Notes under the pieces: model-generated
What the model was told of the DNA's origin: nothing
The model's input: the letters and a program-made list of their open reading frames with translations, nothing else
Databases searched by the model: none
Position numbers and translations under genes: made by a program
Shown: piece by piece, positions 1 to 40,700 of the stretch
How positions within the stretch are numbered: the first letter of the stretch is position 1
Layout of the letters: every line of letters begins with the position of its first letter
From: a virus
DNA: 40,700 nucleotides
Virus record (IMG/VR): IMGVR_UViG_3300006845_000028
Span: 1-40,700 of that record
Reading direction: 5' to 3' (one strand)

Positions 1-1
1 A

Positions 2-157
2 ATGGCGGGTGAAGGTGGTGACCTGCTGGGCTGCAACATGTATCTGAATGGCGTCAAGCTGATGGGGCCAGGTAATGTTGCAGTGTACTCCATCCCTGAG
101 AGCCTGGACGTCGGGGAAGTTTGGTGTGAGTTCACTTACTACGGGGGCACATCATGA
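2..157 (+). CDS. hypothetical protein, possibly cut by the window edge
   Basis: The frame is open from the first bases of the window and ends at a TGA at 155-157, giving at least 51 residues. An ATG lies at 2-4, but whatever precedes it is outside the window, so it is unknown whether this is the true start or an internal methionine. The peptide contains one Cys pair spaced far apart, a VKLMGPG turn and a C-terminal aromatic stretch (VWCEFTYYGG). I do not recognise a family. Its stop overlaps the next start in an ATGA arrangement, which supports translation as part of the rightward operon. Confidence 0.5.
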   Translation: MAGEGGDLLGCNMYLNGVKLMGPGNVAVYSIPESLDVGEVWCEFTYYGGTS

Positions 158-465
158 AGGCATACGCAGCCCAAGGTCTTACGGTCAGTTGCCCGAGGTG
201 CAGTGCTGAGCCTGAGCAGAAGTGCAAGACGCGTTTGGGCAACGAGGCTACCTTCTGTCACATGGCACGTAGGATCCGCGAGGCCAAGAAGGATGGCACG
301 TACATGTATGCGCCAAAAGCCGCTGCACGGACACGTGAGGATCGAATCGTCGTTGTCCTGTGGGCGATCGAACTGGCGCGCAAGATCGGAACGACACAAG
401 ACCTGATCGATCGCCGTCTGGCAGAGATGCTTGTCGACGGCGATCTCGACCTGAAACTGTTCTAG
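154..465 (+). CDS. small zinc-finger phage protein
   Basis: A 103-residue protein. Near the N terminus it has CPRC, then a Cys in QKCKT, then C-H-M-A-R, a pattern (CPxC...C...CH) found in many actinophage and actinobacterial zinc-binding proteins. The C-terminal half (about residues 58-103) is predicted to be helical, with an acidic end. The ATG overlaps the preceding TGA, so it is probably translationally coupled. A structural zinc finger, perhaps nucleic-acid binding, is inferred from the cysteines only; the function is not known. Confidence 0.8.
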   Translation: MKAYAAQGLTVSCPRCSAEPEQKCKTRLGNEATFCHMARRIREAKKDGTYMYAPKAAARTREDRIVVVLWAIELARKIGTTQDLIDRRLAEMLVDGDLDLKLF

Positions 466-478
466 GGGAGACGATGAA

Positions 479-676
479 GTGACACGACGGAAAGCGGAGA
501 CAGTACTATACGTCATAGCTCGCAACGGCCACGGCAGGCCGACACTCCAACACAAGCTGCTTCCAGGGACAGCTTCCCTAACGGCTTGTGGCATCTCGAT
601 CGACGTTTGGTCGAGAGCATACCATACTACACCCATCGAGGAGGTCCTGTGCCGCAGGAACCAGTGCAGAGCGTAA
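479..676 (+). CDS. hypothetical protein with C-terminal cysteines
   Basis: A 65-residue protein starting at GTG 479, downstream of an AGGGGAG ribosome binding site just after the previous stop. The C-terminal half reads CGISIDVWSRAY...PIEEVLCRRNQC, with three cysteines that could bind a metal. Similar small proteins with a CG...W.R...CR..C layout are common in actinophages, but I cannot name a family. The last 28 bases overlap the next gene, whose SD is inside this reading frame. Confidence 0.6.
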   Translation: MTRRKAETVLYVIARNGHGRPTLQHKLLPGTASLTACGISIDVWSRAYHTTPIEEVLCRRNQCRA

Positions 677-900
677 GAGGCCGTGGGGGACGGCGAACCT
701 ACTACAAGGTGTACTTGACGAAGACGGAGATAGTCCTGATACGTCGAATCATTCGTGCAGAAGGTAGGGCTATGACCGACTACACGGACCCGGACGACCT
801 GACTCCGCCCGAGCGGACACGCTACCGGCAGCTGCAGAGACTCTTCAGCAAGTTCGACGAGTCCCGACTGCGGGAGATGGAGACGACGCACCTGCGTTAG
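649..900 (+). CDS. small basic hypothetical protein
   Basis: The start is placed at GTG 649 because GAGGAGG lies five bases upstream (638-644). An upstream ATG at 586 in the same frame has no good SD. The product is 83 residues, basic at the N terminus (RGRGGRRTYYKV) and helical at the C terminus, with charged heptad-like spacing. It may bind nucleic acid but no domain is recognised. It is the last gene before the promoter at 940, and its stop codon (TAG at 898-900) lies inside a two-copy GTCTAAC iteron read on the other strand. Confidence 0.65.
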   Translation: MPQEPVQSVRGRGGRRTYYKVYLTKTEIVLIRRIIRAEGRAMTDYTDPDDLTPPERTRYRQLQRLFSKFDESRLREMETTHLR

Positions 901-914
901 ACTGCGTGTTAGAC
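897..914 (-). repeat. two-unit GTCTAAC iteron
   Basis: On the minus strand this reads GTCTAAC, five bases, GTCTAAC, a perfect direct repeat with a 12-bp period. The same pair of half-sites with the same period forms the end of the longer arrays at 3758, 20771 and 32246. It sits at the gene end, 26 bases upstream of the -35 region of the promoter at 940. Confidence 0.7.
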
Positions 915-939
915 GGAAAAAGATCTTGAAGTAGCCCCC

Positions 940-969
940 GTGAAGTCCAGCTTGGACGTAGCGTATAAT
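940..969 (+). promoter_or_regulatory. sigma70-type promoter, copy 1
   Basis: A TATAAT -10 box (964-969) lies 18 bases after GTGAAG (940-945). The same layout recurs at 2171 and 7749: CCCC, then TTGAGA or similar, an 18-base spacer containing TTGGAC/TTGAC, then TATAAT. An upstream AAAGATCTTGA is shared with the 7749 copy. The predicted start of transcription is near 976, directly before a GCCAGC-AGA-GCTGGC hairpin (977-991) in the leader of the next gene. Confidence 0.75.
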
Positions 970-1042
970 TGAGATAGCCAGCAGAGCTGGCGGACAGACA
1001 AGGACCTGACAAATGTCACGGAAAACGAGAGGGAGAACGACA

Positions 1043-1543
1043 ATGGGACAGCCGACAAGTGCCGACGAGGAATTTGGCACTGAGGACGTCGAAGTCGAAG
1101 AGACGAACGACGGCGACGTGGAGCTCGACGAGGTCGACTCGAACGACGAGGAGACCGACGAGGTCGAAGAGGGCGACGAGGCCGAGAAGCCCAAGAAGAC
1201 GGCCAAGAAGAAGGCCAAGGCGCGCCCGCCAGTGCCCGAGGGGTACATCGCGCCGGTCGCATTCGCCAAGGTGCTGACCGCGAGGGAGATCGCGGCAGGC
1301 AGGCTCGAGGAGGACGAGGAAGTTCCTCCGCAGATGATCTACTCCTACATCAAGAACACCGCCAAGGGCAAGGACCCACTGCCGTCGTACAGCGCGGGCG
1401 GCCGGGACAACCTCCTCAAGGAGGCCGAGGCTCTGGCTTGGTGGGACCGCAAGGAGGAGCGCGCCAAGGAGCGCAAGGCCGCGAAGAAGGCCGAGAAGGC
1501 CAAGCCCGCCGCCGAGACCAAAGAGGCCGAGGACGCCGAGTAG
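1043..1543 (+). CDS. acidic/lysine-rich protein with helical C-terminal domain, possible DNA-binding protein
   Basis: A 166-residue protein if it begins at ATG 1043, which has GAGGGAG about eight bases upstream; ATG 1013 would add ten residues. The first 45 or so residues are very acidic (Asp/Glu repeats). A lysine/alanine linker follows, then a conserved-looking domain (about 60-140) with VPEGYIAPVAFAKVL, PPQMIYSYIKN and EALAWWDRKEERAKE, and a final Lys/Ala/Glu-rich helix. The PPQMIYSYIKN segment resembles the recognition helix region of HTH proteins, so a DNA-binding or nucleoid-associated role is possible but unproven. It is the first gene behind the promoter at 940, suggesting strong early expression. 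Confidence 0.75.
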   Translation: MGQPTSADEEFGTEDVEVEETNDGDVELDEVDSNDEETDEVEEGDEAEKPKKTAKKKAKARPPVPEGYIAPVAFAKVLTAREIAAGRLEEDEEVPPQMIYSYIKNTAKGKDPLPSYSAGGRDNLLKEAEALAWWDRKEERAKERKAAKKAEKAKPAAETKEAEDAE

Positions 1544-1584
1544 TCCTCGTCGCCTCACCATAGCTTTACACGGTGGGGTAGGAA

Positions 1585-1632
1585 GATAGCCGGCGCATCA
1601 GACCTGGAGGAAGGAATGGTGCGCCGGCTATC
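1585..1632 (+). promoter_or_regulatory. perfect 13-bp stem-loop presenting an SD and start codon in its loop
   Basis: GATAGCCGGCGCA (1585-1597) pairs exactly with 1620-1632. The 22-base loop holds GGAGGAAGGA followed by ATG 1616. No U-tract follows. It could end transcription of the 1043-1543 unit, or control translation of the next gene by exposing or hiding its start. Confidence 0.6.
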
Positions 1633-1909
1633 ACTCTGTTCACAACCCGAAGGGATTGACGTGGACAAGTTCATAACGATGAAGGCACTTCTAATGACGG
1701 CAGCATATGGGCCCGACGAAGATGGCCCGTACGACTGGGACGATGTAATTAACGCAAAGGTGGAGTACGTCTTTCATGCCGAACCGCCAAAGGGTTGGGG
1801 CTCGATCATACCTGGCGAGTACAAGGTCGAAGTCGTCAGGACTGAAGTCACGCCAGACGGGGAAGAAGAGCCGGTACTCACCATTCACTTGCAACTTCTG
1901 GAGCAGTAA
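1616..1909 (+). CDS. hypothetical protein
   Basis: A 97-residue protein starting at ATG 1616, chosen because GGAGGAAGGA precedes it at ideal spacing. In-frame alternatives are GTG 1661 and ATG 1679. The body is acidic with a predicted beta-strand C terminus (YKVEVVRTEVTPDGEEEPVLTIHLQLLEQ). No family is recognised. Its start lies in the loop of the 1585-1632 hairpin. It ends with TAATG, sharing one base with the next start. Confidence 0.6.
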   Translation: MVRRLSLCSQPEGIDVDKFITMKALLMTAAYGPDEDGPYDWDDVINAKVEYVFHAEPPKGWGSIIPGEYKVEVVRTEVTPDGEEEPVLTIHLQLLEQ

Positions 1910-2151
1910 TGCCACACATTCCCAGAGCACTTCACGAACCATGTAACGTCGAAATGACCGTCAAGAACGTTGGTGTACGCATCGAGATGATGCTTGACGG
2001 AGGCGAGCCCTACTACAAGGTCATGGCCGATCGTCTGCAGTGTCCCAAGTGCAGCCAGACGATCTTGCTGCTAGCCAGAGCCCACTTGGCGGAGCAGTGG
2101 GAACCTTCCTACGATTCGTATCCGACAGGCATACGGGGTCACTTCGTGTGA
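1909..2151 (+). CDS. hypothetical protein with a zinc-knuckle-like CPKC
   Basis: An 80-residue protein with a two-part layout: an N-terminal beta segment containing one Cys (EPCNVEMTVKNVGVRIEMMLDGG) and a CPKC knuckle at about residue 45. Three cysteines and several histidines could form a zinc ribbon. Coupled to the previous gene by TAATG. Function unknown. Confidence 0.65.
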   Translation: MPHIPRALHEPCNVEMTVKNVGVRIEMMLDGGEPYYKVMADRLQCPKCSQTILLLARAHLAEQWEPSYDSYPTGIRGHFV

Positions 2152-2170
2152 GGGCCCTAAATATAACCCC

Positions 2171-2200
2171 TTGAGATCCTTTGTTGACATCCGTTATAAT
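2171..2200 (+). promoter_or_regulatory. sigma70-type promoter, copy 2
   Basis: TTGAGA at 2171-2176, 18-base spacer with an internal TTGACA, TATAAT at 2195-2200. Matches the copies at 940 and 7749 position for position. It drives the 2240-2900 genes and perhaps the tRNA-like sequence beyond. Confidence 0.75.
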
Positions 2201-2239
2201 AGTTACAAGCGGGAGAACATAGGGAGGCCGGGGTCGTAC

Positions 2240-2446
2240 ATGCTTAACATTCCAATTCAGCCCGGAGAGCGGGACGTTCTCGTTGAAGCCATCGACGAGT
2301 GGCTCGATGGCGCGGACGAAACGGAAAAGGGGTTCTATCGGGACAAGTTGTTCGAAGAGCCGGAGACGTTCCTTCGTGTGATGGATGACCACAAGACACG
2401 AACAGGCACGCTCCGCGAACTGAAGGAGAGGCTGACCAATGCCTGA
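2240..2446 (+). CDS. hypothetical acidic protein
   Basis: A 68-residue protein. ATG 2240 is taken as the start because the upstream in-frame ATG at 2171 lies inside the promoter's -35 box. GGGAGG is present at 2222, a little far. The protein is predicted to be all-helical (GERDVLVEAIDEWLDGADETEKGFYRDKLFEEP). No family is recognised. It overlaps the next gene by eight bases. Confidence 0.65.
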   Translation: MLNIPIQPGERDVLVEAIDEWLDGADETEKGFYRDKLFEEPETFLRVMDDHKTRTGTLRELKERLTNA

Positions 2447-2900
2447 ACTACCAGATGACCATCCCATCAACGAAAGGCCTATGCCGGCCCTCTGGAACTA
2501 TGTCAAGAGGGTCTACGCGGCTATGGAAGACGCGGCAGAGGTCGAGCAGCTGATGGAAGACGACGAGGCAACAGGCTTGGTGTACACGGGGCACCTCACC
2601 GGATTGTTCCAAGAGATGAACATCCCCAACCCGTACTACACCAGCGTCACACGAGCTCTTAAGGCCATGGAGTGCGTCCTACAACTTCGACGTGGCGGCG
2701 GTTCAGCCACATCGCGGTGGGCGCTCCTCGGGCCGCCTAAGGAGGAGATATTCCTCTCGCGCGACTTGGGCACCGGAGCAACAGTAGCAGGGCACAAGGG
2801 CAAGATCGGCATGCTGGAACAGCGCATCCGCGACCTCACGAAGCGGATGTTGGCAGCCGAGGACGAGATCAAGGAACTGAAGGAAGCCAAGGCAGCCTAG
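2439..2900 (+). CDS. hypothetical winged-helix-like protein with C-terminal coiled coil
   Basis: A 153-residue protein. Residues about 15-95 look like a compact helical/winged-helix domain (LTGLFQEMNIPNPYYTSVTRALKAMECVLQLRRG...RWALLG), typical of small phage DNA-binding proteins. The last 35 residues form a clear coiled coil (GMLEQRIRDLTKRMLAAEDEIKELKEAKAA), which suggests a dimer. A regulatory role is an inference from shape only. A GNRA-capped hairpin follows the stop codon. Confidence 0.7.
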   Translation: MPELPDDHPINERPMPALWNYVKRVYAAMEDAAEVEQLMEDDEATGLVYTGHLTGLFQEMNIPNPYYTSVTRALKAMECVLQLRRGGGSATSRWALLGPPKEEIFLSRDLGTGATVAGHKGKIGMLEQRIRDLTKRMLAAEDEIKELKEAKAA

Positions 2901-2904
2901 CACG

Positions 2905-2922
2905 GGGCGGGGCAACCCGCCC
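2905..2922 (+). terminator. GC-rich hairpin with GCAA tetraloop
   Basis: GGGCGGG (2905-2911) pairs with CCCGCCC (2916-2922) around a GCAA (GNRA) loop, immediately after the stop at 2900. There is no U-tract, so it may pause or stabilise the transcript rather than end it. Confidence 0.5.
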
Positions 2923-2927
2923 ACCAA

Positions 2928-3000
2928 GGCCCTCTCTGGTGTACAGCGTCCGCCAGACGCTGCCGTGGAAGTTAGGCAGGTTCGATTCCTGTCGGGGCCA
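2928..3000 (+). tRNA. tRNA-like sequence, degenerate or a tRNA 3' end (possible attP core)
   Basis: Exactly 73 bases can be laid out with tRNA numbering. GGCCCTC pairs with CGGGGCC at six of seven acceptor positions, and GCAGG-TTCGATT-CCTGT is a textbook T arm. A four-pair D stem (TGGT/GCCA) is possible, but then no anticodon stem forms. Alternatively AGCGT/ACGCT makes a five-pair stem around a seven-base loop with GCC in the anticodon place but C instead of U at position 33. It is thus either an aberrant tRNA-Gly-like gene, a decayed tRNA, or a 3' tRNA segment of the kind found in attP sites. No CCA is encoded. Confidence 0.3.
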
Positions 3001-3032
3001 CGTAAGTCCTAACCCCCCAGTTTGGAGGTCAC

Positions 3033-3245
3033 ATGTTCACACCTATCCGCGTCGAGGTCTACTGCAACCAGGCAACAAATGGGAACAGGTGCCGTGTACA
3101 CAAGAACGGTAACTCGGTAAAGCATCGTGTACGCCGTGACGTTCTCCCAGAAGTCCTGGACATGCTCGGCCTCGAAGGCGTCGAGATCCGGTTCGCCACT
3201 CGGAGACTCCCTTCTGGCGGGCTCCACCCAAGGGCAAAGCGATGA
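3033..3245 (+). CDS. small basic hypothetical protein
   Basis: A 70-residue protein starting at ATG 3033 after a good SD (TTGGAGG). Rich in Arg and Lys with two cysteines (CNQATNGNRC) near the N terminus and a helix (VRRDVLPEVLDMLGLEG). No family is recognised. Overlaps the following gene by ATGA. Confidence 0.65.
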   Translation: MFTPIRVEVYCNQATNGNRCRVHKNGNSVKHRVRRDVLPEVLDMLGLEGVEIRFATRRLPSGGLHPRAKR

Positions 3246-3547
3246 CGACATTCGAAGAGGTGGCACGTTGTCCACGGTGCGAGCAGCCTGGTGAGTCCAA
3301 GCCAGGTGGACGCTTGCCTGGCGCTGCTCGCGGCTCTAGTAGCCTAACATTCTTCTGTCGGAACACACGGTGCAGATGGCTCAACACCTCGTGGATCGTT
3401 CAGGTCATGCCTGACGGTACATTCCCTCCGGCACTGAAGAAGCGTACCAAGATGTTCCCAGTACTACCTTCTAACCCAACAATCGCGGACTCGCTCGATA
3501 CTCTCCAGGCTTTGACGACACAACCAGGCGCGGAGATTCGGTCGTGA
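3242..3547 (+). CDS. zinc-ribbon hypothetical protein
   Basis: A 101-residue protein with CPRC at about residue 10 and C-R-N-T-R-C at about residue 39, the arrangement of a four-cysteine zinc ribbon split by a basic loop. Beta strands on each side (SLTFFCRN, TSWIVQVMPDG) fit that fold. The C-terminal 40 residues are not conserved-looking. The function is unknown; zinc ribbons in small phage proteins often bind nucleic acid or RNA polymerase. It is coupled to both neighbours by four-base overlaps. Confidence 0.7.
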   Translation: MTTFEEVARCPRCEQPGESKPGGRLPGAARGSSSLTFFCRNTRCRWLNTSWIVQVMPDGTFPPALKKRTKMFPVLPSNPTIADSLDTLQALTTQPGAEIRS

Positions 3548-3732
3548 GCGAAGAATCAGAGTATTGGGTAGCGCACTGGGATGCTATCGTGGGCCACCAG
3601 ATCGGACCGGTGGGACGGCTAATCGGTGCACTGAAGATGCAAGTCGCCGAGCTCAAGGACGAAGTAGATCGACTGCAGGCAGAGGACTTATCTAGACGCG
3701 AGTTAGATTCGCAAGATCCCCAGGCTATATAA
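3544..3732 (+). CDS. small coiled-coil protein
   Basis: A 62-residue protein from GTG 3544, overlapping the previous stop (GTGA). The central segment (GRLIGALKMQVAELKDEVDRLQAEDL) is a coiled coil. Function unknown. The end of the gene lies in an inverted repeat (AGAGGACTT 3681-3689 with its complement at 3748-3756), so the coding end and the downstream non-coding element share structure. Confidence 0.6.
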   Translation: MSEESEYWVAHWDAIVGHQIGPVGRLIGALKMQVAELKDEVDRLQAEDLSRRELDSQDPQAI

Positions 3733-3757
3733 CTCGTAAGCCTCGCGAAGTCCTCTA

Positions 3758-3797
3758 GTCTATATCGAGTCTATCTTGTCTAACAACCAGTCTCAGG
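3758..3797 (+). repeat. four-unit GTCTA iteron array
   Basis: GTCT units begin at 3758, 3769, 3778 and 3790 (steps 11, 9, 12). The unit sequences are GTCTAT, GTCTAT, GTCTAAC and GTCTCAG. A GGTTA-AGC-TAACC palindrome follows at 3796-3808. The same steps are seen in the minus-strand array starting at 20803, and 12/9/12 in the one at 32246. The array fills the 101-base gap between genes, together with the tail of the 3681/3756 inverted repeat. Best explained as a protein-binding site (operator or replication iteron). Confidence 0.75.
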
Positions 3798-3833
3798 TTA
3801 AGCTAACCTAAACACGTAGTAGAGGGGTACCCA

Positions 3834-4214
3834 ATGGGTGACCGTGAGGAGATCCAGCGAGCCAAGCAGCAGTACGAGTACGAGAAGCTCGACGAGGTGT
3901 GGCACATCTTCAACGATGGTCTGCGCCTACCCACAGACGAGCATGAGGAGGTGCACCCGTCACCAGCTCTGGTGGCTCTACTGCGTGATCGGCTCACGCA
4001 AGCCACTGAGTGGACGAGGGAAAAGGCAACAACACAGGCCGAGGCAGTTGAGATATACTCGGCATACTGCAGCCACCTACTGGTCCTGATGTTTCGGTTC
4101 GGTCAGTTCTGCAACCAGCTGCCCCAGCCAATCAAGTACGAAGACCTAACGCCGTGCACGTGCGGCACTCTAACAGAAGAGGACATTGAGAAGTTCCTCA
4201 AGATTGGAGAGTAA
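3834..4214 (+). CDS. hypothetical protein
   Basis: A 126-residue acidic, helical protein beginning at ATG 3834 behind AGAGGGG. A C-terminal CTCG pair and an earlier Cys are present but no clear metal site. The central section (ALVALLRDRLTQATEWTREKATTQAEAVEIYSAYC) is one long helix. No family is recognised. It is the first gene after the iteron array and directly precedes the SNF2 helicase, so the two may work together. Confidence 0.65.
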   Translation: MGDREEIQRAKQQYEYEKLDEVWHIFNDGLRLPTDEHEEVHPSPALVALLRDRLTQATEWTREKATTQAEAVEIYSAYCSHLLVLMFRFGQFCNQLPQPIKYEDLTPCTCGTLTEEDIEKFLKIGE

Positions 4215-4215
4215 C

Positions 4216-5649
4216 ATGGAATTGTACCCCTTCCAGCAGCAGGCAGTGGACAAACTGTGGAATGTGCCTGCAGTATTGGTGGGGGATGAAATGGGCCTTG
4301 GTAAGACGGTCGAGGCCATTGCGCTGGACATCAGGCGGAGACAGGAGCTTGGAGCTCCCCTAACGTGGAAGACACTCGTAGTAGCGCCTACGAGCCTTCT
4401 CTCGAGTTGGGCCGATCACTTCCGCGAACTATGTCCGGACCTGAAAGTTAAGGTCATCGACCCGAAGGTGCGTCACAAGCTTCTGTACGCACTCAAGAAG
4501 GACAGGGCAACCATCTTCATCGTCCACTGGGCGGTAATCCGCCTCATGCCAGAACTCGCCCAGTACACCTGGTTCCACGTCATTGGCGACGAGATTCAGT
4601 CGATCAAGAACCGTGACGCCCAGCAAACGGTCGCGTTCAAGAAGCTGACTGCAGTCTACAAGACAGGCCTGTCAGGTACCCCCGCTGACAACAAGCCACA
4701 AGATCTATGGTCTGTCTTGCACTGGCTGTATCCCAAAGTCTGGACCTCCTACTGGGGGTTCTTCAAGCGGCACGTGGACTCAGTCCAGCATACAGCTGGG
4801 CCGATGATGTGTGCAGGAGAAGGTTGCTACAAGAAGCACATCCGAGGCTTCAGGGAGAATGCAGGTCCTAAGAACGTGGAAGAGCTCCACGCGGCTATGG
4901 ATCCGTTCTACGTTCGACGCCTCAAGGTGGACGTTCTTAAAGACCTCCCGGACAAGTACTACTCCGAACTCGTCGTTGATCTTCACCCCAAGCAGCGACG
5001 AGCTTATGATTCCATGCGGGACGTAATGCTTGCATGGATCGGTGAGCACGAAGAAGAGCCTGTGGCTGCCCCGGCAGTCATTTCACAACTCGTACGTCTC
5101 CAACAGTTCGCCTGTGCCTACGGTGAGCTGGTTCAGGTGAACAAGCGCAACAAGGTATCCGGCGAGGTCGAGACGCTCAATGCGCTAAAGCTGACTGAAC
5201 CCTCGACCAAGATCGACGCCGTAGTCGAACTGGTAGGAAACACAGATGGACAAGTTGTCGTATTCGCCCAATCGAAACAGGTCATTCATCTACTGGCTGC
5301 GAGGCTTACACGTAAAGGTATCACTAACTGCACTCTTACTGGAGACACACCGCAGGCGGATCGTGGTCCTATGGTGGCTGACTTCCAGTCTGGTAAGTAT
5401 CAGGTTTTTTCTGGAACCATCACGGCGGGCGGTATTGGTCTCACCCTCACTGCTGCTTCGACGGTTGTGTTCATTGATCGTGCGTGGAACCCCTCGAAGA
5501 ACAGGCAGGCTGAGGATCGCCTTCACCGTGTCGGACAAAAGAACGCGGTACAAGTGGTAACGATCATTGCCAAGGAGACGCTCGACGCCGAACGCAATGA
5601 CAGCATCGAACTCAAGTGGGAATGGATCAAGGCCCTCTTGGGGGACTAA
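4216..5649 (+). CDS. SNF2-family DNA helicase/translocase
   Basis: A 477-residue superfamily 2 ATPase. The start is ATG 4216 with TTGGAGAG upstream; the product begins MELYPFQQQAV, the usual Q-motif-like start of compact phage SNF2 proteins. Walker A is DEMGLGKT (about residue 25), motif II is DEIQ, motif III is LSGTPADN, and motif VI is AEDRLHRVGQ in the C-terminal RecA lobe. It lacks accessory chromatin domains. Such enzymes translocate on double-stranded DNA and remodel protein-DNA complexes; in phages the exact role (replication restart, clearing of roadblocks) is not settled. It is the first large gene of the early block. Confidence 0.93.
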   Translation: MELYPFQQQAVDKLWNVPAVLVGDEMGLGKTVEAIALDIRRRQELGAPLTWKTLVVAPTSLLSSWADHFRELCPDLKVKVIDPKVRHKLLYALKKDRATIFIVHWAVIRLMPELAQYTWFHVIGDEIQSIKNRDAQQTVAFKKLTAVYKTGLSGTPADNKPQDLWSVLHWLYPKVWTSYWGFFKRHVDSVQHTAGPMMCAGEGCYKKHIRGFRENAGPKNVEELHAAMDPFYVRRLKVDVLKDLPDKYYSELVVDLHPKQRRAYDSMRDVMLAWIGEHEEEPVAAPAVISQLVRLQQFACAYGELVQVNKRNKVSGEVETLNALKLTEPSTKIDAVVELVGNTDGQVVVFAQSKQVIHLLAARLTRKGITNCTLTGDTPQADRGPMVADFQSGKYQVFSGTITAGGIGLTLTAASTVVFIDRAWNPSKNRQAEDRLHRVGQKNAVQVVTIIAKETLDAERNDSIELKWEWIKALLGD

Positions 5650-5662
5650 GGAGGTGAGGACA

Positions 5663-5722
5663 ATGGTGCGCTGCGTTCAGCCCTGTGCACTGGACGTATT
5701 AAAGGAAAGGCGCCTACGCTAA
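5663..5722 (+). CDS. possible 19-residue leader-type peptide
   Basis: ATG 5663 follows an almost perfect SD (AAGGAGGTGA) placed right after the helicase stop. The frame gives 19 residues ending at TAA 5720-5722. Two cysteines are present. It has no recognisable homologue and may be only a re-initiation site, but the SD is stronger than that of most genes here. It lies just upstream of the 5742-5791 hairpin. Confidence 0.35.
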   Translation: MVRCVQPCALDVLKERRLR

Positions 5723-5741
5723 CTACTTCCTCAACTGCTCA

Positions 5742-5791
5742 GGGTGGAGGGACTATGGGGGAACGGAAGACTGCCATCGGTCCCTCCACCC
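5742..5791 (+). terminator. 12-bp intergenic stem-loop
   Basis: GGGTGGAGGGAC (5742-5753) is exactly complementary to 5780-5791. The stem carries a GGAGGG SD-like run and ATG 5754 follows it, opening a 24-codon frame. No U-tract follows the right arm. It separates the helicase transcript from the next gene and could be a Rho-type or processing hairpin. Confidence 0.5.
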
Positions 5792-5806
5792 GACTTAAGG
5801 AGAACA

Positions 5807-6079
5807 ATGGATCTGCCTACCGCACGTGAACCTACTGGAGTACGCGTACTCTTGGGCGACCTCAAGGATGTCAAGAGCATCGGCTGTCACATGTACTACG
5901 TCGTAGACGGGAAGAGCAACCTCAACGCAATGAGGCATGACGCACGATTCTACTCCAGTGACGACCCGCACCTCCTCATGCGCTACAGCACACTGATTCA
6001 CTGGCACCACAAGAACGTGACCTGTAGCGACGAATACGCACACGAGTTTTACCCTGTTGAACAACCCACTGGAAAGTAG
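5807..6079 (+). CDS. hypothetical protein
   Basis: A 90-residue protein. ATG 5807 is preferred over an upstream in-frame GTG at 5744 because AAGGAG lies at 5797-5802 and because the upstream part falls in a stem-loop. The sequence has an alternating strand/helix pattern with several histidines (HWHHKN). No family is recognised. It is followed by an inverted repeat with a T-rich tail. Confidence 0.65.
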   Translation: MDLPTAREPTGVRVLLGDLKDVKSIGCHMYYVVDGKSNLNAMRHDARFYSSDDPHLLMRYSTLIHWHHKNVTCSDEYAHEFYPVEQPTGK

Positions 6080-6082
6080 TGC

Positions 6083-6143
6083 AAAGCCCACACGGCCTGA
6101 GGAATTCTGGCACCCGCCAACTTCCTTAGCCCGTGTGGGGTTT
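6083..6143 (+). terminator. imperfect long hairpin with T-rich tail, probable terminator
   Basis: CCCACACGG (6087-6095) pairs with CCGTGTGGG (6131-6139), and AAA/TTT extends the base with one mismatch. TTTGGTTTACTTT follows the right arm. Both arms match the CCACACGG..CTNAGG half of the intergenic element seen at 13949, 20880, 22619 and 38305, so this is that element in inverted duplicate. Confidence 0.6.
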
Positions 6144-6192
6144 GGTTTACTTTCAATCGGCATAGATAACTATCACTTGACAAGGAGGAAAC

Positions 6193-6369
6193 ATGTCCGA
6201 GCTAACCAGATGCAACTACTGTTCATTGCGTGCCATGAAGGAGCGTGCCGAGGCGCGAGGCGTGACTGTGATCGTTGGTCATGAAGATGGGTGGACTACT
6301 GCCCGTTACTCAGACGAAGAGGAACCGGCAGCCTATTTCCTGACTCTGTCTGGAAGGTGTGAATGCTAA
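6193..6369 (+). CDS. small cysteine-rich protein
   Basis: A 58-residue protein with a strong AAGGAGG SD (6182-6188) and ATG 6193. It starts with a CNYC knuckle and ends with CEC, four cysteines that could bind one zinc ion. The middle section is acidic (YSDEEEPAAYF). No family is recognised. It overlaps the next gene by seven bases. Confidence 0.65.
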   Translation: MSELTRCNYCSLRAMKERAEARGVTVIVGHEDGWTTARYSDEEEPAAYFLTLSGRCEC

Positions 6370-6677
6370 TGGAAGAGAACCTGCCTGCTGTGAAGCGGGA
6401 GTTCCCCAAGAAGGATCCGTTCAGTGACGGTACTGTCATTCGGTACGCACGCGTCTTGTCCAATAGGCACTACAACTACGTTGCCGTCAAGGCAAACGGA
6501 ATGTGGTACTCGTCGGCACAAGGCACATTCCAGTACACATGGGATCAGTTCGTCTTCGAACAGCTTGCCCACGAGCACACCATGCACATCGAAGTTGCCC
6601 TGGCCTTCATCGACTTCTTTGACTACCTGGAAGCCCAGAGGACAGGCACTTACTCCACAGTCTCGTTGGAGGGCTAA
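6363..6677 (+). CDS. hypothetical actinophage protein
   Basis: A 104-residue protein; ATG 6363 (SD GGAAGG just upstream) or ATG 6369 may be the start. It has a central beta-rich part (HYNYVAVKANGMWYSSAQGTF) followed by a helical half with an HEHTMH cluster. The WYSS...YTWDQFV pattern is familiar from unannotated actinophage early proteins, but no function is known. It is coupled to the next gene by TAATG. Confidence 0.7.
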   Translation: MLMEENLPAVKREFPKKDPFSDGTVIRYARVLSNRHYNYVAVKANGMWYSSAQGTFQYTWDQFVFEQLAHEHTMHIEVALAFIDFFDYLEAQRTGTYSTVSLEG

Positions 6678-6958
6678 TGCTTAAGGTCTTCAAATACACC
6701 GTTCCTAGCGACTCGCGACCACACACGTTCGAACTGCAAGGTAAGATCGTACACGTCGGTACGACAGCTCCTGGCTACCCAGATCTCATCTGCTTCTGGG
6801 CCATCCACGAGGACGAGGTCGTTCCCACCAAAAGAACGTTTCGTATCTACGGGACGGGGGACGGGTTGCCTCCCAATGTCGAACATATTGGTTCGGTTGT
6901 AACGGCAAACGGACGTCTCGTCTGGCATCTCTTCGAATTGGTGGGATACAATGGCTAG
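6677..6958 (+). CDS. DUF7352-like phage protein
   Basis: A 93-residue protein of the small family typified by 'KVFKY...P..HT.EL.G.IVHV......FWA.H.DE.....R.FRIYGTG..LP....HIG....NGRLVWHLFE'. Nearly every element of that pattern is visible here. The family is widespread in actinophages and of unknown function. Overlaps the next gene by eight bases. Confidence 0.8.
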   Translation: MLKVFKYTVPSDSRPHTFELQGKIVHVGTTAPGYPDLICFWAIHEDEVVPTKRTFRIYGTGDGLPPNVEHIGSVVTANGRLVWHLFELVGYNG

Positions 6959-7427
6959 GTACGTCATCCTCTCGTTCGACGACAACAGCGAGGCCGATGC
7001 ATTCGTTGCTGCCGTCGAACAGAGGCTAGGAGTCATCTTCGGCAAGACGCCGGCCGACAAGATTGGCGAGGTCGTGTTCGAACCTCTGAACCTGGAGAGG
7101 GTATTCGTTCGCGGCTTGTACATGAAGCCCACGATCTTCTGCACCTGTAACAAGGAAGGCAAGTGGGGTCGGAACGACAGTTGGAAGCGTGGAACGAAGT
7201 TCGGTCTCTGGGTCCACAACGTGTGTGGCAAGCCCTCACAAGCCTGGGCAAAAGGAGACCATTGGTACGCTTCCCTCGGCAAGAACCTTTTGCCTGTCTC
7301 CACACAAGCACCCGAGTGGCGAGGCGAAGGTGTTTCTGGCCATCGCTTCGATCAGGAAACCAAACAATGGATCAACGTCGAAACTGGAAAGGTTTGGGAT
7401 GGAAAACTCCCCAGTGGCAAGTCTTGA
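6951..7427 (+). CDS. hypothetical protein with CxC motif
   Basis: A 158-residue protein. The first 60 residues resemble a small alpha/beta domain (RYVILSFDDNSEADAFVAAVEQ). The second part has FCTC, a KRGTKFGLWVHNVCGKPSQAW stretch and a C-terminal Trp/Gly-rich tail. FCTC and the later VCG could bind zinc. Related proteins appear in many actinophages without known role. Starts eight bases inside the previous gene. Confidence 0.7.
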   Translation: MARYVILSFDDNSEADAFVAAVEQRLGVIFGKTPADKIGEVVFEPLNLERVFVRGLYMKPTIFCTCNKEGKWGRNDSWKRGTKFGLWVHNVCGKPSQAWAKGDHWYASLGKNLLPVSTQAPEWRGEGVSGHRFDQETKQWINVETGKVWDGKLPSGKS

Positions 7428-7728
7428 CTGGTTCCTCACTAAGGAAGGTGAACTCTTCCCTGGTTGCATGACCTGCTGTGAGGTGGTCGGAAGTCCGGCA
7501 GCCCATGAAGCAGCGAGTGCCGAGAAGCTGGTGTACGACGATGACCTCTTCGACTCGGGCGTAGTACCAAGTTGGACTCTGCCCATCTACCGGGCCGTCC
7601 TTGGCGATTACCACGATCGCAACCACTCCTTCGCTCCCACGCCACTTACGGCAGTTCCAAAGCGTAGGAGGCGTACTCAGGCCATTTCGGCCGCTGTTGT
7701 TGTCGATGTTCCAGACGGGCGACTGTAA
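7399..7728 (+). CDS. hypothetical protein with CMTCC motif
   Basis: A 109-residue protein. ATG 7399 (GAAAGG upstream) is preferred; the same frame is open further upstream but that part reads as a shadow of the preceding gene. CMTCC lies at about residue 23, an acidic middle follows, and the C terminus has a basic patch (PKRRRRTQ). No family is recognised. It is the last gene before the promoter at 7749. Confidence 0.6.
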   Translation: MENSPVASLDWFLTKEGELFPGCMTCCEVVGSPAAHEAASAEKLVYDDDLFDSGVVPSWTLPIYRAVLGDYHDRNHSFAPTPLTAVPKRRRRTQAISAAVVVDVPDGRL

Positions 7729-7748
7729 AGGATCTTGAGAAGGCCCCC

Positions 7749-7778
7749 TTGAGAACATCGGTTGACCCGAGTTATAAT
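7749..7778 (+). promoter_or_regulatory. sigma70-type promoter, copy 3
   Basis: TTGAGA (7749-7754), 18-base spacer containing TTGACC, TATAAT (7773-7778). The upstream AAGGATCTTGA and CCCCC are shared with the copy at 940. It should drive the recombination genes that follow. Confidence 0.8.
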
Positions 7779-7820
7779 TAGATCAACGAACCTCATTATC
7801 CCCCAAACGAGGTGACCCTG

Positions 7821-9107
7821 GTGCTTGAAACGGTTGACGACTACATCGAAGCTGGTTTGACACATCAAATTCACACCAGTGAGCGGATGAGTCGGCGTGG
7901 TTGTCGTAGGCGTTGGAGCTGGATTTTCCAAGATATGTACTACCCACACGTCACGGCAAAGCCTCTTGAGTTCGGGGTTGCCTACCACAAGGCGATGGAG
8001 GTCTTGTACGATCCGCTCAATCGACCCGATGGTGAGGTCGACACAGCGTATGCACTGGCGAGGGTGGCATTCAAGACAAAGTGCCAACAGCAAAAGGCTG
8101 AGTTCATCGCCCATAACCCAAACCTGTACACATCTGAAGTTGACGAGGACTACAAAGAGCGTGTCGAGCTTGGTCTTGGCATGCTCGATTTTTGGTATAC
8201 CCAGATCATGCCGACGTACGACCACAACTTCACACCAGTCAAGGTCGAGATACCGTTCGAAGTCCCAATCTATGAACCTGAGACGGACGGCGAACGAGTC
8301 TTATGGTGCAAGTGTGACCAGTGCTGGCTTCGCTACTGCAAATGGATGTGGTCTAACGGCCTCGTAGGAGTGATGGAGATCTTCGACGAGGCACGTTGGC
8401 AGCAGGAGCGACCGCTTTGGAAGGGTCTTCCAGTAACGTACGGTGGACGTGTCGACATGTTGGCACAAGACACTAACGGTGACTACTGGATCGTCGACTG
8501 GAAAACAACCGTCCGCATGACGAATGCAGAACCAAACGTCGCAGATGAGTTCTTGCTCCTGGATGATCAGATCACGTCCTACTGCTGGGCGTTTTGGGTT
8601 CTTGGTGTTCCAGTCAAGGGCTTCATCTACGTCGAGATCAAGAAGGCCTACCCGCAAGAGCCTGAGCCGAACAAGACAACTCGGCTCGGACGGTTGTTCA
8701 GCGTCAACAAGCAACAGGAAACGTCGTACGAGGTCTACAAGCGTACAGTGGCCGAGAATGACTCATATGCCTATCAGTCTGGCCTGTACGACGAGTTTCT
8801 CGAGTACCTCAAAGAAAATGCCAACTCCGAACACTTCATTCACAGACACCAAATCGTTCGGAACGAGACGGAACTTCGCAATGCCGGAGAGAACATTTAC
8901 TTCGAGGCACAGGAAATGACCAGTGCCCATCTGGTCAACTTCCCATCGCCTGGAAGGTTCGCATGTAACTTCTGTGCCTTCCGCGAACCTTGCGTTGCCA
9001 AGAACCGTGGCGAAGACTTCGAATACGCACTTGACACAATGTACGAAAAGCGAACAAGGCACTACTGGGAAACGGCAGAATCCACGACCGATAAGAGGTA
9101 CAGCTAA
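7821..9107 (+). CDS. Cas4/RecB-like PD-(D/E)XK exonuclease
   Basis: A 428-residue protein from GTG 7821, with GAGGTGA at 7809-7815; GTG 7812 is an alternative but overlaps that SD. The nuclease core is clear: GVAYHKAMEVL (the His of motif I), GGRVDML (Asp), and IVDWKTTV (the Asp-x-Lys of motif III), then QITSYCWAF. One Cys near residue 30 (RRGCRRRW) and three at the C terminus (CNFCAFREPC) match the four-cysteine iron-sulfur site of Cas4/AddB enzymes. It probably resects DNA ends for recombination and replication. The Sak4-like and DUF669 genes directly after it support this. Confidence 0.88.
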   Translation: MLETVDDYIEAGLTHQIHTSERMSRRGCRRRWSWIFQDMYYPHVTAKPLEFGVAYHKAMEVLYDPLNRPDGEVDTAYALARVAFKTKCQQQKAEFIAHNPNLYTSEVDEDYKERVELGLGMLDFWYTQIMPTYDHNFTPVKVEIPFEVPIYEPETDGERVLWCKCDQCWLRYCKWMWSNGLVGVMEIFDEARWQQERPLWKGLPVTYGGRVDMLAQDTNGDYWIVDWKTTVRMTNAEPNVADEFLLLDDQITSYCWAFWVLGVPVKGFIYVEIKKAYPQEPEPNKTTRLGRLFSVNKQQETSYEVYKRTVAENDSYAYQSGLYDEFLEYLKENANSEHFIHRHQIVRNETELRNAGENIYFEAQEMTSAHLVNFPSPGRFACNFCAFREPCVAKNRGEDFEYALDTMYEKRTRHYWETAESTTDKRYS

Positions 9108-9125
9108 CACAGGAGAGGAAAGGCA

Positions 9126-9287
9126 ATGGCACGAGTCCCCCTGCCTCGTCCGGACGAGGACGACGATCGCAAGACGCCTCAGAAGAAGGTCAAGTCTTCG
9201 GCTGCACGTACGCCTGCTGCAACACGAACCGCAAGCCCCGCCAAGGCAGGCACTAAGAAGGCTGCACCGAAGAAGAGTGGCCGATAG
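9126..9287 (+). CDS. small Lys/Ala/Pro-rich basic protein
   Basis: A 53-residue protein (ATG 9126, SD AGGAGAGGAAAGG). After a short acidic stretch it is made almost entirely of Lys, Ala, Pro, Thr and Ser (KAGTKKAAPKKSG), like the tails of actinobacterial histone-like proteins. Unstructured and DNA-binding by charge; function unknown. It ends four bases before the Sak4-like gene. Confidence 0.6.
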   Translation: MARVPLPRPDEDDDRKTPQKKVKSSAARTPAATRTASPAKAGTKKAAPKKSGR

Positions 9288-9290
9288 CAG

Positions 9291-10067
9291 GTGACGCAGA
9301 CACTGACTCCCAGAAGCTTCGCCGGACTGAAGGTAATGCGTGCGGCGGATAGGCCCTTCACTACGAACATGCTCATCTATGGCGACGCGGGCACAGGCAA
9401 GACACATCTCGCGGGTTCTGCAGACGCCGTGCCACAGATGAGGAAGGTGCTGCACCTCGACTGTGAGTCAGGCGCGAACACCCTCAAGGCGGCGTGGCCC
9501 AACGTCGAAGTGATCGAGATCAACAAGTGGCAGGATCTCATCGACGTTTACCAGGCACTCTTCGCTGGCGGCCACGACTACAACACGGTTATCGTTGACA
9601 GTCTCACCGAGCTCAACGACTACTGCATCGATACTGTGGCATCAGAGGCAAAGATCAAGAAGCCTGACTTCGACGATGTTCTGGAAATCTTTCACTGGAA
9701 CAAGGTCGCGTCTCGAATGCTTCGAGCGATCAGGACGTTTCGCGATCTGCCTATGAACACGATCTTCGTCGCGCACATGGTCGAAGACCGTGATCAGAGG
9801 TCAGGAAGGTTGATGAAGCAACCGCTTCTCACCGGACAGCTGAAGAAGAAGCTGCCCACAATTCCTGACATCGTCCTATACCAATACGTACAGGAGGTCG
9901 AAGAAAGAGGACAGCGGAGACTGCTCCTAACCCAGAAAACAGACACATGTGTCGCGAAAGCAAGGGGCGTCGACATGCCGCCAGTTCTTGGCATAGATGA
10001 CGAGGTCCTAATGCAGACACTCTACAACTACATCGAAGCAGCCAAAACGAAAGGTTCGGAACAGTAA
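9291..10067 (+). CDS. Sak4-like RecA-fold ATPase
   Basis: A 258-residue P-loop protein. Walker A is GDAGTGKTHLA (about residue 31) and Walker B is TVIVDSL (about residue 101). The overall size and the 'YGDAGTGKT..AGSA....VL.LDCE.G' pattern match the phage AAA/Sak4 group, single-domain Rad51-like annealing or recombination ATPases. A TLTGQLKKKLP...DIV section follows as in that family. Start is GTG 9291, with a poor SD; ATG 9336 is an alternative. It sits between a Cas4-like nuclease and a DUF669 protein, the usual recombination trio. Confidence 0.85.
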   Translation: MTQTLTPRSFAGLKVMRAADRPFTTNMLIYGDAGTGKTHLAGSADAVPQMRKVLHLDCESGANTLKAAWPNVEVIEINKWQDLIDVYQALFAGGHDYNTVIVDSLTELNDYCIDTVASEAKIKKPDFDDVLEIFHWNKVASRMLRAIRTFRDLPMNTIFVAHMVEDRDQRSGRLMKQPLLTGQLKKKLPTIPDIVLYQYVQEVEERGQRRLLLTQKTDTCVAKARGVDMPPVLGIDDEVLMQTLYNYIEAAKTKGSEQ

Positions 10068-10561
10068 TGGGAATTCATATCAATGTGTCAGACAAGGTCG
10101 CAGCGACTGAGTCGAGGGACTTCGATCCGGTACCGACCGGCAAGTACCTCGTCCAGATCGACGGTGCTGAGATTCGTGAGGTCAAAGGCGAGGACTCCCC
10201 TAACAAGGGCGCGCCGATGTGCAACATCGAGTTCACCATCGTCGAAGGCGAGTACGAGGGCCGCAAGATGTTCACCAACATCATGCTCTTCGGCGACGCC
10301 TACTCGGCCGTCTGGCTCTGCAAGGCGCTCGGTCTGTACGACGGCAAGGGTGCTCTGGACTTCCCTGAGCCCGGCGACCTCCTGGGCGTGAAGCTCGTCG
10401 TCAAGACCCTCATGGTCGGCGAGACGGTCGACAAGAAGGACCCGACCAAGAAGTACGCACCGAAGAACGAGGTCAAGGGCTTCTGGAACGAGAGCACCTG
10501 GAACGGTGCAGCCTCGGCCTCCGCCGTCGTTCCGGCAACGAAGAAGTCGCTCCTCCCGTAA
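10067..10561 (+). CDS. DUF669-type protein, putative single-stranded DNA-binding partner
   Basis: A 164-residue protein with the DUF669 pattern: FDPVPTGKYLVQIDGAEIRE, then 'G.PM.N.EFTIVEGEYEGRK.F.NIML', then a helical end. DUF669 proteins have an OB-like fold and are taken to be phage ssDNA-binding proteins working with Sak-type recombinases. The gene begins at the last base of the ATPase stop (TAATG). A long hairpin follows the stop. Confidence 0.8.
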   Translation: MGIHINVSDKVAATESRDFDPVPTGKYLVQIDGAEIREVKGEDSPNKGAPMCNIEFTIVEGEYEGRKMFTNIMLFGDAYSAVWLCKALGLYDGKGALDFPEPGDLLGVKLVVKTLMVGETVDKKDPTKKYAPKNEVKGFWNESTWNGAASASAVVPATKKSLLP

Positions 10562-10570
10562 CACCCTGAC

Positions 10571-10630
10571 GTACGGCCCAAGCTGAAGGTAACTACTTCC
10601 GGTGTCAGAGCACATCAGCTTGGGCCGTAC
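10571..10630 (+). terminator. perfect 16-bp stem-loop at operon end
   Basis: GTACGGCCCAAGCTGA (10571-10586) is exactly complementary to 10615-10630, with a 28-base loop. It lies ten bases after the DUF669 stop. No U-tract is present, so it is either Rho-type or an RNA-processing or stabilising structure. Confidence 0.6.
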
Positions 10631-10653
10631 CCTAACTTAAGAGAGGGGACTAT

Positions 10654-12876
10654 GTGGACCTTTCGAGTTGTGCCACGTTGGAAGCTCGTGCCGATCGGGA
10701 GGTCTTCTTTCGCAGTGTCTTCGGTTCTAACGAAGGCATCTTCTGCATAGGCGTTTCACCTGTGCCTATACCGGGGAATAAGCGAAAGATGCACCAGCGC
10801 TTCTATGACTACCCCACCGAACTGGCTCAAGCACTCGACATCATAGACGCACACATCTCAAAGTCTGACTTGTACTTCTGTCCACAGTTGCTGGAGGAGA
10901 AGAAGCTGTCCAAAGGGACGGTAGTGTTATGTCCCACAGCGTGGGCAGACCTCGACGATTGTCCACCGAGTAGGCTACTTGTTACGCCTACGCTTGTTTG
11001 GGAGACGTCACCTGGAAGATTCCAGGCTGTTTGGCGGCTCGAAGAATCACTGTCGCCACAGGATGGTGAATCGCTTTCCAGGCGGATTGCTTACTACCAC
11101 GCAGGCGATGGTGCAGATAGAAGTGGCTGGGATCTTACACAGTTCCTGCGCATTCCACGAACAGGCAACTACAAGTACCAAGACCCACTAATGCCTTCAG
11201 ATCCAGCAATCGTACGGATCACTGGTGGCTCTGCAGCGAAGTACAGGCTAGAGGACTTCAAGAAGTACCCGGAAGTGAAGCGGGCCGAGTTCCTTGAGAT
11301 GCCCCTGCCTGCAACTATTCCGACAGAAGACCCTCTGGAGATCATGCAGAGATACCGTCGGAGTCTAAATGCACTTGTGTTTGACCTGTTCAGTACTGAA
11401 CCAAAAGGCACGTGGAGTGAACAACTCTGGCGACTCATGATGTTGCTGTTCGAAGCGGGCATGGAAATGCCTGAGGTACTGCACATTGCAAATGAGGCCG
11501 CCTGCAACAAGTACAAGCGTGACGGACGTGACATCGAGTACTTGTGGCGTGACGTTTGTCGGGCTTATGTAAAGTGCCAACAGAACATCGGTGCTGTAGT
11601 CCTACCCGCTGCCCCACAAGTCGAACTTATCTCGGACGAGGAAGAAAGAGCTGTAGCACAACAAGACACGTTCCTGGAAAGGTACATTGCATGGGCCAGC
11701 CAGTTAGGGGACGCAGCACCACAGTATCATCAAGCAGGTGCGTTTGTTGCCCTGAGTTCCATTCTGGCCGGCCATGTCCGCTTGCCAACTTCCTTCGGTA
11801 CGATGATTCCCAATCTGTGGTTCATGATTCTTGCCGATACGACCCTCACACGAAAGTCCACCGCAATGGACATTGCGATGGACCTGATAATGGAGGTAGA
11901 TGATGACGTGCTCCTAGCCACTGACGGCTCGCTCGAAGGCATGATGCAGTCACTCCAAGCCAGACCTGGACGTGCATCTGTATTCCTTCGTGACGAGTTT
12001 AGTGGCCTCCTGGAGATGATGACGAAGCGTGACTACTACGCTGGCATGGCAGAGATGCTAACCAAACTGTATGACGGGAAGATGCAGAAGAGAATCCTCC
12101 GAAGGGAAACCGTAGAGGTGCGCGAACCCGTCCTGATCCTCTTTGCCGGTGGCATTCGTAACCGCGTGCAGTCACTCTTGTCAACAGAACACGTCTCGTC
12201 AGGCTTTATCCCCCGGTTCGTCTTCATCACAGCGGAATCGAACACAGATCGCATTCGACCACTCGGACCACCTACAACAGTAGACATGAGCAACCGCAAC
12301 CAACTGATCCGCGAACTAGCAGATATGGTAGCACACTACCATATCTTGGATGGCAAACGGAACACGACTCAGAAGGTCGACGCTACCCTATCTACAGCTG
12401 CATGGGCAAGGTACAACAAGCTGGAAACGGACCTACTAAAGTCGGGCCTAGATGCAGAACGTCCCGACTTGATGACACCAATGTTCGACAGACTTGCTAA
12501 GTCCACGCTGAAGGCTGCGATACTTATTGCTGCCTCAAGGCAACGTGAAGATCGTGTTACTGTCGACGAAGCTGACCTAGTAACAGCTATCAGCCATGCA
12601 ACAAGGTGGCGCAGCTATGCGATCGAAGTCGTCAACGGTGTTGGTAGGTCAACAATCGAACGTGACTTGGACAAGATTTACTCAGCCATTGCTAGGAACC
12701 CTGGCATCAGTAGGTCGAAGCTCATGCAGAACTATCACCTAACTGCAAAGGGTGCAGACGCTATCTTCGACACACTCATGCAACGAGGCATGATCAAGGT
12801 ATCGAAGATAGGCCAAACGACAGTGTACCATCCACTCGGACCCAGTAAACCCAACCTAGGAGGTAAGTTAGGATGA
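10654..12876 (+). CDS. primase-helicase-like replication protein (RepB-like primase plus DUF3987)
   Basis: A 740-residue protein from GTG 10654 (SD GAGAGGGGA). Residues about 1-200 look like the archaeo-eukaryotic-type RepB-like primase region (CPTAWADLDDCPP, QAVWRLEE, DLTQFLRIPRTGNYKY). Residues about 330-620 match DUF3987: ILADTTLTRKST is a P-loop variant, VFLRDEFSGLLEMM a Walker B-like strand, and FAGGIRNRVQSLL and SGFIPRFVFI follow. The end (DKIYSAIARNPGISRSKLMQNYHL...) is a winged helix. It probably primes and unwinds DNA at the fork, working with the polymerase encoded at 17741. The last four bases overlap queC. Confidence 0.82.
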   Translation: MDLSSCATLEARADREVFFRSVFGSNEGIFCIGVSPVPIPGNKRKMHQRFYDYPTELAQALDIIDAHISKSDLYFCPQLLEEKKLSKGTVVLCPTAWADLDDCPPSRLLVTPTLVWETSPGRFQAVWRLEESLSPQDGESLSRRIAYYHAGDGADRSGWDLTQFLRIPRTGNYKYQDPLMPSDPAIVRITGGSAAKYRLEDFKKYPEVKRAEFLEMPLPATIPTEDPLEIMQRYRRSLNALVFDLFSTEPKGTWSEQLWRLMMLLFEAGMEMPEVLHIANEAACNKYKRDGRDIEYLWRDVCRAYVKCQQNIGAVVLPAAPQVELISDEEERAVAQQDTFLERYIAWASQLGDAAPQYHQAGAFVALSSILAGHVRLPTSFGTMIPNLWFMILADTTLTRKSTAMDIAMDLIMEVDDDVLLATDGSLEGMMQSLQARPGRASVFLRDEFSGLLEMMTKRDYYAGMAEMLTKLYDGKMQKRILRRETVEVREPVLILFAGGIRNRVQSLLSTEHVSSGFIPRFVFITAESNTDRIRPLGPPTTVDMSNRNQLIRELADMVAHYHILDGKRNTTQKVDATLSTAAWARYNKLETDLLKSGLDAERPDLMTPMFDRLAKSTLKAAILIAASRQREDRVTVDEADLVTAISHATRWRSYAIEVVNGVGRSTIERDLDKIYSAIARNPGISRSKLMQNYHLTAKGADAIFDTLMQRGMIKVSKIGQTTVYHPLGPSKPNLGGKLG

Positions 12877-13754
12877 GTGACAGTTGTGCCATCGTCTCAG
12901 GTGGCCTCGACAGTACGACCCTCGTGTATGACATGTTGGACAAGGGCTATCGTCCACACTTGCTGTCCTTCGACTACGGTCAGAGGCACAAGAAGGAACT
13001 GACCTTCGCACGAGCAACTGCACAACGTCTTGGCCTGGAGTTTCACGTGATCGACCTTCGCGGCATCACTGAACTCATTAGCAACTCGGCCCTCACCTCA
13101 CTACCCTCACGCACATACGAACTGTTGACAGACGGAGAGAACCTGCAGGTCGGCAAACCTGTCAATATGTACGACGTTGCAGTACCAGCGATCGAAGTGC
13201 CTGAAGGCCACTACGCCGAAGACACAATGAAGCAGACCGTCGTTCCGAATCGGAACATGATCATGCTCTCGATTGCGGCTGGTGTGGCTGTGAATAACAA
13301 GTACAAGACGATCGGCTTCGGTGTCCACTCCGGTGATCACTTCATTTACCCGGACTGCCGTCCTCGATTCGTCGTCAACGCTGGGTGGGCAATTCTGTCC
13401 GGCAATGAAGGCTTTCACCACTTTGAAGAACACCTCATCAATCCACCGGGCGAAGAAGAGTCCACACCTGCGTACACACCAATCTACGCACCGTTCTTGC
13501 ACAAGACGAAGGCCGACATCGCATACCGGGCACTCGAGCTCGGTGTTCCGATTCAGCACACGTGGAGCTGCTACAAGGGCGGTGAGAACCACTGCGGCCG
13601 ATGCGGAACATGCGTCGAGCGCCTCGAAGCTATTGACGAGGCATGTGACCGTTTTGGCCTAGCCAAGGAAGGTCGCGTAGTCGACAAGACCGTGTACGAC
13701 GACTCCGAGTACTGGAAGGTGGCAGTCCGTGAGGCAGCTGACAGGACACCGTAA
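12873..13754 (+). CDS. queC: 7-cyano-7-deazaguanine (preQ0) synthase
   Basis: A 293-residue PP-loop ATPase. SGGLDSTTLVYDML at the N terminus is the PP-loop, FDYGQRH is the QueC signature, and the C-terminal CYKGGENHCGRCGTC supplies the zinc cysteines. QueC converts 7-carboxy-7-deazaguanine to preQ0 with ATP and ammonia. It is some 60 residues longer than cellular QueC (about 230), with extra sequence around residues 70-110 and 165-200. ATGA overlap with the primase gene puts it in the replication operon. No fused amidotransferase is seen. Confidence 0.95.
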   Translation: MSDSCAIVSGGLDSTTLVYDMLDKGYRPHLLSFDYGQRHKKELTFARATAQRLGLEFHVIDLRGITELISNSALTSLPSRTYELLTDGENLQVGKPVNMYDVAVPAIEVPEGHYAEDTMKQTVVPNRNMIMLSIAAGVAVNNKYKTIGFGVHSGDHFIYPDCRPRFVVNAGWAILSGNEGFHHFEEHLINPPGEEESTPAYTPIYAPFLHKTKADIAYRALELGVPIQHTWSCYKGGENHCGRCGTCVERLEAIDEACDRFGLAKEGRVVDKTVYDDSEYWKVAVREAADRTP

Positions 13755-13953
13755 GGGTAAGGAGACGCGCCTTCTCGCCTTCATCGATGTGGACGACACC
13801 TGGACTATCCAAGGCGAATGGATTGTCGTCAATAACGTCATAGGCGAGTTCGTAAGCGCCTACAGGATCTTCCACGACGTCACCCGCATTACACAGGAGG
13901 ACGTGAAGAACGAGCCTGTATCTTCGAACTTCGTCTCGGACTACCCTGGTTAA
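13729..13953 (+). CDS. hypothetical protein
   Basis: A 74-residue protein from GTG 13729 (GGAAGGTGG upstream), overlapping the end of queC by 26 bases. Predicted beta-rich (RLLAFIDVDDTWTIQGEWIVVNNVIGEFVSAYRIF). No family is recognised. Its TAA stop lies in the TTAAC core of the intergenic element that follows. Confidence 0.6.
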   Translation: MRQLTGHRKGKETRLLAFIDVDDTWTIQGEWIVVNNVIGEFVSAYRIFHDVTRITQEDVKNEPVSSNFVSDYPG

Positions 13954-13994
13954 CAACCCTGCGATTCATTCACACAACTCCACACGGCCTAGGA
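13949..13994 (+). repeat. TTAACAACC...CCACACGG...AGGA intergenic element, copy 1
   Basis: GTTAACAACC, then CATTCACACAACTCC, then CCACACGG and CCTAGGA. About 80 percent the same as 20880-20926. The TAA inside its first bases is the stop of the preceding gene, and its AGGA end lies just upstream of queD. Confidence 0.7.
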
Positions 13995-14010
13995 AGTAGG
14001 AAGGTTGACG

Positions 14011-14463
14011 TTGACACGCTATGTGGTTTCGAAGGAGATCGAGTTCGATGCAGGACACCGAGTTCCTGACCATGAAGGTAAGTGTTCGAGCCCTCACGGG
14101 CACCGTTACCGCATCGTTCTAGCAGTTCAGGGCGATCTGCAGATGGAAGGCTCACGAACCGGAATGGTCTTGGACTTCGGCGAGATCAAGAAGGTCCTGA
14201 CAGAAGTCCACGACAAGTACGACCACGGCTTCATGTTCTACAGGCTGGACGTACGAATGCGTGCGCTCGTCGACTACTCCATGCCGAAGTGGGACTGGAA
14301 GTGGGTCTCTGTCGAGTTCTCACCAACGGCGGAGAACCTGGCAAAGGACATCTTCGAATACTGTGAGGAGCGCTTTGACGATCTTGCCCTTCCAGGCACA
14401 CCGCTCTACGTCGAGGTTTGGGAAACACCCACCTCGATGGCCATGTATCCTGCACCATCATAA
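14011..14463 (+). CDS. queD: 6-carboxy-tetrahydropterin synthase
   Basis: A 150-residue protein. TTG 14011 is taken as the start because AGGAAGG ends six bases upstream; TTG 14005 is possible. FDAGHRVPDHEGKCSSPHGHRYRI gives the zinc histidines and the catalytic Cys (CSSPHGH). DFGEIKK, DHGFMF, SPTAENLAKDIF and VEVWET complete the QueD/PTPS pattern. The enzyme turns 7,8-dihydroneopterin triphosphate into 6-carboxy-5,6,7,8-tetrahydropterin, the second step to preQ0. It follows the intergenic element and precedes two small unknown genes and queE. Confidence 0.95.
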   Translation: MTRYVVSKEIEFDAGHRVPDHEGKCSSPHGHRYRIVLAVQGDLQMEGSRTGMVLDFGEIKKVLTEVHDKYDHGFMFYRLDVRMRALVDYSMPKWDWKWVSVEFSPTAENLAKDIFEYCEERFDDLALPGTPLYVEVWETPTSMAMYPAPS

Positions 14464-14472
14464 GGAGGTAGC

Positions 14473-14712
14473 ATGCCAGCAGGGTTTGTCCGTGTCACCA
14501 TTGAGGTGGCAGTACCTGGACGTATGTTCAGGACGAAGAAGGTTGTTAGGCTCCTCCCTGAAGACCTTCTGGACAAGACACTCGGCAACGAGCACCGTCG
14601 GACAGCAGCCAAGAACATGATCGGCCTGGCCTTCATGGAGGCGTACGGCAAGGCAATTGGAGAACGGAGCGAAGGCTCTACACTGTCCATGAAGAGGAAT
14701 CATGAATGGTGA
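14473..14712 (+). CDS. hypothetical basic protein
   Basis: A 79-residue protein with an ideal SD (AAGGAGG) before ATG 14473. N-terminal beta segment (FVRVTIEVAVPGRMFRTKKVVRLLP), helical C terminus. No family is recognised. Overlaps the next gene by 11 bases. Lying between queD and queE, it may be an accessory of the modification pathway, but that is only from position. Confidence 0.65.
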   Translation: MPAGFVRVTIEVAVPGRMFRTKKVVRLLPEDLLDKTLGNEHRRTAAKNMIGLAFMEAYGKAIGERSEGSTLSMKRNHEW

Positions 14713-14968
14713 AGTCAAGTTGGGTATGGACGTCCAACTACATCACACGACCCGTCCAGACGTGCCGCTCGGGAGAGTGGTAGGCATCATCAAGCGACCT
14801 GGTGCAGGATACATGCCAGGTGAACTGGTAGTCCGCAGACCAGACGGTAGCACTATGAAGGTGCACAAGGCGTGGGTAGAGAGGTTCTACCCACCACGCA
14901 TTCGGGTCAACACATCCTGGGGCTACTTCGAGGGTCCACTCGACCAACTAAAGGGCTTGCCATGCTAA
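14702..14968 (+). CDS. hypothetical SH3-like protein
   Basis: An 88-residue protein, beta-rich: VKLGMDVQLHHTTRPDVPLGRVVGIIKRPGAGYMPGELVVRRPDGS. The 'G..V......P..GRVVGI......V.V.' spacing is reminiscent of small SH3/KOW-like barrels. Function unknown. Its last seven bases overlap the queE start. Confidence 0.6.
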   Translation: MNGEVKLGMDVQLHHTTRPDVPLGRVVGIIKRPGAGYMPGELVVRRPDGSTMKVHKAWVERFYPPRIRVNTSWGYFEGPLDQLKGLPC

Positions 14969-15654
14969 GACTCGTTGAACGGTACAACAGCTTCCAAGGC
15001 GAAGGACCGAACACTGGTAAGCCAACCATGTTCGTTCGCTTTGCTGGATGTAACTTCAAGTGCGCGGGCTGGCCTTGCGACACGCAGCACGCCATCGACC
15101 CGGCAATCTTCACTAAGACACAACAGTTCATCACGCCCGAGGACCTGTCTGACAGGATTCTCAGTGATCCGATCACGAACATCTGCTTCACAGGCGGAGA
15201 ACCGTTCCTGCAGAACCACAATGACCTGCAGCACGTTTGGGCAGCCATCAAGGCGCGCGGCAGGACCATCGAGGTGTTCACGAACGGCTCGCTTCGGTGG
15301 CCGAAGGATGTTGACCTCGTCGACACCTTCATCCTGGACTGGAAGCTTCCAGGCTCAGGCGAGTTCCCGGACGACGCGATCCTCGAGCCCAACCTCAACC
15401 GCCTCGGTCCAAGCGACGCCATCAAGTTCACAATCAAGGACCAGGCTGACTTCGATCGGGCACTGCAGAACTGGCAAACGTTCCTGATATACAAGCCCAA
15501 CCCCGCCGATCGCCCTGTGGTGTGGTGTGGACCCGTTTGGGGTAGTTTAACACCGGAGAAGCTAGTCCGGTGGATCAACAATGCCGAAGTTCCATGGAAC
15601 CTTAACATCCAAGTGCACAAGTACGTTTTCGGAGCCGACACGATTGGAGTGTAA
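14962..15654 (+). CDS. queE: 7-carboxy-7-deazaguanine synthase (radical SAM)
   Basis: A 230-residue radical SAM protein; ATG 14962 gives the standard QueE opening RLVERYNSFQGEGPNTGKPTMFVRFAGCN. The cluster cysteines are in CNFKCAGWPC (C-x3-C-x4-C), one or two residues longer than the usual C-x3-C-x2-C, followed by DT as in other QueE. FTGGEPFLQ binds SAM. QueE contracts the 6-carboxypterin ring to 7-carboxy-7-deazaguanine. It overlaps the preceding gene and leads into folE with a one-base gap. Confidence 0.93.
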   Translation: MLRLVERYNSFQGEGPNTGKPTMFVRFAGCNFKCAGWPCDTQHAIDPAIFTKTQQFITPEDLSDRILSDPITNICFTGGEPFLQNHNDLQHVWAAIKARGRTIEVFTNGSLRWPKDVDLVDTFILDWKLPGSGEFPDDAILEPNLNRLGPSDAIKFTIKDQADFDRALQNWQTFLIYKPNPADRPVVWCGPVWGSLTPEKLVRWINNAEVPWNLNIQVHKYVFGADTIGV

Positions 15655-15655
15655 G

Positions 15656-16321
15656 TTGCCTAACCCGTCTGACCACTATGCAGCCCTTGCCAAAGAGGCT
15701 GTCGACTACATGATTCCTCACCAGCAAGTTCATGCCTCAGACATACCGAGGTCAGCAGACTTGGCTGAGACCATATTGAGCGTGCATGCAGGTTTGGTTC
15801 AAGACGAGCACGGCAAAAAGACACCTCAACGATTCGTAAACATGTTGGATGAACTTACACAGTGCCGCCCCGACTTAATGACACCCGATCACCTTGAGGA
15901 CTGCCTCAAGTGGGCTCAGTTCAAAAATGATGGCATGGACGAGATGATTGCTATGGCGAACATCTCGTTCGTGTCCGTCTGTAATCACCACGTCATTCCC
16001 TTCGTAGGCAAAGTACACATTGCCTACATACCTGACCAGCTCATCTGTGGCCTGAGCAAGCTTGCACGGGTCGCACACCACTTTGCACGCCGGCTACAGA
16101 TCCAGGAGCGAATGACAAGGCAGATCGCCGACTTCCTCTTCGATCGACTTGAACCACGAGGCCTTGCGGTCATGGTGCAAGCAGAGCACATGTGCATGAC
16201 CATTCGAGGAGTACAGACCCCCGGTACCATCACAACTACATCAGACATGCGTGGCGTGTATAGCGACCACACCCGCACAGCCAAGGCCGAGTTCCTTCAG
16301 ATCATTGGAGTCAGCAAGTGA
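15656..16321 (+). CDS. folE: GTP cyclohydrolase I
   Basis: A 221-residue protein. TTG 15656 is preferred (GGAG six bases upstream); the longer in-frame opening overlaps queE. VCNHHVIPFVGKVHIAYIP holds two zinc ligands (Cys, His) and AEHMCM the third (Cys). LSKLARVAHHFARRLQIQERMTRQIA is the FolE substrate-binding helix region, and RGVQTPGTITTTSDMRG closes the active site. FolE makes dihydroneopterin triphosphate from GTP, the first step of preQ0 synthesis, so the phage carries the whole route and need not depend on host supply. Confidence 0.95.
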   Translation: MPNPSDHYAALAKEAVDYMIPHQQVHASDIPRSADLAETILSVHAGLVQDEHGKKTPQRFVNMLDELTQCRPDLMTPDHLEDCLKWAQFKNDGMDEMIAMANISFVSVCNHHVIPFVGKVHIAYIPDQLICGLSKLARVAHHFARRLQIQERMTRQIADFLFDRLEPRGLAVMVQAEHMCMTIRGVQTPGTITTTSDMRGVYSDHTRTAKAEFLQIIGVSK

Positions 16322-16710
16322 TACCAGACTACTCAAGGGCACTCCTCGAAATTGCCCAGCAGTGCTTGTCCGACTCAGAGCGCTGGTTCCCGGACAATCG
16401 TCATCGCAAGGACGAGGCACTCCTTGCCTACTTCACACTGGCACTGGCTGGAGAAGCAGGCGAAGTGGCAAATGCGGTCAAGAAGGTCTGGCGTGGCACG
16501 CACTCCCTGGAGCAGAGTCGTGACGACATCGTCGGAGAGATCGTTGACGTGTTCATCTACCTCATGAACCTCGTCTACGTCCTCGACTTCGACTTGTACG
16601 CTGAGTACCAGAAGAAGCGGGCGATCTGCGAACTGCGATGGGGACCAACACAGGACATTGGTACCATTCCGGAACAGCGTGAGGGTCACTGGCTACTGGA
16701 CAAGGGATAA
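16318..16710 (+). CDS. MazG-like nucleotide pyrophosphohydrolase
   Basis: A 130-residue all-alpha protein from GTG 16318 (GTGA overlap with folE). LALAGEAGEVANAVKKVWRG...DDIVGEIVDVFIYLMNLV has the ExxE...ExxD metal-binding pattern of MazG/dUTPase-type NTP pyrophosphohydrolases. Such enzymes cleave (d)NTPs to monophosphates. Inside the modification cassette it might adjust the guanine nucleotide pool, but the substrate is unknown. Confidence 0.8.
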   Translation: MIPDYSRALLEIAQQCLSDSERWFPDNRHRKDEALLAYFTLALAGEAGEVANAVKKVWRGTHSLEQSRDDIVGEIVDVFIYLMNLVYVLDFDLYAEYQKKRAICELRWGPTQDIGTIPEQREGHWLLDKG

Positions 16711-16712
16711 TA

Positions 16713-16991
16713 ATGGCTGAACTGACCCCAGAAGCCCTCGATGCAGCGAACCTCGCCTTCGAGAACATGATCCAAGACAGGCACGATATGGGTGCCGAGA
16801 AGTATGGACCAGTCAAGTTCCTTGAGCTCGACTCCATTCAGATGGCGCTGGAGGAAGTTGCTGACTTGGCCAACTATGCAAGGTACACGTTCATCAAGTT
16901 GTGGCTTCTGCAGTACCAACTAGTGTTCCCAGAGCAGAAGCCTGATCCGCTGGGCAAGGACGCAGTCCGCAATCCATTCGCAGGAGGCTAA
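16713..16991 (+). CDS. second MazG-like/phosphohydrolase-type protein
   Basis: A 92-residue helical protein. DMGAEKYGPVKFLELDSIQMALEEVADLANYARYTFIKL matches phage MazG-like proteins with an EEVADLANY metal motif (E-E-x-x-D). Shorter than standard MazG. It follows the first MazG-like gene with a two-base gap, so the two may act as a pair or have split roles. Substrate unknown. Confidence 0.72.
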   Translation: MAELTPEALDAANLAFENMIQDRHDMGAEKYGPVKFLELDSIQMALEEVADLANYARYTFIKLWLLQYQLVFPEQKPDPLGKDAVRNPFAGG

Positions 16992-16992
16992 C

Positions 16993-17763
16993 ATGCAACT
17001 AGCCCTTATTCCCCCGAAGGGCTGGGAAAACTACATACACCTGTCGAGCTTCCAGCTGGCGTTGGCACATATTGATGCCGGTGACTATCTCCGGGAGTAT
17101 GCGAAGGCAGAGCGACGGGGAGACTTCATCGTCCTTGACAATGGCATTGCCGAGGACGAGCACCTGTCCACAAAGGCACTGGTGATCACATCGACCAGGA
17201 TCGGTGCAAGTGAGCTAGTGCTGCCTGACGTGATGCACGATGGCCACAGGACACTAACGGCCATCGGAAAGTTCCTCAAGGAGGCAAAGCAGCTTCCGAA
17301 ACCCTACACCACTGGCCTGCGACTTATGGCAGTCGCACATGGAAACAACACAGACGACATTCAGGCCCTAATCACTCAGTACGTCGACATTGCAGAGATT
17401 GACACCGTTGGGCTCCCGCGATGCCTAGTGACTCAGTGGAAGCCCGCTATGCGGATCGATCTGGCGAACTGGACACACGAAACGTACCCGAACAGATTTC
17501 AGATTCACTTCCTGGGCACAAGTCACTGGTGGCCAAGGGAAATTGCACAAGCAGCACACTATGCACCACACGTTCGTTCAGTCGACACATCGATGCCCTT
17601 CAACTATGCATTAGCTGGTGAGAGACTCGACGTTAAGAAACCTGCAGCCGTAAAGCGACCCGATGGTTACTTCAAGGACGTAAGGGACTTCGATCCTGAT
17701 CTCCTCCGCCGGAATATTCAGACTATGTTTGGATGGCTTGATGTCGAAGCACCCGTTAGCTGA
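16993..17763 (+). CDS. dpdA: DpdA-type DNA guanine transglycosylase
   Basis: A 256-residue TIM-barrel protein related to tRNA-guanine transglycosylase. FIVLDNGIAED, ELVLPDVMHD and RSVDTSMPFN are the barrel-strand motifs; the Asp of VDTS is the likely nucleophile. It lacks the CxCxxC zinc site of TGT, as the short phage DpdA proteins do. DpdA exchanges guanine in DNA for a 7-deazaguanine base, here most likely preQ0. It has an ideal AGGAGG SD and closes the cassette. Its end overlaps the polymerase start by 23 bases. Confidence 0.9.
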   Translation: MQLALIPPKGWENYIHLSSFQLALAHIDAGDYLREYAKAERRGDFIVLDNGIAEDEHLSTKALVITSTRIGASELVLPDVMHDGHRTLTAIGKFLKEAKQLPKPYTTGLRLMAVAHGNNTDDIQALITQYVDIAEIDTVGLPRCLVTQWKPAMRIDLANWTHETYPNRFQIHFLGTSHWWPREIAQAAHYAPHVRSVDTSMPFNYALAGERLDVKKPAAVKRPDGYFKDVRDFDPDLLRRNIQTMFGWLDVEAPVS

Positions 17764-20071
17764 CTGCGACAAATGTCCGCTTAAGGATGAAAAATATGTC
17801 CCGTCCGAAATTCCGGAGAACCCGCGACTTGTTGTTGTCGGTGAGGCACCGGGCTTCCAAGAAGCGACCAGGGGTCGTCCATTTACCGGTCCCTCCGGTC
17901 AACTACTCGACCGCGTACTCAAGCACTATGGGTACCCACGCTCTGCAGTCGCCTACACCAACGTGGTGTCGTGTCGCCCTCCAGGTAACGCGACTCCTCC
18001 TAAGGCTGCGACTACTGCGTGTCGTAAACGCCTCCTTGACGAAATCGCTAACACATCCACCAGAGACGTACTTGCTCTTGGAGCCACCGCGACGTCTGCT
18101 CTTGTTGACGATACAAGGACCATCACGCAACTACGCGTCGGTCCTCCCAAGCAAGTCACAGCAGGACTTCGCGATAGTGCTGTTGAAAGGGTTGTACCTA
18201 CATGGCACACAGCCTATTGTCTTCGAAATCCGGACGCCTTCCCGTCCCTTGTAACTGATGTTGGCAAGCTGACCAAGGAGGTCGGAGCAAGTGTTTGGAG
18301 TCCACCGGACTGGAGATACTTTGACGATCCTGCTGACGCGCTTGCCGTCATCGGAGAACTTCGACGAGTTGCGAGCAGACTTGTCGTGGACATTGAGGTC
18401 GGCATCGAGAAGGACTTCTCTTTCGCCCATCCAAATGAGTTCGATCTCCTCTGCGTGGGACTTGCTTACGCACAAGGAAAAGCGGTGGTACTTGGGTCTG
18501 GTGCACTTTCCGACAGGGCTGTTCTGGATGCACTCGGAGAACTACTACGTAACACCAGAATCATTGCTCACAACGGCAAATTCGATCTGGCAGGGCTTTT
18601 TCCACACCTGGGCCCACTTGAACTCTGGTTCGACACCATGCTCGCCAGCTACGCTCTTGACGAACGTCCGGGCCAACATGGACTCAAGGTTCTGGCTGTG
18701 GAAAGACTCGGCGCTCCCAAGTATGATGACGAAATCCTGAAGTACGTTCCCAAAGGCGGGAACTACGCAAACATCCCTCGAGAGATCCTATACAAGTACA
18801 ACGCCCTCGACGTGGCATGCACGTGGGACCTCTTCGAACTGTTTGAAAAGGATCTCGACCGGGAAGACCTCCGACGCGTGCATGACTACATGGTGGCGGC
18901 CTCAAACCAACTCATGTACCTCGAAATGAACGGGATCAAGATCGACAAGGAGTACAGCCGCAGGCTGGACACGGAATACCTCGTCGTACTTGAGAAACTG
19001 GAAGAGGAACTTAATGCACACGTCAGCGAAGCGACCGGTGGTGATACTACCGGACTTAACCCAAGATCCCCACTTCAAGTCAGAAGATTCCTTGAATCCT
19101 GTGCTATTACCGTTGGTTCTACAAATGAGGATACCCTCAAGCGACTCCTGGAAAGGCTGGCACCCGGACCGGTCCAGAATTTCGTGCTCTGCCTGTTGCA
19201 GCACCGACGAGAACAGAAGCTTTACGGTACATATGTCAAAGGCATTAGGAAACGGACATACCGCGGTCGGGTGTATACAACATACATGCTCCACGGAACC
19301 ACATCCGGACGGCTTGCTAGTCGTAATCCGAACCTACAGAATATCGTGCGAAATTCGACGATCCGACGGCAGTTTACAGTCGCACAGCCAAGTCACGTAC
19401 TGATTCAGGCAGACTACAAACAAGCCGAAGGTCGCATCATCGCCACTATGGCACAAGACGACTACCTGCAGCACGTGTTTAGCAATCCCGACATTGACAT
19501 CTTCAACGACATGTCAGACCAACTGTACGGTGTAGGCAAGTGGGCCAAAGAAGAACGCGTTCGCACGAAGGCGTTCTTCTACGGCCTGAGTTACGGACGA
19601 CAGGCATTCTCCATTGCTATGGAGTACCGTATGTCAGTCAAGGAAGCAGAACGACGCCTGAAGGAGTTTATGGACCTAATACCTAAAACAGCCCTCTGGC
19701 AACAGAGGACACAAGAACGCGTCCTGAACGGAGAAGACCTTGTCACACCGTTTGGCCGTAAACGCAGGTTTTGGCTCATCACGAACGACAATCGCAAGGA
19801 CGTGCTTAACGAGGCACTGTCCTTTCTGCCGCAGTCCACTGCATCCGACATCTGCCTGGGCGCACTTGTACGTCTGCGGCCACTGCTACGTGGTCTGGGA
19901 TGGATCAGGCTCACGATCCATGACGCTTTGGTCGTCGAGTGTCCCGAATCTAACGCCGACCGAGTGTCCACGCTGCTGCAGGAGATTATGGTCTCCGAAG
20001 CAGCCAAGTACACAAACTACGTCCCCTTCCCAGTTGACCTATCCTTCGGGAAAACCTGGGGTGACCTCTAG
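17741..20071 (+). CDS. family A DNA polymerase fused to an N-terminal uracil-DNA glycosylase domain
   Basis: A 776-residue protein from ATG 17741 (TTG 17729 is an in-frame alternative). Residues about 1-190 form a family 4-like UDG: CDKC and CRPPGNATPPKAATTAC are the iron-sulfur cysteines, GEAPGFQEATRGRPFTGPSG is motif A, and WHTAYCLRNP replaces the usual HPSA motif. Residues about 210-390 are a DnaQ-like 3'-5' exonuclease (VVDIEVG, IAHNGKFDLAG, YNALDVACTWDL). The rest is PolA: DYKQAEGR (motif A), RTKAFFYGLSYG (motif B), IHDALVVE (motif C). It replicates the phage genome, and the UDG domain may detect uracil in the template. Confidence 0.93.
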   Translation: MSKHPLADCDKCPLKDEKYVPSEIPENPRLVVVGEAPGFQEATRGRPFTGPSGQLLDRVLKHYGYPRSAVAYTNVVSCRPPGNATPPKAATTACRKRLLDEIANTSTRDVLALGATATSALVDDTRTITQLRVGPPKQVTAGLRDSAVERVVPTWHTAYCLRNPDAFPSLVTDVGKLTKEVGASVWSPPDWRYFDDPADALAVIGELRRVASRLVVDIEVGIEKDFSFAHPNEFDLLCVGLAYAQGKAVVLGSGALSDRAVLDALGELLRNTRIIAHNGKFDLAGLFPHLGPLELWFDTMLASYALDERPGQHGLKVLAVERLGAPKYDDEILKYVPKGGNYANIPREILYKYNALDVACTWDLFELFEKDLDREDLRRVHDYMVAASNQLMYLEMNGIKIDKEYSRRLDTEYLVVLEKLEEELNAHVSEATGGDTTGLNPRSPLQVRRFLESCAITVGSTNEDTLKRLLERLAPGPVQNFVLCLLQHRREQKLYGTYVKGIRKRTYRGRVYTTYMLHGTTSGRLASRNPNLQNIVRNSTIRRQFTVAQPSHVLIQADYKQAEGRIIATMAQDDYLQHVFSNPDIDIFNDMSDQLYGVGKWAKEERVRTKAFFYGLSYGRQAFSIAMEYRMSVKEAERRLKEFMDLIPKTALWQQRTQERVLNGEDLVTPFGRKRRFWLITNDNRKDVLNEALSFLPQSTASDICLGALVRLRPLLRGLGWIRLTIHDALVVECPESNADRVSTLLQEIMVSEAAKYTNYVPFPVDLSFGKTWGDL

Positions 20072-20080
20072 AAGGTAGAC

Positions 20081-20353
20081 ATGATTCTAACACTTTCAAT
20101 CATACTCGGAATTGCCGTGACGGCCCTAATGGTCGTCCTAGCTACAACGGAACCATTCATGTGGCTCCTCAACGAGGTGTACATGTACATAGTGCACCTC
20201 TGGAACGGTTCCTTTGTCGATGTGCCAAGGTCCGAGAACTCACATCGACTTGGGCAACGTGAAGACCAGTACTACGTCAGACAACGTCAGTACGTCCGTA
20301 TGACTATCCACCTCCGACACACCGACGAGCTTCAATGGAGAGCCCATGCTTAA
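20081..20353 (+). CDS. small membrane protein, one TM segment
   Basis: A 90-residue protein from ATG 20081 (SD GAAGG). Residues 2-31 are a strong transmembrane stretch (ILTLSIILGIAVTALMVVL), and a second, weaker hydrophobic part follows (LLNEVYMYIVHLW). The rest is a polar, charged tail. It may be a holin or inner-membrane anchor, but it is in the early block and not near the endolysin. Overlaps the next small gene by eight bases. Confidence 0.7.
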   Translation: MILTLSIILGIAVTALMVVLATTEPFMWLLNEVYMYIVHLWNGSFVDVPRSENSHRLGQREDQYYVRQRQYVRMTIHLRHTDELQWRAHA

Positions 20354-20489
20354 GGGATGGCAAATCGTCATCCTCGTGTTCCTGTTAACCCTTGCCATTA
20401 TCCTGACCGTATACTGGTCTCCGTATTGGATGGTGATTTCATGCCTAGAGGTCAGACAAGCGAAGTTGGCTCGACCCTCATCAACGTGA
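20346..20489 (+). CDS. 47-residue single-TM peptide
   Basis: ATG 20346, inside the end of the previous gene, opens a 47-residue frame ending TGA 20487-20489. Most of it is one transmembrane helix (IVILVFLLTLAIILTVYW) with a short basic tail. Its end overlaps the beginning of the HNH-like gene in another frame. Together with 20081-20353 it makes a pair of tiny membrane proteins. Too short for family assignment, but the hydrophobic pattern is not likely by chance. Confidence 0.55.
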   Translation: MLKGWQIVILVFLLTLAIILTVYWSPYWMVISCLEVRQAKLARPSST

Positions 20490-20764
20490 ACGGGTATCAC
20501 AATACCAAAACTACTTCTGGCTGGCGGTTGACTCATCACCTCCTTGCCGAGGAGATGTTGGGACGACCACTTCTGCCCGACGAGATCGTTCGATTCAAGG
20601 ACGGAGACAGGAGGAACCTCGACAAGGGGAACTTGGAGATCATTCCCCGCAACACGTCAAGCATCCGGGCACGCATTGCAGTACTCCAGGCCAAGATTGA
20701 CGAACTCACTGCCGAGAAAGAAGGCCTGGAGCACCGCCTAGCTAGTGAGCTAGGTGCGCGTTAG
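20441..20764 (+). CDS. degenerate HNH-like protein with coiled-coil tail
   Basis: A 107-residue protein. ATG 20441 is preferred over ATG 20357, whose first 28 codons overlap the membrane peptide. The pattern GYHNTKTTSGWRLTHHLLAEEMLGRPLLPDEIVRFKDGDRRNLDKGNLEIIP copies an HNH endonuclease ('VHH.DG...NN...NLE'), but the catalytic His pair is VRF here, so nuclease activity is doubtful. The last 35 residues are a coiled coil. Probably a DNA-binding relic or a specialised HNH derivative. Confidence 0.65.
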   Translation: MPRGQTSEVGSTLINVNGYHNTKTTSGWRLTHHLLAEEMLGRPLLPDEIVRFKDGDRRNLDKGNLEIIPRNTSSIRARIAVLQAKIDELTAEKEGLEHRLASELGAR

Positions 20765-20870
20765 CTGAGACTGCTTGTTAGACTTGATAGACTCTAAATA
20801 GACGCGATGACAGAGCGTATCTATAGAGTAGGTAAGCTCGAGGATCTTGCGAGTCTATTTAGAGTCTATC
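20765..20870. repeat. iteron array in inverted duplicate with 18-bp perfect arms
   Basis: On the minus strand GTCT units begin at 20803, 20792, 20783 and 20771 (steps 11, 9, 12), the same as the array at 3758. On the plus strand the first two units recur at 20853 and 20864. This makes perfect 18-bp inverted arms (20786-20803 with 20853-20870) around a 49-base centre. The region has no gene. It could be an origin or an operator. Confidence 0.8.
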
Positions 20871-20879
20871 AGGTCCCTT

Positions 20880-20926
20880 GTTTAACAACCCACTGATTCA
20901 TTCACACACCTCCACACGGGCTAGGA
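20880..20926 (+). repeat. TTTAACAACC...CCACACGG...AGGA intergenic element, copy 2
   Basis: Starts GTTTAACAACC, continues with ATTCATTCACACACC and ends CCACACGGGCTAGGA. AGGA lies eight bases before ATG 20934 and probably serves as its SD. Nearly the same as 13949-13994. Confidence 0.7.
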
Positions 20927-20933
20927 CTATGAC

Positions 20934-21344
20934 ATGAAAGTGTTTCTGGGTAATAGACAATCAGGTAAGACACAGGCGCTTATCGACTGGATCATGGAAG
21001 GAGAGCCTACTCTCCAGTATCCGAACTGGTCGCGAGTGATCGTTTGTCCGAATCACGAGCAGACCGTCCTGGTGTACAAGCGGCTCCGCAAGGCGACGGA
21101 GGGCGTCGATTCGCAAGAACACCCGTACGTCCACGACCTGCGTAAGGCCGTCTGGAGCATCAATGACTTGCGGGCCAACCTGCGCGGAAGCCTTTCAAGT
21201 CACCGTGGCGAGTTCGAGATTGCGCTTGACAACGCCGACCTGATCATCCGAGAGGCACTTGGGTGGGGCTCTCCATCCCTGATCACGATAACAGGAGAAC
21301 TGTATGACACCAAAGTTGAGGGTGCCCCCGCCATCGGATCGTAG
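20934..21344 (+). CDS. P-loop NTPase-like protein
   Basis: A 136-residue protein with an N-terminal Walker A (FLGNRQSGKTQALIDWI) followed by a strand (SRVIVCPNHEQTVLVYKRLRK) and a helix. A DLIIREAL strand near the end could be a poor Walker B. Too small for a full helicase; possibly a truncated or minimal P-loop protein. It comes directly after the intergenic element and overlaps the RuvC-like gene by 41 bases, so the two are likely made together. Confidence 0.7.
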   Translation: MKVFLGNRQSGKTQALIDWIMEGEPTLQYPNWSRVIVCPNHEQTVLVYKRLRKATEGVDSQEHPYVHDLRKAVWSINDLRANLRGSLSSHRGEFEIALDNADLIIREALGWGSPSLITITGELYDTKVEGAPAIGS

Positions 21345-21882
21345 CAAGCTCGCCATCATCGCAGTTGATCCCGGACCCGGATGTGGCATCGCTGTCTACC
21401 ATCCCTACCCTGCAGTGCCTGGACACAACTTCGACACACAGACTCTCAATCTTGAGTCTGATGGACATGGGTGGTTGTACAAGCACCTTAGTGAGACTAT
21501 TCACGACCTGAAGTTCTTCCTTAAGGATAATGGGCCAGATCAGGAGGTCTCTGCTACGGCCGGTGTCGTCCTGATCTGTGAGAAGTTCGAATACCGCAAG
21601 GACGACGCTAGAGAGCGAGAGCGCATCAACTTCATGGCAGCCGAGTACGTTGGTGTCTGCAAGTTATTGGCACAGGAGTACGAGAGGCGTCTTCTGCTCG
21701 CCCAGGACATCGTCATGCAGGGGGCCTCAGAAGCTAAGGGCTTCTGGACGAACTTCAAACTAGCTCAGCTCGGCCTACACGGTGGCTCTCGTCATGAAAT
21801 GGATGCGCTACGGCATCTGTTGAAATTCATGACCTTCAATTTGCACCAGCAATGGTTACTCAAGATGCTGAAGGAGGCGTAG
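21304..21882 (+). CDS. RuvC-like Holliday junction resolvase
   Basis: A 192-residue RNase H-fold protein. AIIAVDPGPGCGIAVYH supplies the first Asp, VVLICEKFEYRK the Glu, and RHEMDALRHLLKF the closing Asp. 'QGASEAKGFWTNFKLAQLGLH' is typical of phage RuvC-like proteins. It would resolve branched replication and recombination intermediates before packaging. ATG 21304 has AGGAGA upstream. Confidence 0.85.
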   Translation: MTPKLRVPPPSDRSKLAIIAVDPGPGCGIAVYHPYPAVPGHNFDTQTLNLESDGHGWLYKHLSETIHDLKFFLKDNGPDQEVSATAGVVLICEKFEYRKDDARERERINFMAAEYVGVCKLLAQEYERRLLLAQDIVMQGASEAKGFWTNFKLAQLGLHGGSRHEMDALRHLLKFMTFNLHQQWLLKMLKEA

Positions 21883-22142
21883 TGCCAGTTGAACGTGTCT
21901 GGGCATTCGATGCTGATCGGCCCATGCGTAGTTGGGGACCACCCAAGGCACACCTAGTACTGAAGACCGAACGTGGCTTTGGTCGCATGGCTAGGTGTGG
22001 TAAAGGTGATGGCGCCGAATGGTCAGACGAACCAGGAGGAGTGGCAATCCGACCGAAGTGTGGCCGTTGCCTACAAGCCACAGAGGCTGAAGTGCCCCGG
22101 ACACGTCCTCCTCAGCCCTTAAGGCCAAAGCCACGTCCATAG
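21882..22142 (+). CDS. small cysteine-containing hypothetical protein
   Basis: An 86-residue protein. GTG 21882 is preferred because AAGGAGG lies just upstream; it shares one base with the RuvC-like stop. It has an Arg-Cys-Gly (MARCGKG) and CGRC, so one zinc ion could be bound. The C terminus is Pro/Arg-rich (RTRPPQPLRPKPRP). No family is recognised. Confidence 0.65.
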   Translation: MPVERVWAFDADRPMRSWGPPKAHLVLKTERGFGRMARCGKGDGAEWSDEPGGVAIRPKCGRCLQATEAEVPRTRPPQPLRPKPRP

Positions 22143-22150
22143 GAGGCGAC

Positions 22151-22528
22151 ATGTGGGACTACCGTGCAAAGCTGCTGGAAGTTGTCGATGGTGACACACT
22201 CAACTTACTCATCGACACAGGTTTTAGCGGCCGAGTGGAAGAAGCAATTCGCCTGAAGGACGTCTTCGCACCCGAGAAGAATCAACCAGGTGGGAAAGAG
22301 GTGAAGGGATTTGTAGCTTGGTGGCTCGGTAATAGTATGAATTCCGCACTTAAGTGGCCACTGCAGGTCTATACGCGACCGAACACTAAGCTCGAACCGG
22401 ACGAGATCCGGACCTTTACACGCTACGTGGGAGTCGTCCAAGCTATAGGTGCGATTCCCACGCTAAACGAGGCCTTGATCATGTTCCTTGCACAGCATCC
22501 AGAGTGGGGAAAGGGCATTGGAGGATAG
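22151..22528 (+). CDS. staphylococcal nuclease-like protein
   Basis: A 125-residue protein with AGGAGG before ATG 22151. LLEVVDGDTLNLLID, EAIRLKDVFAPEKNQPGGKEVKGFV and FTRYVGVV match the SNase fold: Asp of GDT, Arg of IRL, Glu of APE and a late Arg are all present. SNase-like proteins cut DNA or RNA with calcium. Here it ends the rightward block. It could degrade host DNA, or the modified phage DNA may be protected against it. Confidence 0.78.
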   Translation: MWDYRAKLLEVVDGDTLNLLIDTGFSGRVEEAIRLKDVFAPEKNQPGGKEVKGFVAWWLGNSMNSALKWPLQVYTRPNTKLEPDEIRTFTRYVGVVQAIGAIPTLNEALIMFLAQHPEWGKGIGG

Positions 22529-22534
22529 ATAAGC

Positions 22535-22584
22535 CGAGCTGGTTAGCAGGAGGGACCCAATGGGTGGGGCTGCTAACCAGCTCG
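22535..22584. terminator. 15-bp perfect stem-loop at the convergent junction
   Basis: CGAGCTGGTTAGCAG (22535-22549) is exactly complementary to 22570-22584. The loop holds AGGAGGG-like SD, ACCCAATGGGT and ATG 22560. It lies between the end of the rightward block and the end of the leftward block, so it is probably a terminator for one or both directions. No U-tract is seen. Confidence 0.65.
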
Positions 22585-22592
22585 ACGTCAAC

Positions 22593-22614
22593 GGGAATCA
22601 TTTGGCGGATTCCC
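22593..22614. terminator. second small hairpin at the convergent junction
   Basis: GGGAATC (22593-22599) pairs with GATTCCC (22608-22614), with an eight-base loop. Together with the larger stem just before it, it may block read-through from the leftward genes. Confidence 0.45.
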
Positions 22615-22618
22615 AACG

Positions 22619-22658
22619 CCGTGTGGAGTTGTGTAGGACCTCTAAGGTCTAGTTAAAC
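22619..22658 (-). repeat. TTTAAC...CCACACGG intergenic element, copy 4 (minus strand)
   Basis: Read on the minus strand: GTTTAAC, 18-20 bases, ACACAACTCCACACGG. The TAA of its core is the stop of the holin-like gene, as with the copy at 13949. It lacks the AGGA end. Confidence 0.6.
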
Positions 22659-22958
22659 ACTGGGAGGAGGCCTAACAGATGTCGCGGCCTCAATTACTGG
22701 CGCAGTGGTCTTCTCGGCCAAACCCTTGTACGTCGCAATGGCTGTGACGAACACAGACAGTATTGACGTCGTAAGGTTGGCAATGTCGAACTCGCCGGTG
22801 AAGTACGCGGTCCCAAGACCCGCCAGGACGCAGTAGGCGAAGGTCACTGCTGCTCGAACCTGCGTAGTCCAGTGAGGCTGCTGGATCACAGGGATGATGA
22901 ACATCGACGAGACGAACCCGACGATCGCACTGTACATCATGAGATCAGTATCAGGCAT
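22653..22958 (-). CDS. holin-like membrane protein
   Basis: A 101-residue protein with three transmembrane stretches (YSAIVGFVSSMFIIPVI, VRAAVTFAYCVLAGLGTAYF, LTTSILSVFVTAIATYKGL) and a polar tail. Size, topology and position at the end of the tail/lysis genes fit a class I holin, which would make the membrane lesion that lets the endolysin act. Sequence identity alone does not prove it. Confidence 0.75.
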   Translation of the reverse strand: MPDTDLMMYSAIVGFVSSMFIIPVIQQPHWTTQVRAAVTFAYCVLAGLGTAYFTGEFDIANLTTSILSVFVTAIATYKGLAEKTTAPVIEAATSVRPPPSV

Positions 22959-22973
22959 TTCTCCTCCTAGGGG

Positions 22974-23255
22974 CTAACCGATGAGCTTGGCAAAGGTGCG
23001 GAAGTCGTAAGCAGGGGTTTGCGCAACAGCACCGAGGTAGATCTGACGCACCTTGTCGAGGTCTATGTAGGACGACCGCAGTGTGGCGATGTCCCCAGCC
23101 GCGTAACCGAAGTCGGCAGTGAGCTGTGAGTCTAACTGAGTGTCAAGCCACAGCTTGAAGTCGCCAATTTCAGTCAGAACGTCCCGTAGAGCCCTCGCAA
23201 GTTGGCCAGCACGGACATCCACTTCGCCCCTTGTGCTGTAGAGTCCAACTGTCAT
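22974..23255 (-). CDS. hypothetical protein, tail/lysis region
   Basis: A 93-residue, mostly helical protein: RAGQLARALRDVLTEIGDFKLWLDTQL, then 'GYAAGDIATLRSSYIDLDKVRQIYLG' and 'YDFRTFAKLIG'. The same pattern is seen beside holin genes in actinobacterial phages and prophages. Function unknown; perhaps a virion or tail accessory protein. Confidence 0.72.
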   Translation of the reverse strand: MTVGLYSTRGEVDVRAGQLARALRDVLTEIGDFKLWLDTQLDSQLTADFGYAAGDIATLRSSYIDLDKVRQIYLGAVAQTPAYDFRTFAKLIG

Positions 23256-23270
23256 CAGATTCTCCTCCTG

Positions 23271-23888
23271 TCAGTAACGAATAATGGGCACTAGCGTGGC
23301 AAATGGTGGCGTGGTGCTGTGCGAGTGGGTGCCAGCAGAATCGGTGTCGGGCGTTGTGTGCGTGTGAGTATTCGAGTTGGTTCCACCGTGAGTGTGCGAC
23401 TGGTGCGAGACGGTGAAAGTGGCAGTACCACCAACACTCGACGTCTGGTCACTGCCTTGAGGAATGGAGTGCGTGTGACTACCACTCGCTCCAATGTCTG
23501 CTTGGGTGTGTGCGTGGTCGCCGCTCGATGAGGATGTGGCAGAACCGCCTGTAACACCAACGTTATTAGCACCTTGGCCAACTGGGTAGCGGTCACGCAA
23601 GTCGGGCAGATTGAAGGTCGTCGAACCGTCGCCCGCACCCCACGTAGTCCCGATATTGGCAAATAGTTTGTTGTACGTAACTCGATTGACTGCAGAGCCA
23701 TCACACACCAACCACCCAGTTGGGACGTTGCTAGACGGTCCAGCAAATAGAGTGATAGACCCGGCTGGTAGTATTGGAAGGCTAGACAGAAGAATTGCAC
23801 GTTCCAATGAGGAAACGCGCCACGCTATGTCTGCTATCCGCACAACTAGGTCGGGTAGGTGCTGTCGGTACCTATCGCTCTCAGGCAT
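23271..23888 (-). CDS. tail-collar-domain, His-rich tail tip protein
   Basis: A 205-residue protein. Residues about 35-110 match the phage tail-collar domain (AGSITLFAGPSSNVPTGWLVCDG...YNKLFANIGTTWGAGDGSTTFNLPDLRDRYPVG). The rest is Gly/Ser/Thr-rich with many HxH motifs (HAHT, HTHS, HTHTH, HSHST), which in other tail tips hold iron. It probably forms the host-contacting end of a fibre. Overlaps the next gene upstream by one base. Confidence 0.85.
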   Translation of the reverse strand: MPESDRYRQHLPDLVVRIADIAWRVSSLERAILLSSLPILPAGSITLFAGPSSNVPTGWLVCDGSAVNRVTYNKLFANIGTTWGAGDGSTTFNLPDLRDRYPVGQGANNVGVTGGSATSSSSGDHAHTQADIGASGSHTHSIPQGSDQTSSVGGTATFTVSHQSHTHGGTNSNTHTHTTPDTDSAGTHSHSTTPPFATLVPIIRY

Positions 23889-24982
23889 CAGATGTTCTCG
23901 TCGCCTTCAAATAGGAGCTGGGCTTCCTCGACGCTCTCGGAGTCCGGCGGGTTAAGTGTCCAACCAACGAGTCGAGCGTCGCGCTCGTACCCTGTAGGGT
24001 TTCGGGGGTCCTTGATGACTACTCTAGCAGTGTCACCAAGAGTGTACGCTCCGAATTCCGGAATCTTGTCACCCTTGACCGTAACCTTCACAGTCAACAT
24101 AGGTGGACGGCGCGTCGGTCCTACTGCACCAGCCACGAAGTTCAGGTTGGCCTGTGTTGTGATGTCCTTACGGGGGACCTCTACATCCCAACGTGGCATA
24201 CCTCCCACAATCAGGTCGCTGTGTACAAACTCCGACGTGAGCATGTCGTCACTCTCGCCTGCACCAATTAGCAGTACGTGCGTGCCTGCATCTGCCATTG
24301 ACTCAGTCATGTAGTACTGTGTGACGTTGCCAGGGTATTCGAAGATGGACAAACCCGGATGAACGCCAGTACCTAGAGTAGGGTAGCCGATTCGTAGGTC
24401 TTTTCGGAAGTAGTTGCCCTCTTTCGAAATTGCAACGTACCAGTCAAACCCGTTGGACGTGTTAGCAATACTGGACATTGCCTCAGAGTAGTATTTGAAC
24501 TCTGTCGTTCTGACGTCGAGAGACTTGGGGACGACTGTTGGTGCGACATCAGTAGGCACGTTGATGTTGACGTTGCGGCCAGGAACGGCTTGCATTTGCG
24601 CCCACAGGGACTTGAAGATCTCTACCTGTTCGACATCATTGAAAATTGTGTTTGTTAGGATTCGCTGCTTGCGTGGGTAGTAATCGAAGGGCATCCCATG
24701 CATCTGTATTGTCTTTGACTGGGCGGAATAAACACGACTCCAGACGATCCAGGCGCCGATGGGAACATCATTACGTTCCACGACACAGAAGGTTCTTCCT
24801 GGACTTGTTGCTTCAACCAAGTCGACGTTACGTTTGCCTGTCTGGTCGAGTTGGAAAGTACCGTCAAACTGACTGTCGCCACCGTTCAAGCTCATACTCA
24901 GGTAGACACCATACAGGTCGATCTCCTGAATTACACGCTCGCCACCGAGTGACAAGAAGGTGTAACGATACCTCGCAACCAC
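23888..24982 (-). CDS. minor tail protein (Gp37-like/baseplate hub region)
   Basis: A 364-residue protein starting GTG at 24982. 'ALGDTARVVIKDPRN...RLVGWTLNPPDSESVEEAQLLFE' and 'DYYPRKQRI.T...FNDVEQVEIFKSLW' resemble the ReqiPepy6 Gp37-like tail proteins and Siphovirus hub domains. It is beta-rich with no catalytic motif. In this position it should be part of the distal tail/baseplate. Confidence 0.72.
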   Translation of the reverse strand: MVARYRYTFLSLGGERVIQEIDLYGVYLSMSLNGGDSQFDGTFQLDQTGKRNVDLVEATSPGRTFCVVERNDVPIGAWIVWSRVYSAQSKTIQMHGMPFDYYPRKQRILTNTIFNDVEQVEIFKSLWAQMQAVPGRNVNINVPTDVAPTVVPKSLDVRTTEFKYYSEAMSSIANTSNGFDWYVAISKEGNYFRKDLRIGYPTLGTGVHPGLSIFEYPGNVTQYYMTESMADAGTHVLLIGAGESDDMLTSEFVHSDLIVGGMPRWDVEVPRKDITTQANLNFVAGAVGPTRRPPMLTVKVTVKGDKIPEFGAYTLGDTARVVIKDPRNPTGYERDARLVGWTLNPPDSESVEEAQLLFEGDENI

Positions 24983-24990
24983 TCTTCCCC

Positions 24991-25905
24991 CTAGTCGATC
25001 TGCGTTACGTCACCGGTGATCTGAACAGTCGCACCGACTGTAATGCCGTCCTTGCCAGGATCACCTTTGTCGCCCTTGTCACCTTTATCGCCCTTAGGAC
25101 CTTCTGGACCAACTTGTCCACCGCCACCTTGGACCTGAGCGTGCTTCGTGAACAGCTTGGCCCACTGCCACGGCCCGTAGCTGCGCCCGTCGTCACCCAG
25201 CAGCCCACCGAGGGCGTCGGCTACCTCCTGGCCGTACTTGCCGTCAGCGCCCCACTGCGGCAGCACGCCGCCCGATTCGAGCAGCAGGAACTGGAGTGCT
25301 ATAACCTTATTTCCCTGGTCGCCAAATGCACAAAACATGTCGTCATCCCCTCCTGCTCCGGCCTTACGAGCCTTCCATGCTTCCCACGTTTCGCCACTGT
25401 GCACGCTTAGGACTGCTTCGAGTCCAGGCTTGCCAGGTGACGCATCCCACACCGAGCAGAACATCGTGAACACCGAGTCGTGCCGGTGCCACAGGTGTGT
25501 GGAGTCTCTAGACCAGTCGACCCTCCACGATCCAAGCACCGAGTCCTTGATCATGCAGAAGACGCGGGTCCCGTCGAGCGTCCCGATGAACTCACGCAGG
25601 CAGTCCAGTCGGTCGTCCTGTGGGTTCTCCGCAGACGCCTTCATGTAGCCGGTCCGTTTGATCATCTCAGCAGTCGACATCGTCCAGTCGCCGGCTCGAG
25701 CTTTGTCGTTGGGCTGTGTCTGGTCCGGCGGGAACCGAATCGAGTAATCGTTCGGCCAGTTGATCTGGTTTGCTCGGACGGTGTTATGGTAGCCGCGCTT
25801 GTTCGCGTAGATCCCACCGAGTCGCACACCTGGCGTCACTGCCAGGATGCCCTCCCACAACCGCCACATGGCGTCCGGAATCACTGCCGGGTTTGGGTTC
25901 GCCAT
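24991..25905 (-). CDS. endolysin: M15-like peptidase, peptidoglycan-binding domain, collagen-like tail
   Basis: A 304-residue protein. Residues about 1-155 have GGIYANKRGYHNTVRANQ, DWTMSTAEMIKRTGYM and HLWHRHDS, the His/Asp pattern of the M15-like D-Ala-D-Ala-type peptidases common in Streptomyces phages. QGNKVIALQFLLLESG...ADGKYGQEVADALGGL (about 195-235) is a peptidoglycan-binding type 1 repeat. The end is GPEGPKGDKGDKGDKGDPGKDG, a collagen-like Gly-X-Y run, then a short beta strand. The collagen-like tail is not usual for an endolysin and could mean a tail-attached lysin. Confidence 0.72.
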   Translation of the reverse strand: MANPNPAVIPDAMWRLWEGILAVTPGVRLGGIYANKRGYHNTVRANQINWPNDYSIRFPPDQTQPNDKARAGDWTMSTAEMIKRTGYMKASAENPQDDRLDCLREFIGTLDGTRVFCMIKDSVLGSWRVDWSRDSTHLWHRHDSVFTMFCSVWDASPGKPGLEAVLSVHSGETWEAWKARKAGAGGDDDMFCAFGDQGNKVIALQFLLLESGGVLPQWGADGKYGQEVADALGGLLGDDGRSYGPWQWAKLFTKHAQVQGGGGQVGPEGPKGDKGDKGDKGDPGKDGITVGATVQITGDVTQID

Positions 25906-26090
25906 TACTCCAACCCCTTTGGATTGTCTCCCTCAGCCCGGAACTGTTCGAACTCGTCGTCACTGAGTTGCGTGACATTGCCATCTTTGTCACGGATCTC
26001 CCACACGTTGTCGGTCTCACTATCCGTGACCTGTCGGCACTCGTAGCCCTTCTCGACGTCGAACAAGTGCCAATCGTGTTCCTCTGCCAC
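25905..26090 (-). CDS. small acidic hypothetical protein
   Basis: A 61-residue protein (WHLFDVEKGYECRQVTDSETDNVWEIRDKDGNVTQLSDDEFEQFRAEG), beta-rich then helical. It lies between a minor tail protein and the endolysin with a one-base overlap to the latter. No family is recognised. Confidence 0.6.
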   Translation of the reverse strand: MAEEHDWHLFDVEKGYECRQVTDSETDNVWEIRDKDGNVTQLSDDEFEQFRAEGDNPKGLE

Positions 26091-26098
26091 AGTCCCTC

Positions 26099-27262
26099 CT
26101 ATGCGTAAGTGCCTTCCAACTGGAAATCTGTGCCAGACACAAAGCTACCGGCTGCAAGTAAGAAATCAAGACGGGTGTAAGGACCAGCAGGAGCAAAAAC
26201 CCCACCAGTGTTAGTAGCGATGCCACCGCTTGTTATTGTTCCTGAGCAAGTTGTCCAAGTCAGGAAGGCCGAGTGAGGTGAATCCCAACCAACTATATCG
26301 ACTACGCCACCTGCAAAAAGATTAGCAGTTGCTCCGGCGCAAGCGCTAGCACCAATGAACGCGGACGTCTGGTTGCCAAGGAAGGATGCTTGAGCAGCGC
26401 CACCAGCACCTTGGTGGTACTCAACCGAGTAGTTGGTACCACTATCGTTGTTAATCCGCATTAACAGGTTTTGTAGTGCTGCAGCGTCATTACCACGTGA
26501 AGTCCAATACACAGACAGCCGACGAAGATTAGATGGTATGCTAGAGAACGTGATAAGACTAGCAGTACCACCCAAGGTTTGCCGAGCGCGGTATGTAGCG
26601 TTGAACTCCCTAAACGCAGCACCGTCGTACACCTTTATGGAGTCAATGTCGCGCCGCCAGAGAGCAAGTGCTTCATGCACGACCAGAGCAGTTTCCTCTG
26701 CCTGATCCTTGACGGAGAGTAAGCCACCCAAACTCGACATGTAGAAGCGCAGGTCGGTAATCTCGGCATTCGTAATGGACGTGTCGTTGGCGACGATAGA
26801 TACTGAAGCCAAGATGATGGAGTTTGCTGGGGCTGCAGGTGCCGAGGGCGAGCTTGCAGGTGTACCCGTGACGACAGCCAGGGAACTAGAGTTAACACTG
26901 CCTGAGTAAGCCTGGTCCTCAATCTTGAAGACGACAATGTCAATTCGGTTCAAAGTGGCATGCGACGCTGCGATGCTCAAGGTCACATCAGCGTCGTTCA
27001 TGACACTGTAGACACCCTGCTTAGTGTGCTCCGTACCCGGAATTGCCGCGTGACCAGACTTGACCACGACAGCCATCGACGGCGAGCCTGTCTGCGTGAC
27101 CTGCAACGCGCTTCCAAGAGCAGGGTTTACACCACCTCGTGGCAGAAGAGTTGTTGCACCTGTCTTGCCCGCAATGAGCAGTCCATGCCAGTTACGCATC
27201 TGCTCGGCAGTGTGGGTAGCCCCCGCATTCTGCAGGAAGCCAGGGGGATTGATTACAGCCAT
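26099..27262 (-). CDS. minor tail/baseplate fibre protein
   Basis: A 387-residue protein. The N-terminal part (INPPGFLQNAGATHTAEQMRNWHGLLIAG, ...MAVVVKSGHAAIPGTEHTKQGVYSVMNDADVTLSI) matches the phage baseplate upper/fibre N-terminal family; the C-terminal half is Ser/Thr/Gly-rich and beta-rich, as in receptor-binding parts. It follows the Dit-like gene in the transcript. Probable host-recognition component. Confidence 0.75.
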   Translation of the reverse strand: MAVINPPGFLQNAGATHTAEQMRNWHGLLIAGKTGATTLLPRGGVNPALGSALQVTQTGSPSMAVVVKSGHAAIPGTEHTKQGVYSVMNDADVTLSIAASHATLNRIDIVVFKIEDQAYSGSVNSSSLAVVTGTPASSPSAPAAPANSIILASVSIVANDTSITNAEITDLRFYMSSLGGLLSVKDQAEETALVVHEALALWRRDIDSIKVYDGAAFREFNATYRARQTLGGTASLITFSSIPSNLRRLSVYWTSRGNDAAALQNLLMRINNDSGTNYSVEYHQGAGGAAQASFLGNQTSAFIGASACAGATANLFAGGVVDIVGWDSPHSAFLTWTTCSGTITSGGIATNTGGVFAPAGPYTRLDFLLAAGSFVSGTDFQLEGTYA

Positions 27263-27265
27263 ACG

Positions 27266-28771
27266 TCACCTCCAAGCAGAGCGGAACTGAATTGTGAGAG
27301 TAGGAGCACCGCCGGTTGTGCCACCAAACCGTATGAAGTTGCCCCCCGGTTCTAAGTAGAACCAGTTCGGAGCAATTAAGGCACTTCTACGGTTCGTGAC
27401 ACCGTTCAACAGAACCGTTTTGTTTGCCAGGTCGATTACTAGAGTTTCGCCTGCGCCTATACTTATGAGGAAGTTCAGTGCTGCACCAACAGTGTCGTTC
27501 ACAATTATTGGGTTGTCAATTGGTCCAGCAATGGTCATGATAGCTGGTGTAGGCCTGTTTCCGTTGTTCGTAACAGTACCACCAGTAGGTACGGCACCGC
27601 CACCGAAGTCGAGGCTAAAGCTGATGCCCTGCATCCACCGAATACTACCTCGGCTCGCAACAGGGTTGGAGTTCGTATTACCTGAGTTTCGTACTGCACC
27701 TACACGCATGCCACCCACTGCGGTGACGTGATCAGTAACTACTTCAGCATCCCACGCCGCTGGCTCGGCAGTGCCAAACTGCCACAACTTTGCCCGGAAA
27801 GTGCTAAAGGTTTGGCCACCCTGACCTCGTGTAAGTTCTGCACGAATATTAGTCCCTGTTGCTGAGGTTAAACCAGCAACAGTAGTTGGCCCTGCCATAG
27901 TTGTTGGCGTTCCACCAACAACGCGAATCAGTGACACCTGAACTGTATTCGACGTGGTGTAAATAACTTCCACGCGGTAGTAGTTGTTCGCATCGACTAC
28001 ACGCAGGTCATTGTAGAGCGAAATCGTCCCACCAGTAGGTGTAGCCGAGAGGGAGTTAGAAGTCGAGAGGAACCACTGGTTAGTTGTAGTGAATACGTTT
28101 GGTGCGGCAAAGTAAGCTGTACCTGTAGCAGCCGTAAGAGTAATGGTTGAGGAACCAGTACCAGGGACATCGAAGTCTGTCGCAGTTCCCGTCAGGGTGT
28201 ATGTATGACCTGAGTCAGCTGTACCCCAACCATCAGATACAGTTCGACTAAAGTCATCAAACAGGCTAGGAGGTGTAAATGCGAAGCCATTACCAGCAAC
28301 GCCACCATACGTAATGACTGTAGAACTTAGAATCGCATCATAGACACGTGGGTCTTCTGCATAAGCCACGAACTGCACACGTGTCACACCACGACGACGG
28401 TTCTGCTCCCAGTCATATCGAAGCCCACGAGGCTTGACAAACATTAGGCGCTCTGCCACACCAGGCGCCTTAAAGTACAACGGGACTAGGTCAGCGTTCG
28501 GTGCCCACTCCGACTTCAGTACGTCGAGGAAGGACTCGACTGTCAAGGCTGAAGCAAAGACTTCGCCGTCGAACATCAACGGCCGACCCTTTTCGAACTC
28601 GGCGTCCATGAATCCGCCGTCAACACCCTCGTGGTCACGTTCAGTCTCGCGAATAGGTGCAGAGTCAAAGCCGTACACACGAAGGATGTCAACGAACGGG
28701 TCTGCGACATCAGTGTTCAGTTCAGTGCCTGTGTCGCCAAGCTTGAACACGTAGTCGTCAGAAAGCGCCAT
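27266..28771 (-). CDS. distal tail (Dit-like) protein with a large inserted domain
   Basis: A 501-residue protein. Residues about 1-160 (YVFKLGDTGTELNTDV...GFMDAEFEKGRPLMFDGEVFA...RRGVTRVQFVAYAEDPRVYD) and the last 110 (FSLDFGGGAVPTGGTVTNNGNRPTPAIMTIAGP...) form the split Dit/galectin-like barrel. The middle (about 168-385: FDDFSRTVSDGWGTADSGHTYTLTG...) looks like an inserted carbohydrate-binding module. Such 'evolved' Dits help bind the cell wall. The gene overlaps the tape measure gene by one base. Confidence 0.85.
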   Translation of the reverse strand: MALSDDYVFKLGDTGTELNTDVADPFVDILRVYGFDSAPIRETERDHEGVDGGFMDAEFEKGRPLMFDGEVFASALTVESFLDVLKSEWAPNADLVPLYFKAPGVAERLMFVKPRGLRYDWEQNRRRGVTRVQFVAYAEDPRVYDAILSSTVITYGGVAGNGFAFTPPSLFDDFSRTVSDGWGTADSGHTYTLTGTATDFDVPGTGSSTITLTAATGTAYFAAPNVFTTTNQWFLSTSNSLSATPTGGTISLYNDLRVVDANNYYRVEVIYTTSNTVQVSLIRVVGGTPTTMAGPTTVAGLTSATGTNIRAELTRGQGGQTFSTFRAKLWQFGTAEPAAWDAEVVTDHVTAVGGMRVGAVRNSGNTNSNPVASRGSIRWMQGISFSLDFGGGAVPTGGTVTNNGNRPTPAIMTIAGPIDNPIIVNDTVGAALNFLISIGAGETLVIDLANKTVLLNGVTNRRSALIAPNWFYLEPGGNFIRFGGTTGGAPTLTIQFRSAWR

Positions 28772-31506
28772 TACATCCTCCCTGCCAGTTCCCAGCCAAG
28801 CCTGCCTGCCTGCTCACGTGCATCGAGTTCCTGGGTGTATATGGTGATGTTGTTCGTGATCTGCTTCTTGCCTTCATTCGCAGGCATGAGTGCCCTGCTC
28901 TGTCCGGCAACATCCACAGGGGCTGCTTCATTCGGTGCCAACGCTGCAGGTCGAATTCCCAGGAAGGCATCTGAAGGGCTTAACCCTTGCGCCATCGTTC
29001 GCTGGAAGCCTAGGATGTACCCTTCTGCGGAATAGGCACCAATCTCTGCCATTACCTTGCTTGGTGAGGTGATGCCTAGGAGCGTCTTAAAGGCTTCGAT
29101 CACTCCACCAGTTAGACTCTTGATGACACCAAGGACGGTACTGAACTTGTCCTTGATACCGTCAGCGAGACCCTGGATTATGTTCTTGCCGAAGTTCAGG
29201 AACTCGGTCGTCTTGGTGCTGAAGAAGTTCGGGATAGTGTTCGCGAAGAAGTTCACGACGTTCTGCCAACCCTCGTAGAGGGCATGCCAGATCGCGACTC
29301 CGATATCCTTGAACCCCTGGCCTATTTTCTTCAGGCCCTCCCAAAGCGTCATGATGACGGTCCAGAGGAACTGGCCCGTTTCTACGAAGAGTATGAATAC
29401 ACCTACGACTGCCAGTACGCCTGCGATGAGGGGTCCGATGAAGGCTACGACAAGGACGCCTACAATGACAGCGCCAATGATCAAGGCCCACTTGACAACC
29501 TGGGCTAGGATTGCAATGAGCGGCTCCAACGTCGACTTGTTGCGTTCCCACCACGCGGTCAGTTTCTGGATGGCTGGAATCACAACATTGTCGATGACCT
29601 TACCGATCTGCTCAAAGGCCCAAGTCACGATCGATGTGATGATTCGGCCTGCTTCTTCAAGCTTCGGCTTCAATACGTCCCAGACTTCCTTCTGGAACTT
29701 GGTGAAGGCCGGAATTACCTTGTCCTCAACTACCTGCATGAGGCGCTCAAGTGGTGGGAGGAGCTTCTCCTTAAAGGCCTTCCAGATGCCTTCGGAAGTG
29801 TCCTTGAAGATCTTAAGGCCTTCCTTCACCTGGTCCCAGGTCTGCTTGAGGTTCTCCCGGAAGCTAGCACTCTGAGCCCACGCGACTGCCAGTGCTGCAG
29901 CAAGACCAAGGACGCCTGCGACGAGTACAGTAACGGCAAGAACAACTGGAACTAGGACGGCCCAAGTAGCTGAGATTGCAGCGAGGAAGACGGCAAGGAG
30001 ACCCAGGAGGGTCAAGAGCGCACCAACAACAATGGCAAGAACAGATCCCCACATGAGGAACTGGGCGATCATGGACTTAGTACTAGGCGATAGTTTGTCG
30101 AACCAGTTGAAGACCCGTTCGACTATTCCAAGGAGACCCTCGAACGCAGGTATAAGTCCCTCGCCAAGCTGCTCCTTCATCACCTTCCACTTGTTGGAAA
30201 CGATGACGGACTTCATGGCAGTCGTGTCAGCCATGATTGCGTATGCGTTCTCAAACGAGCCGGTGTCCTTCTCCATCTCCTTGAGGATGACTTCGAACAG
30301 CTCTAGGGAACCTTCACCTAACAGCATGCTCTGCAGGAATCGGCGTGCCTCAATAGTACTACCTGCGCCTTGGAAGGTTTCAAGGATTGCTCCCACACGG
30401 TCTTCCTTAGGCATCTTCAACAGAATGCCTCGGAACTCTCGCAGGATCTCGTTGAACGGTCGCATAGCGCCATCGGCATTGCGAACCTTAATGCCCAACG
30501 CTTCCATGTCCTCGATGGCCTTGGGGTTCGACATTGCGTCGAAGGCACGCGAGACAGCAGTCGCTGACCTGGAGGCAGGAATACCAAGCCGCGTAGTGAC
30601 TGCTAGGGCAGCGAGCATTCCTTCAATTGACTGTTCGGCACGCACTGCCGATGGCGAAACCATACCAATGCGTGCGACCCACTCTGAATACGAACCAATA
30701 CCTTCCTGGACCAGCTGGAACTGAAGGTCGAGGATGTGGTTGACTCGCTCAACCGGTACATTGAACGCGTTCATGATACCGATTGTGGCTCGCGATGCAG
30801 CCTGAAGATCAGTCTGACCGGCCACAGCTGCCTTGGAGAACAGGGTCAGGAGCTTCTCGGCATCCTTGGTGGAGATTTCCAGTGACGAGAAGATGTCGAA
30901 CAGTGCTGGCTGGACCTCTTCGAAGGGTACGGCAATCGTCTTGGCGATCTTCAAGCCTATGTCACTGAGGTTGCCGAGGCTCTCGCCAAAGCCGTCAATC
31001 TGGGTAAGTGTGGCTGCAACTTGCCGTTGCCACTCAACCGTAACATCGATGACACCCTTCATGGCCGCGACGCCTGTTACGCCCAGGAAGCCAAATGCCA
31101 CACCAACAGTTTCTAGGGCAACACCGGTTTGAGTGAGAGTCCCAGTAAGGTGGTTCTGTTGCTGTGCGGCACGTTGCAAGGCAGTCGCTTGTCTGTCATA
31201 CCCTTGTGCCTGTTTCTCAAGAGCAACAGCTTCCTTCTGCATCTCCACGATCTTGGACGAAAGTCCTCTAATCTGGGCGCGTGATGCCTCGTTCTCCTTC
31301 AAACGTGCCAGTTCGACACGTTTGGTGGCAATCTCGCTCCTCTTGAGGTTCGCCTGCTCACGGATCGAGTCAGCCTGGGCCTTCAGTGAAGCAACACGGG
31401 CAGCAGTGCCAGTACGCGTGATCTCTTGCGCAAACCGCTGCATGTTTCGTGTACCTTCGTCACGAACACGTAGGGCTAGGTAGAGCTCCCGCGTACTGAG
31501 CGACAT
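28771..31506 (-). CDS. tape measure protein
   Basis: A 911-residue protein, the longest tail gene. The N-terminal 120 residues are coiled coil. Residues about 150-430 match the TP901-type tape measure core (FEEVQPALFDIFSSLEISTKDAEKLLTLFSKAAVAG). The middle has hydrophobic segments (LTLLGLLAVFLAAISATWAVLVPVVL; VVAFIGPLIAGVLAVVGVFILF), usual for proteins that reach the host membrane. At about 3 nm per 20 residues it would give a tail of about 135 nm. Starts six bases beyond the tail chaperone stop. Confidence 0.95.
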   Translation of the reverse strand: MSLSTRELYLALRVRDEGTRNMQRFAQEITRTGTAARVASLKAQADSIREQANLKRSEIATKRVELARLKENEASRAQIRGLSSKIVEMQKEAVALEKQAQGYDRQATALQRAAQQQNHLTGTLTQTGVALETVGVAFGFLGVTGVAAMKGVIDVTVEWQRQVAATLTQIDGFGESLGNLSDIGLKIAKTIAVPFEEVQPALFDIFSSLEISTKDAEKLLTLFSKAAVAGQTDLQAASRATIGIMNAFNVPVERVNHILDLQFQLVQEGIGSYSEWVARIGMVSPSAVRAEQSIEGMLAALAVTTRLGIPASRSATAVSRAFDAMSNPKAIEDMEALGIKVRNADGAMRPFNEILREFRGILLKMPKEDRVGAILETFQGAGSTIEARRFLQSMLLGEGSLELFEVILKEMEKDTGSFENAYAIMADTTAMKSVIVSNKWKVMKEQLGEGLIPAFEGLLGIVERVFNWFDKLSPSTKSMIAQFLMWGSVLAIVVGALLTLLGLLAVFLAAISATWAVLVPVVLAVTVLVAGVLGLAAALAVAWAQSASFRENLKQTWDQVKEGLKIFKDTSEGIWKAFKEKLLPPLERLMQVVEDKVIPAFTKFQKEVWDVLKPKLEEAGRIITSIVTWAFEQIGKVIDNVVIPAIQKLTAWWERNKSTLEPLIAILAQVVKWALIIGAVIVGVLVVAFIGPLIAGVLAVVGVFILFVETGQFLWTVIMTLWEGLKKIGQGFKDIGVAIWHALYEGWQNVVNFFANTIPNFFSTKTTEFLNFGKNIIQGLADGIKDKFSTVLGVIKSLTGGVIEAFKTLLGITSPSKVMAEIGAYSAEGYILGFQRTMAQGLSPSDAFLGIRPAALAPNEAAPVDVAGQSRALMPANEGKKQITNNITIYTQELDAREQAGRLGWELAGRM

Positions 31507-31509
31507 GCT

Positions 31510-32156
31510 TCACCTTCTCCGACTATTGATCTGCGCCTGCGCCTGTGCTGCCTTCCGACGTTCCCGTTCTGCTTCCTGTGTATCACGTTCAGCATCTGCT
31601 TCGAGGACGGTCTGGAACAAGTACACCAAGAACGCGTCCTGGTCGAAAAGGCCACCAGGTTCAGGCAGAGTTCGTAGTTTTACACACAGTCGAACTATTC
31701 CGATGACTTCTCGGGCGTCGTGCTCGATTGGACGACTGAGGACGATTCCGGCGCGGAGCCGGAAGGCGAGTTTTTTACTGCTTCGTCCTCCTCAAAGTTG
31801 TTCATCTTGTCCATGAACGTGGAGATTTCCTCGCCGACGCGAGGATCAAGGATCTCCACGTCGGCAGGGTTCTTGAAGTTGAGAGGACGAACTGGCCCAT
31901 CTGGAGTGTCTTGGTGCTCCAGGTTGTGCTCGAGGATGAGGTTGGCGAACTCCCACATTTGGACTTCGGCCTTCATCATGTTGATCTCGCCGACAGCATC
32001 CTTATCCACTTTGTTGGACAGAATGCGCAACTTGCCTGTCGACTCCAGCCGGTGCATCTTCTCGCCGTACGTCATGCGACGTATAACGACGTAGCCCTCT
32101 GGAAGTGTCTTGAGATCGAGCCTCTCCGCTTTCTTGATGATCGTTGCAACTGGCAT
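31510..32156 (-). CDS. tail assembly chaperone, long frameshifted form (G-T type)
   Basis: A -1 ribosomal frameshift at the A AAA AAC heptamer (31770-31776 in plus coordinates) joins the first 129 codons from ATG 32156 to an 86-residue reading frame (31770 down to the TGA at 31510-31512). The extension reads IEHDAREVIGIVRLCVKL...GLFDQDAFLVYLFQTVLEADAERD and a helical, basic tail. This gives a 215-residue product. Long and short chaperone forms in a fixed ratio are the rule in siphoviruses, with the gene just upstream of the tape measure as here. Confidence 0.88.
31695..32156 (-). CDS. tail assembly chaperone, short form (G type)
   Basis: A 153-residue protein from ATG 32156 (SD GGGAGG). MPVATIIKKAERLDLKTLPEGYVVIRRMTYGEKMHRLESTGKL is a typical opening for actinophage tail chaperones; the C terminus is acidic and Ser-rich. 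An upstream in-frame ATG at 32255 lies in the intergenic repeat and is rejected. It assists tube assembly around the tape measure protein. Confidence 0.88.
   Translation of the reverse strand: MPVATIIKKAERLDLKTLPEGYVVIRRMTYGEKMHRLESTGKLRILSNKVDKDAVGEINMMKAEVQMWEFANLILEHNLEHQDTPDGPVRPLNFKNPADVEILDPRVGEEISTFMDKMNNFEEDEAVKNSPSGSAPESSSVVQSSTTPEKSSE
31746..31776 (-). other. programmed -1 frameshift signal
   Basis: On the minus strand the in-frame heptamer A AAA AAC is followed, after five bases, by a seven-pair stem (TTCCGGC with GCCGGAA; plus 31746-31752 and 31758-31764) with a five-base loop. The slippery heptamer, spacer and stem match the classic -1 layout, and the frame entered encodes the tail chaperone extension. 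Confidence 0.88.
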
Positions 32157-32178
32157 TTGTTCCTCCCTCTGGAACATA

Positions 32179-32300
32179 TAGACTTGAGTTAGAATCGCGT
32201 GTGTCAACGAGCTTATTAGAGCTACGTAAACGGTTAGTTCCTCAAGTCTAATCACTTGTCTCTCTTGTCTAACCGCGAGTCTAAGGTTAAGCTCACCCTA
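32179..32300. repeat. iteron array with inverted partial copy, between tail tube and tail chaperone genes
   Basis: Plus-strand GTCT units begin at 32246, 32258, 32267 and 32279 (steps 12, 9, 12), followed by a GGTTAAGCT run like that after the 3758 array and a TAAGCT/AGCTTA hairpin. A partial inverted copy at 32183-32194 gives 10-bp arms (32179-32188 with 32241-32250). The 147-base gap has no gene. On the transcribed minus strand it may regulate or terminate between the tail tube and later tail genes. Confidence 0.75.
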
Positions 32301-32303
32301 AGC

Positions 32304-33245
32304 TTACGGTACGATATCTTCCTGCGTCTTGATCGTAATCACCAGCGCCTTGGCAGGTGATGCAGAGTCAAGAACACCTTGGTACTGAAGTGAGGCACGC
32401 AAGAGTTCGCCCTGGCCAGAAAGCCCGACCTCGTACGACTCCTTGAAGGCGTTCGGGATGAGGAGTGCAATCGAGTTGTTCACACCCTTAGACGCCGTCA
32501 GTGTGATAGACTGCGCCGTAACGGCCTTGAAGGCGTCGTAGTCGGCACGCGAAACGAAGTCACGTGCCAGCGTCAGCTGAACCTGCCGCTCGCCGTAGTT
32601 GATGAAGTCGCTGCCCCGACCGGTGCTCTTCAACCGGAAGTTTGGCGTGCCATTGTCTTCGACCGAGAGCTCGAAGCCGTCCGTGTCAGTGACAGGAGTC
32701 GCCGTCGGGATCTCGATGGTGTATGTACCCATGCCGTACGGTGTTGTCGTAGGCCACGTCGGCGTCGGATTTGACTGCGAAGCCTCGTTACGACCCTTCA
32801 GAGTCGCAGCGAACATCAAGATGCCCTCTGCCACTGAGAATCGGTAGCCGGAGACTATCATGCCCGTGTAGCCGAAGATCTCACCAGATCGAACGACAGT
32901 GACTGACATTGTCTTGGCAGGAATTGCGACCGACGTCGGAGTGAACACGTAAGTGAAGTTCACTGCACCGGTCTTGACGACGCCCAGCCGTGCAGCATGA
33001 AGCATGACTGCAATGACGTCTTCACGAGCGTCTATCTCAATGTCGCCCTCAGGGTGCTCATTCCCTGCAACGGCGTTGACAACGTCCACCGACTGCCGAA
33101 TCGGCCGACGGAACTGCGTCTCCTCCTGCATCTGGATCGACTCGCTGTTGATCGGGATGAACTTGGTGGGAGCCAGATAGGTTCCAGGGGTGACCTCGAG
33201 CGCAACTCCGAGGAGACCACCACCACCAATACCCAGGCCTGCCAT
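32304..33245 (-). CDS. major tail (tube) protein
   Basis: A 313-residue protein. MAGLGIGGGGLLGVALEVTPGTYLAPTKFIPINSESIQ is a typical tail tube opening. It is beta-rich throughout, and the last third has an Ig-like feel (ITLTASKGVNNSIALLIPNAFKESYEVGLSGQGELLRASLQYQGV). The gene has a GGAGG SD, abuts the small gene upstream, and is followed by the iteron gap and the tail chaperone. It polymerises to form the tail tube. Confidence 0.9.
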   Translation of the reverse strand: MAGLGIGGGGLLGVALEVTPGTYLAPTKFIPINSESIQMQEETQFRRPIRQSVDVVNAVAGNEHPEGDIEIDAREDVIAVMLHAARLGVVKTGAVNFTYVFTPTSVAIPAKTMSVTVVRSGEIFGYTGMIVSGYRFSVAEGILMFAATLKGRNEASQSNPTPTWPTTTPYGMGTYTIEIPTATPVTDTDGFELSVEDNGTPNFRLKSTGRGSDFINYGERQVQLTLARDFVSRADYDAFKAVTAQSITLTASKGVNNSIALLIPNAFKESYEVGLSGQGELLRASLQYQGVLDSASPAKALVITIKTQEDIVP

Positions 33246-33434
33246 TTACGCCTCCTCTCCTACTTCGACTGTCACCGTAATGCCCTCGGGCAGGTTGCCG
33301 TACAGGTGTGTGACGCCACGCATTGCTAGGAATCGCTCCACGTCCTCCTGAGAGAATGTGCGGGTCTCGCCCTCATTGAGGACACCAAGACCGTCCACGG
33401 TTTGTGTCCGATCGGATGTTAGTTCGAATTTCAC
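33246..33434 (-). CDS. small hypothetical connector-region protein
   Basis: A 62-residue protein. Its EGETRTFSQEDVERFLAMRGVTHL section is slightly like the EAGETVEGLPVDVMKELWTAGALV of the protein at 35334. Both have a beta turn followed by a short helix, so they may be related small domains. TAA is followed directly by the ATG of the tail tube gene. Function unknown. Confidence 0.6.
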   Translation of the reverse strand: MKFELTSDRTQTVDGLGVLNEGETRTFSQEDVERFLAMRGVTHLYGNLPEGITVTVEVGEEA

Positions 33435-33444
33435 TTGCCCTCCC

Positions 33445-33912
33445 TTACGGACCGAATCGAAGACTGGTCTTGGACTTGCCCAACCAAGTAAGCTTTGCCG
33501 AACGGATTAGTCGGCCTTCCTTGTACGTGTAGCCGGACATGTTCTCGGCAACGAATCCGTGTATGACGATATCCGAACCAGGTGTGTGTGCGTTGTCGTC
33601 GAGGTTAAGGTGCAGGTGCAACAAGTCCTCAAGAGCCTCAGCGAGAGAGTCGCACTCGGCTCGCGTCAACTGAACGTCTTGAACCTTCGTGATGTAGACT
33701 AGGAGAGCAACCTGGAAGTTGTTCTCGACCATGTCAGGTGCACCCGAGATTCTGCGGTCCACCGTAATGGGCTCTATGCAGACAGTACGGCCAGCAGGTA
33801 CCATTGCTTGGTCGCCATACCAGACGTCGTCGATGGTCAAAGCAACCTGATTTGCTTCAACCAGGCTCTGTATCCTCGTGGCAACCACCGAAAGCTTATG
33901 TGTATGCGCCAT
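33445..33912 (-). CDS. tail terminator protein
   Basis: A 155-residue protein with the gpU/HK97 gp10-like alpha/beta layout: 'VVATRIQSLVEANQVALTIDDVWYGDQAMVPAGRTVCIEPITVDRRISGAP' then 'FQVALLVYITKVQDVQLTRAECDSLAEALEDLLHLH'. Its position between the tail completion gene and the tail tube gene agrees. It caps the finished tail tube and joins it to the head. Confidence 0.8.
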   Translation of the reverse strand: MAHTHKLSVVATRIQSLVEANQVALTIDDVWYGDQAMVPAGRTVCIEPITVDRRISGAPDMVENNFQVALLVYITKVQDVQLTRAECDSLAEALEDLLHLHLNLDDNAHTPGSDIVIHGFVAENMSGYTYKEGRLIRSAKLTWLGKSKTSLRFGP

Positions 33913-33915
33913 CTG

Positions 33916-34854
33916 TCATCCCCTCGGTGGTGGCCAGCCACCCTTAAGGACGATCTGCTCATCCAGCCAGTCGTAGAAGATCCGCTGGATTTGAGTGAAG
34001 TCGTCCTCTTGGAAGACAATGAACCGTCGAGGAGGAATCGCCATCTGACCCTTTCTAACACCAGGGCCAAAGTTCAGAAGGCGCTTATTGAAGATCTGCC
34101 AGGCTACGTTATCAACCGTCGCCCGACTGAACTCCGAACTAGCACGGCCTGTAGCACTACGCTTGACTAGCACCTTGCGTGCGGCGTCTTGGTAAGGCTT
34201 AAACCACGAGGCACTGGCCTTACTACTAGCAGACACGCCGTAGTCGCCATAGCCCAACTGGTGAATGTTTCCGTACCAGACGTTCTTCGGCAAAGCCTTA
34301 ACGACTGCCGAGATGGGATTGATCGACCAGATGTTAAAGGACGTCGCAGCTGCCTTAAGTCGCCCTCTGCGGACTAGAATGGGCGTCGGACCAAGGCCAA
34401 GCTTCGCACGATGCTTCTGAACCGTATTAGGTGCAAGAGGCTCCCACTCACCGCGGCCGCTAGTCGCAAAGGTCTGCTCGATAGACGGCATCATTACTTG
34501 CTTCACGGAGCGCGTGAGTGGCACACGAAAGTCCTTCAGAGCCATTGCCAGCTTCATCAGGTCCTTGGCAACGATGGCGATAGAGGGTGTGAACTCGAAG
34601 CCTTGAACGTTCGCACCGAACCGCAAAAGGCCCACGGCCTGTGAGAGGTAGTCACGCGTTGCGCCCGACATCGACGCAGAGAACTGAGGCAGGACTTCTC
34701 GAATGGCATCGATGCGCTGCTCGCGTGCAGCAATTTCACCCAGTGCCCGCCGCATTGGCTGGAGCATGCGATCCGGGCCGCTTAGACCACCAATGCCCCA
34801 GTGGCCTTCTGGCCACTCCTGAGGGGCGCCGCCAGGTCCAGTACCGCCAGGCAT
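33916..34854 (-). CDS. virion morphogenesis/tail completion protein
   Basis: A 312-residue protein. FRVPLTRSVKQVMMPSIEQTFATSGRGEWEPLAPNTVQKHRAKLGLGPTPILVRRGRLKAAA is the phage virion morphogenesis (Mu gpG/P2 gpS-like) pattern. The N-terminal 90 residues are a helical extension with a Gly/Pro-rich start. It is needed to finish the head-tail joint in related phages. Confidence 0.78.
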   Translation of the reverse strand: MPGGTGPGGAPQEWPEGHWGIGGLSGPDRMLQPMRRALGEIAAREQRIDAIREVLPQFSASMSGATRDYLSQAVGLLRFGANVQGFEFTPSIAIVAKDLMKLAMALKDFRVPLTRSVKQVMMPSIEQTFATSGRGEWEPLAPNTVQKHRAKLGLGPTPILVRRGRLKAAATSFNIWSINPISAVVKALPKNVWYGNIHQLGYGDYGVSASSKASASWFKPYQDAARKVLVKRSATGRASSEFSRATVDNVAWQIFNKRLLNFGPGVRKGQMAIPPRRFIVFQEDDFTQIQRIFYDWLDEQIVLKGGWPPPRG

Positions 34855-34867
34855 TAGACCTCCTCCC

Positions 34868-35326
34868 TCAGAAGATCATGCCCATCGAGAACTTCGCAGG
34901 TCCCAGTGATGGGTCTTCAGCTGTCGGCTCACGTGCCGAGGAAATGTCGGTGGGGTAGAACGCAGGCTGGCCAGCATCGTTAGTGATACCAGGAATCTCG
35001 ATCGTGCCGTCGACAATGCCTGTGATGAGCATCTCGGCGTTCGTTGCGAGACGTGCAGCCCAAGCATTGCCGTCTTCGACGTCTTCACTGTACTGCCGGT
35101 CATATAGAAAGGATACGAAGAGTTTGGAGATGGCCGTCCGTACAAGCTTGGGTGTATTACCTGAAGTTGTCCACCCAGTCGTGTCGACGACCACCCCCAC
35201 TCTCGCGAGTACTTCCTCTTCGATGTGCGCGAGCAGTTCAGATTGCGCAGGCTGGGTAATGTCAGGGACAGTGAACTTAGTCCCCTCAGCCCAAGCCTGC
35301 GCTTCTGCCTGCGTGATTCGCGCCAT
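34868..35326 (-). CDS. head-tail adaptor-like protein
   Basis: A 152-residue, largely helical protein (QSELLAHIEEEVLARVGVVVDTTGWTTSGNTPKLVRTAISKLFVSFLYDRQYSED). This resembles HK97 gp6-type connector rings, and the place between the capsid and the tail completion gene is right for it. Assigned by order and fold pattern, not by strong motif. Confidence 0.68.
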   Translation of the reverse strand: MARITQAEAQAWAEGTKFTVPDITQPAQSELLAHIEEEVLARVGVVVDTTGWTTSGNTPKLVRTAISKLFVSFLYDRQYSEDVEDGNAWAARLATNAEMLITGIVDGTIEIPGITNDAGQPAFYPTDISSAREPTAEDPSLGPAKFSMGMIF

Positions 35327-35333
35327 CGTCTAC

Positions 35334-35609
35334 CTACTCCGGCGCCGACTCGTCGGTCGTTGCGTCGTCCGCTGCACCCTCGCCTGCACCGGCTTCGTCA
35401 GCCGCAGGCTCGGTCGTCTCGTCAGTCGTCGTCTCTTCGGGCTCGGACACTGCTTCCTCCTCCTTGACGAGAGCTCCGGCTGTCCAGAGCTCCTTCATCA
35501 CATCGACCGGAAGGCCCTCGACCGTCTCGCCAGCCTCGAAGGTGACGACCTCAGCGTTGGGGTCCTTCGGGTCGCTGTACTTGATTGCACTTACTGCTGT
35601 GTAGCCCAT
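35334..35609 (-). CDS. small protein with very acidic Ala/Thr/Glu tail
   Basis: A 91-residue protein. The first 50 residues fold-like (YTAVSAIKYSDPKDPNAEVVTFEAGETVEGLPVDVMKELWTAGALV); the last 40 are almost only Glu, Thr, Ala and Asp. Its ATG follows the capsid TAA after one base, so it is translationally coupled. It may be a connector or stability factor. Function unknown. Confidence 0.65.
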   Translation of the reverse strand: MGYTAVSAIKYSDPKDPNAEVVTFEAGETVEGLPVDVMKELWTAGALVKEEEAVSEPEETTTDETTEPAADEAGAGEGAADDATTDESAPE

Positions 35610-35610
35610 G

Positions 35611-36585
35611 TTACGCCACCGCCGCCTTGATCAGGTAGCCCGCGATGACCTTAGTGGCGTCAGCCGTACCGGGGTCACCGAGAGCTGTGAGCTTCAGGTC
35701 GTAGCGCCGCTGTGCACGGATGAGGTCGCTCTTCCGCTTCTGCTCGCGCCACCTGTCGACGTACTGCGTGCCCCAGACGTACTCGTAGCCGTACGCCGGG
35801 ATCTTCATGCCGGCACGGTCCGGCACCCACGCCATGACGACGTCCTTGCCCCACAGGTAGCCGAGGGTCGCTGGCTGCCCGAGAGCTGCTGTGTTGAGGC
35901 CAACACCCGGAATGACCCACTTCGGGATGTTCATGAGTGCCGCAAGCAGCTCGGGCGCGATGACTGCTCGCTCCGAGTACTTAATGCGCTCGATGAAGTC
36001 CGGGTGGTCTTCGAGCTTCGTCATGACCTGGTACGGCAGGATGACTGTGTTCGGTTCCATGAAGATGCGGGCGTGGACAGCCGACTTGCCCGTACGCAGG
36101 TCGGAAATGGGGTCGGAGTTGACGTAGTCACTCCACTGCTGGCCACCCGCAAGAGTGACCGACAGACCGGCACCATAGTTGGCAGCGGTCTGTGCCAAGT
36201 TCTTGATCGCGACCTCGCGGCCGAGCATGATCTTGGCTGTCACGAGCTCCGTACCATCACGGTCCGGCGAGAAAGGCGAGTCGGAGTTCTCTCGCTCTTC
36301 GTCCGTGACCGGGATCTGCAGCGCGTGCTCCTGGCAGTAGTAGGTGTCCATCGACACCTTGTAGCCCGGGATCTCGTTCGCCTCAGTTCCAGGCGCCCGA
36401 AGGTCCGGGACCGGCAGCCACTGCTCGCGGCCGAAGATGTAGTACTTGTCCGACTGCTTTGCAACAGGGACACCCGGGAACAAGTTCCCGCCAACGAGGC
36501 CGTTGTTCGGGAACCCGACAGAGACCTGAGTGAGGGCCTTGTCGATGTGGATGTTGCCCGATCCAGTCGGCATGTAAACTGGCAT
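35611..36585 (-). CDS. major capsid protein
   Basis: A 324-residue protein of the HK97 fold. MPVYMPTGSGNIHIDKALTQVSVGFPNNGLVGGNLFPGVPVAKQSDKYYIFGREQW and 'ARIFMEPNTVILPYQVMTKLEDHPDFIERIKYSE' are the signatures. It follows the decoration protein and the I-like protease. Higher GC in this stretch reflects strong codon preference for an abundant protein. Confidence 0.93.
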   Translation of the reverse strand: MPVYMPTGSGNIHIDKALTQVSVGFPNNGLVGGNLFPGVPVAKQSDKYYIFGREQWLPVPDLRAPGTEANEIPGYKVSMDTYYCQEHALQIPVTDEERENSDSPFSPDRDGTELVTAKIMLGREVAIKNLAQTAANYGAGLSVTLAGGQQWSDYVNSDPISDLRTGKSAVHARIFMEPNTVILPYQVMTKLEDHPDFIERIKYSERAVIAPELLAALMNIPKWVIPGVGLNTAALGQPATLGYLWGKDVVMAWVPDRAGMKIPAYGYEYVWGTQYVDRWREQKRKSDLIRAQRRYDLKLTALGDPGTADATKVIAGYLIKAAVA

Positions 36586-36603
36586 GTTTTCCTCCCCTCA
36601 GGG

Positions 36604-37014
36604 TTAGAGTGCCCGGCCCGCAGGCGTGAGCAGGACGTCGATGATGTCGCCAGCCGCTGCTGCGGCCTGAAGTGCTACACCGGTCTGGCGGTTCGTAGCG
36701 GTCGCCAACGTGATGGCACGACCCACTGTGTCCGACATGACTTCGGCACCGAGCGCTACTGCAGCACCCGCAGTCACCTTGGCGATGCCCATGATCTGGA
36801 CACCAATGACTGCCTTGCCCGTCGCGACCTTGGTCTGGTCCACATCCTCCATGGTCACGCCGACCGAAACGAGGTTGGACGCGGTCTGACGGTCGACCTG
36901 GTCCTGCGCCGTGATCTTCACGAACCGGAAGGACTGAACGCCCAACGGGTCGGAAGATGCGTAAGTCGAGAGGGCGGTGAAACCCTTCGACAGGACGTAG
37001 TTAGCACCTGCCAT
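36604..37014 (-). CDS. capsid decoration protein (DUF2190-like)
   Basis: A 136-residue protein. 'VLSKGFTALSTYASSDPLGVQSFRFVKITAQ...GKAVIGVQIMGIAKVTAGAAVALGAEVMSDTVGRAITLATATNRQTGVALQAAAAAGDIIDVLL' is the pattern of DUF2190 head-decoration proteins. Expected to stabilise the expanded capsid. Position between protease and capsid gene fits. Confidence 0.82.
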   Translation of the reverse strand: MAGANYVLSKGFTALSTYASSDPLGVQSFRFVKITAQDQVDRQTASNLVSVGVTMEDVDQTKVATGKAVIGVQIMGIAKVTAGAAVALGAEVMSDTVGRAITLATATNRQTGVALQAAAAAGDIIDVLLTPAGRAL

Positions 37015-37029
37015 TTGTTACACCTCCCC

Positions 37030-38139
37030 TTACGCCTTGAAGGCCGTGGACGCTTCGCGGTACTCCGCGAAGAGCTTCGGGTTGCTGCGGGAGACCTCAG
37101 TGACGGCGTCGGCGTACTGCATGCCGGTGTTCGCCTTCATGAGGTCCTCGATGGCCTTGTCGAACAGCTTCTCAGCGTCCGTCTCGCCAAGCGTGGTCGG
37201 GTCGCCACCGCCGCGCTCGCCGGTCTCGACGAGTGCCGTTCCTTCGGTGAGCAGCTTCAGGAAGGCCTCAGCACCCTCGGCGACCTTGTCGCCCAAGAGG
37301 ATGTTCTGGAAGGCTTCCTTCGCCGCCGGCGCGAGGACAATCTTACCCTTGTCCACGTCGGCAAGCTTCCGTGCGACCGTGTCGCGCCGGATCTGCTCCT
37401 TCATCTCCGTCAGCTGGTTGCCCTGCGCCTCAACCAGGTCGGCCAAAGCCTTCATGGCCGGGTTGGCGTCGGTCAGCTTCTTGAGTTCCGCCAGAAGAGC
37501 CGCATTCGGGTCTGCCGGCGGTGTGGGTGGATCAGCCGGAGGTGCCGGCTTGTTGAGTTCCGTGAGCTTGGCCCGCACCTCTGCATCGGTAGCGGTTTCG
37601 GCCAATCCCAGGGCCTCCCTGAGCTCCTTTGGCGTCACGCCTTCCTCCTTCTTGCTCTTGCCTGGGATCTCGAAAGACAGTTCCGAGAGGTTGACTGGTA
37701 GGATGTCCTTGAGGAATGGCCTGTTTGTCAGGCCACCACCACGAAGTACGTCCACGAATTCCGTACCACTCTTGGGGTGCGTCCACTTGTCAGCGAACTC
37801 AGGAGAGAAATACCGATACTCTCCATTGCGAATCGATGCAACAGCCTCCGGTGTAAATTCCACCTGAATGTGCAGACCGTCGCTGCCCCTTCCCTCGGCC
37901 TGCTTGATCCATCCCGCTGCTTTGCCGGTGTAGGCCTTGTGGTCGTAATCGATGTCGAGGGCAGTTCCTACGACGTTGTCGTTCACGTTCTTCGCAAACC
38001 GCTTCACGCGATCCTCGTCGAACTCGATGTCGCCGTAAAGTGGGTGCTTGTACTTGCCCAACGGCATGGCCTGCAGCCAAGTTACGTTGCCGTCGTGGAA
38101 CTGGTGTCCCTTGAGGTCGGTGTAGAAACCGAACTTCAT
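37030..38139 (-). CDS. Mu I-like capsid maturation protease with scaffold region
   Basis: A 369-residue protein. N-terminal half: 'ALDIDYDHKAYTGKAAGWIKQ...GLHIQVEFTPEAVASIRNGEYRYFSPEFADKWTHPKSG...GGGLTNRPFLKD' is the Mu prophage I protein pattern. The second half is helical and charged (LTELNKPAPPADPPTPPADPNAALLAELKKLT...), as in a fused scaffold. It starts with ATGA overlap to the small basic gene upstream. Confidence 0.88.
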   Translation of the reverse strand: MKFGFYTDLKGHQFHDGNVTWLQAMPLGKYKHPLYGDIEFDEDRVKRFAKNVNDNVVGTALDIDYDHKAYTGKAAGWIKQAEGRGSDGLHIQVEFTPEAVASIRNGEYRYFSPEFADKWTHPKSGTEFVDVLRGGGLTNRPFLKDILPVNLSELSFEIPGKSKKEEGVTPKELREALGLAETATDAEVRAKLTELNKPAPPADPPTPPADPNAALLAELKKLTDANPAMKALADLVEAQGNQLTEMKEQIRRDTVARKLADVDKGKIVLAPAAKEAFQNILLGDKVAEGAEAFLKLLTEGTALVETGERGGGDPTTLGETDAEKLFDKAIEDLMKANTGMQYADAVTEVSRSNPKLFAEYREASTAFKA

Positions 38140-38252
38140 GCCTTCTTCACCGCCTTCTTGGGCTTCTTCCGCTTCGGCTTGCCTGACTGCTTGGGCATTG
38201 GAATTGCCTTGGTCCCTGGGATCTTGGCTGGCTTACCGCCTCCGTAACCCAC
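38136..38252 (-). CDS. 38-residue Lys-rich basic protein
   Basis: GTG 38252 with GGGAGG just upstream opens a 38-residue frame: a Gly-rich start, then Pro/Lys-rich, ending KPKRKKPKKAVKKA. The TGA overlaps the protease ATG. No family; it may bind DNA or assist capsid assembly. Its charge and coupling suggest it is real. Confidence 0.6.
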   Translation of the reverse strand: MGYGGGKPAKIPGTKAIPMPKQSGKPKRKKPKKAVKKA

Positions 38253-38304
38253 TGGTTCCCTCCCTTTATTATCAAGTAGTCACCCAATGGTTAGCAAGGC
38301 CCTT

Positions 38305-38352
38305 GTTTAACAACGATCCACACGAGATTCACAACCCCACACGGGCAAAGGA
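38305..38352 (+). repeat. TTTAACAAC...CCACACGG...AAGGA intergenic element, copy 3
   Basis: Begins CCTTGTTTAACAAC, the same as at 20876, and ends CCCACACGGGCAAAGGA. It is on the plus strand although the genes on both sides run leftward. It fills the gap between the portal gene end (38353) and the small basic gene. No gene lies in this 100-base gap. Confidence 0.65.
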
Positions 38353-39873
38353 CTACTTGCCTCTTGAGTCCTTCCCTGCATTCTTGTTTCCAGTTCCGAC
38401 AGGCGCGGTCTTTGCCTGCCTCGGCGGACCTGCTGTCGCTTGGCCCGGAGGCTCTACAGATCCTGGTCCTTGTGGTGTCGCTACTTCGCGTCGTGTTTCG
38501 AGTTCTGCCATTGGCAGGTCGAGCTCGTGGCGTAGGAACTTCTCCAGGCGCTCGTCAGGTGTGATTGCACCTGCACCAATGAAGTTACGCAGGGAGAACG
38601 ACATGGTACGAATGTCTTCCCACTCGCCGATGCGCCGTGCACGAAGCTTCGGGTAGCCACCCCTACGGAAGTTGAAGTCAACCAGCTGCTTGATGACGTG
38701 TCTGTTGATGGTGTCTGTGACACAAGAGGCGATGTAACGTGTGCTCTTGTAGAACAGGTCCTGTGCTTCGCGCTTCTGATCAGATGCAGTAGCAAAAGGT
38801 GCAAGGATATTGTCGTAGATCTTCTTGTCATGGTGATCGATCGAGCTGATGCAGTCGACAGGCTGCCCTTCGAGCTTGGCGAACAGGATGTCCCAGAACG
38901 GCGGCAGCACAATGTGCGCACGCTCGTTCGTCCTCAGGTTCCGACCGATCTCGTCCGCGAGGCGCTTGTCAGCGTCGCCCCATCCCGGTGGAAGCTTGAT
39001 GATCGGTACGCCAATACCGTGCCGCTCCTTCTGGATGGCGTCGATCTTGTACAGCGTGTCCTTGAAGTACCAGTGCTTGTACACTGACCTCAAGACCGAA
39101 GTTCCACGCAGGTCGCCTGCCTCTGCCTCCAGGCTGAAGATGACCAACTTGCCGATCGGAATGAAGATCCCGTCCGGCTCACCCTGGAAGTCGTTCGGCA
39201 GCATGCGCACACCGTCAGGTCCACCATTGAGGTCGTACAGCCAATCCTGTACGTCCATCGGGTGACGAGGCGCGAGCTTCTTCAGGACGATCTTGCCATC
39301 ATCGTTAAGGCCGAACACCTTCTCGAAGACCATGTGGCCGTACTCACACATGAGCAAGATGTCATCCAGCACACGGGACCAAGACACGTTCAGCCCGTCG
39401 AACAGGATCTCTTCGACGAACTTGGCGATGTTCATGTCCAGGGGACTTTCCGAGGCTGGCTCCAAGAACCAGTGCGCCGCCTGAATCGGCGTCTTGAGTA
39501 GGCGCAGAGCTCCTCGAACGGTACCGTCCTGACGCTTCATCCGGTAGTACTCGGTGAGGCCCTGCAAGCCATACAGCTTCGGGTTCCACTCTTCCCTAGT
39601 CCAGGACGTCCACGGACTGGGGCTAGAGTACCCCAATTCACGAAGGGCTGCACCAGGGTCGAGATTTGTGTCGCGCTCGGCCATGACGATGTAGTCGTTG
39701 AAGTTGCCGTTGCCAGCACCAACAAGCTCGAACCTCGCCCAAGCTTCCTGGAAGCTCATGACCTTAGGCATCACGCCTGTTCGAGCCTGAAGGTCGGCGA
39801 GGTATGCGTCGAGAGCCGCACTTCCAGGGTCGACACCTGGCAGTGCCATCTCCAGTTCCAGTTGTTCTGCCAT
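38353..39873 (-). CDS. portal protein (DUF935-like)
   Basis: A 506-residue protein. 'LKTPIQAAHWFLEPAS...FVEEILFDGLNVSWSRVLDDILLMCEYGHMVFEKVFGLNDDGKIVLKKLAPRHPMDVQDW' and 'LVIFSLEAEAGDLRGTSVLRSVYKHWYFKDTLYKIDAIQKERHG.GVPIIKLP' match the Mu-type (DUF935) portal. The C-terminal 50 residues are Pro/Gly/Thr-rich. It lies directly after the terminase, as usual. Confidence 0.92.
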   Translation of the reverse strand: MAEQLELEMALPGVDPGSAALDAYLADLQARTGVMPKVMSFQEAWARFELVGAGNGNFNDYIVMAERDTNLDPGAALRELGYSSPSPWTSWTREEWNPKLYGLQGLTEYYRMKRQDGTVRGALRLLKTPIQAAHWFLEPASESPLDMNIAKFVEEILFDGLNVSWSRVLDDILLMCEYGHMVFEKVFGLNDDGKIVLKKLAPRHPMDVQDWLYDLNGGPDGVRMLPNDFQGEPDGIFIPIGKLVIFSLEAEAGDLRGTSVLRSVYKHWYFKDTLYKIDAIQKERHGIGVPIIKLPPGWGDADKRLADEIGRNLRTNERAHIVLPPFWDILFAKLEGQPVDCISSIDHHDKKIYDNILAPFATASDQKREAQDLFYKSTRYIASCVTDTINRHVIKQLVDFNFRRGGYPKLRARRIGEWEDIRTMSFSLRNFIGAGAITPDERLEKFLRHELDLPMAELETRREVATPQGPGSVEPPGQATAGPPRQAKTAPVGTGNKNAGKDSRGK

Positions 39874-39881
39874 CTGTTCCC

Positions 39882-40700
39882 CTAGAAGTTCATGTCGGCG
39901 GCCGAGAAAAACGAACTAAAGTCGGCTGCACCATCGCTTGATCCGAACTTGAAGAAACCGTTCGCACCATCACCTTCACCGTCGTACACAATGCCCATGG
40001 TGTTGACGTTCGGTACGCCCTTCAGGAATCCTCGAGGGTCGTACAGCTCGTCCAGGTGACTGTTACAGCCCAACTTGAAGACGTGCATCATGCCGTAGCG
40101 CAGTGCATCTAGTGCGTGGTCGTCGTACTTCTGTGCCGCTTCACGTGGATTGACCTGAAGGCGACTGCTCGGCGCCCGGTAACCGTTGAACTCTCGAATC
40201 ATGTTCTTGCAAGACGGGTCAATGGTCAACCGTGGCTTCTTCAAGCCGTCGGCGTACTGCAGATCTAGCTTCGAAGTCATCTCCGTCAGGTCAAGGCTGT
40301 CTGAAGGCTCACGGATCTTCAGGTACACCTTAATCAGGTCAACACCTTCACGCCAGTTAGCCTTGGCTTCAGGCATTGCCACACAAGGTGCGTAGTGCTG
40401 CGACACGTAAACAGCGGCCTCAGGATCAGCTGCATCTCCAAAGCACAGGTCAACCCGATACCCGTCCGGGTTATTCCTCGTCTTGAGTATGTTCAGATGC
40501 TCCTCAAGCGTCATGTACGCCTGGTAGTGCTCCCGCCACACGAAAACTTCGTCCCAAGGACTTACCTGGAACTCTATGGCCGCAAGAGGGTTCGTGTACC
40601 CCCAGTCAAAAGCAACATAGTTAGGCCAGTCGGGGTTGAACGTATGTGGTCGTACATGGGTCGTTTCAGCGAACTCACCGTAAATCTTCCCGACGAATGC
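39882..40700 (-). CDS. terminase large subunit (C-terminal part, continues beyond the window)
   Basis: The frame is open from the window edge to TAG near 39882, giving 272 residues of the C-terminal nuclease half. 'PDWPNYVAFDWGYTNPLAAIEFQ' has the first nuclease Asp, and 'YDDHALDALRYGMMHVF' the last. A start at GTG 40541 would cut off the first nuclease motif, so the gene begins outside this window. It packages DNA into the prohead together with the portal. Confidence 0.9.
   Translation of the reverse strand, partial: AFVGKIYGEFAETTHVRPHTFNPDWPNYVAFDWGYTNPLAAIEFQVSPWDEVFVWREHYQAYMTLEEHLNILKTRNNPDGYRVDLCFGDAADPEAAVYVSQHYAPCVAMPEAKANWREGVDLIKVYLKIREPSDSLDLTEMTSKLDLQYADGLKKPRLTIDPSCKNMIREFNGYRAPSSRLQVNPREAAQKYDDHALDALRYGMMHVFKLGCNSHLDELYDPRGFLKGVPNVNTMGIVYDGEGDGANGFFKFGSSDGAADFSSFFSAADMNF

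Follow-up and report, generated by a model that had tools for sequence, protein, structure and literature searches.

The repeats of this phage genome are real, and each four-unit GTCT array is one half of a larger composite element of about 100 bases, in which an inverted pair of the same units comes before the array. We propose that a cooperative DNA-binding protein encoded by the phage docks on this element and would control the transcription of gene modules. On the sequence evidence our confidence in this reading is evenly balanced, and the product of the gene at 1043-1543 is the best candidate for the protein.

The window, meaning the whole stretch of DNA that was analysed, covers one IMG/VR record over its full length (40,700 bases). 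A longer contig, G001 (51,180 bases), is identical to it at all sampled points (offset: window position + 7,047). G001 is the same phage and no independent genome. Together with 35 other related viral contigs, which were recruited via the DNA polymerase and via protein 1043-1543, it forms the set of 36 contigs compared here. The relatives are all metagenomic and host-less. Searches of phage records by DNA similarity returned none resembling the window, and the top match of the DNA polymerase has ~31% identity. Host identification was tried via integrated relatives, and no close one was found in the scanned genome contigs (best polymerase 39%). Genes were called with a simple in-house ORF caller. 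The plus strand carries the early and replication genes (helicase, exonuclease, Sak4-like protein, SSB, primase, DNA polymerase), the minus strand the structural genes (portal, major capsid, tape-measure-like, minor tail). As a separate observation, genes for QueC, QueD, QueE and GTP cyclohydrolase at 12873-16321 represent the 7-deazaguanine pathway, which suggests that the phage DNA is modified.

Anatomy of the composite element

Three complete elements and one two-unit pair are found in the window:

Element B, 3694..3793, plus strand: L1 3694-3697 (AGAC), L2 3705-3708 (AGAT), gap 53; R1 3758, R2 3769, R3 3778, R4 3790 (end 3793), steps 11-9-12; upstream of 3834 and the helicase unit
Element C, 20768..20867, minus strand: L2 20853-20856, L1 20864-20867, gap 53; R1 20800-20803, R2 20789-20792, R3 20780-20783, R4 20768-20771, unit starts 20803/20792/20783/20771, steps 11-9-12; between the HNH gene and 20934
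Element D, 32180..32282, plus strand: L1 32180-32183 (AGAC), L2 32191-32194 (AGAA), gap 55; R1 32246, R2 32258, R3 32267, R4 32279, steps 12-9-12; between 31695-32156 (minus) and the minor tail gene 32304-33245 (minus)
Two-unit pair, 899..914, minus strand: 12-bp step, upstream of the TATAAT (964-969) of 1043-1543

The arrays at 3758, 20803 (minus) and 32246 have the units and steps that a first-pass annotation of this DNA had claimed, and its further statements, that all arrays end in GTCTAAC-5-GTCT(C/A)AG and lie between genes, are true of all three. The array at 32246 overlaps the longest ORF, 31695-32255 (minus), on its 5' side; the likely start of this gene, with a ribosome-binding site, is at 32156. 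Inverted copies had been noted at 20.77 and 32.2 kb. They exist there but are not limited to these two places; since the 3758 array also has one (3694-3708), all three arrays carry an inverted pair, at a fixed distance of 53, 53 and 55 bp. The two-unit site reported at 914-897 is likewise real (AGAC at 899-902 and 911-914), but in 30 relatives the DNA ahead of the orthologous gene holds no counterpart. Autoregulation through 896-914 was rejected for this lack of conservation, and the pair at 899-914 is possibly a lineage-specific extra site.

The spaced array pattern gave three matches in the window and none in 100 dinucleotide shuffles. The GTCTAAC heptamer alone is barely enriched (8 found, 4.4 expected), so the signal sits in the spacing. 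A DtxR/IdeR-type iron box after R4 at 3794 (AGGTTAAGCTAACCTAA) was considered and dropped because the resemblance is confined to this phage and, in part, to its closest relative.

Across the family, the element consists of the inverted pair AGAC-7-AGAC ("L", with L1 and L2), followed by the array R1-R4. The consensus unit is GTCT(A/C)(A/T). Its T, C and T hardly vary among the 132 training units, which come from the same phage family and on which the scoring matrix was trained. Single steps vary, with R1-R2 at 11 or 12 and R2-R3 mostly at 9 or 10. Whatever the single steps, R1-R3 is 21 bp in 29 of the 42 strong elements and 20-22 bp in all 42, and R1-R4 measures 30-34 bp, mostly 32-33. The gap between L2 and R1 falls into two classes, 43-45 and 53-55 bp, that lie one helical turn apart. 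Conservation of this spacer is found mainly at its ends, notably in a (G/T)TC-like motif directly before R1.

With a threshold of 20 bits, 66 elements were found in the 36 contigs, compared with ~2 expected from first-order shuffles (~0.06 per genome). Several contigs hold no full element; by eye, they have weak or two-plus-two versions (e.g. G008 and G020). A scan of 2.9 million viral contigs in IMG/VR, in which all gaps from 42 to 55 were allowed, returned 34 matching contig stretches, 33 of which encode proteins of this phage family. The gap is 43-44 or 53-55 in 27 of 28 distinct matches. The exception (L291; gap 46) has no family protein and probably matches by chance.

Module boundaries and promoters

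The elements recur in four slots, which are conserved boundaries between gene modules:

Slot A: divergent early/late junction, occupied in many relatives
Slot B: before the helicase
Slot C: after the polymerase and HNH genes
Slot D: between the 153-aa gene and the minor tail gene

Three of these, B, C and D, are filled in this phage, and slot A of G001 holds no full element. Orientation is steady at most slots and reversed at slot B in some relatives. The array midpoint is genic in 1 of 47 strong elements, compared with a coding fraction of 0.87, and elements are present at the same positions in the relatives with synteny kept. Both results go against the two outcomes, random occurrence inside genes and absence from these positions in close relatives, that the first-pass annotation had named as refuting its claim. 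The neighbouring genes in the window are:

Unit headed by element B, 3834..5649, plus strand: 126-aa protein, DNA helicase
Unit headed by element C, 20934..22528, plus strand: 136-aa protein, conserved 192-aa protein (phrog_1981), endonuclease (phrog_452)
Gene next to element D on its L side, 31695..32156, minus strand: 153 aa, conserved

Leftward of the last gene follow a 911-aa tape-measure-like gene and then tail genes. At 22529-22652, between convergent gene sets, we also observed a long inverted repeat, GAGCTGGTTAGCAG...CTGCTAACCAGCTC, which is likely a bidirectional terminator.

A second motif, CTCCACACGG(G), is also intergenic and phage-wide, occurring on both strands about a dozen times per genome. 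Copies lie at 13944-13994, 20876-20926 and 38301-38351 (plus) and at 22613-22634 and 6123-6142 (minus), often with GTTTAAC ~31 bp upstream; other relatives have the form CCACAGGG. At many slot-C elements this motif starts 27-32 bp outward from L1.

A strong TATAAT promoter was predicted ahead of two early genes, in 87% of the 1043-1543 homologues and 62% of the exonuclease genes, compared with 4% of the element-headed genes; mid-operon genes are also mostly without one (0-11%). The scarcity at element-headed genes means that these would be either activator-dependent or read through. No consistent sigma70 promoter match was found inside or beside the element, nor a -10 at a fixed place common to all elements; a weak -10-like signal, TA(A/G)(G/C)(C/A)T, lies ~15 bp past R4. 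The GATCTTG...TATAAT promoters of this phage, at 922-969 (for 1043-1543) and 7731-7778 (for the exonuclease), are kept in most relatives.

Several copies per genome, placed at operon boundaries and heading units that lack a recognisable sigma70 promoter, favour a regulator. We prefer transcription control because TATAAT is rare at these genes and the elements sit at module boundaries, which would also be compatible with repression, insulation or a role in replication. The variable orientation of the element relative to the downstream gene, most apparent at slot B, and possible read-through transcription speak against an operator.

From here we infer how such an operator may work. Array and inverted pair would together form one composite operator. 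As the core GTCT(A/C) is common to the units and the step between them is about one turn, protein monomers would probably line up head-to-tail along a single face of the helix, with four of them on R1-R4 and two more, pointing the other way, on L1-L2. Four or five whole turns separate the L and R groups, which would probably touch across the bent spacer, giving one nucleoprotein complex. This complex would sit before the helicase unit, after polymerase/HNH and inside the tail region; many relatives would also have one at the divergent early/late junction. Its most likely effect would be to switch transcription of the modules by the host RNA polymerase, either through activation or through timed repression. 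The binder would most likely be encoded by the phage, with the BldC-like winged HTH protein 1043-1543 as the best candidate.

Gap classes and candidate binders

In each of the 12 genomes with at least two scored elements, every element belongs to the same gap class. On the polymerase tree, which reflects one gene of mosaic phages, the gap class requires five changes, at least four of which are forced by well-supported branches. The central spacers are 43% identical within a genome and 35% between genomes; given this low identity within a genome, the uniform class is not easily put down to simple copying, and elements may be partially homogenised. The sequence of the unit-to-unit spacers is also genome-specific. 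We read a uniform class combined with divergent spacers as the mark of a trans-acting complex, the geometry of which would constrain every site. It is possible, though we hold this tentatively and at less than an even chance, that one phage-encoded oligomer controls the gene modules by assembling an identical looped complex of six sites at several points in the genome. Its loop length would then be constant across a genome and would have shifted more than once, each time by one helical turn and at every site jointly, so that the geometry of the protein and all its sites would have evolved together. Loop length in the 1043-1543 homologues was rejected as the cause of the gap class, as this protein loop has 17 residues with gap 44 in seven genomes and 25 in three gap-44 genomes.

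The proposal that a trans-acting protein binds in phase with the DNA helix is thus well supported at the sequence level, by the quantised gap, the locked R1-R3 distance, the conserved intergenic positions and the single class per genome. Two proteins may be considered as binders:

Candidate binder, 1043..1543, plus strand: winged HTH (helices 71-84 and 96-106, wing 116-125, long C-terminal helix)
Alternative candidate binder, 2439..2900, plus strand: winged HTH with a C-terminal coiled coil

The product of 1043-1543, which the first-pass annotation had named, remains a plausible choice, as its modelled winged HTH resembles BldC, with the second conserved winged HTH protein as an alternative. 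The N-terminus of 1043-1543 is acidic and its predicted structure has a confident core, a winged HTH followed by the long helix, in which the recognition-helix residues Q97, Y100, S101 and Y102 are strongly conserved. The top fold match is a small-terminase DNA-binding domain (probability 0.95, E 0.12); below it, the match to the BldC-smeA complex is weak (probability 0.82, E 0.47). Family sequence searches of Pfam, PHROGs and PDB gave no usable match. For 2439-2900, the fold comparison ranked RepA_N plasmid initiators (PDB 5kbj, 4pt7) best, through their N-terminal domains; these matches are weak, with probabilities up to 1.0, E-values of 0.006-0.012 and TM-scores of ~0.4. Neither protein has a detectable match among 50,697 phage records.

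In almost every relative that is complete enough, homologues of both genes are encoded next to each other. Both are absent from five contigs, and one further contig lacks 2439-2900 alone. One relative, G010, has five elements and no detected homologue of either candidate; its helicase and primase homologues are absent too, and the contig is probably incomplete. Two observations stand apart from the binder question. The polymerase ORF of G010 (L080), at 3042-6212, is ~270 residues longer than its homologues, and the extra stretch is possibly an intein. In the window, a tRNA-like remnant with a T-arm-like sequence lies at 2928-2999, for which Rfam stayed below threshold (tRNA-Sec, 16 bits) and ARAGORN made no call.

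Alternative explanations and related systems

The elements could instead serve replication, as iterons or multiple origins. A phage initiator, for example 2439-2900, would bind them, and they would act in copy control, in pairing or in the firing of origins. Direct repeats in phase with the helix are a usual feature of initiator sites, the modules of the helicase and the polymerase have elements at their borders, and RepA_N initiators, whose fold 2439-2900 recalls, bind repeated DNA sites. We nevertheless consider this unlikely. The fold match is weak and the protein lacks the C-terminal domain, and hence the architecture, of an initiator. Where one or few origins, within or beside the initiator gene, would be looked for, each genome has two to five equivalent elements dispersed over separate boundaries, one of them between tail genes, and no AT-rich unwinding region was recognised by eye beside them. 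Direct repeats of 11 bp are typical of response regulators, which raises the question whether a host regulator, of the OmpR/PhoB type or another direct-repeat binder, times the phage genes or is decoyed by the sites. The array spacing fits an OmpR/PhoB-type 11-bp box and the GTCT core is invariant throughout the family. This explanation is improbable to us, as the 2.9 million viral contigs contained one match outside the phage family, and both the genome-specific spacer preference and the gap class fit a virus-encoded partner better. No response regulator was found among the window genes searched.

An inverted pair next to an array also resembles arm-type sites and, with the small-terminase domain as top fold match of 1043-1543, a role in recombination or packaging comes to mind, be it as attachment arms, transposon ends (MITE) or cos/pac-like sites of a small terminase. 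We regard this as very unlikely: the elements occupy the same slots in divergent phages in several copies per genome, the search of window genes yielded no integrase, transposase or repressor, no close integrated relative turned up in the scanned genomes, and the large terminase gene does not adjoin 1043-1543. Finally, in several elements L comes close to the reverse complement of R1-R2 and might pair with it in RNA, forming a hairpin that acts as a terminator, processing site or leader. Spacer complementarity is 65% within an element, little more than the 61% between elements of one genome, and some elements show 0-29%. This comparison, which revealed no compensatory pairing per element, largely refutes the hairpin. 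RNA pairing would also leave R3-R4 without an explanation, there is no reason for an RNA loop to keep to whole helical turns, and the element has no Rfam match. We consider action as RNA highly improbable.

The preferred reading, transcription control by a cooperative phage protein, finds its closest parallel in BldC of Streptomyces. At the smeA-sffA operator, BldC monomers occupy four direct repeats in head-to-tail order, each one turn from the next (PMC5859096). As far as the available text of that study goes, BldC operators share with the phage elements direct repeats spaced by about one helical turn (here R1-R3 20-22 and R1-R4 30-34 bp) and a variable number of sites. BldC is a small winged HTH protein, and the predicted fold of 1043-1543 is similar; head-to-tail binding of such monomers to the phage units would be a further parallel. 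In contrast, the BldC consensus AATTNNNN(C), AATT-N4-C, is not matched by the phage unit GTCT(A/C)(A/T), BldC is a host regulator, and the same text describes no inverted pair at a quantised distance. RcoLS20 of plasmid pLS20 (PMC4207663) likewise has two separated site groups, OI and OII, at promoters, for which looping was proposed. It is an Xre-family protein acting at a single plasmid locus with a longer loop, whereas the phage elements are multicopy with a 44/54-bp gap. The phi29 p4/p6 early-late switch, in which phage proteins shape promoter DNA, may serve as a mechanistic analogue, but involves one regulatory region and different proteins (PMC3100819). Recurrent, largely intergenic and phage-specific motifs are also known as Cluster A stoperators, Cluster O 17-bp repeats and Cluster K SAS (PMC4351075). 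These are single asymmetric or palindromic sites, often numerous; Corndog has 34 repeat sites, about a third of them in genes (PMC4351075). The elements described here are instead multi-unit, phased and placed at few boundaries. They also differ from stoperators in that their orientation is not tied to transcription and no repressor or integrase is found among the searched genes.

The element is a nearly family-specific signature of phages that are known solely from metagenomes. Read as an operator, it would offer a direct handle on gene timing in these phages. The several independent one-turn changes of a putative regulatory loop, made at every site of a genome, would amount to a natural experiment. 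If the binder is confirmed, head-to-tail regulation by winged HTH proteins would be extended to phage-wide transcription control.
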